Shown one piece after another: positions 1 to 64,000 of a stretch of DNA of 64,000 nt (position 1 is its first letter; every line of letters begins with the position of its first letter). Origin of the DNA: Orobanche coerulescens (lineage: Eukaryota > Streptophyta > Magnoliopsida > Lamiales > Orobanchaceae); assembly GCA_033398695.1 (NCBI GenBank), contig CM065812.1, forward strand, positions 141,986,858 to 142,050,857, given 5' to 3'. The position numbers and the translations under genes were made by a program. Under the pieces are notes generated by a model. That model made no database searches. It saw only the letters and a program-made list of their open reading frames with translations, and had not been told where the DNA came from.

Positions 1-4
1 GACT

Positions 5-2800
5 ATGGAAGACCTTGAGACTTTTGGGTCTCAAGATCTATTGACCGAGTACTATGGCCTGTTCAGCGGATCAGCTTCGGTGGAATCTGTTCACACTACC
101 TGTCACAAGAAAAGATTCTGTTTGCCGTTCGTGTACTTGCATGACTTTTGTTGCCGTATCATCGAGAATCGCACATGTGCCGTTGAGATGTGCACAAATC
201 TTATGTTTAGGATGATGGTAGCAATTATGACCTGTGAAAAGGTCAATTGGTGTCAGATTATTCTAAAGCGTCTGCAGGAAGAGGTATCAAAACCTGCGTC
301 GCAAAAGAAATCGTTTGGTTTATTTCTAAACCACATTTTGACGAAGTGCGGACTTCCACAATCCGTAGAGGCAAAGAAAATAAGTTCCCGGATCTATTTA
401 GGAGGCGTCAAGCCTTCGGCCTTTAACCAGAGCACCCTGATCGCCAACCGACCATTTGTCCGAAGAATGCCCTTGTCTGCCGATCCGAGAGATGTTTCTT
501 CTAAATCCCAAAGTGTCGAATCTTCAAAGAAACGAAAAATATCTCACAGCAAGACACCAGTTGCTGCTGAGAAGCCGAAAAGGAAGCTAAGGAGGCTTAC
601 GAAAGCTAAATATACAGAACCCTCCGGGGATGCTCCTATCGTGGCGCAACCCACTGATCAACTACCCCAGGGCCCAACCCCTGTGGAAGAAATGCCCGCT
701 ACTGTATCGACAGAAGATCCCGAGCCTTTGGCGGCTACGACGGATACAAGGACATCTGCCAACTCAAAAGACTCTGGCGAGTCGGCTGCCTGTTTGGAGC
801 CAACAGCTACCTCTCCTATGCGGGATTCCACACCCGTTCAGGATCCACCTTCCTTCGGGGTACCATCCCCTGTAAGGAATCCCTCTCCAATACAGGACCC
901 CACACCTGTAGAGGAACCCCTTCCTACAGCAAACCCAGACACTGTACGGAGTCCCTCCCCGGACATAATAATTTCCAAGACCCTGCTTTCCATGCAGATT
1001 GAGCAGTCATTCGAGCAATTTCTCCAATGGAAGAATTTTAGACTTGCTCCATATGAAACTTTGTACAACTGGAGTGAGTGGAGTAACGAAGAGAAGTTCG
1101 TTTTAGAAGTGACGGACACCCAAGAAATTGATGTCCTGATCCAATGGGACAACTTATTCGTCAAGGAGCTAATTGAGAGTAATCTGCTTGATAAGGATGA
1201 GGCCAATAGGAAAGGAAAAGCTTTGCCAATGGAAACTCCCGACAGTCCAAAATCTGATCCTGATTCCGACGATGATGACGACGCACTCCAAGCTGGTTTG
1301 CGGATGAGCCGGGAGGAAGCCCAAGCCAAGAAAGATGAAGGGACATCTACCCATCAATCGTCCCCTTCGCCACAGCAAGACAATGTTCCTGACAATGAGG
1401 ATTCAGTCCCTCATGTCGAGGAAGAAGAAAATGTTTCGCAACAGGCACCCAAGCCTGCTGTCGCCGCCGAAGAAGAAGAATCTTGCGCCTTCCGGCAAGA
1501 AGAATCAGTCCCTCTGCCGGAACAGGCGGATGCTGAGAGACACCAGGAGGATTTGGTCCCTCCTGTATCCATGTCTACAGAAACCTCTTCGAAACAGGAG
1601 GATGTCGCACCTCCTGCCGCCGAAACCGAAATAGCTGCTCCCGCCCCACCAACCGTCTTGGAATCCGACGACGGTACTATACCTGAGGATGTCCAACTCA
1701 CTTCACGCCCTAACGTGAATTTGAGGAGGTTAAATGGAGTAGAGGACTTCGCCCAGCCAGATTCTCTCCGCACTGAAACAAGAAAAGAGCGATTACGTGC
1801 TCTTGGCCTCCAAACTGTATTTATTCAGGACGCACTCAATGTTCTACACTCAGTATAAAAGGCTTTGGATTGGCTTCACACATCTGCTATTGATTAAATG
1901 ACTGGATTAAAGCATGAAGTCTCTCGAGTAGTCGAAGCCTTTACTGTCTTGCCAGAGTCTTCAAGCAAGCCCTGAGCAATCTGCAAGAAGCAAGAAAGAA
2001 TCCTGAGGGAAGAGCAATCGAAACTCCACGTATGTGAGGCCAAAACCGCATCTTCTCTAATCGAATCCGGTTCCCAACTGCGAGACCATGACAAGAACAT
2101 AAAGAATATGTCGCAGGTGCTCTCCTCCCTTATTGAGAGAATGTCAAATATGGAGACGAAACAGGATGCCGCTCTGGAGATCCTGGAACGTCTTGATAAA
2201 AAGGTATCATACCTTGATGATACAAAAAAGGGGGAAGAAGCACGGGAAGCCTCCAGGAGAACGAGGTTGGAGTAAGAAAAAAAGTTGTTAGCTCCATTTA
2301 AAGACTCAATCACTGCTGATATAGCCCGTATCTCAACACCGAATGTGAGGATACAGGGAGATAGACCAGAATTACAGGATCCTAAGTATCCTTGGAAAAG
2401 CCTAGTCCGAAAGCCGCACTCTATGAACCTCCTGGCAGACCGTCAACCTACCGCTGCAGAGATCAAAGACTGGAGGAGAAATGACTTGTTAAGATACTTC
2501 GTTGTACTTATCAGGGAATCCGCTTAATTCAATAGTTGCAGAACGATATAGGAAGTCGCAGAGAAATTCAATATGAATCTGTAAGAAGGAACTCTCCCGC
2601 TACAGCAGCAGATGAAGTCAAAGCATCGAAAAGGTGACTTGGTGACCCATCCAGAAGACTGGATCCTAGTCTTTGATAAATCTTATGAAGGACATGTAAT
2701 TTATCAGAATCAAGACAAGGACGCTCACCATAACTGGTGGCGAAACACCAAGAATGACCCTTCCAAGCGACCATGGAGACACTCTGAATTTAGGAGCTAA
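5..2800 (+). pseudogene. Env-like / putative plant transposon ORF, coiled-coil C-terminus, broken
   Basis: An open frame of 617 codons (5-1858) is open to the window edge, so its true start may lie upstream. The same frame continues to 2800 through in-frame stops near 1856, 1894, 1973, 2275 and 2525. Residues 70-140 contain a KVNWCQI...RLQEE block like the conserved core of plant 'putative plant transposon protein' ORFs. Residues 150-205 are lysine/arginine-rich, 205-320 are proline/threonine-rich with repeated DPTPV-like units, and about 410-520 are acidic. The continuation 1930-2270 is heptad-like and probably coiled coil. No RT, protease or integrase is present. A polypurine tract and LTR follow, so I infer an env-like ORF of a SIRE/Maximus-type copia element. 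The family link is from memory. A host origin is possible but less likely. Confidence 0.5.
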
Positions 2801-3294
2801 ATATCTTAGTGTATTATTCGATTGTAATTTTACTTTCAAAACAGCAATCTTTGTACTCTATTTCAATATCAATAAAAATTTTGCCTGTATTGAAAGATTA
2901 CAACTCGTAATCGACTGTGTTCTTATTTGTTTACAGTCACTTTATTTATTCTTACTGTATTCATGTTATGAAATCTATCTCATACACAAGCTGTAGGAAC
3001 TTGTCTGCGAACAGTTCATAGTTTAAGTTGTATGCATATAGAAAACAATGTAAGATTGTGTCTGCGTGCCAATCATAAGTTTTCAATGTAACTTTCTTTT
3101 GATAAAAGATGAACTTGCCTGCGAGCAGTTATTAGTGTTAAAGCCAAAAACCGAAGGCCAGAACATTCGAAAGAAGACCAAGAAGTCTGCCCCTTCAAAC
3201 CGCTAAGTGTCAAAGTTTTGGCATCATCAAGGACGTTTGGATAAACATGATAAAGTTTTTAAAAGGAAGACTTGGAAGGACTTGGCAAATTATC
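2801..3294 (+). other. Non-coding tail between env-like ORF and polypurine tract
   Basis: AT-rich sequence with no convincing reading frame. It contains 'aataaaaatt' near 2870, which could serve as a polyadenylation signal, and a repeated 'gaactTGcctgcgaacagtt'-like phrase near 3000 and 3110. I read it as the 3' untranslated interior of the element. Confidence 0.4.
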
Positions 3295-3308
3295 AAAAAG
3301 GGGGAAAT
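3295..3308 (+). promoter_or_regulatory. Polypurine tract of copia-type element
   Basis: AAAAAGGGGGAAAT directly abuts the LTR start TATTGG at 3309. A run of A then G immediately before an LTR is the expected plus-strand primer. The sequence resembles the AAAGGGGGAGAT tract of Sireviruses. Confidence 0.6.
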
Positions 3309-4335
3309 TATTGGGATAACAAAACCCTGTATCGATGCTGTTTGAATAAACAGTCCCTGTATCGATTGTATTGTCAGAATGTTTTGACAATATGTCAAAT
3401 CATGGATACCGCCTCTAGCTGTATCGAAAAGATGATCAAATATCAAACCATGTATCGAAGACCTCTCGCAGTCTCATCCATACAGTATATTGATCATACA
3501 GCAAAGAGTCCTGCAAAGCCAAAGTATGGAAGCTGTCTCGAATATCAATACAGTGATCCTTCCATACAGCTCTCAACAGGACAAGAAGGAATCTTCAGTA
3601 TTCTCTAGAAGTCAAGTCCTATTGATAAAGAAGTATTTAAATACTAAAGGATAAAGTATTTAAATACTGTAAGTCATAAGGTCTTCAAATCCCGCAATAT
3701 CCGGATCTCAGTCAAATATCTGTTGTCACAGAATCTTGCTCAACGGATAGATTTCAAACGGATATATTTCAGAAGCCTATATATATCTCCAGAGTTTGAA
3801 GATCATCAACTACTGAATGACTTACAAACGATCAAGCTTACAAGAAATATTCAGAGCAAAACATATCTCCCCAAGCTTTCTGCTATTCAGATATAAGAGA
3901 TATACAGTGCTCAAATCTTGAACAACACATCATCAGCTTATAGCCCAGAAAGTCATAGCTGTTGTTCAACCCTGTTCTATCTTTGAACAAACTCATATCA
4001 GCCCTGTTTGGACTGAGGAATCTTTGCTACTCCCGAACTGTGTGTGAAGGACTTGCATCGAAGAAGATGAAGCTTCAGAACAGTGTGTGAAGAAGCCAGT
4101 CAAGTGTTAGCTCAAACCAATCCGTGTGAATGGTTGAAAGCTAAGATCTTTATATCAATTTGTGTGAACGATATATTGATTAAGTGTTGTTATAATTATG
4201 TAGTTGTGTACGCAGTAATTATAATAAACTTTTTACTCCTATGTGGAGGACCAGTGGACGTAGAGGGGTTTACCTCGAACCACTTTAAATACTGTGTTAT
4301 TTACCTTTTGCTTTTATTGTTTTATTCTTCCAATA
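3309..4335 (+). repeat. 3' LTR of copia-type element (TATTGG...CCAATA)
   Basis: The segment starts TATTGG and ends CCAATA, a 6-bp inverted terminal pair, and is preceded by a polypurine tract. A TATA box TATATATAT lies at 3778-3786. The downstream part has 'ggacgtag...cgaaccact' near 4257-4285, an arrangement commonly seen in the R-U5 part of plant copia LTRs. The first 150 bp hold four copies of CTGTATCGA or ATGTATCGA (3327, 3357, 3419, 3450). LINE coding sequence resumes at once after the LTR, so this element probably inserted into the LINE. The 5' LTR is outside the window, so the TSD cannot be checked. Confidence 0.6.
3327..3458 (+). repeat. TGTATCGA half-palindrome cluster in copia LTR
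   Basis: Four copies of TGTATCGA (at about 3328, 3358, 3420, 3451) lie upstream of the TATA box. TGTATCGATACA would be the full palindrome; the copies keep the left half better than the right. Confidence 0.5.
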
Positions 4336-5571
4336 GTTACAAACTCTTGGTCTGTTCCTATTTATTCTTTAGGTATGTATAAGCTTATTAATAAACTTAA
4401 TAGACTTAAATATACTCTAAAACAATGGAATAGGAACACCTTTGGTAATATTTTTATTCAAGTTGCGGAAGCCAAAGAACTTGCTGCCTTGGCCGAGGCC
4501 CAGTTTGACAACGACCCGACTCCGACTAATTTGGAAAACTTCAAGAAACTTAGAGCAAATTTTTACCTGAAGTTGTCCATGGAAGAGGACTTTTGGAAGC
4601 AAAAAACCAATTTCAAATGGATTACTGAAGGTGAAAGAAATACCAAATTTTTTCATGATATGGTTAAAAAGAAAAGAGCTAAAACTCAAATCCACCAAAT
4701 TTGGGAGCAGGGAAGTTGTATTTCTGATCCTCTTCTCATCCAGCAATCGGCTACCTCTCATTTCTCTGATTCCTTCGCAGAAAATGACCCAGTCCTGGAA
4801 CCTATCAAACCTTAAATCATCCCCAACACTATAACTATGGATATTAATAATCAACTTTGCTGCACACCCTCTTTGGAGGAAGTGAAGCAAGCTGTATTTA
4901 ATATGGATGGTAACAGTGTTGCTGGCCCTGATGGTTTTAATGCTTGTTTCTTTCAGACATGCTGGGACATTATGAGCAAGGATGTTTATGAGGCAGTATG
5001 TGAATTCTTCAATGGATCTCCGATGCCACTATCTTATTCATGTACTACCATATCTTTAATTCCTAAAAATCCATCCCCATCGACTTGGAAGGAATTCAGA
5101 CCCATTAGTATGTGCAACACTACTTATAAAATCATTTCGAAAATTCTTAGTTTGAGGCTCAGCTTGATCCTTCCTAAAATATTACACAATTCTCAATCGG
5201 GTTTTATCAAATGGAGGCTTATCACTGACAATATTCTTACTGCCCAAGAAGTCTGTCATCACATATCTGTCTCTAACTCTAATCTTCTGATTAAGTTAGA
5301 CATGGTGAAAGCTTATGACAGATTTAATTGGAATTTTATTTTTCAAATTTTGAGACAATTCGGCTTCAATGAAAATTGGATTAATCTTATTACTTCCTGT
5401 ATCAACAACTGTTAGTTTTCCACTCTAGTTAATGGTAATCCAGTTGGCTTCTTAAAATCTGGGAGAGGCATCAGGCAAGGAGACCCTTTGTCTCCTTTGC
5501 TCTTTGTGATTGCTTCCGACTACATATCCCGGCTTCTGGATGATACTTTTGCCAAAAATCCGGGTATGTAT
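4336..5571 (+). pseudogene. LINE (L1-type) ORF2, N-terminal part of reverse transcriptase
   Basis: Translated blocks include LKQWNRNTFGNI, KWITEGERNTKFFH, NSVAGPDGFNACFF, FRPISMCNTTYKIISKIL, LIKLDMVKAYDRFNW and, after a stop at about 5413, [19 protein letters not shown]. These are the standard fingers and palm motifs of plant L1-clade reverse transcriptase. A stop at 4813-4815 separates the linker from the RT. The endonuclease domain is absent because the left side abuts a copia LTR. The frame breaks at 5571 where LARD1 is inserted and resumes at 15092. The LINE is non-functional and older than both insertions. Confidence 0.9.
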
Positions 5572-6554
5572 TGAAACACCCCCAGATTTAACCGGAAATA
5601 TTACAGCGCCGTGGGCCCCGATATGGAACCCACAAGGCTAAATGAAATTTTCGCAAACATTTACAAATGCCCAAGAGGCCAACGACGGTACTATCTGTAA
5701 AAATTCACAAAGACTTATAAAAAGCCATTTATCAAAAACCGTCGGAAAAACTCATTTGAAATAACAAGGCCAAACGGCCGAAACTCAAAAGTTTAGAAAA
5801 TGGTTTCCAAAGTAACCTCAGTTACCAGATACCAAAAGAGCATCTCCAAATACTCACGCAGCGGAAAAAGACCAACCATAAAGATACTCTAGCAGCGGAA
5901 TGCAAGAACCAATCAAGAAACTCAATGCACAAAACATGTCCTAACCAGTATCCTCCGGGAAGCTCATCTCTTCACGACCGCTACAAGCTCGATACTCTAA
6001 GAACCTAAAAAGAAATCCCACGACGGGGTCAGCCATAATATCCAACAATGATAACTGTCACATCACATTAACAATTACATACCAATGAGAATACAACATA
6101 AGAATACGACCAACGTAATCTTACCGCCATAACTTTACTTACTCAAGTAATTCTCATCAGAATAACCATTATCACAGTTTCACATTTCGTACTCGATTAA
6201 CCAATAAACTCGAACATAATATCTGTATTGTACCTCAACAATACTCAAGATTCTCGAACTATCATCACCCACTCACGATACGGAAATCTACCATTTCTGA
6301 CCAATACGATCCATCGAATAATATCATCAAATCCCAAGACGATAATCGATTGTCCATCAAAGACAAATACCAAAGGAAATACGGAACATACCTCGGGATA
6401 TGAAGTGCCACGACAATCATATCAGTCTAATCCGAGATTAGAACAATGCAATACGGACAAGGTCCTAACACAAGACCTACAAATGCATACTCATATGACA
6501 ACGTCAATATGCTCAAAAACAATAACAACTATGTATACTCAATGGAAATCCCAT

Positions 6555-6835
6555 GATCCAGCGCCCTCAGCATAGATCCCAAGATGATCCTACAAGATCA
6601 ACAAGAGGTGGATAACCAATAATATACATATGCACAACAATAACACAATACTGGGTAATCCAACGATCCAGCGCCCTCAGCATAGATCCCCATGATGATC
6701 TTGTCGGACCAACGCATGGTGGAAAACCTGTCCAGCGATCCAGCGCCCTCAGCATAGATCCCATGATGATCCCGTCGAACCAACGCATGGTGGACATTCG
6801 ATCCAGCGCCCTCAGCATAGATCCTCATAATCCCA
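6555..6835 (-). repeat. Minisatellite in LARD1 left LTR (four units)
   Basis: GATCCAGCGCCCTCAGCATA recurs at 6555, 6665, 6737 and 6800, with linking text including CCAACGCATGGTGGA. Spacings are 110, 72 and 63 bp. The same array is in the right LTR at 12639-12915. A related array is in LARD2 (45471-45690) and in a Tekay LTR (21505-21650). It lies downstream of the TATA box, so it would be transcribed. Confidence 0.85.
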
Positions 6836-7647
6836 TCGGATTATTTACACAACATGAACAACACAATATGCATACACATATGCAAATCAACACGTTCATC
6901 AACATGAACAACATAACATGCACGACAACATGACAATTTACTAGGACGACTCCATGTTCAACAACATGAAAGAAAATGTAAGAGACCAAAATAAATAACA
7001 TTAAACCATAATCAATATGGAATACTTGCCCCGAGTCCTTCGGGAGCAACCTCGATGTCCAATCATCACCGACGATTATCCTCAATGCTCGGCGATCCAA
7101 ACGTACAATGAACTACAGATACTCATATCCTCGTCTTTACCATAATGTAAACTTGATACTCGAACATACCAATAACTAAGATAAAGCATATACATTATGA
7201 TTTATCTCCCAGAATCGAAAGAACGATATGCGATCCGAATACCCAGAGTTCACAATAATAATCATCGCTATATGCATTATAAACGAAATGAAACTGAAAC
7301 CATTCATTAAATATTATAACTGAGCAAGTAATAACTTGCCTCGATACCGATACCGAAGTCTTGCCGAACACATTGCCTTTGTCTACGAGCTCCTCAGCCC
7401 CGATCAAAAGCAATACAATGGACATACTCGAACACGACCGCAATATCCGGTTATAATCACCGATCAATAATCTCAACCTATCGAACAAATCAAATAACAC
7501 ATATCCGATAACAATCAACAACTGACAAAACTAACCAATCGAACTCAACGGTTCAACACAACCTCGAATAAACACAGTCAGAACCAACCAAGTCAAACCA
7601 TCACGAATTCATAATCAAAACACAAAAATACTGCACTGTCTGCCTAC

Positions 7648-7730
7648 TTAGCGCACGTTAAACTCATAACGTAGCGTGCGCTAAGTTGTCCCGTTAGCGT
7701 GCGCTAGCCAGTAAGCTTAGCGTGCGCTAA
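7648..7730 (-). repeat. Palindrome cluster A, LARD1 left LTR
   Basis: Four copies of TTAGCGTGCGCTAA or one-step variants within 83 bp, downstream of the TATA box in element sense. Counterpart in the right LTR at 13562-13644. Confidence 0.85.
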
Positions 7731-8394
7731 TGCTGTACAGTGGCATGCATTCCAAGCATCAACTAACATCTTGCGACTACGAATCCGTATGAAGGAAGAC
7801 ATAAATCTCCATATCTCTTGAAGATAAACGACCCCATAATTATCACAAGGATCATATCAATGTCCATATATCAATAATAACATCAACAGTCAAACCGACT
7901 CGATAACAAGGATCATATCATACTCAATCTGGAATTCAACCTAGTATCATGATTCATCTCATCTAAATCGACCAATATAATTACCAAGATTCAGAAATCC
8001 ATCTTAGATCGGGTTAAATGAATCAACATTCTTATAGTATGAAGAATCTTAACTAACATCCCAAACTCTTATCAAAATTTCATTGAATCTCATATAACAT
8101 CATCATCTGATTATCCAACATGCTCCTCACATGAAATCATCCAAGAAAAACGAACCATTAACAAAGGAATACAAAGATTACCTGGTTTAGACGAACCAAA
8201 AACAAGAACACTAGAACTCCATCCAAAGAATCATGAACAACTTGAAGAACAAGGCTTGAATCCAAGCTCTCAATCTAATGTTGTTAAAGATTATCATTAT
8301 ACAGTGTTTGGGAACCTCAAATATATCCCAACTCTCTTTCTCTCGACTGAAAGAAGAAAAATGACGAAATGCTTCTCAGCACCCTTCTGTCCCT

Positions 8395-8401
8395 TTTTAT
8401 A
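8395..8401 (-). promoter_or_regulatory. LARD1 left LTR TATA box
   Basis: Minus strand reads CTTTATAAAAAGG, immediately downstream of the palindrome cluster. This is the likely core promoter of the LTR. Confidence 0.6.
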
Positions 8402-8411
8402 AAGTATATTA

Positions 8412-8921
8412 CTAGCGTGCGCTAAACCTTATGTTTAGCGTGCGCAACAGCCTTAGCGTGCGCTAACTAACTTTGTTAGCGTGCGCTATCGCAGTCCAGA
8501 GGCTACTGTCTGGCTTCGTACATGAGCTTACGTACGTAATGCCCATACATTATCGTACGTAACTTACACTGTCTAGCATACGCAAGTCCTTACATTTAGC
8601 GTGCGCTAATACCAATTGACTTGCTACAGTCTACACCTACCACGAAGATGCTCGTGACCCCACATGCTGAAAGCAACCAATAAAGCCAAGATTCCCTGTT
8701 GACCGATATACAGTTAGCGTGCGCTAATCAACTTGCATTAGCGTGCGCTAACACTACATTACAACATCCGTTGACTTATCAGAACGTGCGCCGAAAGTGG
8801 CCTGGTCCACGCGTAGATTCCTTCCGATCGGACTGCATTAGCGTGCGTTTACCTTATATCCGTAGCGTGCGCTAAACCTGCACGATAACGTGCGCTACTC
8901 ATGATTATTAGCGTGCGCTAA
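8412..8921 (-). repeat. Palindrome cluster B, LARD1 left LTR
   Basis: About 14 copies of TTAGCGTGCGCTAA or close variants, plus TTACGTACGTAA types near 8527-8565. The arms TTAGCG and CGCTAA are inverted, separated by a TG centre on the plus strand. The cluster lies directly upstream of the TATA box in element sense. Confidence 0.88.
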
Positions 8922-9627
8922 TAATGTTACACTTATCCATTTTCAGCTGTCCTCGTCCAACATCTTGACATATCAAATACGAACATACGGTATATCAAAT
9001 ATACATTACTCAACACATTATATCCTCAAATACAATTGTCGACCAAATATGACAATTATACCAATACTGACATCTCAGTCCTTCATTTATTTTATCCATA
9101 CTGTACAGATTTCACACTGTACAACATAACTCGGATAAAATAACATTAAACAATAGTAGTAGAAATTCCGGATATTACATTCTACACCACTTAAAATAAG
9201 TTTCGTCCTCGAAACTTGCAATCCGTCATAAGACAAACAAACATACCGTTCAACCCAAAATATCCCAAAATCATCACGACAACGATCAATCATCATCATT
9301 ACCGAATATCCAAAAGAGCATACTTACAAATACGCAGGTCAACGATCTCCTGAGATACTAGCAAGCGATCTCACTGTACAGTCTCAATATGCTTACGATC
9401 ACAATTCCCTGAGTCTCAACAAAATATATCATCTTCGGATGAAACATTCTACCCGAATCAAATCCTGTCTGCCTGATTACATAATCAAGTCCCAATTCCG
9501 ATAAGACGAATAATACACAATACATCTGCAAAACAACTGCCCAAAACAACGACACGAATCCCGAAACATCAACACAAAATCCGAACGCTCAGATGATCAC
9601 CAACAATGATCAACCAATAAATCAACC

Positions 9628-9780
9628 GAATTTATCATCAACATGATAAATTCCAATATGACCAACCCGAGGTCAAAACACAATCGAGAATATCATCAAC
9701 GTGATAAACTCCAATATTACCAACGAACGATCAACAAAAATTGAGAATACCTTCACACGGTAAACTCCAACACGATCAAC
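9628..9780 (-). repeat. Hairpin minisatellite in LARD1 interior
   Basis: Three imperfect units of about 62 bp. The first has GAATTTATCAT (9628-9638), loop CAAC, and ATGATAAATTC (9643-9653), a perfect 11-bp stem. Units two and three keep a weaker stem. LARD2 has the same array at 56975-57110 with GAGTTTATCAT...ATGATATTCTC stems. Confidence 0.7.
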
Positions 9781-11638
9781 ACAGAACCACAGAAATAGAT
9801 ATACGAAAGAATAATATTCTCAAAACGACAAATCAATCGCATACAGTAGATCTCAATAAACATACCCAACTGGCGAACATTTCCCTCGGCATACGAACAA
9901 CGAATCACAAATCGACGAACATACGAATTCATACAAGGAGTGGGAACGACTACTCAATATCCAAGACAACCAGCATGGGGTCACCATCCCCAAATTTACA
10001 CTTACAAAGAAATCATTCAAAGATCACTATGGTAAGATTGCGCCACTACCGCACCAATGGACTCACATAGCACATACGTCCCGGTTTTACAAAGTCCAAA
10101 GTTCCAAAATTACATCCTGTGCATGAATCTACAACACGCAGTATATTTCTCTTATCCGATAAATCAATCGATCATCCTTGCATAACCAAACGACCATACC
10201 AAAGTTCGGATCCCTATTCATCGTTCCACATTGATATATTATCTAGTTCATGAGTCACACTCACAACTTCACCATGATATGTAATATACACTAAATGCAT
10301 ATGGTTATCAATCATATTTTCAAAACCAGTTTGAAATCATATAGTCTTGTCAAAAGACAAATTTTCGAAAATTCTTTCAAGAGTTTGAAAATTCAAAACA
10401 TAAATTTTCGTAAGACCACGAAATCAATTTTAAAAATTAAATCGGCTCGCTGGTGCCAAGTTCTCGATAAAAATTCTTTTCGAATACACACGATTAAATA
10501 AAATGGAAATTATGCAAATGCTTGTGCATATCCATACTCCTGTATACCACTTCGGCTCGTCACCAATATCCACTGATATTCCATCGGAAAACCACACGAT
10601 AGAGTTCCAAAATCTCAAATATATAGACTCTGATAAAAACTCCTCTCTACATACTACTCACAACGTCAATCCTTAATCCATCCTGGATCACCTCAAACAT
10701 GATATGACAAAACATTGAAACAAATCAACAAATCAAACAAAACGAAAGACTTCCCGAGAAGTTCCATTTGAATAAGTGAACCAAAAACCTCAAAAGGTAG
10801 GAACAAAATAAATAAACGATTGATAAAGAGTTTTACAAATCTCGGGAGTTTTAGAAAACAGAAAAGCTTTCTTTTGAAACATTAGGGTCTCAGCCCGTAT
10901 CTTGTTCCGCATTACAAGAAGTTTAAAAAGTAGAAAACTCTTTTCGGACTCCAAGTCCTGAGTTACAAAACTATTTCAAAATCGATTGGGTCTCGGCCCA
11001 AAAATCATTTTCCGTAAAACATCCGTAAAACATTCATTTTGAAAGGTATCATTTTCAAATGATCAAAAGCAGTTCACATATCTCAGAATGAAAATGCTAC
11101 ATGTTCTTCTCAACCATGCACAATATTTCTCCCCAAATGCACAATTCCGTTCCAAAATCTAACCAACATACTGATTTCCAAAATCATAGTTTCTCAAGAT
11201 CATCAATCCTGTCCCACTCTGACATCTCATACTGTAATGCATAATATTCTGCTGACTCTCAAAGCATATCAACTTAGAACGGCAATAAATATCAATGAAA
11301 TTCAAAAATCCAAGTACTTACAGATCGTGAAGCCGACGATTCCCCGTGATACTGGCACATGTCTCGACTCTAGAAAATACTCGACATGGATATTTTCAAA
11401 ACACACGTTGCCAAATCAGTTCGACTCAAGAACACAATACATCTCATTCCAGAGAATCTCGTTAACACCATTTGGAAAAGTTATAACAAGCCCAGTACGA
11501 TACTGGCAAATCCGATAACGCACAAGCCTGAGTGAACAACAAAGACTCACGGCTCTAATATTTGTCAATCGACAACTCGAATGACGCAACAAAAATACGA
11601 CCCAACTTGACCCAAATGCCTAGGTTTTCTCAACCTAA

Positions 11639-11650
11639 GCTCCGATACCA
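11639..11650 (-). promoter_or_regulatory. LARD1 primer-binding site
   Basis: Minus strand reads TGGTATCGGAGC, one base different from TGGTATCAGAGC, the complement of the 3' end of plant initiator tRNA-Met. It lies 5 bp inside the right LTR, which sets the element's orientation. Confidence 0.85.
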
Positions 11651-12638
11651 TATTCTGTAACACCCCCAGATTTAACCGGAAATATTACAGCGCCGTGGGC
11701 CCCGATATGGAACCCACAAGGCTAAATGAAATTTTCGCAAACATTTACAAATGCCCAAGAGGCCAACGACGGTACTATCTGTAAAAATTCACAAAGACTT
11801 ATAAAAATCCATTTATCAAAAACCGTCGGAAAAACTCATTTGAAATAACAAGGCCAAACGGCCGAAACTCAAAAGTTTAGAAAATGGTTTCCAAAGTAAC
11901 CTCAGTTACCAGATACCAAAAGAGCGTCTCCAAATACTCACGCAGCGGAAAAAGACCAACCATAAAGATACTCTAGCAGCGGAATGCAAGAACCAATCAA
12001 GAAACTCAATGCACAAAACATGTCCTAACCAGTATCCTCCGGGAAGCTCATCTCTTCACGACCGCTACAAGCTCGATACTCTAAGAACCTAAAAAGAAAT
12101 CCCACAACGGGGTCAGCCATAATATCCAACAATGATAACTGTCACATCACATTAACAATTACATACCAATGAGAATACAACATAAGAATACGACGAACGT
12201 AATCTTACTGCCATAACTTTACTTACTCAAGTAATTCTCATCAGAATAACCATTATCACAGTTTCACATTTCGTACTCGATTAACCAATAAACTCGAACA
12301 TAATATCTGTATTGTACCTCAACAATACTCAAGATTCTCGAACTATCATCACCCACTGACGATACGGAAATCTACCATTTCTGACCAATACGATCCATCG
12401 AATAATATCATCAAATCACAAGAGGATAATCGATTGTCCATCAAAGACAAATACCAAAGGAAATACGGAACATACCTCGGGATATGAAGTGTTACGACAA
12501 TCATATCAGTCTAATCCGAGATTAGAACAATGCAATACGGACAAGGTCCTAACACAAGACCTACAAATGCATACTCATATGACAACGTCAATATGCTCAA
12601 AAACAATAACAACTATGTATACTCAATGGAAATCCCAT

Positions 12639-12915
12639 GATCCAGCGCCCTCAGCATAGATCCCAAGATGATCCTATAAGATCAACACGAGGTGGATAAC
12701 CAACAATATACATATGCACAACAATAACACAATACTGGGTAATCCAACGATCCAGCGCCCTCGGCATAGATCCCCATGATGATCCCGTCGGACCAACGCA
12801 TGGTGGAAAACCTGTCCAGCGATCCAGCGCCCTCAGCATAGATCCCATGATGATCCCGTCGAACCAACGCATGGTGGACATTCGATCCAGCGCCCTCAGC
12901 ATAGATCCTCATAAT
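12639..12915 (-). repeat. Minisatellite in LARD1 right LTR (four units)
   Basis: Counterpart of the left-LTR array, with the same four-unit order. Unit 2 reads CCCTCGGCATA in place of CCCTCAGCATA. Confidence 0.85.
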
Positions 12916-14323
12916 CCCATCGGATTATTTACACAACATGAACAACACAATATGCATACACATATGCAAATCAACACATTCATCAACATGAACAACATAA
13001 CATGCACGACAACATGACAATTTACTAGGACGACTCCATTTTCAACAACATGAAAGAAAATGTAAGAGACCAAAATAAATAACATTAAACCATAATCAAT
13101 ATGGAATACTTGCCCCGAGTCCTTCGGGAGCAACCTCGATGTCCAATCATCACCGACGATTATCCTCAATGCTCGGCGATCCAAACGTACAATGAACTAT
13201 AGATACTCATATCCTCGTCTTTACCATAATGTAACCTTGATACTCGAACATACCAATAACTGAGATAAAGCATATACATTATGATTTATCTCCCAGAATT
13301 GAAAGAACGATATGCGATCCGAATACCCAGAGTTCACAATAATAATCATCGCTATATGCATTATAAACGAAATGAAACTGAAACCATTCATTAAATATTA
13401 TAACTGAGCAAGTAATATCCGATAACAATCAACAACTGACAAAACTAACCAATCGAACTCAACGGTTCAACACAACCTCGAATAAACACAGTCAGAACCA
13501 ACCAAGTCAAACCATCATGAATTCATAATCAAAACACAAAAATACTGCACTGTCTGCCTACTTAGCGCACGTTAAACTCATAACGTAGCATGCGCTAAGT
13601 TTTCCCGTTAGCGTGCGCTAGCCAGTAAGCTTAGCGTGCGCTAATGCTGTACAGTGGCATGCATTCCAAGCATCAACTAACATCTTGCGACTACGAATCC
13701 GTAAAGGAAGACATAAATCTCCATATCTCTTTAAGATAAACGACCCCATAATTATCACAAGGATCATATCAATGTCCATATATCAATAATAACATCAACA
13801 GTCAAACCGACTCGATAACAAGGATCATATCATACTCAATGTGGAATTCAACCTAGTATCATGATTCATCTCATATAAATCGGCCAATATAATTACCAAG
13901 ATTCAGAAATCCATCTTAGATCGGGTTAAATGAATCAACATTCTTATAGTATGAACAATCTTAACTAACATCCCAAACTCTTATCAAAATTTCATTGAAT
14001 CTCATATAACATCATCATCTGATTATCCAACATGCTCCTCACATGAAATCATCCAAGAAAAGCGAACCATTAACAAAGGAATACGAAGATTACCTTGTTT
14101 AGACGAACCAAAAAGAAGAACACTAGAACTCCATCCAAAGAATCATGAACAACTTGAAGAACAAGGCTTGAATCCAAGCTCTCAATCTAATGTTGTTAAA
14201 GATTATCATTATACAGTGTTTGGGAACCTCAAATATATCCCAACTCTCTTTCTCTCGACTGAAAGAAGAAAAATGACGAAATGCTTCTCAGCACCCTTCT
14301 GTCCCTTTTTATAAAGTATATTA

Positions 14324-14833
14324 CTAGCATGCGCTAAAGCTTATGTTTAGCGTGCGCAACAGCCTTAGAGTGCGCTAACTAACTTTGTTAGCGTGCGCTA
14401 TCGCAGTCCAGAGGCTACTGTATGGCTTCGTACATGAGCTTACGTACGTAATGCCCATGCATTAGCGTACGTAACTTACACTGTCTAGCGTACGCAAGTC
14501 CTTACATTTAGCGTGCGCTAATACCAGTTGACTTGCTACTGTCTACACCTACCACGAAGATGCTCGTGACCCCACATGCTGAAAGCAACCAATAAAGCCA
14601 AGATTCCCTGTTGACCGATATACAGTTAGCGTGCGCTAATCAACATGCATTAGCGTGCGCTAACACTACATTACAACATCCGTTGACTTATCAGAACGTG
14701 CGCCGAAAGTGGCCTGGTCCACGCGTAGATTCCTTCCGATCGGACTGCATTAGCGTGCGTTTACCTTATATCCGTAGCGTGCGCTAAACCTGCACGATAG
14801 CGTGTGCTACTCATGATTATTAGCGTGCGCTAA
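14324..14833 (-). repeat. Palindrome cluster B, LARD1 right LTR
   Basis: Same series of copies as 8412-8921 with a few point differences, for example CTAGCATGCGCTAA at 14324. Confidence 0.88.
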
Positions 14834-15091
14834 TAATGTTATACTTAGCCATTTTCAGCTGTCCTCGTCCAACATCTCGACATATCAAATACGAACATAC
14901 GGTATATCAAATATACATTACTCAACACATTATATCCTCAAATACAATTGTCGACCAAATACGACAATTATACCAATACTGACATCTCAGTCCTTCATTT
15001 ATTTTATCCATATTGTACAGATTTCATGCTGTACAACATAACTCGGATAAAATAATATTAAACAATAGTAGTAGAAATTCCGGATATTACA

Positions 15092-17229
15092 TGTATTACA
15101 AGATCAGGAAAGGAGTGAAAATCACCCACTTGGCTTACGCTGATGATTTTCTTCTCTTCTTGAATGCTTCTGACCACAATATTCGTATTCTTCAAAACTT
15201 ACTTGACCATTTTCAAGAAGTTTCAGGACTTAAAATTAACTGCAATAAAAGTCACTTCATCATGCACAATCCTTCTAACACGGCTAAGAAAATGGTGGAA
15301 CAGATAATTGGATTCCAGTTCCAGGCTCTTCCCTTCCAATACCTTGGTACCCCAATGTGGAAAGGGAATTAGACCCTTGACATGTACGGGGATCTCATTT
15401 TTAAAATTTCTTCTAAAATTCAAACTTGGAACCACCATCTCTTAACTATGTGTGGGAGGCTTGAACTGATAAAGTACACTTTAAACTCAATTCCATTTTA
15501 CTGTCCTCAAGTCCTGAAACCTCCTAAAAATGTCATTAGTATCCTTGAAAGAATTTTCAATCGATTCTTGTGGGGCTCTAATGATACTAAGAGGAAACTA
15601 TACTGGGCCGCATGGGATAGGCTGTGTTTCCCTACGGATGAGAGAGGGCTTGGGTGTAGAGACCTCAATGATATCATTAAAGCTTCTGAAATCAAACTTT
15701 GGTGGAGATTTAGAACAAATGACAATATCTGGTCTAATTTTCTCAAAAGGAGATATTGGAAAAGGCTACACCCAATGGTCATTAAACCCAACCCGTATGA
15801 CTCTCCCATTTGGAAAAACTTGTGTGAAATCAGACACGTGGCGGACCAGTGGATTTTTTGGGATACTGGTTCGGGTGCTGTCTCTTTTTGGCACGACCAG
15901 TGGTGTGACTTCAGCCCACTATCTCAATTTTTACCTAATACTAGATCAAACCTACTTTTACATAATCTTTGGTCGGACAGGGATTGGGACCGGCCAAAGG
16001 TCCTTAATCTGGTACCCCCAGATGTAGGCAAATACATTCTGTCTTTACCAACTCATGGTTCTTCTATACAGGCATTTTGGAAACTATCACCTAATGGTAA
16101 ATTTTCTTTCAAAAGTACCTGGTCTATGATTAGGAAAAGACAGGATTGTAATGACATTTTAAAATTTTGTTAGAATCCTGTTTTAACCCCCACTATTTCG
16201 ATTTTCATGCTACGGATTCTTCGCAAATGGATACCGACTACAGATGGGCTTAGGAAAAGAGGAATTATCACCTCAATTCCTTGCTTTTGCTGTAACCAGG
16301 ATGAAGATTCTACTCACCTTTTCTTAAAAGGCCCAGTTGCTATGGTTGTTTGGACTAACTTCTCTAATCTTGCAGGGATTTTCTTGCTAGACACAGAGGA
16401 TCTTGGAGTTGTATTAAAACATTGGTTCACCAAGGCAATTAGTAAAATGCATATATTTCATCTTATTCCCATTTTGATTTTGTGGTTTTTTTGGTGTTCC
16501 AGGAACGACAAACGTGTCAAAGGAATCCCATTTACAAGTCAAAGAGTGTGCTCCCGCATCTGGTATCATCTCAACACGATCAAGACATCCACGATGATAT
16601 CTCCTTCATTCTGGAAATCTGCGCCATTGATTAGTGACCTTTTATATATTAAAATTTTCCCATGTAACTTTGGTTATTGTATTATTTGTAATTGTATTAA
16701 AAAACCACCCAAACTGTTTGTGGTACGTTGGTTACTTACTTCGATCGGGAATGTAAAAATTAATACAGATGGCGCCTCGAAATGAAACCCAGGGGAATCG
16801 GCGGTCGGGGATATTGCTTGTGATTACCGCGGCCGCCCCATTTTTGGCTTTCATGAATACATAGGCCAGAAAACTAATGTCTTTGCGGAGCTTTATGCGA
16901 TTTGGAGGGGCCTTGATCTTTGCCGTGACAGGAACATCAACCGGGTTTGGATTGAAGTAGACTCGGAGACGTCCATCAACCTCATTCAAAAACCCCATAT
17001 GGGGAATTGGAAACTTCAAAATACTTTGCACAAAATTAGGGAACTATCTGGTGCTATGGATGTCCGGTTCTCCCACATTTTTAGGGAAGGTAATGCAGTC
17101 GCGGACCTACTTGCTAATGAAGGATGTAGGCAAAAAGATTTCTTTCTGTATGATATCTCAAATATCCGAGGCAAATTATTAGGCCTCATTAAACTTGATC
17201 AAAGACAAACACCATACATAAGGCTTAGG
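15092..17229 (+). pseudogene. LINE ORF2, C-terminal RT, zinc-ribbon and RNase H
   Basis: Picks up the RT frame exactly after the target duplication: MYYKIRKGVKITHLAYADD carries the catalytic YADD motif (about 15140). Further RT thumb blocks follow (GLKINCNKSHF, FQYLGTPMWKG, WAAWDRLCFPTDERGLGCR). Near 16280-16380 a zf-RVT-like CFCCNQDEDSTHLF block is present. An RNase H domain runs 16755-17130 with INTDGASK, FAELYAIWRGL, VDSETSINLI and EGNAVADLLANEG. Stops at about 15372, 16171 and 16783 break it. A C-terminal RNase H is typical of many plant L1 elements. Confidence 0.9.
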
Positions 17230-17376
17230 TAGTCACCTTTGATCATTATTTTGATTTTTGGCACATTTTTCGTTCGACGATGTAGTCGTCTAGGACTCAT
17301 TCGGGTCCCTCGGCCGTGTATGGGAATCGGCCCCCCTAATTTTAGGTGCTCTTTATAATTACCTCTTTAAAAAAAA
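17230..17376 (+). mobile_element. LINE 3' UTR ending in short A tract
   Basis: After the RNase H stop the sequence has a GC-rich stretch and ends in an eight-A tract (17369-17376), which I take as the decayed poly(A) tail. The 140 bp that follow (17377-17519) match nothing I recognise. Confidence 0.6.
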
Positions 17377-17519
17377 GAAGTATTCACTGCACATCGAGTT
17401 GCTGTATCCACAACAACTTACTGTATTTAAGACTTCCGCTACGCACTCAGATTTAAAAACCGTACATCTTGTTGTTTATAACACTTTCCAAGCTGTATCC
17501 AGTATACTTAGTGGCCAAC

Positions 17520-19661
17520 AGTTATGTATTGGAAGCCTCCAAGGAACGTGAAAGAAGTTCGGAGTTTCTTAGGACTTGCTGGGTATTACCGTCGATTCGT
17601 GGAAGGGTTTTCCAAAATTACCCACCCACTTACTCGACTACTACAGAAAACTCAAAAGTTTGAGGGGAATGAGTTGTTCCAGAATAGCTTTGATGAATTG
17701 AAGAAGAGATTGACGACGGCACCGATTTTAGCACTCCCACGGGGAACTGGAGGATTCATAGTTTACAGTGATTCTTTAAACCAAGGACTCGGATGCGTAT
17801 TGATGCAGAATGATAAGGTGATCGCTTATGCATCACGACAGCTGAAACCTTATGAAGTGAATTACCCAGCGCATGATTTGGAGCTGGCAGCAGTAGTTTT
17901 TGCTTTGAAAATCTGGAGACATTACTTGTACGGGACTCACTATCACATCTTTACGGATCACAAGAGTCTCAAATACATCTTCAGTCAGAAAGAGTTGAAC
18001 ATGCGGCAAAGGAGATGGCTGAAAATTATTAAGGACTATGACTTGGAGATTCTTTATCATCCAGGCAAAGCAAATGTAGTGGCCGATGCACTTAGCCGCA
18101 AGCCTTTTTCTATTTAGATGCTGGAGACTCTGACCTCCCAGCTCAGCATTCAACGAGAAATGATTCGTGAAGGAATTGAAGTGTGGTTACAAAGAGTCCA
18201 AGGACAACTGTGCGTGATGGAAATAACTTCATCGTTAACCGAAGAAATCAAATCTAAGCAAGCAGATGATCCTCTGATAATTCGGTTACGTAATGAAGTG
18301 ATCAAGGGAAAGGCCCCTGAATTCGTAATTCATGATGATGGAGTTTTGAGATTTTAGAACCGACTTTGCATTCCCGATGTCGATGTTCTGAAACAGACAA
18401 TTATGAAGGAAGCTCACAACACGCCCTATTCTATCCACTCAGGCACCAGTTAGATGTATAAGGACTTGAAGCAGAATTTCTGGTGGCGTGACATGAAGAA
18501 AGACGTAGCCGATTACGTCTCAAAATGTTTAGTTTGTCAGCAGGTTAAGATCGAGCACCAACGACCTGCCAGAATGTTGAATCCGCTATCGATTCCTGAA
18601 TGGAAGTGGGAGGACATATCGATAGACTTTATCACTAATATGACAAAGACCAGAACAGGGATGAACATGATTTGGGTGATAGTTGATCGTTTAACCAAAT
18701 CAGCTCATTTTCTAGGCATTAAAGACACGTGGGGACCAGAGAGGTTGGCATGAGTATTTATTTCAGAGATAGTCCGATTGCATGGTACGCCGAAGACCAT
18801 TATTTCTGACCGAGACGGTCGTTTTGTGTCTCATTTTTGGAAAGCAGTTCATAAAGACTTGGGGACCGAATTGAACTTCAGCACAGCTTATCACCCACAG
18901 ACAGACTGACAATACAAGAGGACTATTCAAACAGTGGAAGATATGCTAAGGGCTTGTGCCTTAGATTGGTCAACTGACTGGGAAGTTCATCTACCGTTGA
19001 TTGAATTTGCCTACAACAATAGTTGGCATGCTTCTATTAAGATGGCACCGTTTGAGGCATTATATGGGAGAAGATGCAGATCGCCCCTATGTTGGGACGA
19101 TTCATCATATTTGATCGGAATGGAACCAGAGTTGATCGTGCAAACTCTAGAGAAGATAGCTTTGATTCGCGAAAGGATGTTGACCGCCCTGAGTAGACAG
19201 AAGTCTTATGCAGATGTGCGTCGTCATCCATTAGAGTTCAGTGAGATCACGTGCTTTTAAAAGTTTCTCTTACTCGGGGGATCTTTCGTTTTGGGAGAAA
19301 AGGAAAGCTGAGTCCGAGATATATCGGACCATTCGAGATCCTTGAGAGAGTTGGAGTGTTGGCATACATATTGGCATTACCGCCGTCATTAAGCCATGTT
19401 CATAACGTGTTCTACGTATCCCAGTTACGGAGATATATACCGGATCCTAGTCATGTCATTGATTTCAGTGAGATCGAAGTCGCTCAGGACGGAACATTGA
19501 AGAGAGACCGGTCAGGATACTCGAGAGCTGAGTTAATTAGTTGAGGAACAAACCAATCGCTTTGGTCAAAGTTCAGTGGTCACGCCACGGAGTGGAAGAT
19601 GCCACTTGGGAAACGGAGGATAGCATGAGGTCCAGATATCCAGAGTTATTTTCGTCTTGAG
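17520..19661 (+). pseudogene. Tekay/Del pol fragment: RNase H, integrase, chromodomain
   Basis: Starts with [20 protein letters not shown], then an RNase H region ([31 protein letters not shown] at about 18080). The integrase zinc region has CLVCQQVK (about 18523) and the core has [20 protein letters not shown] and YHPQTD. After FGRKGKLSPRYIGPFEILER the C-terminal VKVQWSRHGVEDATWETED block is the chromodomain-like tail typical of this lineage. Stops occur at 18115, 18356, 18450, 18751 and 18907, with frameshifts near 19240 and 19540, so it is inactive. It is close to, but not the same as, the pol at 32929-37624. Confidence 0.9.
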
Positions 19662-19873
19662 TTTCGGGACGAAACTCCTTTTTAGTAGGAGAGTATGTAA
19701 TATTAGGATTTATTATTGAGTATTTCCTCTGTATTTGAACCCTGTATTATTCGAAATTGTGATATCAATAAATGAAGTATGATATTTCTCGTATTTGTAT
19801 CCTTGTACATGAGTATGGCAACATATAAATTTTCCCATGAAAATACGTGATAAAATACATTAACAAGGATAGC

Positions 19874-20197
19874 TTAACGTACGTTATCTGTCGGAGTTAG
19901 CGTACGCTACGAATGTAGAGCTAGGCGGCTGTCACATGCGCCAGCCAGACATGGGTCCGGATAAGATTCCCTCGGATGAACCTGGACACTTTTGAAGTCA
20001 ACGACGTACGCTAAGGATTGTGTCTAGCGTACGCTAATGTGTGTTACTTACGTACGTAACGTGATGGTGTAACGTACGTAATCAAGGTCAGAATCAGGAC
20101 AGTTAACTATCAGGACGATAGTGTACGCTAAATTATGCTGGGTAGCGTATGTTAAAGAGGCTAACGTACGTTATGTATGAAGGTTAACGTACGTTAA
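19874..20197 (+). repeat. Palindrome cluster upstream of TATA, truncated Tekay LTR
   Basis: About ten copies, including TTAACGTACGTTA, GTTAGCGTACGCTAC, TTACGTACGTAA and TTAACGTACGTTAA. The last copy ends 12 bp before the TATA box. Confidence 0.88.
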
Positions 20198-20208
20198 GGA
20201 CAGAAAAT

Positions 20209-20218
20209 TATAAATAAG
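20209..20218 (+). promoter_or_regulatory. TATA box of truncated Tekay LTR
   Basis: TATAAATAAG follows the palindrome cluster and is followed by a pyrimidine-rich leader, as in an LTR promoter. Confidence 0.65.
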
Positions 20219-20953
20219 ACATCACACCATTTCATTTCAGCTCATTCATTTCACCTATCCTTCAGCATACTTCGTGCCTAGAGATATCCCAGCCCCCTTA
20301 AACACCTTTAGAACACCTTTTCTTGATCATTGAAGATTGGAGATTACTCATTGAAGTAGAGAATCATTTTGGATTGACACACAAGCAACCGGAGTTAGAT
20401 TATACCTATTATCTCGGTGTTTCCTTCATCTGAAGGTATGTTATACTATCTCTAACCTTGGTTTCGTGTTCTTAAGGATATGATGATCATGCTATCAAGA
20501 TATTAAGTTCCATTGATGAATTCTTCGACCAAACATCACATTTAGAAGTTGGGATGATTATGCTTAAGATATCATGGTTGTAAACATCATTGTAGAATCC
20601 TATTACGTCACATGATCAGATTAAGGTTCTGAGATTGATTAACTGTATTGAATAGCGTTGCCATATTGATCGTAGACTTGGAGATTGATCACTTTTGATA
20701 AACGGACTTAAGAAAGAATCATCGAAGGTTGTATCCTTTCTTATAAGTTGGATTTGTTAGTTCTTTTAGATGAAGTCTGAAAGTAATGAGGATTTTGGAA
20801 TCAAACGCATCAACCTTAGATCACCGAACTTCGCATGAGAATTGTAAATCGAGATTGAATACGGTGTTGTGATGATATACGTATCCTTGATATTCGAATA
20901 TGTTTGAATCCGTAAGATCATTAATAATTTTATGAACATGATATGTAGGAGAG

Positions 20954-21240
20954 TGACGTACGATAATCACTGAGGATTTCGTACGCCTCATCATCCATAA
21001 GAATAGTCGACTGATTAATGAGAGACTGTCGGATGCTTGTTTAGCATACGCTATGCACTGCAGCTTCCGTACGCTAACGGGCAAGATTAATGTACGCTAC
21101 GATTGGTACGTAACGTACGTTATGGCATCAGGCGAGTCAGTCAGCTGAGTTCATGGTTAGCGTACGCTAGACCTCGTAACTTACGCGCTCTAACGGGTAG
21201 GCTTAACGTACGCTACCTAGGGCACGTAACGTACGTTAAG
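20954..21240 (+). repeat. Second palindrome cluster, truncated Tekay LTR
   Basis: About nine further copies with CGTACG cores, for example GTTAGCGTACGCTAG near 21160 and TAACGTACGTTAAG at 21227-21240. This cluster is downstream of the TATA box, as is cluster A of LARD1. Confidence 0.85.
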
Positions 21241-22167
21241 TAGTTCAGGCAGTATACGTTTTATGAAATTCCGACCATAATTTGGATTGTTAGATGTTTG
21301 TACGACGTGAGATGAACTCTATATTATTTCTTTTGTTTAAGGATAGAGCTTGTTACGTGATTGATCGAAGGGGCGACCTTCGAGTGTTCCGTTTTTCGTG
21401 GACGTGGCATTCTTGTCATCGAATCGAGGCAAGTACCTTAATTAGAATTGTCCGAATTATGTCGGTTATATTATGATTATACTGTGTACATGTGTTGTGA
21501 TTAATTGTCCACCATGTGTTGATCCGACGGGAATCATCATGAGAAATCTATAGTTGCGTGCGCTGGATCATTGGACAGGTAGTTCCACCATGTTTTGGTC
21601 CGACGGGATCATCATGGGAATCTATAGCTGTGTGCACTGGATCGTTGGAATACCATGAGTATATTGAGACTGTTATGATGTGATATGTGTTGTTATTATT
21701 TTCTCGTTGGAGAAATTTGTCATGATTATTGTTGATTAAATCATTGTTATATGATTATCGTAATTGTACTAGCATCGTTGTGCTAACCCCTTCGGGGGTG
21801 AACATTTGTGTATGTTCAGGATCCAGGAGAACAGGAAAACAACCACTAGAGCTGCATGACGATGAGGGTGCAGAGTGATGTTCCGGCCGTGTTTCATTGT
21901 CTGTTGTTGTGTTATTTTTAATAAGTACTCGAGTACAACGTCGTTTCTGATGATTGGATTTTGGTGATGTATTAATATTGTTCCTTTTGATAATGGTAAT
22001 TTCGGTATTTTTGTCCAGAACTGTTGTATTTATTCCAGTTACTTTCATATGTTGGTCCTTGTTGTTGTCCTTTCATTTCTTCATCCTTGTAAATTCTTAT
22101 GAAAAGGATTCACGGCGCTGTAATATTTCTTAATATATCGGGGGTGTTACAGTTCGAGAGCAGTTTT

Positions 22168-23201
22168 TTAAATTTTTTCAATTAATTGATCTAGCAATTC
22201 TAACATACTCTTCACAACCAAATTAAGAATGTGTGGCACACAACGCATGTGAAACATATCACCATTGTGAACAAGTGCTTTTTTCCCATTTAACCATGTT
22301 TTAATACCCGAAAGCATCCCCGAATTATTAGAAGCATTATCCACAACAACCGAAGATAGCTTGTTATCAATATTCCACTCTAGAATTCTCTCTTTCAACC
22401 ACTCACTTAGATTAACACCATGATGTGGGTATGGAACTACACAACAACCAATAATCCTTTTGTGCAAAACCCAAGCATCATCAATATAGTGACAAGTGAC
22501 ACAAAAGTAGGATCGATGTTGATGCTTAGGCTTCCACCCATCAGTGGTAAGACTAACTCTAGAATTTAAATTTTCAATTTCCTTATAAATTCGCTCTTTC
22601 TCAGCCGTATACAAATCAACCAAGTCAGATTTTACAGTATTTCTAGACCGATGATTGTAAGAAGGCATTATGTAAGAGATCCAAAAACGAAAATAATCAT
22701 ATTCAGCCATTAAAAATGGCAAATCATGTTTCGCAACCATTTTAGCATACAAAGCTCTCTCCATAGCTTGATCAAACTTATGGACTCCTAATTTCGGTTG
22801 AGAATCCTCACTACTGACTTGTTTTCCTAAAAGTCTTTGAGACACAAGAACATTATTAATCTCATTCGACACTTTTGAGTGTGATTTCTTAAATGAGTTG
22901 TTCCATTAGTGCTTGCCCCATTGAAACTAGCATCACAATACTTACAAATAGCATCAATTTTCTTCGTACCTTCTTTAGTTTCACTTTTTATACGATCAAA
23001 GTGTTCCCAAACAACTGATGTCAATACCTTCTGTTTTTTGGCCGACTGTACAGTTTCCTTACTGGTTAGATCATCTCCTTGTGAAATTATAGTGCAATCT
23101 TGATCATTCTTAGATATATTTTCAGTGCATTTCATCAATATCATGCCAACTGAATTTGATGATGCAGAACCCGAGGTATTTCTTGTGATTTTAAAGAACA
23201 A
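22168..23201 (-). pseudogene. hAT transposase, N-terminal half (BED finger plus catalytic region start)
   Basis: The upstream frame (to about 22875) carries a BED zinc finger: SVVWEHFDRI, then CKYC, THLRNH and a final C. A frameshift near 22870 leads to the second frame, with LTTDGWKPKHQHRSYFCVTC (first catalytic Asp region) and VVVDNASNNSGML (second Asp). RCVPHILNLVVKSML is the conserved helix before the third motif. The C-terminal part with the catalytic Glu and the dimerisation domain is absent. It cannot make an active transposase. Confidence 0.85.
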
Positions 23202-24030
23202 ACATCATGCTTCTAATAAAAATAATGTTTGAAAATACTCTTTTCAAAAGAGGAACATAGGAAAAAATACCTTGTTCCATTATTTGAACAACAAGTTAGA
23301 TCTGCAACCCGATCAAACTCGTGTTAAATTAAGAGATAAGAATCGTTTTAGGATTGAATGTTTGATTAGGAAAAGATTAAATCAAATACTTACGCACAAC
23401 CAAACGAAGCTCTAGTCAGTACGAAGAGATAAGAATCTTCTATCGTGGAGATAGCAGAGCAGAGGTGGGGGTTTCTGTGATTCTCAATCAGTCGTCAAAC
23501 TCCACGAAGTCGTGGGATCTCCTCCTTGTAAAATTTGGCTGGTAGTGAGTGAAGGAAGGGAAGGTAAGAATTAGGGTTAGGGTCGAAGAAGCGGCGTAAG
23601 GTTCTGAACTCGTTCGGGTGGTGGGTTCTAAACTCTTCTCTTCTGAATCTGAAGTGTGAAGTGTGAACGGTATTATTAATATTAAGAATAAGATATAGAT
23701 GTGTCATGTCTGTGTATGTTGACTTGTTTAGTTTTGTTTTTTACATTTCTTGTATTTTATTAATTACTAATAAAATATAGTAGTGAATCTGCAGGAAAAA
23801 ATGCGTGATTCATTAAGTGAAAGATAGCTAACCAACCAAATTAACTTATGTAGAGTCTTAGAGATTAGGTAGGGATTAGGCGTGAAGGAATTATGCTCTA
23901 AGCGTGATCTACTAAGACCACTACCAACCAAATTAATTTATAAATATTTAAATTACTATAAATATAAAATGTGTTATATTTTGTAATTATATATTAAAAA
24001 TATATTAAAATTATATATTATATATACTTT
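23202..24030 (-). other. hAT 5' untranslated region
   Basis: No convincing coding frame. It holds a direct repeat, ACCAACCAAATTAA, at about 23830 and 23926, and a strongly AT-rich stretch 23930-24030. It may contain a leader intron, but no clear splice pair was assigned. Confidence 0.4.
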
Positions 24031-24200
24031 ACCTCGGATACAGATATTTTCGGATACGGATGCACCTATATCCATATTTGTATCCGGAATTTTCGAATAC
24101 GGATAATATCCGTATCCATTTTTTTCGGATACGGATAATATCCATTTTTTTCGGATACAAATATAGATATTTTAGACGGATATCGGATTTTTCGAATTTT
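24031..24200 (-). repeat. hAT subterminal CGGATA repeats
   Basis: At least eight copies of CGGATAC/GTATCCG and related TATCC words in both orientations, for example CGGATACGGATAATATCC near 24100 and 24130. Subterminal repeats of this kind are transposase-binding sites in known hAT elements; that role here is inferred. Confidence 0.7.
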
Positions 24201-24213
24201 TTTGCCAGCCCTA
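24201..24213 (-). repeat. hAT terminal inverted repeat (one end)
   Basis: Minus strand TAGGGCTGGCAAA. The partner end is lost. Confidence 0.75.
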
Positions 24214-27200
24214 CTTCAAATGCATTAATTAACTTTAGAAATGGCATCATAAAATTTTCTTTTGGAAATATTACTGTTGAACTAAATATGCTTAATATTT
24301 CTCAACAACATGATGATTATGATGATGTCTGTGAGGTAAATATGATAGAGAGTATGAGTCCTTATTTCTTTTCAAAAATAGATGATGATGATGATCTTTT
24401 TGAAAGTTGTCTTGCTCATTTTGGTTCAGATTTTGACATCGGTAGTTCAATTAATGAAGTAAATTCTTTACTAGAGTCTACACAATTATTGGATAATGAT
24501 AAATGGAAAGCTAAAACTGAACCACTTGAGAGTCAAATGAATAAAGAAGTACCTATTGAAGATTCAAAGATAGAGCTCAATCCATTACCTGAATCTCTAA
24601 AATATACATTTTTAGGACCATCAGAAACCCTGCCTATCATCATAGCATCTGATTTAGATGAAGAAAAAGAACATAAGTTAATCAATGTTCTTAAACAACA
24701 TAAAGAAGTAATAAACTGGACCATCTCCGAGATTAAAGGTATTAGTCCTTCTATATGTATGCATCGAATTCACCTTGAAGAAAATGCGAAAACTTTCCGA
24801 GAATTTCAAAGAAGACTAAATACTAATTTGAAAGAAGTTGTAAGAGCTGAAATAATCGAACTCTTAGATGTAGGGATCATCTACCCTATTTCTGATAGCT
24901 CTTGGGTTAGTCCTGTTCATATAGTTCCAAAGAAATCTGGCATAACTGTAATCACAAATGAAGAAAATGAACTTGTTCCAACCATAATTCAAACTGGATG
25001 GAGAGTCTGTATTGATTACATAAAATTGAACTCTGTTACAAGAAAAGATCACTTTCCACTTCCTTTTATTGATCAAATGCTAGAAACGTTAGCCGGTCAT
25101 GTTTATTATTGTTTTCTTGATGGATATTCCGGCTATAACCAAATTCCCATTGCTCCTGAAGATCAAGAAAAAACCACTTTTACCTGTCCTTTTGGCACTT
25201 TTGCTTACCGACGAATGCCATTTGGGTTGTATAATGCACCTGCTACTTTTCAGAGGTGTATGATGAGCATTTTCTCTGACATGGTTGAGCGGTTTTTAGA
25301 AATTTTTATGGATGATTTTTCTGTATTCGGGTCTAGATTTGATGAATGTTTACATCACTTAACCCAGGTGTTGGTTAGGTGTAAGGAGAAGAATCTTGTC
25401 CTAAACTAGGAAAAATGTCATTTTATGGTTAAAAAAGGAATTGTCTTAGGACATGTGATTTCTGAAAAAGGAATTGAGGTGGACAAATCTAAAGTTGACT
25501 TAATATCCAGTCTTCCACCCCTATGGACAATTAAAGAAATTCAGTCATTCTTAGGCCATGCTCGTTTTTACCATCGATTCATCAAAGATTTTAGCAAAAT
25601 CTCAAGGCCTTTATGTAATTTACTTTCAAAAGACACACCTTTCGTATATGATGATCATTGTCTAAAAGCTTTTAAGACACTCAAATTTATGTTGAGCTCT
25701 GCACCTATCATCAAATCTCCAAACTGGAATCTTCCTTTTAAAATAATGTGTGATGGATCTGACTATGCCGTCGGTGTAGTATTGGGTCAAAGAGAAAATA
25801 AATTGCCAACTATAATATATTATGCAAGCAGAACGCTAAATGATGCCCAATTAAATTACTCTACAACTGAAAAAAGAATTGCTTGCAGTTGTTTTTGCCT
25901 TAGACAAATTTCAACTTTACTTGATTGGTCCGAAAGTCATAATTTACTCCGATCATGCTGCATTAAAATATCTTCTTTCTAAGAAAGATGCTAAACCTCG
26001 CTTGATCCATTGGATTCTATTATTACAAGAGTTTGACTTAGAAATTCGAGATAAAAAAGGTTCTGAAAATGTTGTTGCTGATCATTTATCTAGGCTAATC
26101 GTGACTTTTACTGAAAAAGAACCTCCCATTAATGAAACTTCCCCTGATGAACAACTCATGTCTGTTTCTCACATACCTTGGTATGCAGACATTGTCAATT
26201 ACCTTGTCACTGGTAACATGCCATCTCACTGGAATAATCAAGATAAAACAAAATTTTTAAACGAAGTAAAAAAATTCTTTTGGGATGATCCATATTTGTT
26301 CAAATATTGTCCTGATCAAATCATTAGGAGATGTGTTCCTGAACATGAACAACAAAATATCATTGCCATTTGTCATGATCATACATGTGGAGGTCATTTT
26401 AGTTCAAAGAAAACAACTGGTAAAATTCTGCAATGCGGTTTTTATTGGCCAACACTTTTCGAAGATACACATTCATATTGCAGCACATGTGATATATGTC
26501 AAAGATTAGGTCGAATTTCTAAAAGAAATGTGATGCCTTTAAACCCAATTTTAATTATTGAAACATTTGATGTTTGGGGCATAGATTTTATGGGACCTTT
26601 TCCAATTTCTTTTGGCAATCTTTACATCCTTGTGGCCGTCGATTATGTTTCAAAATGGGTAGAAGCAATTGCTTGCAAAACAAATGATCACAAAGTCGTG
26701 GTAAAATTTTGAAAGAAAATATTTTTTTTCAGATTTGGAACACCACGAGCAATTATAAATGCTGGAGGAAAACATTTTTATAATAAACTTTTGAATCATT
26801 TATTTAAAAAATATGGTGTTACACATAAAGTTGCTACTCCTTATCACCCTCAAACAAGTGGACAAGTTGAAATTTCAAACAGAGAAATCAAACATATTCT
26901 TGAAAAAACTGTTAATCCTACAAGGAAAGATTGGTGTTTGCGATTGAATGATGCATTGTGGGCTTACTGTACTGCTTTTAAAACCCCCACCGGAATGTCT
27001 CCATTTAGGCTTGTCTTTGGAAAACCATGTCATTTGCTTGTGGAATTAGAACATAGAGCATACTGGGCCATAAAACAATTAAATTTTTCATTAGACTTAG
27101 CTGGAATTCATAGAAAACTTCAACTAAATGAATTGGAAGAAATCAGAAATGATGCTTACTATTGTGCAAGGAAATATAAGGACAAAATGAAATTTTTTTC

Positions 27201-27469
27201 ATGATAAACACATCTTGAGAAAAACTTTTTCTCCTGGTCAAAAAGTCCTCCCTTTTAACTCTCGTTTGTTATTATTTCCAAGCAAGTTGCGTTCACGATG
27301 GTTTGGTCTATTTATTATTCGTACTGTCTATCCTCACGGAGCTGTAGAAATTGAAATCCAAAAAATGGTAATATTTTCAAAGTAAATGGTGAATGGTTAA
27401 AACCATACTTGGAATTAAAATCTTTTGAGGTAGAAGAGGTTCTTCTTAAGGACCCCGATATTGTGGATT
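24214..27469 (+). pseudogene. Athila Ty3-gypsy pol: protease end, RT, RNase H, integrase
   Basis: The Athila lineage is recognised from WRVCIDYIKLN, RKDHFPLPFIDQMLETLAG, CFLDGYSGYNQIPIAPEDQ, MPFGLYNAPATFQRCMMSIF and FMDDFSVFG (RT Asp pair intact, about 25310). RNase H follows ([22 protein letters not shown]), then an integrase with H...[14 protein letters not shown]. The integrase core keeps [11 protein letters not shown], but the second catalytic Asp is lost: INAGGKHF stands where SDxGxHF is expected. Breaks: a stop at 25408, a frameshift near 25878, a stop at 26710 and a frameshift near 27200. Gag and the 5' LTR are missing on the left, beyond the hAT junction. No chromodomain, as expected for Athila. 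Confidence 0.9.
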
Positions 27470-28440
27470 AATACTCCATTGTGTTTGTCCGGTCAATTGG
27501 CAGATAACGGTACTCCATGGCTAATAAAGTCGGATTTTTCAGTTTCCCACAACAACTGATTTTGTAGATATTTTTTATTTTATTTTATTTTATTTTTTAA
27601 TTATGGAACAAACTTTGAAAGATTTCTCTTTCTTAGCAATAAAGTCATTTTGAAAGTTTACAAAACGAGACTTGAAAGGATGAGGTTGCTTATGAATAAA
27701 GGCATACCTTTTGATACTCGATTCATTATTGAAGCCAAATTGAGATTAGCAGGTGAATTCACGGACACACCAGCTAGATTTTTACCAGGGCATGGAAAAA
27801 GTTCATATGCCAAGAAACGACGAGCAAATAAAATGGTTGTTTGATACAAATGTTCTAGGTGGAACTGTGATTCAAGATGTCGATCTTTAGGAATTCCTTC
27901 CACAAACAGAGAATATAAAATTCAGTTCATCAAGGATGGTCTGAATAAGGAGAATCTATATGATATCCAAATTTCTCTTGACACGCATCCTAGTGAACTC
28001 GTATATTACGGGATTCGATGTTTGTGGAATAAATTCAAACTAGAATATGAACAACCTCTTGGGAATCTGATGTTAAAAGACCTTGTTTGCCAATTTGTAA
28101 GAAAATTGGATTGGAAGCTTCTCCCCGGCTCATAGAAGGCGTTTAAGCCGTTTCTGAATGTAAAATCAGAGGAAGATGTGAGCCACAATCACAACTACAG
28201 TGCATACACGTGAGTATCTTTACTTTTTGTCGTTTTTTTAGATTTTGTGAATAAAAAATGTGATACGCAACAAATGCATTCATTATTATATTGAGTAGTT
28301 GAAGCACAATTAACGTGGTCACAGATTTAATAAATCTATTTTACTTTATTTTGCATCTATAAATAAACATTGCATTTGTTTCTTTTCTGCATCCGTGAAA
28401 CTTGTATTCTTTTCCTTTTCTCTCTAAAATAATTTTCTTT
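27470..28440 (+). other. Unassigned region between Athila pol and LOG-like gene
   Basis: Holds a 64-codon frame at 27650-27844 (starts MKVYKTRLERMRLL) and an open stretch without early ATG at about 27847-28134 (contains YGIRCLWNKFKLEYEQPLGN). Codon texture looks like decayed coding sequence, but I recognise no family. By position this is where Athila elements may carry an env-like ORF. Confidence 0.4.
28358..28367 (+). promoter_or_regulatory. TATA box upstream of LOG-like gene
   Basis: TATAAATAAA lies 91 bp before the ATG, followed by a pyrimidine-rich leader (ttttcctttt). This spacing suits a plant promoter with a leader of about 60 nt. Whether it is used is unknown. Confidence 0.45.
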
Positions 28441-28448
28441 TTCAAAAA

Positions 28449-29105
28449 ATGGAATCAACATCTTCCACAAAAAGATTTAATTGCATCTGCATTTTTGGTG
28501 GAGCTAGTCATGGGAAAGAGGCTTGCTTTACTGAAGCAGCCCATAACTTGGGTCGTAGCTTAGGAGAAAAATGCATTCATATAGTTTACGTAGGAGGAAG
28601 TCTAGGATTAATGGGACGTGCTGCTGCTTCTGCCTATATGGAAGGAGTAAAAGTGTTGGGAATCATTCCAAAACCTCTGGCTGAAAGTAAAATCACCGGA
28701 GCAACCATTGAAGATAAGTTCAGAGCTGTGAATATGCAAGACCGCATAACTCACATGACAAATAATGTTGATGCCTTTATCACTCTTCCAGGTAGTTTTG
28801 GTACTCTTGAGGAACTTTTTCATGTGGTTACCAGAGCCCAGCTAAATGTTCATACGAAACCAATAGGTCTGCTAAATGTTAATGGTTTCTTCGATGGTTT
28901 ACTATCTTTCATCAACTACTCTTCTGAAAAAGGTTTTATTTCTGAGCGTGCTAAATGAATCATAGTTGTTGCAACAACACCAGAAGAGCTGATCAAAAAA
29001 CTTATTGCATTTGTTCCTGAACCAGGCCCAGCTCTAGGTAATATTGTTTGGATGGGAGATTTCACTGTGCGGAAATGCAAAATTGATGCATTCCTTTCCC
29101 TCTGA
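28449..29105 (+). pseudogene. LOG: LOG-like cytokinin riboside 5'-monophosphate phosphoribohydrolase, intronless, one stop
   Basis: The encoded enzyme family releases active free-base cytokinin from its nucleotide in the cytosol. 218 codons in one frame, the usual LOG length (roughly 210-230 residues). The N-terminus has FNCICIFGGASHGKEACF, then VYVGGSLGLMGRAAASAYMEG, GIIPKPLAESKITG, DRITHMTNNVDAFITLPGSF and GTLEELFHVVTRAQLNVHTK. The family motif PGGxGTxEE reads PGSFGTLEE here: the second Gly is Ser. A TGA at 28956-28958 follows ERAK, at a place where homologues have Arg; CGA to TGA would explain it. The frame continues IIVVATTPEELIKKL to a stop at 29103. Host LOG genes normally have several introns, so the uninterrupted frame suggests a retrocopy. 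It may still make a 169-residue product. Confidence 0.85.
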
Positions 29106-29503
29106 TATCCCACTTCATTCCTCTTGTTCTTTTTACTTTTTAGCGGGTGTAAAAATAGTGAAAATGATGGCAGCTTAAGGAGTTTCTTTTCGACCTCTCG
29201 ACGCGTATCTATCCACGATTTATGTATTGTTATTTCTATTAGTGTACTTTTTTTCATTTGTTTTTTAATAAAAACATTGATGGCAGCGTAAGGCGACTCT
29301 TCGGACTCTCTTGAAGCGCATCTAGGTTGTTTGTGTTATACTTCCGGGTATATATATTTTTTTGCCACACTTATTTCTTGCAGGTCCAATAAAGGCTTGA
29401 GCGAAGCGTCGTCTTTCATAAATAGGGAAGCCTTATTTAAACCCTTACTCCATTGTTCTTTTTACACAATAAGGATATTGTTTATCATTAGGTGTGGGGG
29501 AAG

Positions 29504-29539
<36 letters not shown>

Positions 29540-30767
29540 AAAAAAGAGTTTGAAAATCACGACACCTATTTTCTTGAGAAAACATCAGTGAAAAAAATAT
29601 TTTTGGGATGTTGCACTGGTTTTGATAATGGATTTGGATGAAGTGTATGGGATTCAGTACACAACACCCTGTTTGTGAGTTTTGAGCCTTAGAGCAATCC
29701 TTATATACACGCTCTATATTTTTTGTTGTGTGGTCAAACATTTTGTGTTCATTATAGAACTTTCCCATTTATACATTTCGAGACTACATTAATAAACTCT
29801 TGCATTAAGATGATAAAGGCAATTAGGATTAACCCCTTGTTGGCTTATATTTCCCACCCATTACATTTTATCCTTAGAATCCACATTGAGCCTTAGCCTA
29901 TTTCTTTGATCAAACACATTACTTTAGCCATTATCCATTCTTGTTGATCACTCATCCATTTGCACCCTCTGGTCAAAGATTTAATTGTGACCTAAATGTG
30001 TGGCAAATAGGGATCGATGTTCATAAGAGTATCGTGAATATCAAGAGTTTTTGTTGAAACTGATAGGGTGTGAAGTACATTGTAGTATTGAACCGAATAA
30101 AAAAAGAGAAACATAAATAAAGGCCAAAAAACTTGAAAAAAAATGGTCAGAAAGAAAAATGCGGGAGGTCAAGTGCGAAAATCATCACTATGTATACATA
30201 AAATAGCACTTGAACTATCACTTGAGTGATACATAATTACTTCCAGAAGATCCATTGCATATTTTTTCTTACACAAGAGTATGACCTTGCCAGATGAATA
30301 TTCAAAGTACAGAATAACTTGGAGATGATGGTTTGAGAGTTTTCATTACAAACTAGGGGATGTTGATTGTTATTTGTAGGATCTTTTACGCATCTAAATT
30401 CACAATTGATCTTGGCTAGCAAACCTCATAATTTTTCCTTTGTCCTACCCACACCCAAAGCCACGTTACAACCAAAAGAAAAACCTTTTGATTTATGAAT
30501 GAGTTTATTTTTTTAGTAGTGGGGATTTGATTTTTGACCAAGCATATGGTAATGACACATTATGCTTTGATATGAGTGAACTCTTATCGAATATTCCTTA
30601 TAAACACTTGAGTGAAAAGTGACATCCACCGTGAGGGTATTGAATCTTTTTGCATTCGAATCTCAATGAAGTTGTTAGAATTTGGTGCAGCATCCTATTT
30701 CACTTGGGCCATGTTCACTTGTTTTCTCTTGATATTGGTTTTACCATGAATTTTTCAGCATCCAAAT
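29106..30767 (+). other. Non-coding, Athila-like 3' interior
   Basis: No coding frame. Phrases such as GGTGTGGGGGAAGG (29491) and the general texture match the long non-coding stretch before Athila 3' LTRs. An imperfect 45-bp direct repeat starting GATGGCAGC occurs at 29166 and 29280. The region is cut at 30767 by a Tekay insertion and continues at 39617, where CCGAGGACGTGCAAAAG leads to a polypurine tract. Confidence 0.5.
29507..29534. repeat. (TA)14 microsatellite
   Basis: Fourteen uninterrupted TA units. Confidence 0.95.
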
Positions 30768-32706
30768 TGTAATATACGTACCTTTCTATTCTTAACAGTT
30801 TCCATTTTTGGTATATGTCTATTTTTATCGACTCGCTTGTAACCGTTTCAACATTTTGAATCTACTTTATTCTTGGAGTTTTTCCATTTGGACGAGTTTT
30901 GGTGATGTTTTTACGTGATTCCAGTTTATGTCATATTTTGCCGTATGTACGTTCGATTCTCGTAAAACTCGCTCGTTTTCGTTGTTTCTTGGTTTGCATG
31001 AGTAAGTATGATTTAGTTGGTCGTGTTGAGACTTTAGGTTTGTTAATCCGATGTCGTATGGTGATTTTCGGGCACTTGGGCCATTTTTGTAATTTCCTAT
31101 AAGTTTAGGGAATTTCTTATTCGTTGTCGTATTTTGGATTCCCGGGTATTCAGAATGATGTTTTCTTGTGACGGTTAGACTCGTCATCGAATATTCTTCG
31201 TAGTCATATTTTTGGTTCGATAGCAGGTCCAAGTTTCGGAGTCGTTTGGACAGCAGCAGCCAGAACCTGCTGTCCAACAGGGTGTTACGGCCGTAACACC
31301 CCATCTGTTACGGCCGTAAGATAGCAATTGTTACGGACGTAATACACTACTTGTTACGGCCAGAATCGCCACTGCTTTTAAGAACAATGGCGAGTCAATT
31401 CTTGATTTTTTATCCCTTCTCTTCGTTTTCTTCGACGTGCGACTTCAGAGGCGATTTCCACCGGTATTGCTCGGAGTTTTCTTCAAATTCCATCACCGTA
31501 TAGTCGTGTTAGCATATTATCATCAGCGTAATCATCCTCCATCATCTGAATCCGAGGTATTTTCTTCAGGAACCCTAGCTTGTTAAATTTGGGGGTTTTT
31601 CGGGTTTTTCTTGATTAATTCCAAATTGTTCATGTATGTTACAAAATTCCTTACCGATTGTTGTTATTGGGTGATTCCCAATCCGTTTTCCTCAAGTTTA
31701 ATCCGTGAATTGTTGATACGGGGAGATTTTGCGTAAACCCTCGCCCGTATCGATTGAACGTTTATTGTCATGAATTGTAACTGGGGTTATGGGTGTATTC
31801 CATTCGATTATTGTTGTCCGTTAGGACTGAGTTGTGTTAATCCTTCATTTAGGAACCGTCTTTTTCCATCCGGACCGTTCGTAGTCGTATTTCATTTCCG
31901 ATTCTTCAAAGATGTCTCAAAGGCAAGTACTTTACATTAGTTTACCTGTTCTAGTATTTGAATTATGGCTATTCGTGGTTGTGTGGATGGATATGTGTAC
32001 GTTCACCTAGGGACGGTCCGATGGGGCCTCTAGGGATACGTATTACCGTGTGTGTGCATATCACGAACTATTGTTAACCACCCAGGGATGTCCGACGGGG
32101 CTCTGTGGGGTACGGTGGCCGTGAGTCTCGTACCAAGGTTAACTTTGAATTGTTTTGTTAGAGAAAATGTGTTTTGTGCTTGTGCACCGTTAATATTCCG
32201 GAATATAAATGATTTCTAAAATGATTTTTGGCGCATATATTTATCTGATTAGAATATAGTTCAAATGGATTGTACTTGCACTAGCAGTTGTCGCTAACCC
32301 CTTAAATAGGGGAAATACTTTTTGTATTTCAGGTACAGGTCTTGGAGACAAGCGAGCACTCGAGCCGTATGAGAATGATGGGCAAGCATGATACTATTCA
32401 GTAGTCAATTGTTGGTGTTCTGTTCTGTCGGTTTTTATTGATGTCTTGGTTTGGGATTTCTGTATTATAAAATTGGTTTAAGTACTCGAGTACTTCCTTT
32501 TTGAATTTGTTAATGTTGTGTTCCCGTTTTGGGAAATGGATTTGATGTCAGATTTTATTGTCGGATTGTAGTCTTTTATTGAATTGTCGTTTAGTTGACG
32601 GTTGTATGTCCATGTCCGATGTCATCTGGGCACGTTAGCCTGGTGGATTCCACATTGTGGGGTCCACGGCGCTGTAATATGCCCTGATCGTCCTGGGGGT
32701 GTTACA
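30768..32706 (+). repeat. 5' LTR of complete Tekay element
   Basis: Starts TGTAATATACGTACC and ends GGGGGTGTTACA. Contains a TTACGGCCGTAA-type palindrome cluster at 31280-31361, two imperfect GTCCGAYGGGG-containing repeats at about 32010-32140, and the 'cgctaacccctta' motif shared with other Tekay LTRs here. Confidence 0.92.
31280..31361 (+). repeat. TTACGGCCGTAA palindrome cluster, 5' LTR
   Basis: Four units. The first lies in a 22-bp perfect palindrome centred on CGGCCG (31280-31301), whose inner 20 bases are GGTGTTACGGCCGTAACACC. The others read TTACGGCCGTAA, TTACGGACGTAA and TTACGGCC. The cluster at 38184-38264 in the 3' LTR matches. Confidence 0.88.
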
Positions 32707-32711
32707 GAATA

Positions 32712-32723
32712 TGGTATCGGAGC
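32712..32723 (+). promoter_or_regulatory. Primer-binding site of complete Tekay element
   Basis: TGGTATCGGAGC, 5 bp after the LTR, complementary with one mismatch to initiator tRNA-Met. Identical to the LARD1 site. Confidence 0.88.
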
Positions 32724-32928
32724 CTAGGTTTATGGATACCTAGGCTGTCGGTTATTTGGGTCTAGTCGAGTGTCGTTTTTGAACAGTATCACTGCTATGC
32801 CATCATCTCAGTATGCTGGTGCTCATAAGTTTTCCTAACTTGACTCGTTGCATTGTTCTGTTCTATTCCCTTCTTGGTATCTTGTTGTGTTTTGCGTTTG
32901 AATTGTACTCACCCACTACTTCTTCAGA

Positions 32929-35900
32929 ATTCCTGCTGGGAGAGGACGCGGACGCGGTCGCTGACGCGGTAGGGGATGTGGCGCAGCCAGTGGGGCGGCC
33001 ATGTCCGATAACTCGAGAACCGATTCAGCTATGCCTTCTTTGTCGAATAGTGTCCCGCCTAGTTCCGGGGGTCAGCAGGACCAGTCTGCTAGTTCCGGCA
33101 ATGCATATGAGAATGTTGGAGTGGCGAACATTTTGTAGCAAGTAGCGAACCAGATGACGCTACTAACGCAGGCCGTCCTGGTCAGCCAAGCTAATGCCAA
33201 CCCGGTTCCGCGTATTGGATCCGGAAAAGATAAGCTACTTCTGGACGTGATTCGTATGCGTCCTCCACAGTTTGATGGTGCTTCCGACCCTTCCGGTTGG
33301 GAGAGTTGGTTGTTTAAGATGGAAAAGGTGTTTGAGACTGCTAACTGCTCTGAGGAGAGGAAGGTACCCATCGCTCAGTACTTCCTCGCCAAAGAGGTGG
33401 CAACGTGGTGGCAAGCGGTGAAACCACGTGATCGGGCAGCCACGTGGGTATAATTCCGGGAGTTGATGGAAGACGAGTTTTGTGCATGGCCAGTGAAAGG
33501 GGGAGGATCCGAGCCTTCTTTGAGGCTAAGCCCCATTATGTTCCTATTTCTCAAGCGATCAAGGACTCAACCAACAACTTCATTATGTGAGAAACCAAGT
33601 CCGAGATGAGCTTGATAAGATCCACCACTTCAATATGAGGATGAAACCGAGGGTGCGTCACTACATGTCTGGTCTGGGATGCACAACTTTGAAAGAGTAT
33701 CAGAATAAGGCGATGGCTTATGAGATGTCGTTTGCTGCTACAGAGATGGCAGCCGAGGGGAAGAAACAGAAGACCTCCAGCCAGTTTTCGGGAGGTAAGT
33801 CTGGTGGGCATCCGAAGGCTCAGTCTGGTTCGAGAGTCTTCGGGGGTCAGTCTTCGTCATTTGGGCGAGGAAACGGTTCTAAGTTTGCTCCTACTGGTTT
33901 CATTCGCGGTCCTACGTGCTTTAACTGTGGTCGTCCTGGCAACATGATGAGTGAGTGTGATAGGCCCCTGATTCAGTGTCTTGCGTGCGGTTGGATGGGA
34001 CATCGTGCTAAGTTTTGTACGGATGCAGTTCGGGCGCCAGTTACTCAGATATCAGCCCATACTGCGGGAGAGCCGAGTGTGAATCAGACTCTGACAGCTC
34101 CTCAGCCACAGGAGAGTTTTGGTAGAGGTCGAGTACGTGGACAACCTTCTAGAGGGGGAGCTTCTAGTGCGGGGTCTGTTCTGCCCCGAGTATATGAGAT
34201 GAGACGAGTAGGAGATCCTAACGCGACGGTGGCTACAGGTACCGTTCACATCCTTGACCAACCTGTTTCCGTATTACTCGATTCTGGTGCTACGCATTCT
34301 TTCATATCTATGGATGGTGTGCGTCGTCTGCATGTTGATTGCCTAGTTGCGTGTGAACCATTTGTTGTTAAACTGCCTGGTGGGGATAGCATCGTGGGGG
34401 ATCGTGAGATTAGAGATTTCCCAATGAGTATCGCGGGGAGGGTTTGGCCTTCTAATCTGATTGAGGTAGATATTAGAGATGAGGATTTGATTCTGGGTGA
34501 GGATTGGTTGGACCGTCATGGGGCAATCATGAACTATAGAACGAGAACCGTTTCGATGTTAGCCTATGACGGTACCGAGCATTCTTTTGTGGGGCGTAAG
34601 CGGAGTAGTCAGAGGTTCTTGATCAGCACTTTGAAAGCGGTGAGACTTCTTCGAGGAGGTTGCATGGGGTATTGGTGTAACGCTTTGAGATCGGGAGAAG
34701 GGGGAGTCGAGATCTTGTCTATTTCGGTAGTGTGTGAGTATCCTGACGTCTTTCCAGACGAGTTGCTGGGTTTGCCTCCGGACCGAGAAGTTCAGTTTAC
34801 CATCGATTTAGAGTCGGGTGCAGCACCGATTTCTAAGACGCCATATCGTATGGCGCCTGCCGAGATTCTTGAGTTGAAGAAACAGTTGGGAGAGTTACAA
34901 GACATGGGGTATATTCGACCGAGCGCTTCGCCTTGGGACGCACCGGTCTTGTTTGTGAAGAAGAAGGATGGGTCGCTCCGTCTGTGTATCGACTACCGAG
35001 AGTTGAACAAAGTGACTATCAAAAACAAGTATCGGCTCCCGAGGATTGATGATTTGTTCGACCAACTGCAAGGGACAACCGTGTTTCTAAAGATTGATTT
35101 GAGATCGGGGTATTATCAGCTCCGAGTGAAGGATACCGATATTCCAAAGACGGCCTTTCGGACGAGATACGGTCACTACGAGTTTGTGGTTATGCCTTTT
35201 GGGCTAACCAATGCCCCAGCCGTGTTCATGCAGCTTATGAACAAAGTCATTATCGAGTACCTCGATAAGTGTGTAGTCGTTTTTATCGATGACATCCTGA
35301 TTTACTCGAGGAACGAGGAGGAACATGCCCGACATTTGCATATCGTGTTAGATATTTTGAGAACTCGGCATCTTTTTGCGAAATTCTCAAAGTGTGAGTT
35401 TTGGTTACGGGAGGTTATGTTTCTCGGTCATGTGATCTCGGCCGCGGGTGTTCATGTGGACCCACATAAGGTAGAGGCAGTGTTGGATTGGGCGCCACCC
35501 AAGAACGTGAAGGAGGTCCGTAGTTTTTTGGGTTTGGCCGGATATTACTGTAGATTCGTCGAGGGGTTCTCTAAGCTCGCTCGACCGCTGACTCAGTTAT
35601 TACACAAGTCAGAGAAGTTTGTGTGGACCGATGAGTGGCAGAATAGTTTTGAGGAGTTGAAGAAGCGGTTGACGACCACTCCTGTTTTGGCTTTACCGAG
35701 TGGTAATGAGGGTTTCTCAGTCTTTAGTGATGCTTCGGTCCAAGGGCTCGGATGTGTACTCATGCAGCACGGGAGGACGATTGCCTATGCTTCTCGTCAG
35801 TTGAAACCGTATGAGTTGAATTATCCTACGCACGATCTTGAGTTGGCCGCAGTTGTATTTGCGTTGAAGATCTGGCGTCATTACTTGTATGGCTCGTCGT

Positions 35901-37624
35901 GTCAGATTTTCACCGACCAAAAGAGCCTGAAGTACATTTTCACGCAGAAATAGCTTAACATGAGACAACGGAGATGGTTGGAATTGATTAAGGATTACGA
36001 CCTCGAGATTCTCTATCATCCGGACAAGGCAAATGTGGTGGCAGATGCCTTGAGCCGGAAATTGGTATCGCTTCGGGCGCTTGAGTTGCTTACGGCTCAG
36101 TCGGGACTTTGGCGAGAGTTTATGAGTTTGAGCATTGAGATTGTGCTACCAGAGAGTTCTGGGCAGTTGCGTACACTTGAAATTTCGTCGTCCTTAGTCG
36201 ATGACATTAAGTCGGGACAGTTAGAGGACCCGATGTTTATTCAGCTTCGAGAGAATGTAGGGAAGGGGAAAGCCACGTGATTCGTGATACATGAGGATGG
36301 TGTATTGAGATTCCAAGGCCGACTTTGTGTTCCGAACGACTTGGAATTGAGGTAGAGCATTATACGAGAGGCTCACGCGTCACCTTACTCAGTCCATCCG
36401 GGCTCGAGCAAAATATATAAAGATTTGAGAAAGAATTTCTGGTGGAATGACATGAAGAATGAAGTAGTCAAGTTTGTGGCTAAGTGTTTGACTTGTCAAC
36501 AAGTCAAAATCGAGCTTCAGCGGCCAGCCGGATTGTTGAAACCACTTCCCGTCCCGGAATGGAAGTGGAAAGATATCTCCATGGATTTTGTTATGAGTTT
36601 GCTGAGGACGAAGACCGGAATGAATATGGTGTCGGTGATCGTGGACCGACTGACCAAGTCGGCACATTTTCTGGGAATCAAGGATACTTGGGTTCCATAA
36701 AAGTTGGCTCGTGTTTTTATCGCACAGATAGTAAGACTTCATGGTACGCCGAAGACCATTGTTTCGGACAGAGATGGCCAGTTTGTATCGCATTTCTGGC
36801 AGGCGGTACATAAGGCATTGGGGACACATTTGCGTTTGAGTACATCTTTCCACCCTCAGACCGACGGACAGTCCGAACGTACCATTCATACGTTCGAGGA
36901 TATGTTGCGCGCATGTGCGTTAGACTGGAGTAGTGACTGGGAGGAGCATTTGGCCTTGATTGAGTTTACGTATAATAATAGTTGGCACGCGTCGATTAAG
37001 ATGGCACCTTATGAGGCACTTTATGGCCGACGTTGCCGATCACCGATATGTTGGGATGAACCGTCCGATCTAGTTGGCACAGAGCCGGACCTTATGTTGG
37101 AGACGAGGGAGAAAGTTGAATTGATTAGAAAGTGAATGTTAGCGGTTCAGAGCCGACAAAAGTCTTATGCGGATGTTAGGCGTCGACCCTTGGAGTTTGA
37201 GGTGGGAGATCATGTTCTGTTGAGAGTGTCCCCGACGAAGGGAGTTTTCCATTTTGGGAAAAAGGGGAAGCTCAGCCCGAGGTATATTGGGACTTTCGAG
37301 ATATTGGAGAGAGTCGGTGAGTTGGCAAACCGTTTGGCTTTGCCTCCATCGTTGAGTCATGTTCATAGCGTATTTCACGTCTCCCAGCTGAGAAAGTATG
37401 TTCTGGACCCATCCCATGTTATTGATTTCAGGGACGTAGAGATCGAGAAGGATGTTACGTTTGAGGAGAGGCCCATTAGAATTTTAGAGCGTCGAGTCAA
37501 ATAGTTAAGGCACAAAACCATTCCTTTGGTTAAAGTGCAATGGTCGAGGCACGGAGTAGAAGAGGCAACGTGGGAGTTAGAGGAGGATATGCGTTCGAGG
37601 CACCCCGAGCTTTTTGATTCTTAA
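32929..37624 (+). pseudogene. Tekay/Del gag-pol polyprotein, multiply broken
   Basis: Gag appears to start at 32929, where ATT stands in place of ATG before an RGRGRGR stretch. Gag core 33200-33450 (RPPQFDGASDPSGWESWL). Two zinc knuckles follow: [14 protein letters not shown] (33917), where His is replaced by Asn, and [14 protein letters not shown] (33979), intact. Protease has [10 protein letters not shown] (34280). RT has [32 protein letters not shown] and [11 protein letters not shown] (35280). RNase H, integrase (CLTCQQVK; SDRDGQFVSHFW; HPQTDGQSERT) and a chromodomain-like VQWSRHGVEEATWELEED complete it. Stops at about 32962, 33136, 33451, 35951, 36278, 36353, 36698, 37132 and 37502, and a gag frameshift near 33480, inactivate it. 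Confidence 0.92.
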
Positions 37625-37644
37625 GTTTCGGGACGAAACTTTAT

Positions 37645-37659
37645 TTCATAGGGGGACAA
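37645..37659 (+). promoter_or_regulatory. Polypurine tract of complete Tekay element
   Basis: TTCATAGGGGGACAA immediately before the 3' LTR start at 37660, after the GTTTCGGGACGAAACTT box (37624-37640). Confidence 0.75.
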
Positions 37660-39611
37660 TGTAATATCCGTACCTTTCTATTCTTAGCAGTTTTGATTTT
37701 TCGTGTATGTCTATTTTTATCGACTTGCTTGTAACCGTTTCGACATTTTGAATCTACTTTGTTCTTGGAGTTTTTCCATTTGGACGAGTTTTGGTGATGT
37801 TTTTACGTGATTCCATTTTATATCATGTTTTGCCGTATGTACGTTCGATTCTCGTAAAACTCGCTCATTTTCGTTGTTTCTTGGTTTGAATGAGTTCGTA
37901 TGATTGAGTTGGTCGTGTTGAGACTTTTGATTTGTTAATCCGATGTCGTATGGTGATTTTCGGGCACTTGGGCCATTTTTGTAATTTCCTATAAGTTAAG
38001 GGAATTTCTTATTCGTTGTCGTATTTTGGATTCCCGGGTAGTCCGAATGATGTTTTCTTGTGATGTTTAGACTCGTCATCGAATATTCTTCATAGTCGTA
38101 TTTTTGGTTCGATAGCAGGTCCAAGTTTCGAAGTCGTCCGGAGTCGTTTGGGCCGGCGACAACGAACTTCTTGTCGGCCCATAGGTGTTACGGCCGTAAC
38201 ACCCCATCTGTTACGGACGTAAGATGGCCATTGTTACGGCCGTAATACACTACTTGTTACGGCCATAGCGGCCCGCTGTTTTAAGAACAGCGTGCAGGTC
38301 AGAACAGCAGTTTTTTTATCCCTTCTCTTCGTTTTCTTCGACGTGCGACTTCAGAGGCGATGTCCACCGGTATTGCTCGGAGTTTTCTTCAAATTCCATC
38401 ACCGTAGAGTCGTCTTAGCATATTATCATCAGCGTAATCATCCTCCATCGTCCGAATCCGAGGTATTTTCTTCAGGAACCCTAGCTTGTCAAATTTGGGG
38501 GGTTTCCGGGTTTTTCTTGATTAATTCCGAATTGTTCATGTATGTTACAAAATTCCTTACCGATTGTTGTTATTGGGTGATTCCCAATCCGTTTTCCTCG
38601 AGTTTAATCCGTGAATTGTTGATACGGGGAGATTTTGCGTAAACCCTCGCCCGTATCAATTGGACGTTTATTGTCATGAATTGTAATTGGGGTTATGGGT
38701 GTATTCCATTCGATTACTGTTGTCCGTTAGGACTGAGTTGTGTTAATCCTTCGTTTAGGAACCGTCATTTTCCATCCGGACCGTTCGTAGTCGTATTTCA
38801 TTTCCGATTCTTCAAAGATGTCTCAAAGGCAAGTACTTTGCATTTGTTTACCTGTTCTAGTATTTGAATTATGGCTATTCGTGGTTGTGTGGATGGATAT
38901 GTGTATGTTCACCTAGGGATGGTCCGACGGGGCCTCTAGGGATACGTATTGCCGTGTGTGTGCATATCACGAACTATGGTTAACCACCCAGGGATGTCCG
39001 ATGGGGCTCTGCGGGGTACGGTGGCCGTGAGTCTCGTACCAAGGTTAACTTTGAATTGTTTAGTTGGAGAAAATGTGTTTTGTGCTTGTGCACCGTTAAT
39101 ATTCCGGAATATAAATAATTTCTAAAATGATTTTTGGCGCATATATTCATCTGATTAGAATGTAGTTCAAATGGATTGTACTTGCACTAGTAGTTGTCGC
39201 TAACCCCTTAAATGGGGGAAATACTTTTTGTATTTCAGGTACAGGTCTTGGAGACAAGCGAGCACTCGAGCCGTATGAGAATGATGGGCAAGCATGATAC
39301 TGTTCAGTAGTCAATTGTTGGTGTTCTGTTCTGTCGGTTGTTATTGATGTCTTGGTTTGGGATTTCTGTATTATAAAATTGGTTTAAGTACTCGAGTACT
39401 TCCTTTTTGAATTTGTTAATGTTGTGTTCCCGTTTGGGAAATGGATTTGATGTCAGATTTTATTGTCGGATTGTAGTCTTTTATTGAATTGTCGTTTAGT
39501 TGACGGTTGTATGTCCATGTCGGATGTCATTTGGGTACGTTAGCCTAGTGGATTCCACAGTGTAGGGTCCACGGCGCTGAAATATGCCCTGATCGTCTTG
39601 GGGGTGTTACA
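37660..39611 (+). repeat. 3' LTR of complete Tekay element
   Basis: TGTAATATCCG to GGGGTGTTACA. Collinear with the 5' LTR; differences are concentrated in the first 400 bp and around the palindrome cluster (38184-38264). Confidence 0.92.
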
Positions 39612-39660
39612 CAAATATTATTACTCGGGTATAAGATTTGCCCGAGGACGTGCAAAAGAT

Positions 39661-39673
39661 AAGTGTGGGGGAA
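39661..39673 (+). promoter_or_regulatory. Polypurine tract of Athila-type element
   Basis: AAGTGTGGGGGAA after CGAGGACGTGCAAAAGAT. This pairing is characteristic of Athila/Tat 3' ends and links the DNA on both sides of the Tekay insertion to the Athila pol upstream. Confidence 0.6.
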
Positions 39674-39675
39674 TT

Positions 39676-40950
39676 TGTTTGGTATATTTTGAGTAATATT
39701 TTTATTAGTATTTTATGTATATAATTGTGTATTTTGTGTCATAATTTATTATTTTTGCCATATATTTATATTATTTCATTTTGTTAGAATTTTCTATAAT
39801 TTTATGTCATTTTTGGATAATTAATCAAGAATAAAATTATATCTACAGTTTAACCAACCGGTACAAGACAGATCAATTGGTTCAAGGATGATATTTTTAC
39901 AAAATTCAAATATAGTCATGCCTGGTCTCATTTTATTCGTTTCGTCGAGACGATCGTTTTATAAAAATCATCTGAATCCGAGTTCGTATGACGCAGTTAT
40001 GACCGTTCGAAGGACAATTAAATAGACGGACCATATTGCGCCACATGTCAACACCGGATTGGACCAGAAATTCAACACTCTGCTGACGTCAGCACCCCTT
40101 GGCAGCCGTGAATTATTGAAATGGTGGGATTTAAATATTTTAAAATTATTAGTTAATTAATTTTGAAGTAGTATAAATATGGGATGAGTGTGTAGTGTTT
40201 TGAAGGGGAGAAAAAAGAAAATAGAGAGAGTTACTGTAAGAGAGAAAAATAAAAATATTGTGTAATAAAATTATATTTGAGTAATAATATTATGAAATAT
40301 TTATTTATTTGTGTTGTTATTATGAGTGAGTAATTTTATTTTACTGGGGTTATGATGAAACCATGTCTATATTATTATTAATATTTATATAATAATTCCA
40401 AATTTTTAATAATTATGATTTTCGCTTCAATAGGAGAATATTATTTCATCAATTATATCACGTATTTTTGATAATTATAATCCCCATTGCTTTGTGATTA
40501 TTGATATTAGTTAATTTCTTTGATTATTTGTTTTCCATTAAATTGGATATATATAATGCTTAGAAATTATATTTTTCAAGCGAAGGAAAATCTTTATTTG
40601 AATTATAATTTTGTACTTATTGTTAAATCTATAGGGAAATAGTGAGAATGATTTCAGAATTTATTCCCTGAATTTCTTGGAATTAAAATATAAAATAAAT
40701 AATAAATAGACATTGGTGGATTCTAAACCCTAGTAAATTATTTAAAATTAATTTATCTAAAATCGACTTAAAAATTACTGTCATTTAATGCAATTATTAT
40801 AATCTTTAAAAAATAAAATTATTTGGACTAGGTTAGAATTTAATAAAATTTGGTTTAAAACTATAGGAATATTTTTACTTCACTATCATAGTCCTCCATG
40901 TGGAATCGACCTTGCACCGCATATCTACATCGAACGAACGTGCTTGCAAG
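39676..40950 (+). repeat. Probable Athila-type 3' LTR, approximate right end
   Basis: Starts TGTTTGGTATATTTTGAG after the polypurine tract. A TATA box TATAAATA lies at 40172-40179. Near 40895 the phrase CCTCCATGTGGAATCGACC resembles the R-U5 sequence of Athila LTRs. The right border is not defined; CA dinucleotides near 40947 are candidates. No coding capacity. Confidence 0.5.
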
Positions 40951-42230
40951 TATTAGACTAAAGAATCAATAAACAACAGTTAACTTGGTAAAATAATGAC
41001 AATTAATTTGATAAAAATATCCGAATTAAAGAGAATTGTAAGAGTTTGAAATATAGATTCCAAGGCTAGGTTTCTGTTGATTACTAAGTTTAATCGGGAT
41101 TTATTCCAAAGAGTTCAAGTGTGTTTCCAAAATGATAATCACAACAATATTCTAAAGTCCCTCTCGATATACATTAAAACGTAGATTAACAACCTATAAC
41201 AACGTCTCCGTTTACTATAAATTATCTAACTCCAAATTGTTCATAAGATTAAATATCATCATAGCTCATCACCGATTTCTCAATCCCGTAATTTACTACG
41301 TTAAATACTCGAAACCTATTAATGCCCTCATCTCTCGAATTATGAGCAATTAAGGTAAACATGTAAAAACATTGATCAAGTGTTCTAACATGAATCAAAA
41401 CCAGGTATTTCATAAGGAAAACACATTAGGTAAATAAAATCATCAATCCTTCCAAACCATATTCAATGTACTCCCATGCCCGGAATCTAACAAGTTTAGC
41501 CGGACATGATAATGAAAGAAAAGATTAATAATCATCATGTTCATGCTAAATAAGATAACAAAAATGAGTAAAAGATATGAAGAATATAAAACTGGGATGG
41601 TGTCTTGAGTGATCCCGGTTCAAGCCTTCAAGTGTTCTTGAGGTGTTCTTCAAAAACTCTCTTCAAATCTCCTTCTTTTGGTTGAAAAGCTCTCAAATCT
41701 TATGTTTTTTTCTCTCTCCAATCTCTCCAATCTGAGAATATCTTTCTAAGTCCAGCCAAGGGTCCTTTTATAAAACCAAAAAAACCATTTTTCTTGTTCA
41801 AACCGTGTTCAAACGTCAATCAAGGTGGTTGAATCAGAAAAGTGACATGGCCCGTGTCATAGTCTTCTAAAATTTGCAGTTGCTTATGGCTAGGCAACCC
41901 GACCGTGTTGTATGACACGGTCGAGCCAGTGACATGGCCCGTGTCAAATGACACGGCCGAGTCCCTGTTGGTCCGGTTTGACTCCGTTTTTCATTCTTTT
42001 TCGGCTCGATCTCTCATTTCCACATTGCTTGATATGTATTGGGTATTGAGACTTTGTTCTTGCTTGATAATGTCCTTAAAACACCTATAAAATCAAATCA
42101 AAATGTACCCAAACGTGATCGAGTCAAACAAACACAATATGAGCACAAATGACACAATTCTACATATTTTAGGATCTTAAAATCCGGAAAAACCTTATAA
42201 AAATATATGTAAAATGAGTGTTACTAAGGA
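40951..42230 (-). repeat. LTR-like sequence on the minus strand, borders unclear
   Basis: Minus strand has a TATA box TATAAAAGG (41774-41766) preceded by a cluster of GACACGG and CCGTGTC half-sites (41960-41842) and a long AT-rich leader after it. This is the promoter layout seen in other LTRs here. No interior or TSD was recognised. Confidence 0.4.
41842..41960 (-). repeat. GACACGG/CCGTGTC palindrome cluster
   Basis: Copies include TGACATGGCCCGTGTCA (twice), GACCGTGTTGTATGACACGG and TGACACGGCCGAG. All are variants of a GACACGGCCGTGTC palindrome. Confidence 0.6.
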
Positions 42231-43179
42231 CCAAAATATTTTGAGATATTTTCAATGATTTAGAAACGCATTTGCTTAGACCCGAAGGTCGAATATTTCT
42301 GAAAAGTTTTAATTAAAAGAAAGGTGTCCTCAATTTTTTTATTAAACGCAAGATGGTTTTTCAAAGTCTCGATGACGACGTTTGTACTACTTTTTCGAAA
42401 TATGATACTCAAGATCAACTGGCGTTTTCAAATTATTTTCAAAAGGTGGTTTTCGTTTTTAAAACCTATTATTTGCTGTTACGGTCGGGGAACGTACGTG
42501 TGACGTTAGCATTGTCGTTAGGTGTTGGCCCTCTAAGTTGTGATTGAATTGGTGGTGTGAGCGTTAATTCGTTCGCCAAACATTCATTGTGTCTCTGTGA
42601 GAGGTGTGATGTTGGTATTGACTATTGTCGTTTCGGGGCGATTTGCGTGTTATCACACCTATGCGAGCTGTTAGAGTTTGGGTTTGTATGATTGTGTACA
42701 TCAGTGATTGTTTCGTGATGTTTTGTAATTATGTGCTGGTTATCGTTCGGGCCATTGAAATCGCCGAATGTATGCCGTCGTTGCTGTGATTTTGTGCATG
42801 TGGGTCGTCTTACATTGATATGTTGTGCTGAGTTGGCATCTCATGTATGTTGTTTTGCGATGTTATGTTCCATTGTACCTAGCAGTTGTATATTCGGTAT
42901 ACCGAGGTGCTTCAACTATAATGTGCCGGGGCATGTACGTACAAATTGTCCTTCTCGCCAGTAACGTGTTCCAAGTGTGGACTCGAGGGACACATAATCT
43001 AGTTTTGCGAGTTGGTTTCCGAGCCTTTCGGGGTACGAACTTCAGCACAGATGTTAGGATCGGCTTTGAGAGGCCCTTAAAAGATGTTTCTATCAGTTAC
43101 TTGTTGTGTTGTTACCTTGCTTCCATTGTTGTGACTTTCGGGGATGACACTTCTTTTAAAATAGGTCGAACGTAATACC
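42231..43179 (+). pseudogene. Remnant of Tekay-like gag and 3' interior end
   Basis: Near 42908 CFNYNVPGHVRTNC is a zinc knuckle whose second Cys is Tyr. One base out of frame, CSKCGLEGHII then a stop, F and C form a second knuckle (about 42966-43010). The end of the segment, TTTCGGGGATGACACTTCTT, is a decayed form of the GTTTCGGGACGAAACTT box that precedes Tekay LTRs, and the LTR at 43180 follows. All of pol is deleted. The stretch 42231-42700 has no clear identity. Confidence 0.5.
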
Positions 43180-43415
43180 TGTAATATCCGGAATTTCCAC
43201 AACTGTTGTTTAATATTATTTTATCTGAGTTATATTATACAGCGTGGAATTTGTATAGTATGAATAAAATAAATGAAGGATTGAGAGATCTGTATTGGTA
43301 TAATTGTCGTACTTGGTCGATAATTGCATTTGAGGATATAGTGCGTTGTGTATACGTATCTAGTATGTTGATACGTTGGACAAGAATAAGCTGATAATGG
43401 CTAAGTACAGCCACA

Positions 43416-43861
43416 TTAGCGCACGCTACGATGTATACTTAGCGTACGTTAAGGCAAAAGGATTACACACGTTAAGGAGTATAGTTAACCTACGTTAAGA
43501 TGCTAAGTGTTACGTACGCTATGTATAAGGCATTACATACGTAACGAGAGGAATCGGATAGCTCAGGCTATGGCCGATAGGTGGGACCCGTGGTTGGCAG
43601 CTTTCGGCGAAGAACGTGCTTGGTCGGGTCAACTCTTGGTTAACATACGCTATGGGTAGTGCATTACGTACGTTAAATGGGGATTTACTGTAGCAAGTCA
43701 ACATATGTATTATGTACGCTATGAAGGAAATATTACGTACGTAAGCAAGTGAACGAAATAGGAAAGTGAGTTCTGGAATGATGTTACGTACGCTATGTTG
43801 GATGTTTAGCGTACGATAGAGAGCATTACGTACGTTAATGTTGAGTGATAACGTACGTAAT
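43416..43861 (+). repeat. Palindrome cluster upstream of TATA, LARD2 LTR
   Basis: About 13 copies: TTAGCGCACGCTA, TTAGCGTACGTTAA, TTACGTACGCTA, TTACGTACGTTAA, TAACGTACGTAA and others. TTACGTACG-type arms dominate here, whereas LARD1 is dominated by TTAGCGTGCGCTAA. Confidence 0.88.
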
Positions 43862-45470
43862 GAACAATGCAGTTTATAAAATGAAGATCGACTTCTCATT
43901 TCTTCACGAGAGAAAAACCTTTCCTCCTCCAACCTTCATCCCTCTGAGCATGTTAGTGAGATTTAACCTCTTCTATCTCGATTATGATCTTGGAAACATG
44001 GATTAGAAGCTTCGATATGAATATATCAATGGTTCTTGAAGAGTTTGATTGTGTTATTCATGTTCTTGAGGTATGTTAATGAACTCTACACCTTGAATTC
44101 GGATTTTGATGTTATTGTTGATGAGCAATTCATATGAAGATGATTATGGTGTTGTTGTTATGATTCTTGAGGTTATATGAATTGTATATTGGAAGATACA
44201 ATGATATATGACTTCGATTATGTTGGTTGTTATAATCATGGTTATGGAATCATGGTGTTCTTGATGTTATTGATGTACATTTATCACATCAAAAAGGAAA
44301 ATATGATAAGATGTATGATGGTTTTTAAGTATAATCATGGAATTGATGATTTAGACCAATGCTATGTTGATTGTAGTGGTAGAATTCGTATGTTCTTGAC
44401 GAAATACGAATCATGATAACAATTTTGAATCCAGAAAGATTATAGTTAATCTTATAACAAGATTCTCAAATGTATTGAACTAGTTGGCTAGTTCGGGTTG
44501 CCGATTACGCCGACAGTATTGTCCTACTATGAAATTTACAACTATAAACAAGGAGGAATCGTATTAATTCGTATGAATTCGGAATAGAGTGTGTTATGTA
44601 ATCCTTGTTATCGAGATGAGTTGATTATTGATATGATTATTGGATTAGCGTGGTTATGAGTTCATGATTGATTGATTCGGGTTATTCGAATTTATGTTTA
44701 ATCGGAATATTGTGGAACCGTTAGGTTTATTGATCGGTTGTATTGATTGTTAAGTATGATCATCAAGTTGCTGTTTGTATTGTAGATATGAGTTCGTATT
44801 TGTAGAGCTGGATTATTTGGTTTTGTATATGATCGAGGTTTTGTTGAGCCATTGAGTTTGATTGAATGATTATATCGGGAACTGATTATTATCGAATATG
44901 TGTTAATTAATTACTTCATTAGGTTGAGATTATTGATCGGTGATTAGAACCTTGCTTTGCGGTCGTGTTCGAGAATGTTCTTGAATTGCATTGATCGGGT
45001 CCGAGAAGCTTTTAGGCAACGACAAGGAATTGGTAACGGCTTCATCATCGTCGTGTTGGTATCGAGGCAAGTATATTACTTGATCAGTTTATAATATTTA
45101 ATTAATGGTTTCTATTTCATTCGTTTATAATTCGTATAGCAATGATTATAATTGTGAACACAGGGTATTTGGGATTTCAAGTTGTTTTCGGATTTTGGGA
45201 ATTTAAATCCTAATGTATATGATTTACTTTTGTTATTGGTACACTTAGGTATCGAGGATACATTATGTTATAGCTGAAGACATGAACTATCTACCGTCCG
45301 TGACATTTTGGACCGTCGAATATTGAGGATAATTGTTGGTGATGGTTTTGCCATCGAGATTGCTCTCGAAGGACTCGGGGCAAGTAATATATCATTTTTG
45401 TCATTTTGTGTCGATCATGTTGTCGTGCATTGTGTATTGTTGTTTTGTGCAGTTGTGCATTGTTGTCAAA

Positions 45471-45690
45471 TGTCCACCATGCGTTGATATATTGGGATCA
45501 TCATGGGAATCTATAGTTGTGTGCGCTGGATCGTTGGATAGGTATTTCGACCATGCGTTGATCCGTTGGGATCATCATGGGAATCTATAGCTATGTGCGC
45601 TGGATCGTTGGAAAGGTAAGTCCACCATGCGTTGGTCCGTTGGGATCATCATGGGAATCTATAGCTGTGTGTGCTGGATCTTTGGATTAC
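45471..45690 (+). repeat. Minisatellite in LARD2 LTR (three units)
   Basis: Units of about 75 bp carrying CCACCATGCGTTGATCC, GGGATCATCATGGGAATCTA and GTGCGCTGGATCGTTGG. Confidence 0.85.
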
Positions 45691-46723
45691 CATGTGTTGT
45701 CGTTGTACATACGTATATTATGGGTTATCCATAAGTATACATTGTTGTTATTGATGTGATCATATTGACGTCGTCATATGAGTATGCATTTGTAGGTCTT
45801 GCGTTAGGACCATGTCCGTATGTTGTATTGATCTGATCTCGGATTAGACTGACATGATTGTTGTGGTATTATGCATCCCGAGGTATGTACTGTTTTTCCT
45901 TTGGTAATTGTCTTTCGATGGACAATCGATTATCATATTGAGATCTGATGAGGTTACCCGATGGATTGGGTTGAACAGATTTAGTAGATTTTGTAGCAAT
46001 AAGTTATGATAATGTTTTGAGAACCTTGGGTATTATTGAAATATAATACAGATATTTCGGTATGAGCTCATTGTGTCGTTGAAAGGATACGGGATGTGAA
46101 CTTTGATAAAGTTATGGCGGTAAGATTACATTGGTAGTATTCTTACTTAGTGTTTTTCATTGGTACGTAATTATTGACGTGATGTGATGGTTATCATTGT
46201 TGGATATTATAGCTGACCCCGTCGTGTGCTTTCTTTTTAGGTTCTTGGAATATCAAGCTTGTAGCGGTCATGGAGAGATGAGCTTCCCGGAGGATACTGG
46301 CTAGGCCATGTATTTGTGTATTGAGTTTCCTGATCAGTTCTTGTATTCCACTGCTAGAGTATCTTAATTGTTTGTCTTTTCCCGCTGCGTGAGTATTTTT
46401 AAATGGCCTTTTGGTATCTGGTAACTTAGGTTACTTTGGCAATCGTTTTCTAAACTATTTTGTTGGTATGTGTAAGCGATAGCTTAACGTATGTTTTTAA
46501 ACTGTTGAGTTTTGGCATTTCAGGCCTTGTGGTTTCAAATGAGATTTTTACGACGGTTTTGATAAATGAGTTTTATTAAGTCTTCGAATGTTTTTAAAAG
46601 ATAGTACCGTCGTTCGCCTCTTAGGCGTTTGTAAACGTTTGTAAATCTTTCTTTAGCCTTATGGGTTCCATCTCGGGGCCCACAGCACTGTAATATTCCC
46701 GATCGGATCTGGGGTGTATTACA

Positions 46724-48687
46724 TAATATGGTATCAAAGCTTAGGTTGAGAAAACCTAGGCATTTGAGTCGAGTCGAGTAGTGTTTTTGTCGCGTCATTC
46801 AAGTTGTCGATTGATGAATTTTAGAGCCCTATGTTTTTGTTGTTCACTCAGGCTTGTGCATTATGTGATTTACCAGTGTAGTATTGGGGTTGTTGTAAAC
46901 ATTTCCAAATGGTGTTAATGTGTTTTTTTTCAGATAGAGCTGTGTTGTGTTCTCGAGTTGAACTGAGTTTGCAAAATGTGTGTTTTGTAAATATCCGCGT
47001 CGAGCATTTTCTGAAGTTTAGACATGTGCCGGTATCATGGGGAATCGTAGGCTTCATGATCTGTAAGTATTTGGATATTTTTGAATTTCATTGAGATTTA
47101 TTGCCATTCTAAGTTAATATGCTTTGGGATTCAGAAAGATGTTATGCGTTACAGTATGAGATGACAGAGTTGGGATAGGACTGGTGATCTTAAGAAAGTA
47201 TGATTTTGGAAATCAATATATTGGTTAGATTTTGGAACAGAATTGTGCATTTGGGAGAAACGTTGCGGATGGTTGAGAAGAATATGTAGTCATGTTAGTA
47301 CATTTTGAGATATATGAACTGTTTTGAGCATTTGAAAATGATGCTTTGCAAAACGAATGTTTTACGGATGTTTTGCGGAAAATGATTTTTGGTCCGAGAC
47401 CCAATCGATTTGGAAATAGTTTTATAACTCAGGACTTGGGGTCCGAAAAGGATTTTCTACTTTTTAAACTTCTTATAATGCGGAACGATCTACGGGTTGA
47501 GACCCTAATGTTTCAAAAGGCTTTTTCATGTTTTCTAAAACTCCCGAGATTTGTAAAACACTTTACCAAACGTTTATCTACTTCGTTTCTGCCTTTCGGA
47601 GTTTTGGTTTACTTGTTCAAATGAAACCTCTCACATGCTAAATCTATAAAAAAGGGAGAAAGAGTTGAGCCATTGGTATTTGCCACGAAGGCAAGGACAT
47701 TTTTGGTACCGGACTTATTAATGTTTTGTCATAGCATATTTGAGGTGATCGAGGATGGATTAATGATTGACGTTGCGAGTCATATGTGGAAAAGGAGTTT
47801 TTGGTCGGAGTTTATATATTGAGATTTTGGAACTCTATCGTGTGGTTTTCAGATGGAATATCAATGGATATTAGTGACGAACCGAATTGGTATACAGGAG
47901 TATGGATGCGGTCAATCATTTGCATATTTTTCATTTTAAAACTTCGAAATCATGTGGATTCGAAGGAAACTGTTATCGAATGCTTGGCACCAGCGAGCTG
48001 ATTTAATTTTTTCAAAAAATTGATTTTGTGGTCTTACCAAAATTTATGTTTTGAGATTTGAAATTTTTGAAAGAAATTTCGAAAATTTGTCTTCTTAGCG
48101 AGACTATATGGTTTCAAACTGGTTTTGAAGATGTGATTGATATACATACGCATTTAATGCATAGTGCATAATGCATATCATGGTAAAGTTATGAGTGTAA
48201 CTCACAACCTGGATATCATATCGATGGTACGAGGAAAAGAGATTCGAACTTTAGTATGGCAGTTTGGTTATCCAGGGATGATCAGTTGATTGATCGGATA
48301 AGAAGAATATGCTGCGTATTGTAGATTCGGGTACAGAATATGTTTTTGGAACTTTGGATTTTGTGAAACCGGGACATATGTGCTATGTGACTCTATTAGT
48401 ATGGTAGTAGCGCGATTTTACCATAGTGATTTTTTTTTTGAATGATTCCTTTGTAAGTGGAGATTTGGGGATGGTGACCCCAGGATGATTGTTTTGGATA
48501 TTGATTGGTCATTCTCACTCCATGTATGATTGGGTATGTTCGTCAGTTTGCGGCTTGTTGTTTATTCGCTGAGGAATAGGATCACCAGTCGGGCGTGTTT
48601 CTTTGAGATCCACTGTATGTGATTGGTGTAACGTTTTGAGAATTTTATTCGTCCGTATATCTATCTCGGTGGTTCTGTATTGATCGT
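46724..48687 (+). other. LARD2 interior, left part
   Basis: Non-coding. Homologous in order to the LARD1 interior, for example the stretch after the PBS with AGGCTTGTGCATTATGTGAT and GGGAATCGTAGGCTTCATGA. The longest frame (92 codons at 47346) is not shared with LARD1 and is not believed. Confidence 0.75.
46729..46740 (+). promoter_or_regulatory. LARD2 primer-binding site, mutated
   Basis: TGGTATCAAAGC, 5 bp after the LTR. One change from the initiator-Met complement TGGTATCAGAGC. Confidence 0.75.
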
Positions 48688-49787
48688 TGTTGTGTCGAGA
48701 TTTATTCGAATCGACAGGCGATCGACTATAAGGCCGAGCGACCGACTCAACACCAGTCAAACTATGGCTAGCTCGCCTAATCGAAGATACCAGCCCACCA
48801 TCAGGTACCTAGCGATCGACTCCCAAGGCGATCGCCCTTTGGCATCTGGCGATCGACTCAAGTGCACGGCTAAGGCCGGTCGACCTACGCCCCGAACAGA
48901 GACGATCGCCCGGTAAAGTCATCGAAGACTGGATCTCAGAACAGCACCCACGTGCAGATCCACAAAAGGCGCTGACAGACAAGACCTTTGACCCCAGCCT
49001 GTCACCTACCTCACCTCTTGTGAGTCCGCCGAAAGTTACAAAGTGGGACCGCCGTGACGGCGACTCGGACGCGTGCGAGCTCCCATTGGGCCAAATGCAG
49101 TGTTGCCAGCACCGCGGACTTTAAGGGAACAAGCCCATGTGCTAAAAGGTGATCGCCCGATTATTATAATACATCAAAGGCGATCGCCCGACATATCCAA
49201 GTCCTATAAATAGAGAACCTCCTCCTACTGGAAAAAGGTTCCCAACTCATTCACTTACATTCCGAATTCATTCACGGAAATACATAAGAACATACATATC
49301 ATCAAGCTCCCAGCTTTCTCGCCGGAATCTACCTCAGGATTTCTCTCTCAGAATCTCTCATCCAGAAGACGATCGGCAGAGGCAAGAAGTTTCCACAAGG
49401 CAGATTCCAAGAAATTCATAAGCCCAGGAGCTCAAGCATCCAGCTAATACTCGTCGTGAGAGACTGTCGATCTCTCACCGCCGCGACTGTTCATCTCCTT
49501 TGTTACAAGAACTCACAGAGCATCACATCTGGTTCTTCCGGCAATCTACACGCTCACTAGCTAAGATAACAAGAATCTTTACACTCATTGTAATTGTATT
49601 CTTACATTAGTACTTGTATCCCTGAATATTAGTATTAATAATATCTCACGAGAGCATTCAAGCCCGGGACTAACAACCCCGACAAATCTTGTGTTATTTA
49701 TCTTTTTCACGGAAGTGTTCTCGCATTTGTTTGCTATCCATCCATTCCAGCAATATCTATCTCCGGATAATATTTTGGGTAGCAACA
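48688..49787 (+). repeat. 5' LTR of Tat gag-only element
   Basis: TATA box TATAAATAG at 49205-49213, preceded by seven or more CGATCG words, several forming GGCGATCGCC or GCGATCGAC (48716-49190). A patch at 49015-49130 is much more diverged from the 3' LTR than the rest. Confidence 0.9.
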
Positions 49788-49789
49788 AT

Positions 49790-49802
49790 TGGCGCTAGAA
49801 GG
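49790..49802 (+). promoter_or_regulatory. Primer-binding site of Tat element
   Basis: TGGCGCTAGAAGG, 2 bp after the LTR. This is a site often seen in Tat/RIRE2-type elements and differs from the initiator-Met sites elsewhere in the window. Confidence 0.7.
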
Positions 49803-49915
49803 AAGGGGATCTATACCTTCATTTTTCATTCCTACCGTCCCGAAGAACACTCACTGTTCTCGGGGCATATACTTGAAGTGACGCTCACTACGCTTCAAAG
49901 AAAACCTTCAGAATC

Positions 49916-51437
49916 ATGGAATCCGCCGGTACATCGAAGAGAGCCACCCTCCGAACCGCCGAACACCATATCCCGGCTTAATCCGAACCACAGCCGACGA
50001 CCGGGGGAAGCCGCGGCAACGCGAGACTCTCGATCCCGCACCTGAGGGATGGCCCCAAGCTCTCACTCGACCAGTTCCAAACCGAGGAACAGATCGAGGA
50101 GGCTATGGCCATCTTAGAGGAGCGACGGAGAGCATGCGCATCGCCCACAATAACTCCCTCGATCGTTCGCCGCATGGGAAAACGGAAATTCAACGGGCTA
50201 TTAGGCGAGCGATCGTCAGAAAGCCCCAATTCGCGAGAAAGGGCTCTCGCACGACCGGACGGATCCGTATTCAATCGCTTGGGGCGCGACCCATCCTGGC
50301 GACCGGGGCATTCTGTTTCCAACCACGAAAAGACGGAATCCAAATCCGTCACCAGGAGTTCAGCCTACCCAACTCACAGCCGAACGCAGGTCAGCCGTCT
50401 GACTCCCGCCCCGATCGCCAGGGGATCAGTACTCGATCGCCTCGGCTCCCGCTCCGAGCGCCGATCCGCGAGCAGCCAGGCCACGGCGATGGCCGCTATG
50501 CAACGCCAGCTCGACGAGATGAAAACACTCTTGGACACTGGGGCAAGCGCCAGTAGAAAGATCACCGGGCCGACCGAGCCACTCGCGGTCCACATCGAGC
50601 TTGCCCCCGTGCAACCAACGATCGCTCCTCCAAAAACACCTCTGTATGAAGGGAGATCGGACCCCGAAACCCACCTGAGTAAATTCCGAATCTACATGAC
50701 TGGGTGTGGGGCATCTGATGCAACCAAGTGCCGGATCTTCCCGTTAACATTGGGCGAGCTGGCCGCACTACCACCACGATCGATCATCTCCTTTGAGAAA
50801 CTGGCGAATAACTTCACGTCATACTTCACCACCAAGGTCGCCAGACCAGAAGGCCCCCACTGCGTGATGAAAATCAGGCAGGGGAAAGACGAAACCGACG
50901 CAGATTACATCGACCGAGTAGACGAAATCATCCTCACCGGCGAACCCGTCAGTGACGAGCTCGCTCTCTATTCAGTCCTGGGGGGATTCTACGGTCATTC
51001 ACCCATGTTTAGACATCTCACCAAGGATATTCCCCCAACCTACGCGATCTTCCGCGCTAAGGCTTCCGACTTTCTGGCCAGGCAAAGGCTACTCACCCTC
51101 CACCTAGGCGAGGAAACGCCACCTCCTGTCCAGAGAAGGCGACCGCCAAAACAAAGAAGGCGATCGCCAAGCCACCCGGAGATCTCAAGGCCTTCGAGGA
51201 CATGGAAGCCCATCTCCTCCATACGTTCAACCGAACTCCGGCTCACATTTTCTATGCCATAAAGGGGCACGAACCGTTAAACAAGCCAAAGGCGATAAGG
51301 GACCACGGTCACCTGGACAACAATCAATATTGTGCCTACCATAAGAGTCCCGGCCACAGCACCAACCAATGCCGCGACCTCCTCAAACAGCTCTGGAGAT
51401 TGTTCGAGGAGGGCAAGTTGGACATCTTATTGGCTTA
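49916..51437 (+). pseudogene. Tat-lineage Gag
   Basis: Starts at the ATG of MESAGTSKRATLRTAEHH. The frame meets a TAA near 49979, then runs 50000-51262. A coiled-coil-like stretch (AAMQRQLDEMKTLLDTG) precedes the retrotransposon gag domain at about 50640-51090: TPLYEGRSDPETHLSKFRIY, CRIFPLTLGELAALPPRSII and IRQGKDETDADYIDRVDE. A frameshift near 51200 leads to CAYHKSPGHSTNQC, the CX2HX4HX4C knuckle of Tat elements, and the stop at 51437. It would pack element RNA into particles. One stop and one frameshift break it. Confidence 0.85.
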
Positions 51438-52667
51438 GCCGAAGCCCCTATCAATCTCTATACACGATTGTCCGAGTCGAACACAAACAGGTTGAGAAGC
51501 TCATACGCGCCGATCCCTAGATCAACCTCGGCGACCGTCTCTACACATTTCAATTAAGAGAAGGGAACCTCGGAAGTCTCTCCCCGATCTCCCTCCTCAT
51601 TTAAGAAACTGGAGGACTCGCTCGCTATCTACAGTTCACCATCTAACGTGATGGACTAAGGCACGAGATCGCCTCCCCCGCACAACGTACACCGTCGAAG
51701 GTCGGCATCTACATGACGATCCGAGGTAGAAGAGTGCAGCCATGGTCCTGGTGGTCGATGGAACCGACTGCTTAGGCCAAGCAAGGTCCCTTTGGGCCAA
51801 GATCGCCCTCCCTTCGTTTGAATACGAGGCCGGCGTAGTCTGAGGGCCCTCCAAAACTAATCAGTGGACACGATCGCCCGCCCTCAAAGGTTCATCATTC
51901 AACATGGTGAACCCGGATAATGCGATGCGTCACTACCCCCGTCTCAACGTACACCGTCGAGGTTCGCCATCTTCATGGCGGGCCAAGGTGGAAGCAGAGA
52001 TAACAAGCCGCGGGCGTGGAGTTGAATAATCCGATGCTGCCCCGCGCAAGGACTCCTCTAGACTAAGACCGCACGCCCTTCGTTTAAATACGAGGCGAGG
52101 CGCAGCCTAACAGAGGACCCTCATAATAAAATGAGTCACGAGACAGACAATGTCGTTCGCGCACAAGACATGGTCATGGAGTCGGTCCATCGAACTCCGT
52201 GATCGTGCACGGTTCCTCAAGACGGACGATCGTCCTCGAGGATTCGACAAAGTTGAAGACCGCGAACTCAGCGAATTATTTTCATCCCCTTACTTTCACT
52301 AAGTGAATAAAAACAAGGGGGAAGAGTGCGGACTACCTAAACGACGATCGTCCCTATACTACCACATATGGAGATCGCCATTTTTCAGATGTTGTGCAGT
52401 GATCGAATTTGTTGTAAAAGTTATCTTTATGAGTTTATCAATTCATTCGGAACTACCCTCGCAACGATCTCTCCTCACACATTTGTACAAAGTCAAACAA
52501 AAACTCAAAAATAGCAATCATTCAAGTGATAAGCCAGAAAATCAAACATTCATTTCATTGCTTGAAGGATCAAAATACATGGTCGCCCGAAGGCCAAAAT
52601 GCTACAAAGAGAAAACTACAAAACTACGAGACAAAAAGCTAAAACAAGCAAGCAAGAGCGAAGAGCC
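51438..52667 (+). other. Post-gag non-coding region of Tat element
   Basis: No pol remnant was found. An imperfect tandem duplication of about 260 bp is visible: AACGTACACCGTCGA and CCCTTCGTTTRAATACGAGG occur at 51686/51812 and again at 51948/52077. Near 52270 CACTAAGTGAATAAAAACAA separates it from the tail of the antisense gene. Confidence 0.6.
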
Positions 52668-55324
52668 TCAGGCCCCCGCCTTTGGCCCGCCTTGCGTCGG
52701 CTCGACACCGCAACCGTCCCGGTTTGGAGCGGCCTCCCCGTCCTCCGGATCGTCAGGATGAACGAGGTTCGCCGGAGTCAGATACCAGCTCAGATCCACG
52801 CCAAGCTCCGAGAGATCCAAAATCGGCAAGGAGAAAGCAGGATGGAGAGGATGCTCCAGCGCATACGCCTTGCAATTCTCGGCAAGAGGGCCGACCTCCA
52901 ACCCTCCCTTCTTGGCAGCCCGGATCGAGTCAGCGAACGCCATATAATAGGCAAACTCGCTGACAAACTCCAAGTTAAGGAAGGGATTGGCCTTGGTCGC
53001 CTCTACCTCCCTTTTTAGCTCCGCCATCGCCTGTTGCGACCCTTGGAGCTCGACCTCCCTCGCAGCTATCTTCTCCCTCGACTCCGCCAGCTCGCTTGTC
53101 AACCGAGCGATCGTCACCTTCTAACGATCGGCCTCCTCCTCAGCAACCTTCTGTGCCCAGACTGCATTCATCATCCCGTCCCGGAATCGATCAACCGCCA
53201 AACGAGACATCTCGGCTTCCTTCCTCGCCAGCTCAAGGTCTTGGCTCGCCCGCTTAGCTGCCTCCAAAGAGTCCTTCTCCATTGCCGCGATCTTATCGGC
53301 GAACTCGGCGTTTTCTTTCCGAGCCACCTCGAGATCCGCCTGCAGGCGAATAGTGGAAGGTCGCCCCTCAAACTCCTGTGCAGCCTGGACAGCCATGGTC
53401 GCCGTCTGAAGAGAAAGGGCGAGAACAGCCTGCATCGTACTCCCCGATCGCTGACGAGCGATCGCATCTAGATCGGTCGTCCAGGCCTTCGGTAGAGCAG
53501 AAGCGGCCTTGCTGACGTATTGCGGGATGTCACAGGACTGGCGAGGAGATCGGCTCGCTAAGAAATCCAACACCATCGGCGGGCAAGATGGATCTGTGCG
53601 ACGGATCCTACATCAAAACAACAAAGTTAACACAACTCCTACGCAAATGCAAGTTTCAACTCAAAAATGCAACTCCTACCTCTCAGCCCTCTCGGGGTCG
53701 CGACCGAAGTACGGTTTCCCTCGAGAAGTCTCAGCATCAGAGATCGCCATCTCTCGCATAAAATCTGCAGAGGGCGACTCATTCTCCGGAGAGAGAACGG
53801 TGATCGGAGGCGCGGCAATTGGCACCTCATTGGCGGGGGCAGGAACCGGAGTTTCTTCCGGCCTCGACCTTTTGCGATTCGTTCGAAGCCCCTCCTCCGG
53901 AGCTCCCTCCTCGGCCATGATCATCTCCACGCGGGGCTCCACCTCCGGAATAATTGGCAGCGCAACAAGTGGGGCCCGAGACGACTTCTTGTGGCGGAGA
54001 CGGTCGAGAACTCCAGGATTCGACATGGCGATCTCCGGTGGGGGATCCAAAAAGCGAGGAAAGCGAACCTCTACAGTTAAGACGATCGATCAACAGTTAG
54101 ATATTTTCCTCAAGTAAGGTGATCGCCTAGAAAGTGAAGGTCGCAGAAACTCATACCTGGTACCGAGAGATATCTCGAGAAACGGAATAGCCGAGCCGAC
54201 AACCAACGACTTTCCTTATTGATCCGGCTAGCGTCAAGGTCGTCGTCCGACAAGCTCCGTATTCGCTCCCAGACAACCAGGAAATCAAAGGGCAGCTCCT
54301 CGACCGCCGGAATGTGAAAACCTGCAAAACCGAAATCAAATTAGATCAGTTCAAAATGCATCCGAACGAAGGGAGAGTCTAAACCCTTACCGGGATTCCT
54401 CTCCCGAAACTCAGTAGGGATCTCCAGCTCGCCTGAAGGATTGTCGCTCGCAGAAGCCCTCCACGCGCCGGCGACCCAGAACCACTTCGACGGGTCGCCC
54501 CGCGCCTTATTCGGGACTCCGAGAATTACCCGACCAGATCGGACCTGAATATGGTAACCTCCGACCGACCCTTTCTGAGCCGTCAGCTTGAACAAATGGT
54601 TCATCTCCGACGGTGATGGGAGGCGGTACAGGCGGTGACCGCCGAAAAGAGTGAGAGTGCAGATAATCTGGAGCCAAGCGTTCAGCGTCAGCTGAAGTGG
54701 CGCCACGTTCCAAGCGGCCAGCAGGTGGGAGACAGCAAAAGATAGAGGGAAGCGTAGCCCGGCCTCCATAATTGCCTCATTCACGGCGACCATACCCATC
54801 GGGGGTTGATCGGCACGCTCATTCTCCGCCGGCGCAAATATTTCCACATATGAAGGAACGTGGAACCTCGTCCTCCAGACGGCCAGATCTTTCCTTGTCG
54901 CCGAACTCCAGATTTGGCCAAGCGACCACAAAGATCACTGCGCAGTCCGGTACTGCGACCGTTTGGCGAGCTGATAGGGATAGGCGATCGAGTAACCCCG
55001 GAAATAGAATCTCGGAGTCAGACCGGCCAACTTCTCCATAATCTCAGCAAAAGCCAGATAGGCCCGGCCGAAAGCGCTATGCTGCTCCCAGTAGGCCCTA
55101 ATCGCCAGATCTCTCTCCATCTGCGATCGTCTGTCTTCAGCAGCCGCTTCCTTAGCGATGTCGGATTCATTAAATAAAGCCTCGATTTCAGTAGGGTCAA
55201 TTTCGGACCGAATAGCCTCAGCGGCCGTCTCCGAGTGGAAGTCAGAAGAAGGTCCTCCCCGGACAGTCGATGTCCCAGCGGCGGAACTGGTACCCACTCC
55301 ATGTGATGATGACGTTCCAGCCAT
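52668..55324 (-). pseudogene. Antisense ORF of Tat element (putative gypsy-type transposon domain), three introns
   Basis: On the minus strand the ATG at 55324 opens MAGTSSSHGVGTSS. A TGA near 54936 interrupts the frame, which continues through the conserved domain (54850-54450): IMEAGLRFPLSFAVSHLLAA, QLTLNAWLQIICTL, KGSVGGYHIQVRSGR and PSKWFWVAGAW. This matches the 'putative gypsy type transposon' domain of Tat antisense ORFs. Introns with GT-AG borders are inferred at 54390-54322, 54156-54071 and 53679-53608. The last exon is a long coiled coil (ADLEVARKENAEFADKIAAM; ARLTSELAESREKIAAREVE) with one TAG near 53122. Function of this protein is unknown. The second intron leaves the frame ambiguous. 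Confidence 0.75.
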
Positions 55325-55827
55325 TCTCAAAGAAAGAAAGGAGAAAAGGATTTTTTCTTACCCAAAGATGAAATTGATCGACGATCGGCAGTCGAATCTC
55401 TTAGAAGCGTTCTTCAGCAAAGTCCTTCTTTCTCCAGTGATGAAGCGCATAAGAGTTTTGACGCTGCGTCCTCACGTCCTTTTATAGGAGGCGAAAAGGA
55501 CTCCTGTGCAAATAAGAAGAATCTCAGGGGTCGGAAGTGCAGCCGTCGCATTTATTGACTCCCTCGAGACCCGCGTACGCGTCTTTTCAAGGACGCGTCA
55601 GTCGAGGAATCATTAATGACCATTGATATCCTCCAACAGAAGCCCGACACGTGTGCGGAGACTTATCCACGCCCATTGCCATTTCCCGCGTAGTTTAGCG
55701 GCCATCCAGGTCATCCAAATTCAGTTTCAATCAGCTCAATGACGATCGCCAGTTCAGGGAAACGCAGAGTCGCTCGTCGAAATTCAGCGATCGCCAGCAG
55801 AGCCACCTCACCCCACATTTTCAACAT

Positions 55828-55848
55828 AGGAGCGAGCTGGGGGGCAAT
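55828..55848 (+). promoter_or_regulatory. Polypurine tract of Tat element
   Basis: GGAGCGAGCTGGGGGGCAAT directly precedes the 3' LTR. Confidence 0.75.
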
Positions 55849-56956
55849 TGTTGTGTCGAGATTTATTCGACTCGACAGGGGATCGACTATAAGGCCGAGC
55901 GACCGAGTCAACACCAGTCAAACTATGGCTAGCTCGCCTAATCGAAGATACCAGCCCACCATCAGGTACCTAGCGATCGACTCCCAAGGCGATCGCCCTT
56001 TGGGATCTGGCGATCGACTCAAGTGCACGGCTAAGGCCGGTCGACCTACGCCCCGAACAGAGACGATCGCCCGGTAAAGTCATCGAAGACTGGATCTCAG
56101 AACAGCACCCACGTGCAGATCCAAAAAAGGCGCTGACAGACAAGACCTTTGACCCCAGCCTGTCACCTACCTCACCTACTGACAGGTCTGCCGAAAGTTA
56201 CAAAGTGGGACTGCCCGTGACGGCGACTCAGGACGCGTGCAGGCTCCCCATTAGACCGTACAGTTGTCTACCAGCAGCAGCCACGGACTTTAAGGGAACA
56301 AGCCCATGTGCTAAAAGGCGATCGCCCGATTATTATAATACAGCAAAGGCGATCGCCCGGCATATCCAAGTCCTATAAATAGAGAACCTCCTCCTACTGG
56401 AAAAAGGTTCCCAACTCATTCACTTACATTCTGAATTCATTCACGGAAATACAGAAGAACATACATATCATCAAGCTCCCAGCTTTCTCGCCGGAATCTA
56501 CCTCAGGATTTCTCTCTCAGAATCTCTCATCCAGAAGACGATCGGCAGAGGCAAGAAGTTTCCACAAGGTAGATTCCAAGAGATTCATAAGCCCAGGAGC
56601 TCAAGCATCCAGCTAATACTCGCCGTGAGAGACTGTCGATCTCTCACCGCCGCGACTGTTCATCTCCTTTGTTACAAGAACTCACAGAGCATCACATCTG
56701 GTTCTTCCGGCAATCTACACGCTCACTAGCTAAGATAACAAGAATCTTTACACTCATTGTAATTGTATTCTTACATTAGTACTTGTATCCCCGAATGTTA
56801 GTATTAATAATATCTCGCGAGAGCATTCAAGCCCGGGACTAACAACCCCGACAAATCTTGTGTTATTTATCTTTCTCACGGAAGTGTTCTCGCATTTGTT
56901 TGCTATCCATCCATTCCAGCAATATCTATCTCCGAATAATATTTTGGGTAGCAACA
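55849..56956 (+). repeat. 3' LTR of Tat gag-only element
   Basis: Near copy of the 5' LTR; TATA box TATAAATAG at 56374-56382, GCGATCGCC words upstream of it. Confidence 0.9.
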
Positions 56957-56961
56957 ATCGT

Positions 56962-57192
56962 GTTGGAACTTACCGTGTGAGGGTATTCTAGATTGTTGTT
57001 GGTCATTCGTTGGTAATATGGGAGTTTATCATGTTGATGATATTCTCGATTGTGTTTTGACCTTTGGATTGGTCGTATTAGAGTTTATCATATCGATGAT
57101 ATTCTCGATTAATTTATTGGTTGATCATTGTTGGTGATCATCTGAGCGTTCAGATTTTGTGTCGATGTTTCGGGATTCGTTGGCATTGTGTT
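56962..57192 (+). other. LARD2 interior, right part
   Basis: Resumes the LARD2 interior after the ATCGT duplication and matches the complement of 9550-9780 of LARD1, including two GAGTTTATCAT...ATGATATTCTC hairpin units. It ends where the LTR TGTTGGTATATT begins. Confidence 0.8.
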
Positions 57193-58407
57193 TGTTGGTA
57201 TATTATCGGATATTTGCGTCGTTTTGTGCGGAAGCAAAAATAAATTGCGGAAAATAAATCACACAAGGATTTATAGAGGTTCGGCTATTAACGAAGCCTA
57301 CGTCCTCTCTCGATGTATCTTTTTCCTTAGGCTTAAAATAAAAACCTCTACGCCTCTCTTCTATCGGTCGAGGGATTACCGTTACAAGTTCGTCTTCTAT
57401 CGGTCCGAGTAAAACCGTTTTTCCTTTTCTATTGGATAAGGAATCAACCACTCTAGTTTTATATGGGTACTAGATAAACCTCACTAAGATATCGATTGAG
57501 ATTCTAACAATGCCGGATACTTGATCCTAATAACACCGAATCCAATCGTATCTTTTCTTTTACCTCTCGTGTATAATGTTGAATGTATAAAACACTCAAA
57601 CTAACAATATAAGCTCAATATTACAACAACAATGTAAGAATATGATTCTCAGATGTATGACTCATTTGCTTGAAGTTGTTGTACTCAAACAATACCATAG
57701 GGATGGTATTTATAGGCATTTTCCACAAACTAGCCGTTGCTGGCTGTTTTGACTTGCTAGCGTGCGCTAGCCTTCTTTATTAGCGTACGCTAGTGTCATT
57801 AGCGTGCCTATAGCGTGCGTTAGACTGTGCCCAGTTTCAGTCCAGTAGTTTCGTTTCTTCTTTAGCGTACGTTATGCCTTCTGCCTTACGTACGTAACCG
57901 TCTTGTATTAGCGTGCGTTAATAACACATTGTAGCGTGCGCTAATCCAATATATCCGTTGCATGGATTGTCAAAGTATCTGTTTGATATGCTGACTTTGA
58001 CCTGCTTTTCCCAATGTTCTGATTGACTTGATTCAAACAGCTTAGCGTGCGCTATTCCTTCTTTGTAGCGTGCGCTAATTCTGACTTCATTGCATACGTC
58101 ATTCTGTGTTTGAATTCCTTCACAACGGTCACAAGACTTTGATAGCGTGCGTTAATGATAACGTGTAGCGTGCGCTATCTCATCAGCTGACTTCACTTCA
58201 GCGTACTTCGAACTTGGCTGATATGCAGTTGACTCCTCGTTAGCGTGCGCTAACATTTATGTCTTAGCATGCGCTAGACATGCATTATTCTCAGCTTTTT
58301 GCGTCTTCGTTTGCTTCGTCGTTTTGCTTCGCCTCGATGTTGTTTTGTTGTTTAGAAACTTTAATCATCAAAACACTAATTAAATAATGTATGGAATAAA
58401 TATTCCA
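57193..58407. repeat. LTR next to Sirevirus-like gag, promoter signals point away
   Basis: TGTTGGTATATT to TATTCCA. By position it is the 5' LTR of the plus-strand gag element, since a primer-like site follows at 58409. But on the minus strand it shows the usual order: palindrome cluster (58277-57756), TATA box TATAAATA (57714-57707), then GGACGTAGG...CCGAACC and an end CCAACA. Orientation is therefore left open. A perfect 16-bp palindrome, TGGAATAAATATTCCA, forms its right end. Confidence 0.6.
57756..58277. repeat. Palindrome cluster in Sirevirus-side LTR
   Basis: About 13 copies: GCTAGCGTGCGCTAGC, TTAGCGTACGCTAG, TTACGTACGTAA, TTAGCGTGCGTTAA, GTTAGCGTGCGCTAAC and others. Most centres are TG on the plus strand, as in LARD1, although this is a Ty1/copia context. 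Confidence 0.88.
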
Positions 58408-58408
58408 A

Positions 58409-58418
58409 GTATCAGAGC
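58409..58418 (+). promoter_or_regulatory. Primer-binding site of copia gag element
   Basis: GTATCAGAGC, matching ten of the twelve bases of the initiator-Met site; the leading TG is replaced. Confidence 0.6.
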
Positions 58419-58464
58419 GGTACTCCATTACGCGGCTTAACATCTGAGGAGAAAAAGATCAAAA

Positions 58465-60010
58465 ATGGCGTTTCAAATGGCTCCAGTCGAAGGCCTTGAT
58501 CTCAACCGACCACCATTTTTTGATGGCGTGAACTTCATGACTTGGAAGAAGAAGATGTCGATATTCATTCGAGCTTACGACATCGAACTTTGGAAGGTGA
58601 TTTGTCTTGGTCCAAATATTCCAATGAATTCCAATGGTACGCTTAAAAATTTTGAAGAATATGACGACTCCGATTGGAAAAACAACCATTTCAATTGTAG
58701 GGCAACTCAACTTCTTTATTGTGCCTTAAATCCGGAAGAACACAACCGGATATCATCGTGTGATAGTGCCAAAGAAATCTGGAAAATGCTTGAGGTAACA
58801 CACGAAGGTACGTCTCAAGTCAAAGAGACGAAGATAAACATGCTCCTTCACGATTATGAATTATTCCAAATGAAGGACGACGAATCCATCTCGATTATGC
58901 TCGACCGATTTTCGGTCATCACTAATGGATTAGCATGTTTCGTAAAACCACTTTCGAATAGTAAGAAAGTAAATAAAATTCTCCGATCACTACCTCGAGA
59001 ATGGGACGGTACGGTTACGGCAATAATGGAATCAAAAGATTTAAATACTCTCGATTTTAGTGCTCTCGTCGGTTCTCTCATCAACTATGAGATAGTTCTA
59101 AAGTCTCGGAATGCAAAACCAAAACCGAAGGAAAGATCGTTAGCCATGAAGGCTAAGATGTCTAAAAAGAAAGAAGAAATTCAGGTGGATGATAGCGACG
59201 AAGAAATGGCATATTATGCCAAGAACATTAATAAGTTCCAACACTTATTAAACCGGAGAAAGAAGGACATCCAAGCGGGCGAATCGAAGAAACCCGACAA
59301 CACTTGTAGATTATGTGGTAAACCAGGCCACTTTGCCAAGAACTGTCGAGTAAAGCAAAAGGAAGTTTTAATCGCAACATGGAGCGAACGAAGATCCCGA
59401 TGAAGATTTTCTTGACCAAAATAATCTCGCGCTCATGGCCCGGATTTCATTCGACGATAGCGACGTCGAAAGCCAAGTAAGTAACTCCTACGACGAACTC
59501 TTTGAAGCATTCGAGTTATTACATACGGACTATCAAAATGCTTTAAATGAAATTAAATCCCTCAAGTCTAAATATAAGACCTTGGAAATTGAAAATTCCA
59601 AAATACTTGAAAAAGGGAAATTTGTTGAAATCGATCATTCGAAATGTATTGAAAATGAGAATATTTTAAAAAATGATCTTTCAAAAGTTCAAGATGAACT
59701 AAAAATTTTGACAAAGAAATTCTCGTGCGGCAACGATAAATTTGAATAAATGTTATGCGTTCAAAAATATACTCTAAATAAAGAGGGGTTAGGATTCAAA
59801 CCACGTTTGAAAAACGAATCCGTCAATTTCAAAATACCCCGATGTGAAAAATGTGTGAAAATTGGGCATCATATTTCAAGTTGCAAAAGCCCAAGACGAA
59901 CGATAAAAATTAAAAAGATTTGGGTTCTTAAAGGAACAAACATTTCAGATATCGTCTACGTTTCAAAAGAGAAACCAACTATAGGTTGGATCCCCAAAAA
60001 TAAATTTTAA
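58465..60010 (+). pseudogene. Sirevirus-like Gag
   Basis: MAFQMAPVEGLDLNRPPFFD opens a copia-type gag: WKKKMSIFIRAYDIELWKVI, ALNPEEHNRISSCDSAKEIW and LRSLPREWDGTVTAI. A zinc knuckle CRLCGKPGHFAKNC lies near 59310. A frameshift near 59388 leads on into DEDFLDQNNLALMARISF, then a coiled coil (59500-59730). A TAA at 59747 precedes GLGFKPRLKN and a second knuckle CEKCVKIGHHISSC (about 59850). The end WIPKNKF resembles the border between Gag and protease in SIRE elements, where pol would start; here a stop follows. Confidence 0.82.
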
Positions 60011-60432
60011 CAAGTGATATTTTACAAAGGGGGAGAAGGAATATTTTTGAGGGGAAGATAATATTTTCAGGGGGAGTATTTTTATATAACTAAATTCCCT
60101 TATTAATGCATAAATTGATATCATGCATATTTATATTTCATTTGATATACTCTATATTAATATACTTTTTGGTGAAGACAAAAAGGGGGAGATGGAGATG
60201 AATTGAGATAAATGAGAAGGAGATGAAATGAGAAAAATCGAAGAAGTCGAAAAGAGCATACAAATAGGGGGAGTTGAAAAACGAAAAACGAAGGAGTTGA
60301 AAAAATAAGGGAGATGAAGAAAAAGAAGAGAATTGGAGAAACTAACGAAACGATCAAAGCCGAAAACTTTGATTCGTATAAATATACATATATTATTTTT
60401 TTTCAGGTTTTATCCAATTCAAGAGTTGTTTT
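60011..60432 (+). promoter_or_regulatory. Multiple polypurine tracts, 3' end of copia element
   Basis: Purine-rich stretch with GGGGGAG at about 60029, 60073, 60184 and 60268 and long GA-rich text. Serial polypurine tracts are described for Sireviruses. Confidence 0.6.
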
Positions 60433-63299
60433 TGTAACACCCCAAAAGGCGGCTATTACAGTGCCGTGAATCCCACATTGGGACCCACCAGGCGATATCC
60501 AAACAGGTTAAATAAATATTATTTGTGATACCGAACCACAATGAATAGTCATTACTCCGATTAGGAGTTTATTAAAATATGGCCAACGGCCTTACAACAC
60601 ACAGGATCCAAAAAAAACAAGTATAAACCATATGGGGATGGAAAATACTTCAAATGTCAAATACAACCAAATAACAATTTAAATGAAGCAGGAAATAACA
60701 TAACACGGTTTAACATAACCGGACAACAAAGACGAGGGGCCCCCGAACTAGTATCCTTCGAACCCTTCGCCGTCGACATGCTCTTCCCGTGCCTTGCCTT
60801 TGCCTCGACCTAAAATACAATACAAGTATTTCGCCCAACACAGGGTCAGATATACATGATAACCAGTTCTTCCGACATTATACAATTCACATATATAGAT
60901 CTCAGGAAAGTCGTTCCGACTATTAATCATACCCCTCGGGCGTATGAAACAATCAGTTACAAAACATCGAACACATCCAATCATACATGGACTATGAATG
61001 ATTAACAATATAGCTCAAGATGGACATCACAGTACGCCCGATCCGGAAATGTGTCCGTGTACATGTCCACCCCGTATACGGAATCCAAAATATACGTGTG
61101 ACAATATACCTAATTAGCCTCACGAACTACGTCTCGTGTGCACAGTCTAATACGGAAACATCCACGTATGACTATACAAGTTCCCGGCTAAAAATCCTAC
61201 ACAATATCCAATCGGCACGCAGATATGATTCCGGAAATGTCACGACACAACATGACAACGAAGTTCAACGAAATACACATCCAATTAAGGATCAAGAAAA
61301 ACTCACCAAAGTGAAAATAAGGACCAACGAGATCAACGATTCAAAGCAGCGTGCTTGGAATGCAATCCCATAACGTCAAGGACAATATCAAATCATGACA
61401 AACGTCACATGGACAATTCATACACATGAAATATATAATCATCACAAGAATCTAATCATCATTATAACCAAGCAAGATAACTTGCCTTAATACGGAGACG
61501 AGAATAGTCCTCTTCTTGTCGGAACGAACGAACGGTCCTCGACTAATATTGTTTACTCGAACAATCAACCTTAAACGAAATACATTTTACTCAAAAACAT
61601 ATTCGTATAATTATCAATATAGGATTAGTAAGACGTCAATCTACAATCCTTTAGAATAGTTTGTTACTACCCATTATTGAAGCCTTATGTCAGGAGTCCT
61701 TCTAACATCATTACAACCATAAGAATCGGTTTACAATATTTACCGAATGTTCGCATGGTTCATCATAAACAAGAGTTCTATCAAGGGTATGTTGAATAAC
61801 CAATTATGATGTTAAGATCATCTTATGATGATTAAACTTTCCAAAACATTAAAACGTTGAAAGGTAAAATCTGCACATTATGATTATTCTCCTCTCATCT
61901 AAATTGACTTTTAAGCTAACAACAACTTCATAAGTTCTGAGATTACACCATACCCATGAGTTTATCAAAGTCTTTGTTTACAAGGCTGGAGGATTCATTA
62001 ACATGATGGTGAATTCACCATTTATCTAGTATGATGATCAAAACATTCTAAGTTCTCAACACATTAGATTAATGAAAAGTTATTGTTGTAATTATCAAGA
62101 TCCTAATCAATCTCCAAAGACTTGTGAAGCTGAACCATAATGATTTAAAGTTTCTAAGATTTCTGAACTAGATCATCTAATCTTATCTTTAACATTATCA
62201 AGTTCTTCTCAAGGTAAATAAATACCTAAAATGGTGTTTAAACACTTTATGATATCAAGTTCTTGACTAAATCCAGTTATGATGAAGCTAACCGATCCAA
62301 CAATGTCCTACTGAGCTAAATTCGTCCAGAAGATGAGTAATGACAACTACAAACATGGTTACCATTACTACAATATCAAGAACTCCTCTAATCTAAACCC
62401 TCATTTATCATATTCATTAAGAAGTGTTTAAAGAGTTTAATTATAACCATGTTTTACTTGCTTAATCTAACTCTAGGTGAAGTATAATTCGTCATTAATC
62501 ATCAACATAAGAAAATAATGCAGAGAAGAAAGCACACCTACCTCCAGAAATGAAGAACAACTTCAATGCTATGAGAGAATATATTCCAAGCTAAAAACAA
62601 CTCCAAATCTCAAGGAAATGAGCTCCACTCCAAGATTCAAGGCTTAGAAACAAGTTGGTGAAGGTTGATATCGTTTTGGTAGTGCGAGGTATGATATGTG
62701 AAGAGAGAAATTCGGTTTGGGGTTGTGAAGAAATGAAAACAGTGGTCCTATAAATAGTATGCGAGACTTAGCGCACGCTATCGGGACAGATTAGCGTACG
62801 CTAATGAACTTACGTACACTATCCGGACGATATTACGTACGTAAGCGGCTTACAGTGGCTACTGTCTTGAATTATCGCAGGCCGTTAGCGCACGCTAATG
62901 ATAAATTTGTTACGCACGCTAATAAAAGTAGATTCTCACCGACACGACATCTCAGACTTAGATCACATGCATGCTAACGGCTAAGGAGTTCACGTGCCGA
63001 AGTCAACTGCTGCCAGATTCCCTCTTAGCGTACGCAACCGAGGAAACCTTACGCACGCTAATGCACAGGATTAGCGTACGTTAATCTTACTGTGTAGCGT
63101 ACGCTACATTAACAGAAAAATTCGAAAATGCAACACTCTAATTAACATCGAATCATCACATATGAAATGAAATAACAACGATATGATATTCAAATCTATA
63201 ATACCACGACGAAATACTAAATGCAACGATTCATGATAATCAGATCATCCGAATAATACAGTGACAGGTAAAAATGAAAAGTTACAGTCGGATATTACA
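60433..63299 (-). repeat. 3' LTR of minus-strand Tekay element (2867 bp)
   Basis: Minus strand TGTAATATCCGAC to TTGGGGTGTTACA. Palindrome cluster 63107-62768, then a TATA-like TATTTATAG (62756-62748), then a leader. Confidence 0.83.
62768..63107 (-). repeat. Palindrome cluster, minus-strand Tekay LTR
   Basis: About ten copies, for example TTAGCGTACGCTAA, TTACGTACGTAA, TTAGCGCACGCTAA and GTAGCGTACGCTAC. It ends 12 bp upstream of the TATA-like box in element sense. Confidence 0.88.
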
Positions 63300-63334
63300 T
63301 ACTCCCCCCCTTAAAAAGAGTTTCGTCCCCGAAA

Positions 63335-63969
63335 CTAAGGGGTAAATAACTCGGGGTATCTCGCTCGCATACTATCCTCGGTCTCCCACGTAGCCTCCTC
63401 GATTCCGCGTCGTGACCACTGAACTTTTAGTAGGGGAATCGTCTTGTTCCGCAACTGCTTGATCCTCCTCTCGAGTATCCGTACAGGACGCTCCTCGTAC
63501 GAATGATCCTCTGCTAATTCAATATCTTCGAATTGAATTACGTGGCTCGGATCAGCAACATATTTCCTCAACTGGGAGACATGAAACACGTTGTGAATCT
63601 TACTCAAGGTCGGTGGCAAGGCTAGTCGATAGGCCAGATCACCTACACGCTCCAGAACCTCAAACGGCCCAATGTACCTTGGGCTCAACTTGCCCCTTTT
63701 CCCGAAACGAAAAACACTCGGGTAGGAGACACCTTCATTAACACATGGTCACCAACCTCGAACTCCAGTGGTCGTCGACGGTGATCAGCATAAGACTTCT
63801 GTCGACTTTGAGCCGTTAACAACCGACTCCTAATCAAAGTGATCTTCTCATTGCTAATAACATATCGGGTTCCGTACCCATAGATTCGGCGATTCGTCCC
63901 AACACAAAGGGGACCTACGGCACGGCCATATAATGCCTCATACGGTGCCATCGAATCGAAGCGTGCCAA
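63335..63969 (-). pseudogene. Tekay/Del integrase C-terminus and chromodomain
   Basis: Upstream frame: MAPYEALYGR, LLTAQSRQKSYADHRRRPLE, FEVGDHVLMKVSP. A frameshift near 63688-63730 breaks FGKRGK. The second frame gives LSPRYIGPFEVLERVGDLAY, VFHVSQLRKYVADPSHVI and the chromodomain-like LLKVQWSRRGIEEATWETED to the stop at 63335. An additional disturbance is visible around 63900 (GRAVGPLCVG). The 117-residue C-terminal frame is clean. Probably inactive as seen. Confidence 0.88.
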
Positions 63970-64000
63970 CTATTTTTATAAGTGAATTCCACCAAAGCGG

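Follow-up and report, generated by a model that had tools for sequence, protein, structure and literature searches.

The window, i.e. the whole 64,000-nucleotide stretch of Orobanche coerulescens DNA that was analysed, carries rows of one short palindrome in the LTRs of Ty3/gypsy-type and Ty1/copia retrotransposons. The features concerned are the following.

8412..8922, minus strand: LARD1 3′ LTR, 13 sites in its copy of the proximal array
13562..13644, minus strand: a further LARD1 cluster on the downstream side of the promoter, its counterpart in the other LTR being at 7648-7730; no TATA box seen following the cluster
14347..14834, minus strand: LARD1 5′ LTR, promoter-proximal array, 10 sites; TATAAA 43 bp past the last core start
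19874..20197, plus strand: truncated Tekay LTR, 8 sites in the proximal array; the last core starts 21 bp from TATAAATA (20209)
20957..21240, plus strand: truncated Tekay LTR, 6 sites in a second cluster; no TATA box seen downstream of the cluster
31285..31365, plus strand: intact Tekay 5′ LTR, four palindromes of the TTACGGCCGTAA type, two of them exact; likewise four, two exact, in the other LTR (38188-38268)
43416..43861, plus strand: LARD2 LTR array, 9 sites; TATAAA at 43875
57190..58408, minus strand: Ty1/copia LTR, approximate limits, inverted relative to the PBS and gag that follow it
57756..58277, minus strand: Ty1/copia LTR array, 12 sites; transcription on the minus strand, TATAAATA (minus strand) at 57707-57714
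58441..59403, plus strand: copia gag (PF14223 Retrotran_gag_2, zinc knuckle)
62768..63107, minus strand: minus-strand Tekay LTR array, 9 sites; TATTTATAG 21 bp past the last core start

The consensus word of the arrays is TTA(R)CG-YR-CG(Y)TAA. With a YR centre required, a relaxed pattern finds 74 sites across the window, where 50 dinucleotide shuffles average 1.9 and never exceed 8. All 74 are located in LTRs, which make up ~31% of the window (some limits being assumed, e.g. 61500 for the minus-strand Tekay), and the density outside LTRs, which the first-pass annotation had proposed to compare, is zero for these sites on the scale of the window. With the centre left free the count rises to 87: 81 sites within LTRs, 74 of them with a YR centre, and 6 outside, all with non-YR centres. 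The YR-centre sites number 17 and 13 in the LARD1 LTRs, 14 in the truncated Tekay, 9 in LARD2, 12 in the copia LTR and 9 in the minus-strand Tekay; the positions given by the first-pass annotation for words in five elements are confirmed, as are the dense clusters, with 9-17 sites per LTR in place of its 10-20. The intact Tekay LTRs (30768-32709 and 37660-39614) contain no relaxed-pattern site and lack the main word; the palindromes listed above for both LTRs have a variant centre and 23-bp spacing. Genome-wide there are 285,729 copies of TTAGCGNNCGCTAA and 21 of its reversed form; for TTAGCGTRCGCTAA the counts are 144,212 forward and 145,550 reverse, against 4 + 1 for the reversed pattern. 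Pairs of the word 6-14 bp apart gave 0 matches in viral contigs.

The centre is YR in 163 of 166 sites from 16 arrays, which were chosen by a pattern demanding a YR centre, and in 99 of 100 TTAGCGNNCGCTAA words among the matches listed (counted by eye). Centre and arm type are homogeneous inside each array and different among arrays, to a degree reached in 0 of 5000 permutations, related arrays not being independent.

Arrays are carried by Tekay-type Ty3/gypsy LTRs, by LARDs whose LTR ends are Tekay-like and by Ty1/copia LTRs that bear Sirevirus marks. We take the gypsy-type elements to be Tekay (chromovirus, Ty3/gypsy), a name based on domains and not on a tree: the lineage is marked by RVT_1, RNase H and integrase with a Tf2-1 SH3 domain and a chromodomain before the 3′ LTR, a pattern with which these elements agree. 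PF24626 (Tf2-1 SH3) is positioned at 63338-63748, 19245-19541 and 37136-37501 of the window and in L022; Chromo scores above the cut-off in L023 and below it in L022 and at 63338-63748, and was not found at 19245-19541 or 37136-37501. LARD1 and LARD2 constitute one family whose LTR ends are Tekay-like, so that four of the five elements belong to the gypsy type. The two superfamilies named by the first-pass annotation stand, LARD1 and LARD2, which it lists as two elements, are members of a single family, and the sharing itself is confirmed more firmly than it had been put.

The LTR beside the Sirevirus-like gag is a copia LTR as annotated, since in L011 a copia LTR, PBS and gag follow in normal order, but its orientation is inverted relative to that gag. 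For this element the gag alone was scanned by Pfam, and the Sirevirus assignment comes from marks, not from a tree. Copia L015 displays the domain order Retrotran_gag_2, gag_pre-integrs, rve and RVT_2, i.e. the copia order with rve before RVT_2. Sireviruses carry several AGGGGGAG polypurine tracts, the last of them 10 bp before the 3′ LTR; L015 has one exact AGGGGGAG octamer at 7451 (reverse-strand coordinates) and, directly before the LTR, AAAAAGGGGAGATTG, one base short of AGGGGGAG, and L016 has AAAAAGGGGAAGATTGG. A Sirevirus mark of L015 is the presence of palindromes before the TATA box in both LTRs and in a pre-env cluster, its env-position ORF being preceded by an extra array and TATATATAA.

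The sites have a preferred spacing of 23-24 bp in both the copia and the gypsy groups. In ten gypsy-type arrays 50 of 98 neighbouring pairs lie 22-24 bp apart, where the null gives 6.8 on average and 15 at most; in four copia arrays 19 of 34 pairs do so, with a null of 2.6 and at most 8. Similarly, among 100 exact words in the matches listed, 23/24 bp is the commonest distance below 150 bp (10 pairs). The arrays also have a common position in relation to the TATA box. A strict TATA word lies within 120 bp after 14 of 17 arrays, against 1.4 expected from letter shuffles, and the patterns used find none after the arrays of L010 and L017. Genome-wide, palindrome-N2..32-TATAWATA gives 51,381 matches (25,060 + 26,321, against 1 + 1), and in 86 of 100 among the matches listed the gap is 11-12 bp. 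These 100 rows contain 49 distinct spacers, some of them related to one another: clustered by single linkage at 60% identity, they fall into 4 groups, one of 41. Measured from the last site, the TATA box is 50-52 bp away in the copia LTRs measured (85 in L015) and 21-43 bp in Tekay-type LTRs. A Rayleigh test of the site-to-TATA distances (21, 31, 43, 50-52) for helical phasing at 10.5 bp gives ~0.06 over ten values, and 0.01, post hoc, when the pre-env value is left out; phasing is not claimed.

In contrast to the sites, the DNA between them is unrelated. Linker identity is 28.0% within arrays (n = 96) and 27.9% between arrays (n = 1179), equal to random, and after masking of the motifs none of 40 copia-gypsy array pairs aligns (E up to 0.01). 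Simple homology therefore fails as an explanation, as the first-pass annotation had claimed from the unrelated text between copies; the outcome that it had named as refuting its claim, alignment of inter-motif DNA from copia with that from gypsy LTRs, did not occur. Where arrays are homologous (ten pairs, which overlap), core and arms are 84% alike and linkers 72%, an excess that holds although CpGs change faster than other bases; in one of the ten, L022-L017, sites are kept no better than linkers. After insertion, 12 of 187 motif CpGs have decayed against 21 of 301 other CpGs, thus the motif CpGs decay like the others and single copies are not protected.

The same word in rows before the promoters of two unrelated kinds of retrotransposon suggests dependence on one DNA-binding protein. 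In our best reading, to which we give a probability of roughly 0.65, the arrays are promoter-proximal cis-regulatory binding arrays for a symmetric protein dimer, probably host-encoded, on which the superfamilies have converged. The predicted dimer would be symmetric and read TTA(R)CG half-sites, accept any pyrimidine-purine step at the centre and occupy adjacent sites ~23 bp apart, and once bound it would switch on the TATA promoter immediately downstream. The trans factor would be common to Tekay-type elements, LARDs with Tekay-like ends and copia, and is most likely a host transcription factor; both superfamilies would retain the same sites because they rely on it. The arrays would have been assembled separately, since they resemble one another only in their sites, in spacing and in lying ahead of a TATA box. 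CpG methylation of the sites may also switch silent copies off. A bolder form, possible although we hold it at less than even odds, would make the dimer a shared promoter key of unrelated superfamilies, each building its 23-bp-spaced array itself; the key would license a large share of the LTR promoters of this one large genome, and the site CpGs would let methylation lock silent copies.

Between the two origins proposed by the first-pass annotation, convergence on one host DNA-binding dimer ranks as the best reading, and exchange of promoter modules is less likely. An exchanged block of array and TATA box, moved between Tekay and copia LTRs by recombination or template switching with linkers diverging later, fits the co-occurrence of both parts in the two groups and before the L015 env-position ORF, as expected of something portable. 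This explanation is nevertheless unlikely: none of the masked pairs aligns across the groups, each centre and arm preference is present in both, and the array-TATA geometry is not identical, since the copia and Tekay-type distances differ. An old exchange with worn-away linkers is likewise less likely than convergence. Slightly less probable still is a factor encoded by one element, which would bind sites in trans as in the VANC/VANDAL system and be exploited by the others. The homogeneity within arrays and difference between them does resemble family-specific VANC targets, and the extra ORF of copia L015 (Transposase_32) follows its own array and TATA box. However, Pfam returns Transposase_32 alone for the scanned piece of that ORF (the first part, in another frame, lies outside the scan), array-bearing LARDs have no recognised retrotransposon ORF inside, and gag-only units of L011 also bear arrays. 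In addition, the available text of PMC10398659 describes VANC targeting as narrow, the reverse of a motif shared between superfamilies.

A role at the RNA level, in which the palindromes would form hairpins or duplexes in the RNA of the 3′ LTR and so serve packaging or small-RNA silencing, is improbable. In maize Sireviruses, according to the source text available, the palindrome-rich parts of the LTRs are hotspots of small RNAs, and six arrays of the window give better folds than their dinucleotide shuffles (z -2.2 to -4.8); but shuffling the linkers only gives z +0.6 to -1.7, so the gain comes mostly from the motif letters, and the TATA distance and 23-bp spacing speak for DNA. Common descent in its plain form, or a single repeat unit duplicated in tandem, is very improbable: masked arrays align inside the main Tekay group (TekayA, L010, L017, L021, L022, L023), as do those of copia L015 and L035, but not across superfamilies, and the similarity of adjacent 9-bp linkers does not exceed that of unrelated linkers.

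For the putative dimer of the convergence reading several protein families were considered. The first-pass annotation had pointed from the CGTACG core to SBP-box (SPL) proteins, a link left unsupported because GTAC occurs in only 77 of 159 array sites and the centre can be any YR step. The BRRE (CGTGYG) fits 71 of 159 and CAMTA-type CGCG 8 of 159, and neither explains the set. The NAC half-site T[TAG][GA]CGT[GA] is present in 148 of 159, but its half-sites abut without a spacer, whereas the partial source text gives NAC palindromes ~6-8 bp between CGT and ACG. Among the matches listed, 30 of 100 TATA-linked palindromes have a CG centre lacking CGT[GA] (leftmost palindrome per row). NAC is kept as a candidate lead.

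Palindrome arrays before the TATA box are known from Sireviruses, whose LTR repeated motifs (RMs) are called Sirevirus-specific in the available text of Bousios et al. 2010 (PMC2829016); added here are the sharing with Ty3/gypsy and the preferred spacing. According to the same partial text, 12 of 13 RMs have a CGG-CCG core, as opposed to CG-YR-CG with TTA arms here, and regulatory function awaited experimental confirmation as of 2010. That core is absent from the main word, and the intact Tekay variant TTACGGCCGTAA contains CGGCCG. RMs are genus-specific there, in contrast to a word that the copia elements here share with Ty3/gypsy Tekay-type elements and LARDs, and no fixed RM spacing was found in the text available, against 23-24 bp and an often 11-12 bp TATA gap here (PMC2829016). 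The maize palindrome CACCGGACNNNGTCCGGTG, located in Copia and Helitron structured regions, similarly places one palindrome in two TE superfamilies of one genome; it is known as RNA-structure regions, and gypsy LTRs or promoter geometry were not found described in the accessible part of that paper (PMC10760457). As far as the partial texts go, VANC targets in VANDAL are also dense short motifs in non-coding TE DNA bound by a sequence-specific protein (PMC10398659, PMC5735166), the protein being putative here; unlike the present arrays, VANC is element-encoded and targets its own family and near relatives (PMC10398659). A literature search, mostly of open papers and with the word sought as CGTACG alone, found no palindrome common to copia and gypsy LTRs.

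The word common to Ty3/gypsy, the spacing and the frequent fixed TATA distance make the binding protein a concrete target. If the convergence reading is true, it would show that a single trans factor can be the point of convergence for retrotransposons of unrelated kinds. A binding probe of 37 bp holds two sites with the 9-bp linker between them, and the very large number of natural copies, whose linkers are random, forms a ready-made site-selection library.

The window is occupied by nested LTR retrotransposons, and all 74 relaxed palindrome sites that it contains lie inside LTRs (shuffle mean 1.9). LARD1 and LARD2 form a single family, whose LTR start, TGTAATATCCGG, closely resembles those of Tekay LTRs, and are positioned as follows:

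5572–9180 and 11656–15092, the two LTRs of LARD1
43172, start of LARD2

The Tekay-type identity of the LARDs is further supported by a tandem 71–74-bp repeat common to both and to the truncated Tekay (21508–21649, 45472–45687, 6659–6794 and 12743–12878). A Tf2-1 SH3 domain precedes the LTR in both array-bearing window Tekays, truncated and minus-strand, the latter with an additional chromodomain match under the Pfam cut-off. A further LTR element, with LTRs 96% alike and internal GC of up to 0.59, is inserted in LARD2 (48687–56958).

The palindrome is common to copia and gypsy-type LTRs, as the first-pass annotation had proposed. Coding evidence lies near the gypsy-type arrays of the truncated and minus-strand Tekays and, elsewhere in the genome, of loci L021, L022 and L023; the arrays of L010 and L017 align with Tekay-type arrays having such evidence, and L027 was placed in the gypsy-type group for counts, without a classification of its own. 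Among copia loci, L015 displays gag, integrase and RVT_2 between LTRs that are 97% alike and both carry arrays, L011 has arrays within the LTRs of tandem LTR-gag units, and L035 is a copia LTR with the gag type of L011; L016 was assigned solely by its LTR start and polypurine tract. The L011 tandem (1–10000, LTR-gag-LTR-gag) has a period of 3.13 kb and units about 97% alike, gag being the only part recognised. The window LTR at 57190–58408 reads as copia because, reversed, it aligns at 80–84% across three stretches with the L011 LTR, whose LTR, PBS and gag order is normal. Its earlier copia label thus stands through this alignment and not through the adjacent Sirevirus-like gag, which alone is poor evidence since the LTR is inverted relative to the following PBS and gag. 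At 57181–58460 its U3 end adjoins the plus-strand PBS and gag and the opposite end abuts LARD2 DNA. Fourteen 1.6-kb stretches upstream of copia gags were chosen by visual inspection, with variety as the aim, among the best 150 of 81,014 PF14223 candidates. Twelve lacked an array, at a length that may partly miss longer LTRs; L030 had one in DNA lying beyond its own LTR, further upstream, and only L035 had one in its own LTR. With own-LTR arrays in one of 14 stretches, the copia arrays are a property of a single kind of copia element, one bearing Sirevirus marks, rather than of copia in general.

The site word is TTA(R)CG-YR-CG(Y)TAA; of the 166 sites in 16 arrays, 163 have a pyrimidine-purine (YR) centre. 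Among any-centre sites in the window, YR occupies 74 of 81 inside LTRs and none of six outside. Arm type follows the centre: of the arms scored, 128 of 142 beside CA/TG centres are G arms, and 102 of 153 beside TA centres are A arms or shorter. Centre/arm type is uniform per array (0 of 5000 permutations reach the observed value, related arrays included), and both types are present in copia and gypsy-type arrays. A distance of 22–24 bp separates neighbouring sites in 50 of 98 gypsy-type pairs (6.8 expected) and 19 of 34 copia pairs (2.6 expected). The linkers between sites are random sequence and, with palindromes masked, no alignment was found in 40 copia-gypsy pairs (L016 and L030 lay outside this set), bearing out the claim that DNA between motif copies is unrelated across superfamilies. 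One element can hold two arrays, as L015 does in its LTR and before env; masked, their sole match is 18 inverted bases (E 0.004–0.009).

Read in the direction of transcription, 14 of 17 arrays show a strict TATA word no more than 120 bp past the final site of their first cluster, where letter shuffles predict 1.4. No such word follows within 120 bp in L010 or L017, and L016 has just an AT-rich word, no strict TATA word, inside an array shortened by the search script. The distance from last core start to TATA ranges from 21 to 85 bp:

21 bp, truncated Tekay, minus-strand Tekay, L021 and L027
23 bp, LARD2
26 bp, L015 array before the env ORF
31 bp, L022 and L023
43 bp, LARD1
50–52 bp, three copia LTRs
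68 bp, L030
85 bp, L015 LTR

Genome-wide, TAGCGYRCGCTA-N2..32-TATAWATA occurs 51,381 times against 2 for the control. Of the 100 matches listed, 86 separate palindrome and TATA by 11 or 12 bp, and these 86 contain 49 different spacers; the 86 are not independent events, because these spacers are partly related (four groups by single linkage at 60% identity) and some listed matches are copies of one family. The longer copia distances lie outside this pattern. In L015 (3014–4300) an array and TATATATAA stand immediately before the env-position Transposase_32 ORF, an apparent internal promoter. A second cluster lies roughly 700–900 bp downstream of the first in Tekay/LARD LTRs (20957–21240, 13562–13644 and 7648–7730; L021 and L022), and no TATA box was seen after it in any of these.

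We favour a mechanism in which a symmetric dimer would bind the palindromes and thereby activate the promoter. The YR centres and fixed flanks suggest that the centre may be recognised by indirect readout of a kink, not base by base; that the binder would be a host protein instead of the element's own is a less certain step. A NAC half-site fits 148 of 159 array sites, though its arrangement differs from the published one, and does not fit CG-centred palindromes (30 of the 100 TATA-linked palindromes listed). RNA structure in the arrays adds little to what the motif itself brings. The proposed SPL/SBP target is not supported, GTAC being missing from half of the sites.

The nearest known counterpart is the Sirevirus repeated motif, which PMC2829016 describes as Sirevirus-specific and as many palindromes in the upper LTR, ahead of the TATA box and again ahead of env. 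The copia member here matches that anatomy as given there, but with a new word; the new feature is that Tekay-type and LARD LTRs employ the word and spacing of the copia arrays. A maize palindrome that PMC10760457 reports from structured regions of Copia and Helitron alike is a partial precedent for sharing between superfamilies.

In the 3.65-Gb genome, whose elements suggest a plant, TTAGCGTRCGCTAA occurs 144,212 times forward and 145,550 reverse (control 4 and 1) and TTAGCGNNCGCTAA 285,729 times (control 21). On C1, 93 of the 100 exact words listed first have another within 1.2 kb. Twenty 10-kb stretches, at round-number positions fixed before viewing, gave 128 matches to the relaxed pattern, where a control with its letters reversed gave 12; nine stretches had at least six, two had one and nine had none. 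Extrapolation would give, roughly, two million relaxed sites genome-wide.

Between LTRs of one insertion (LARD1, L015 and two L011 tandem comparisons having one LTR in common), motif CpGs change like other CpGs (12/187 and 21/301, summed), and thus the motif in inserted copies is not protected; non-CpG letters change less (motif 6/442, other 72/3794). Between homologous LTRs (ten overlapping pairs, each scored in both directions) sites are kept better than linkers, with identical letters at 539/645 in cores, 721/863 in arms and 3690/5098 in linkers, the L022-L017 pair keeping sites no better than linkers. Together these results suggest that selection acts on elements during their active phase. 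The intact Tekay lacks the main word and displays four TTACGGCCGTAA-type palindromes per LTR (two exact) at 23-bp spacing (31285–31365 and 38188–38268), a third variant of the array grammar. Scored outside the sums, its LTRs differ at 0/12 motif CpGs, 34/218 other CpGs, 3/39 other motif letters and 80/1672 remaining letters.
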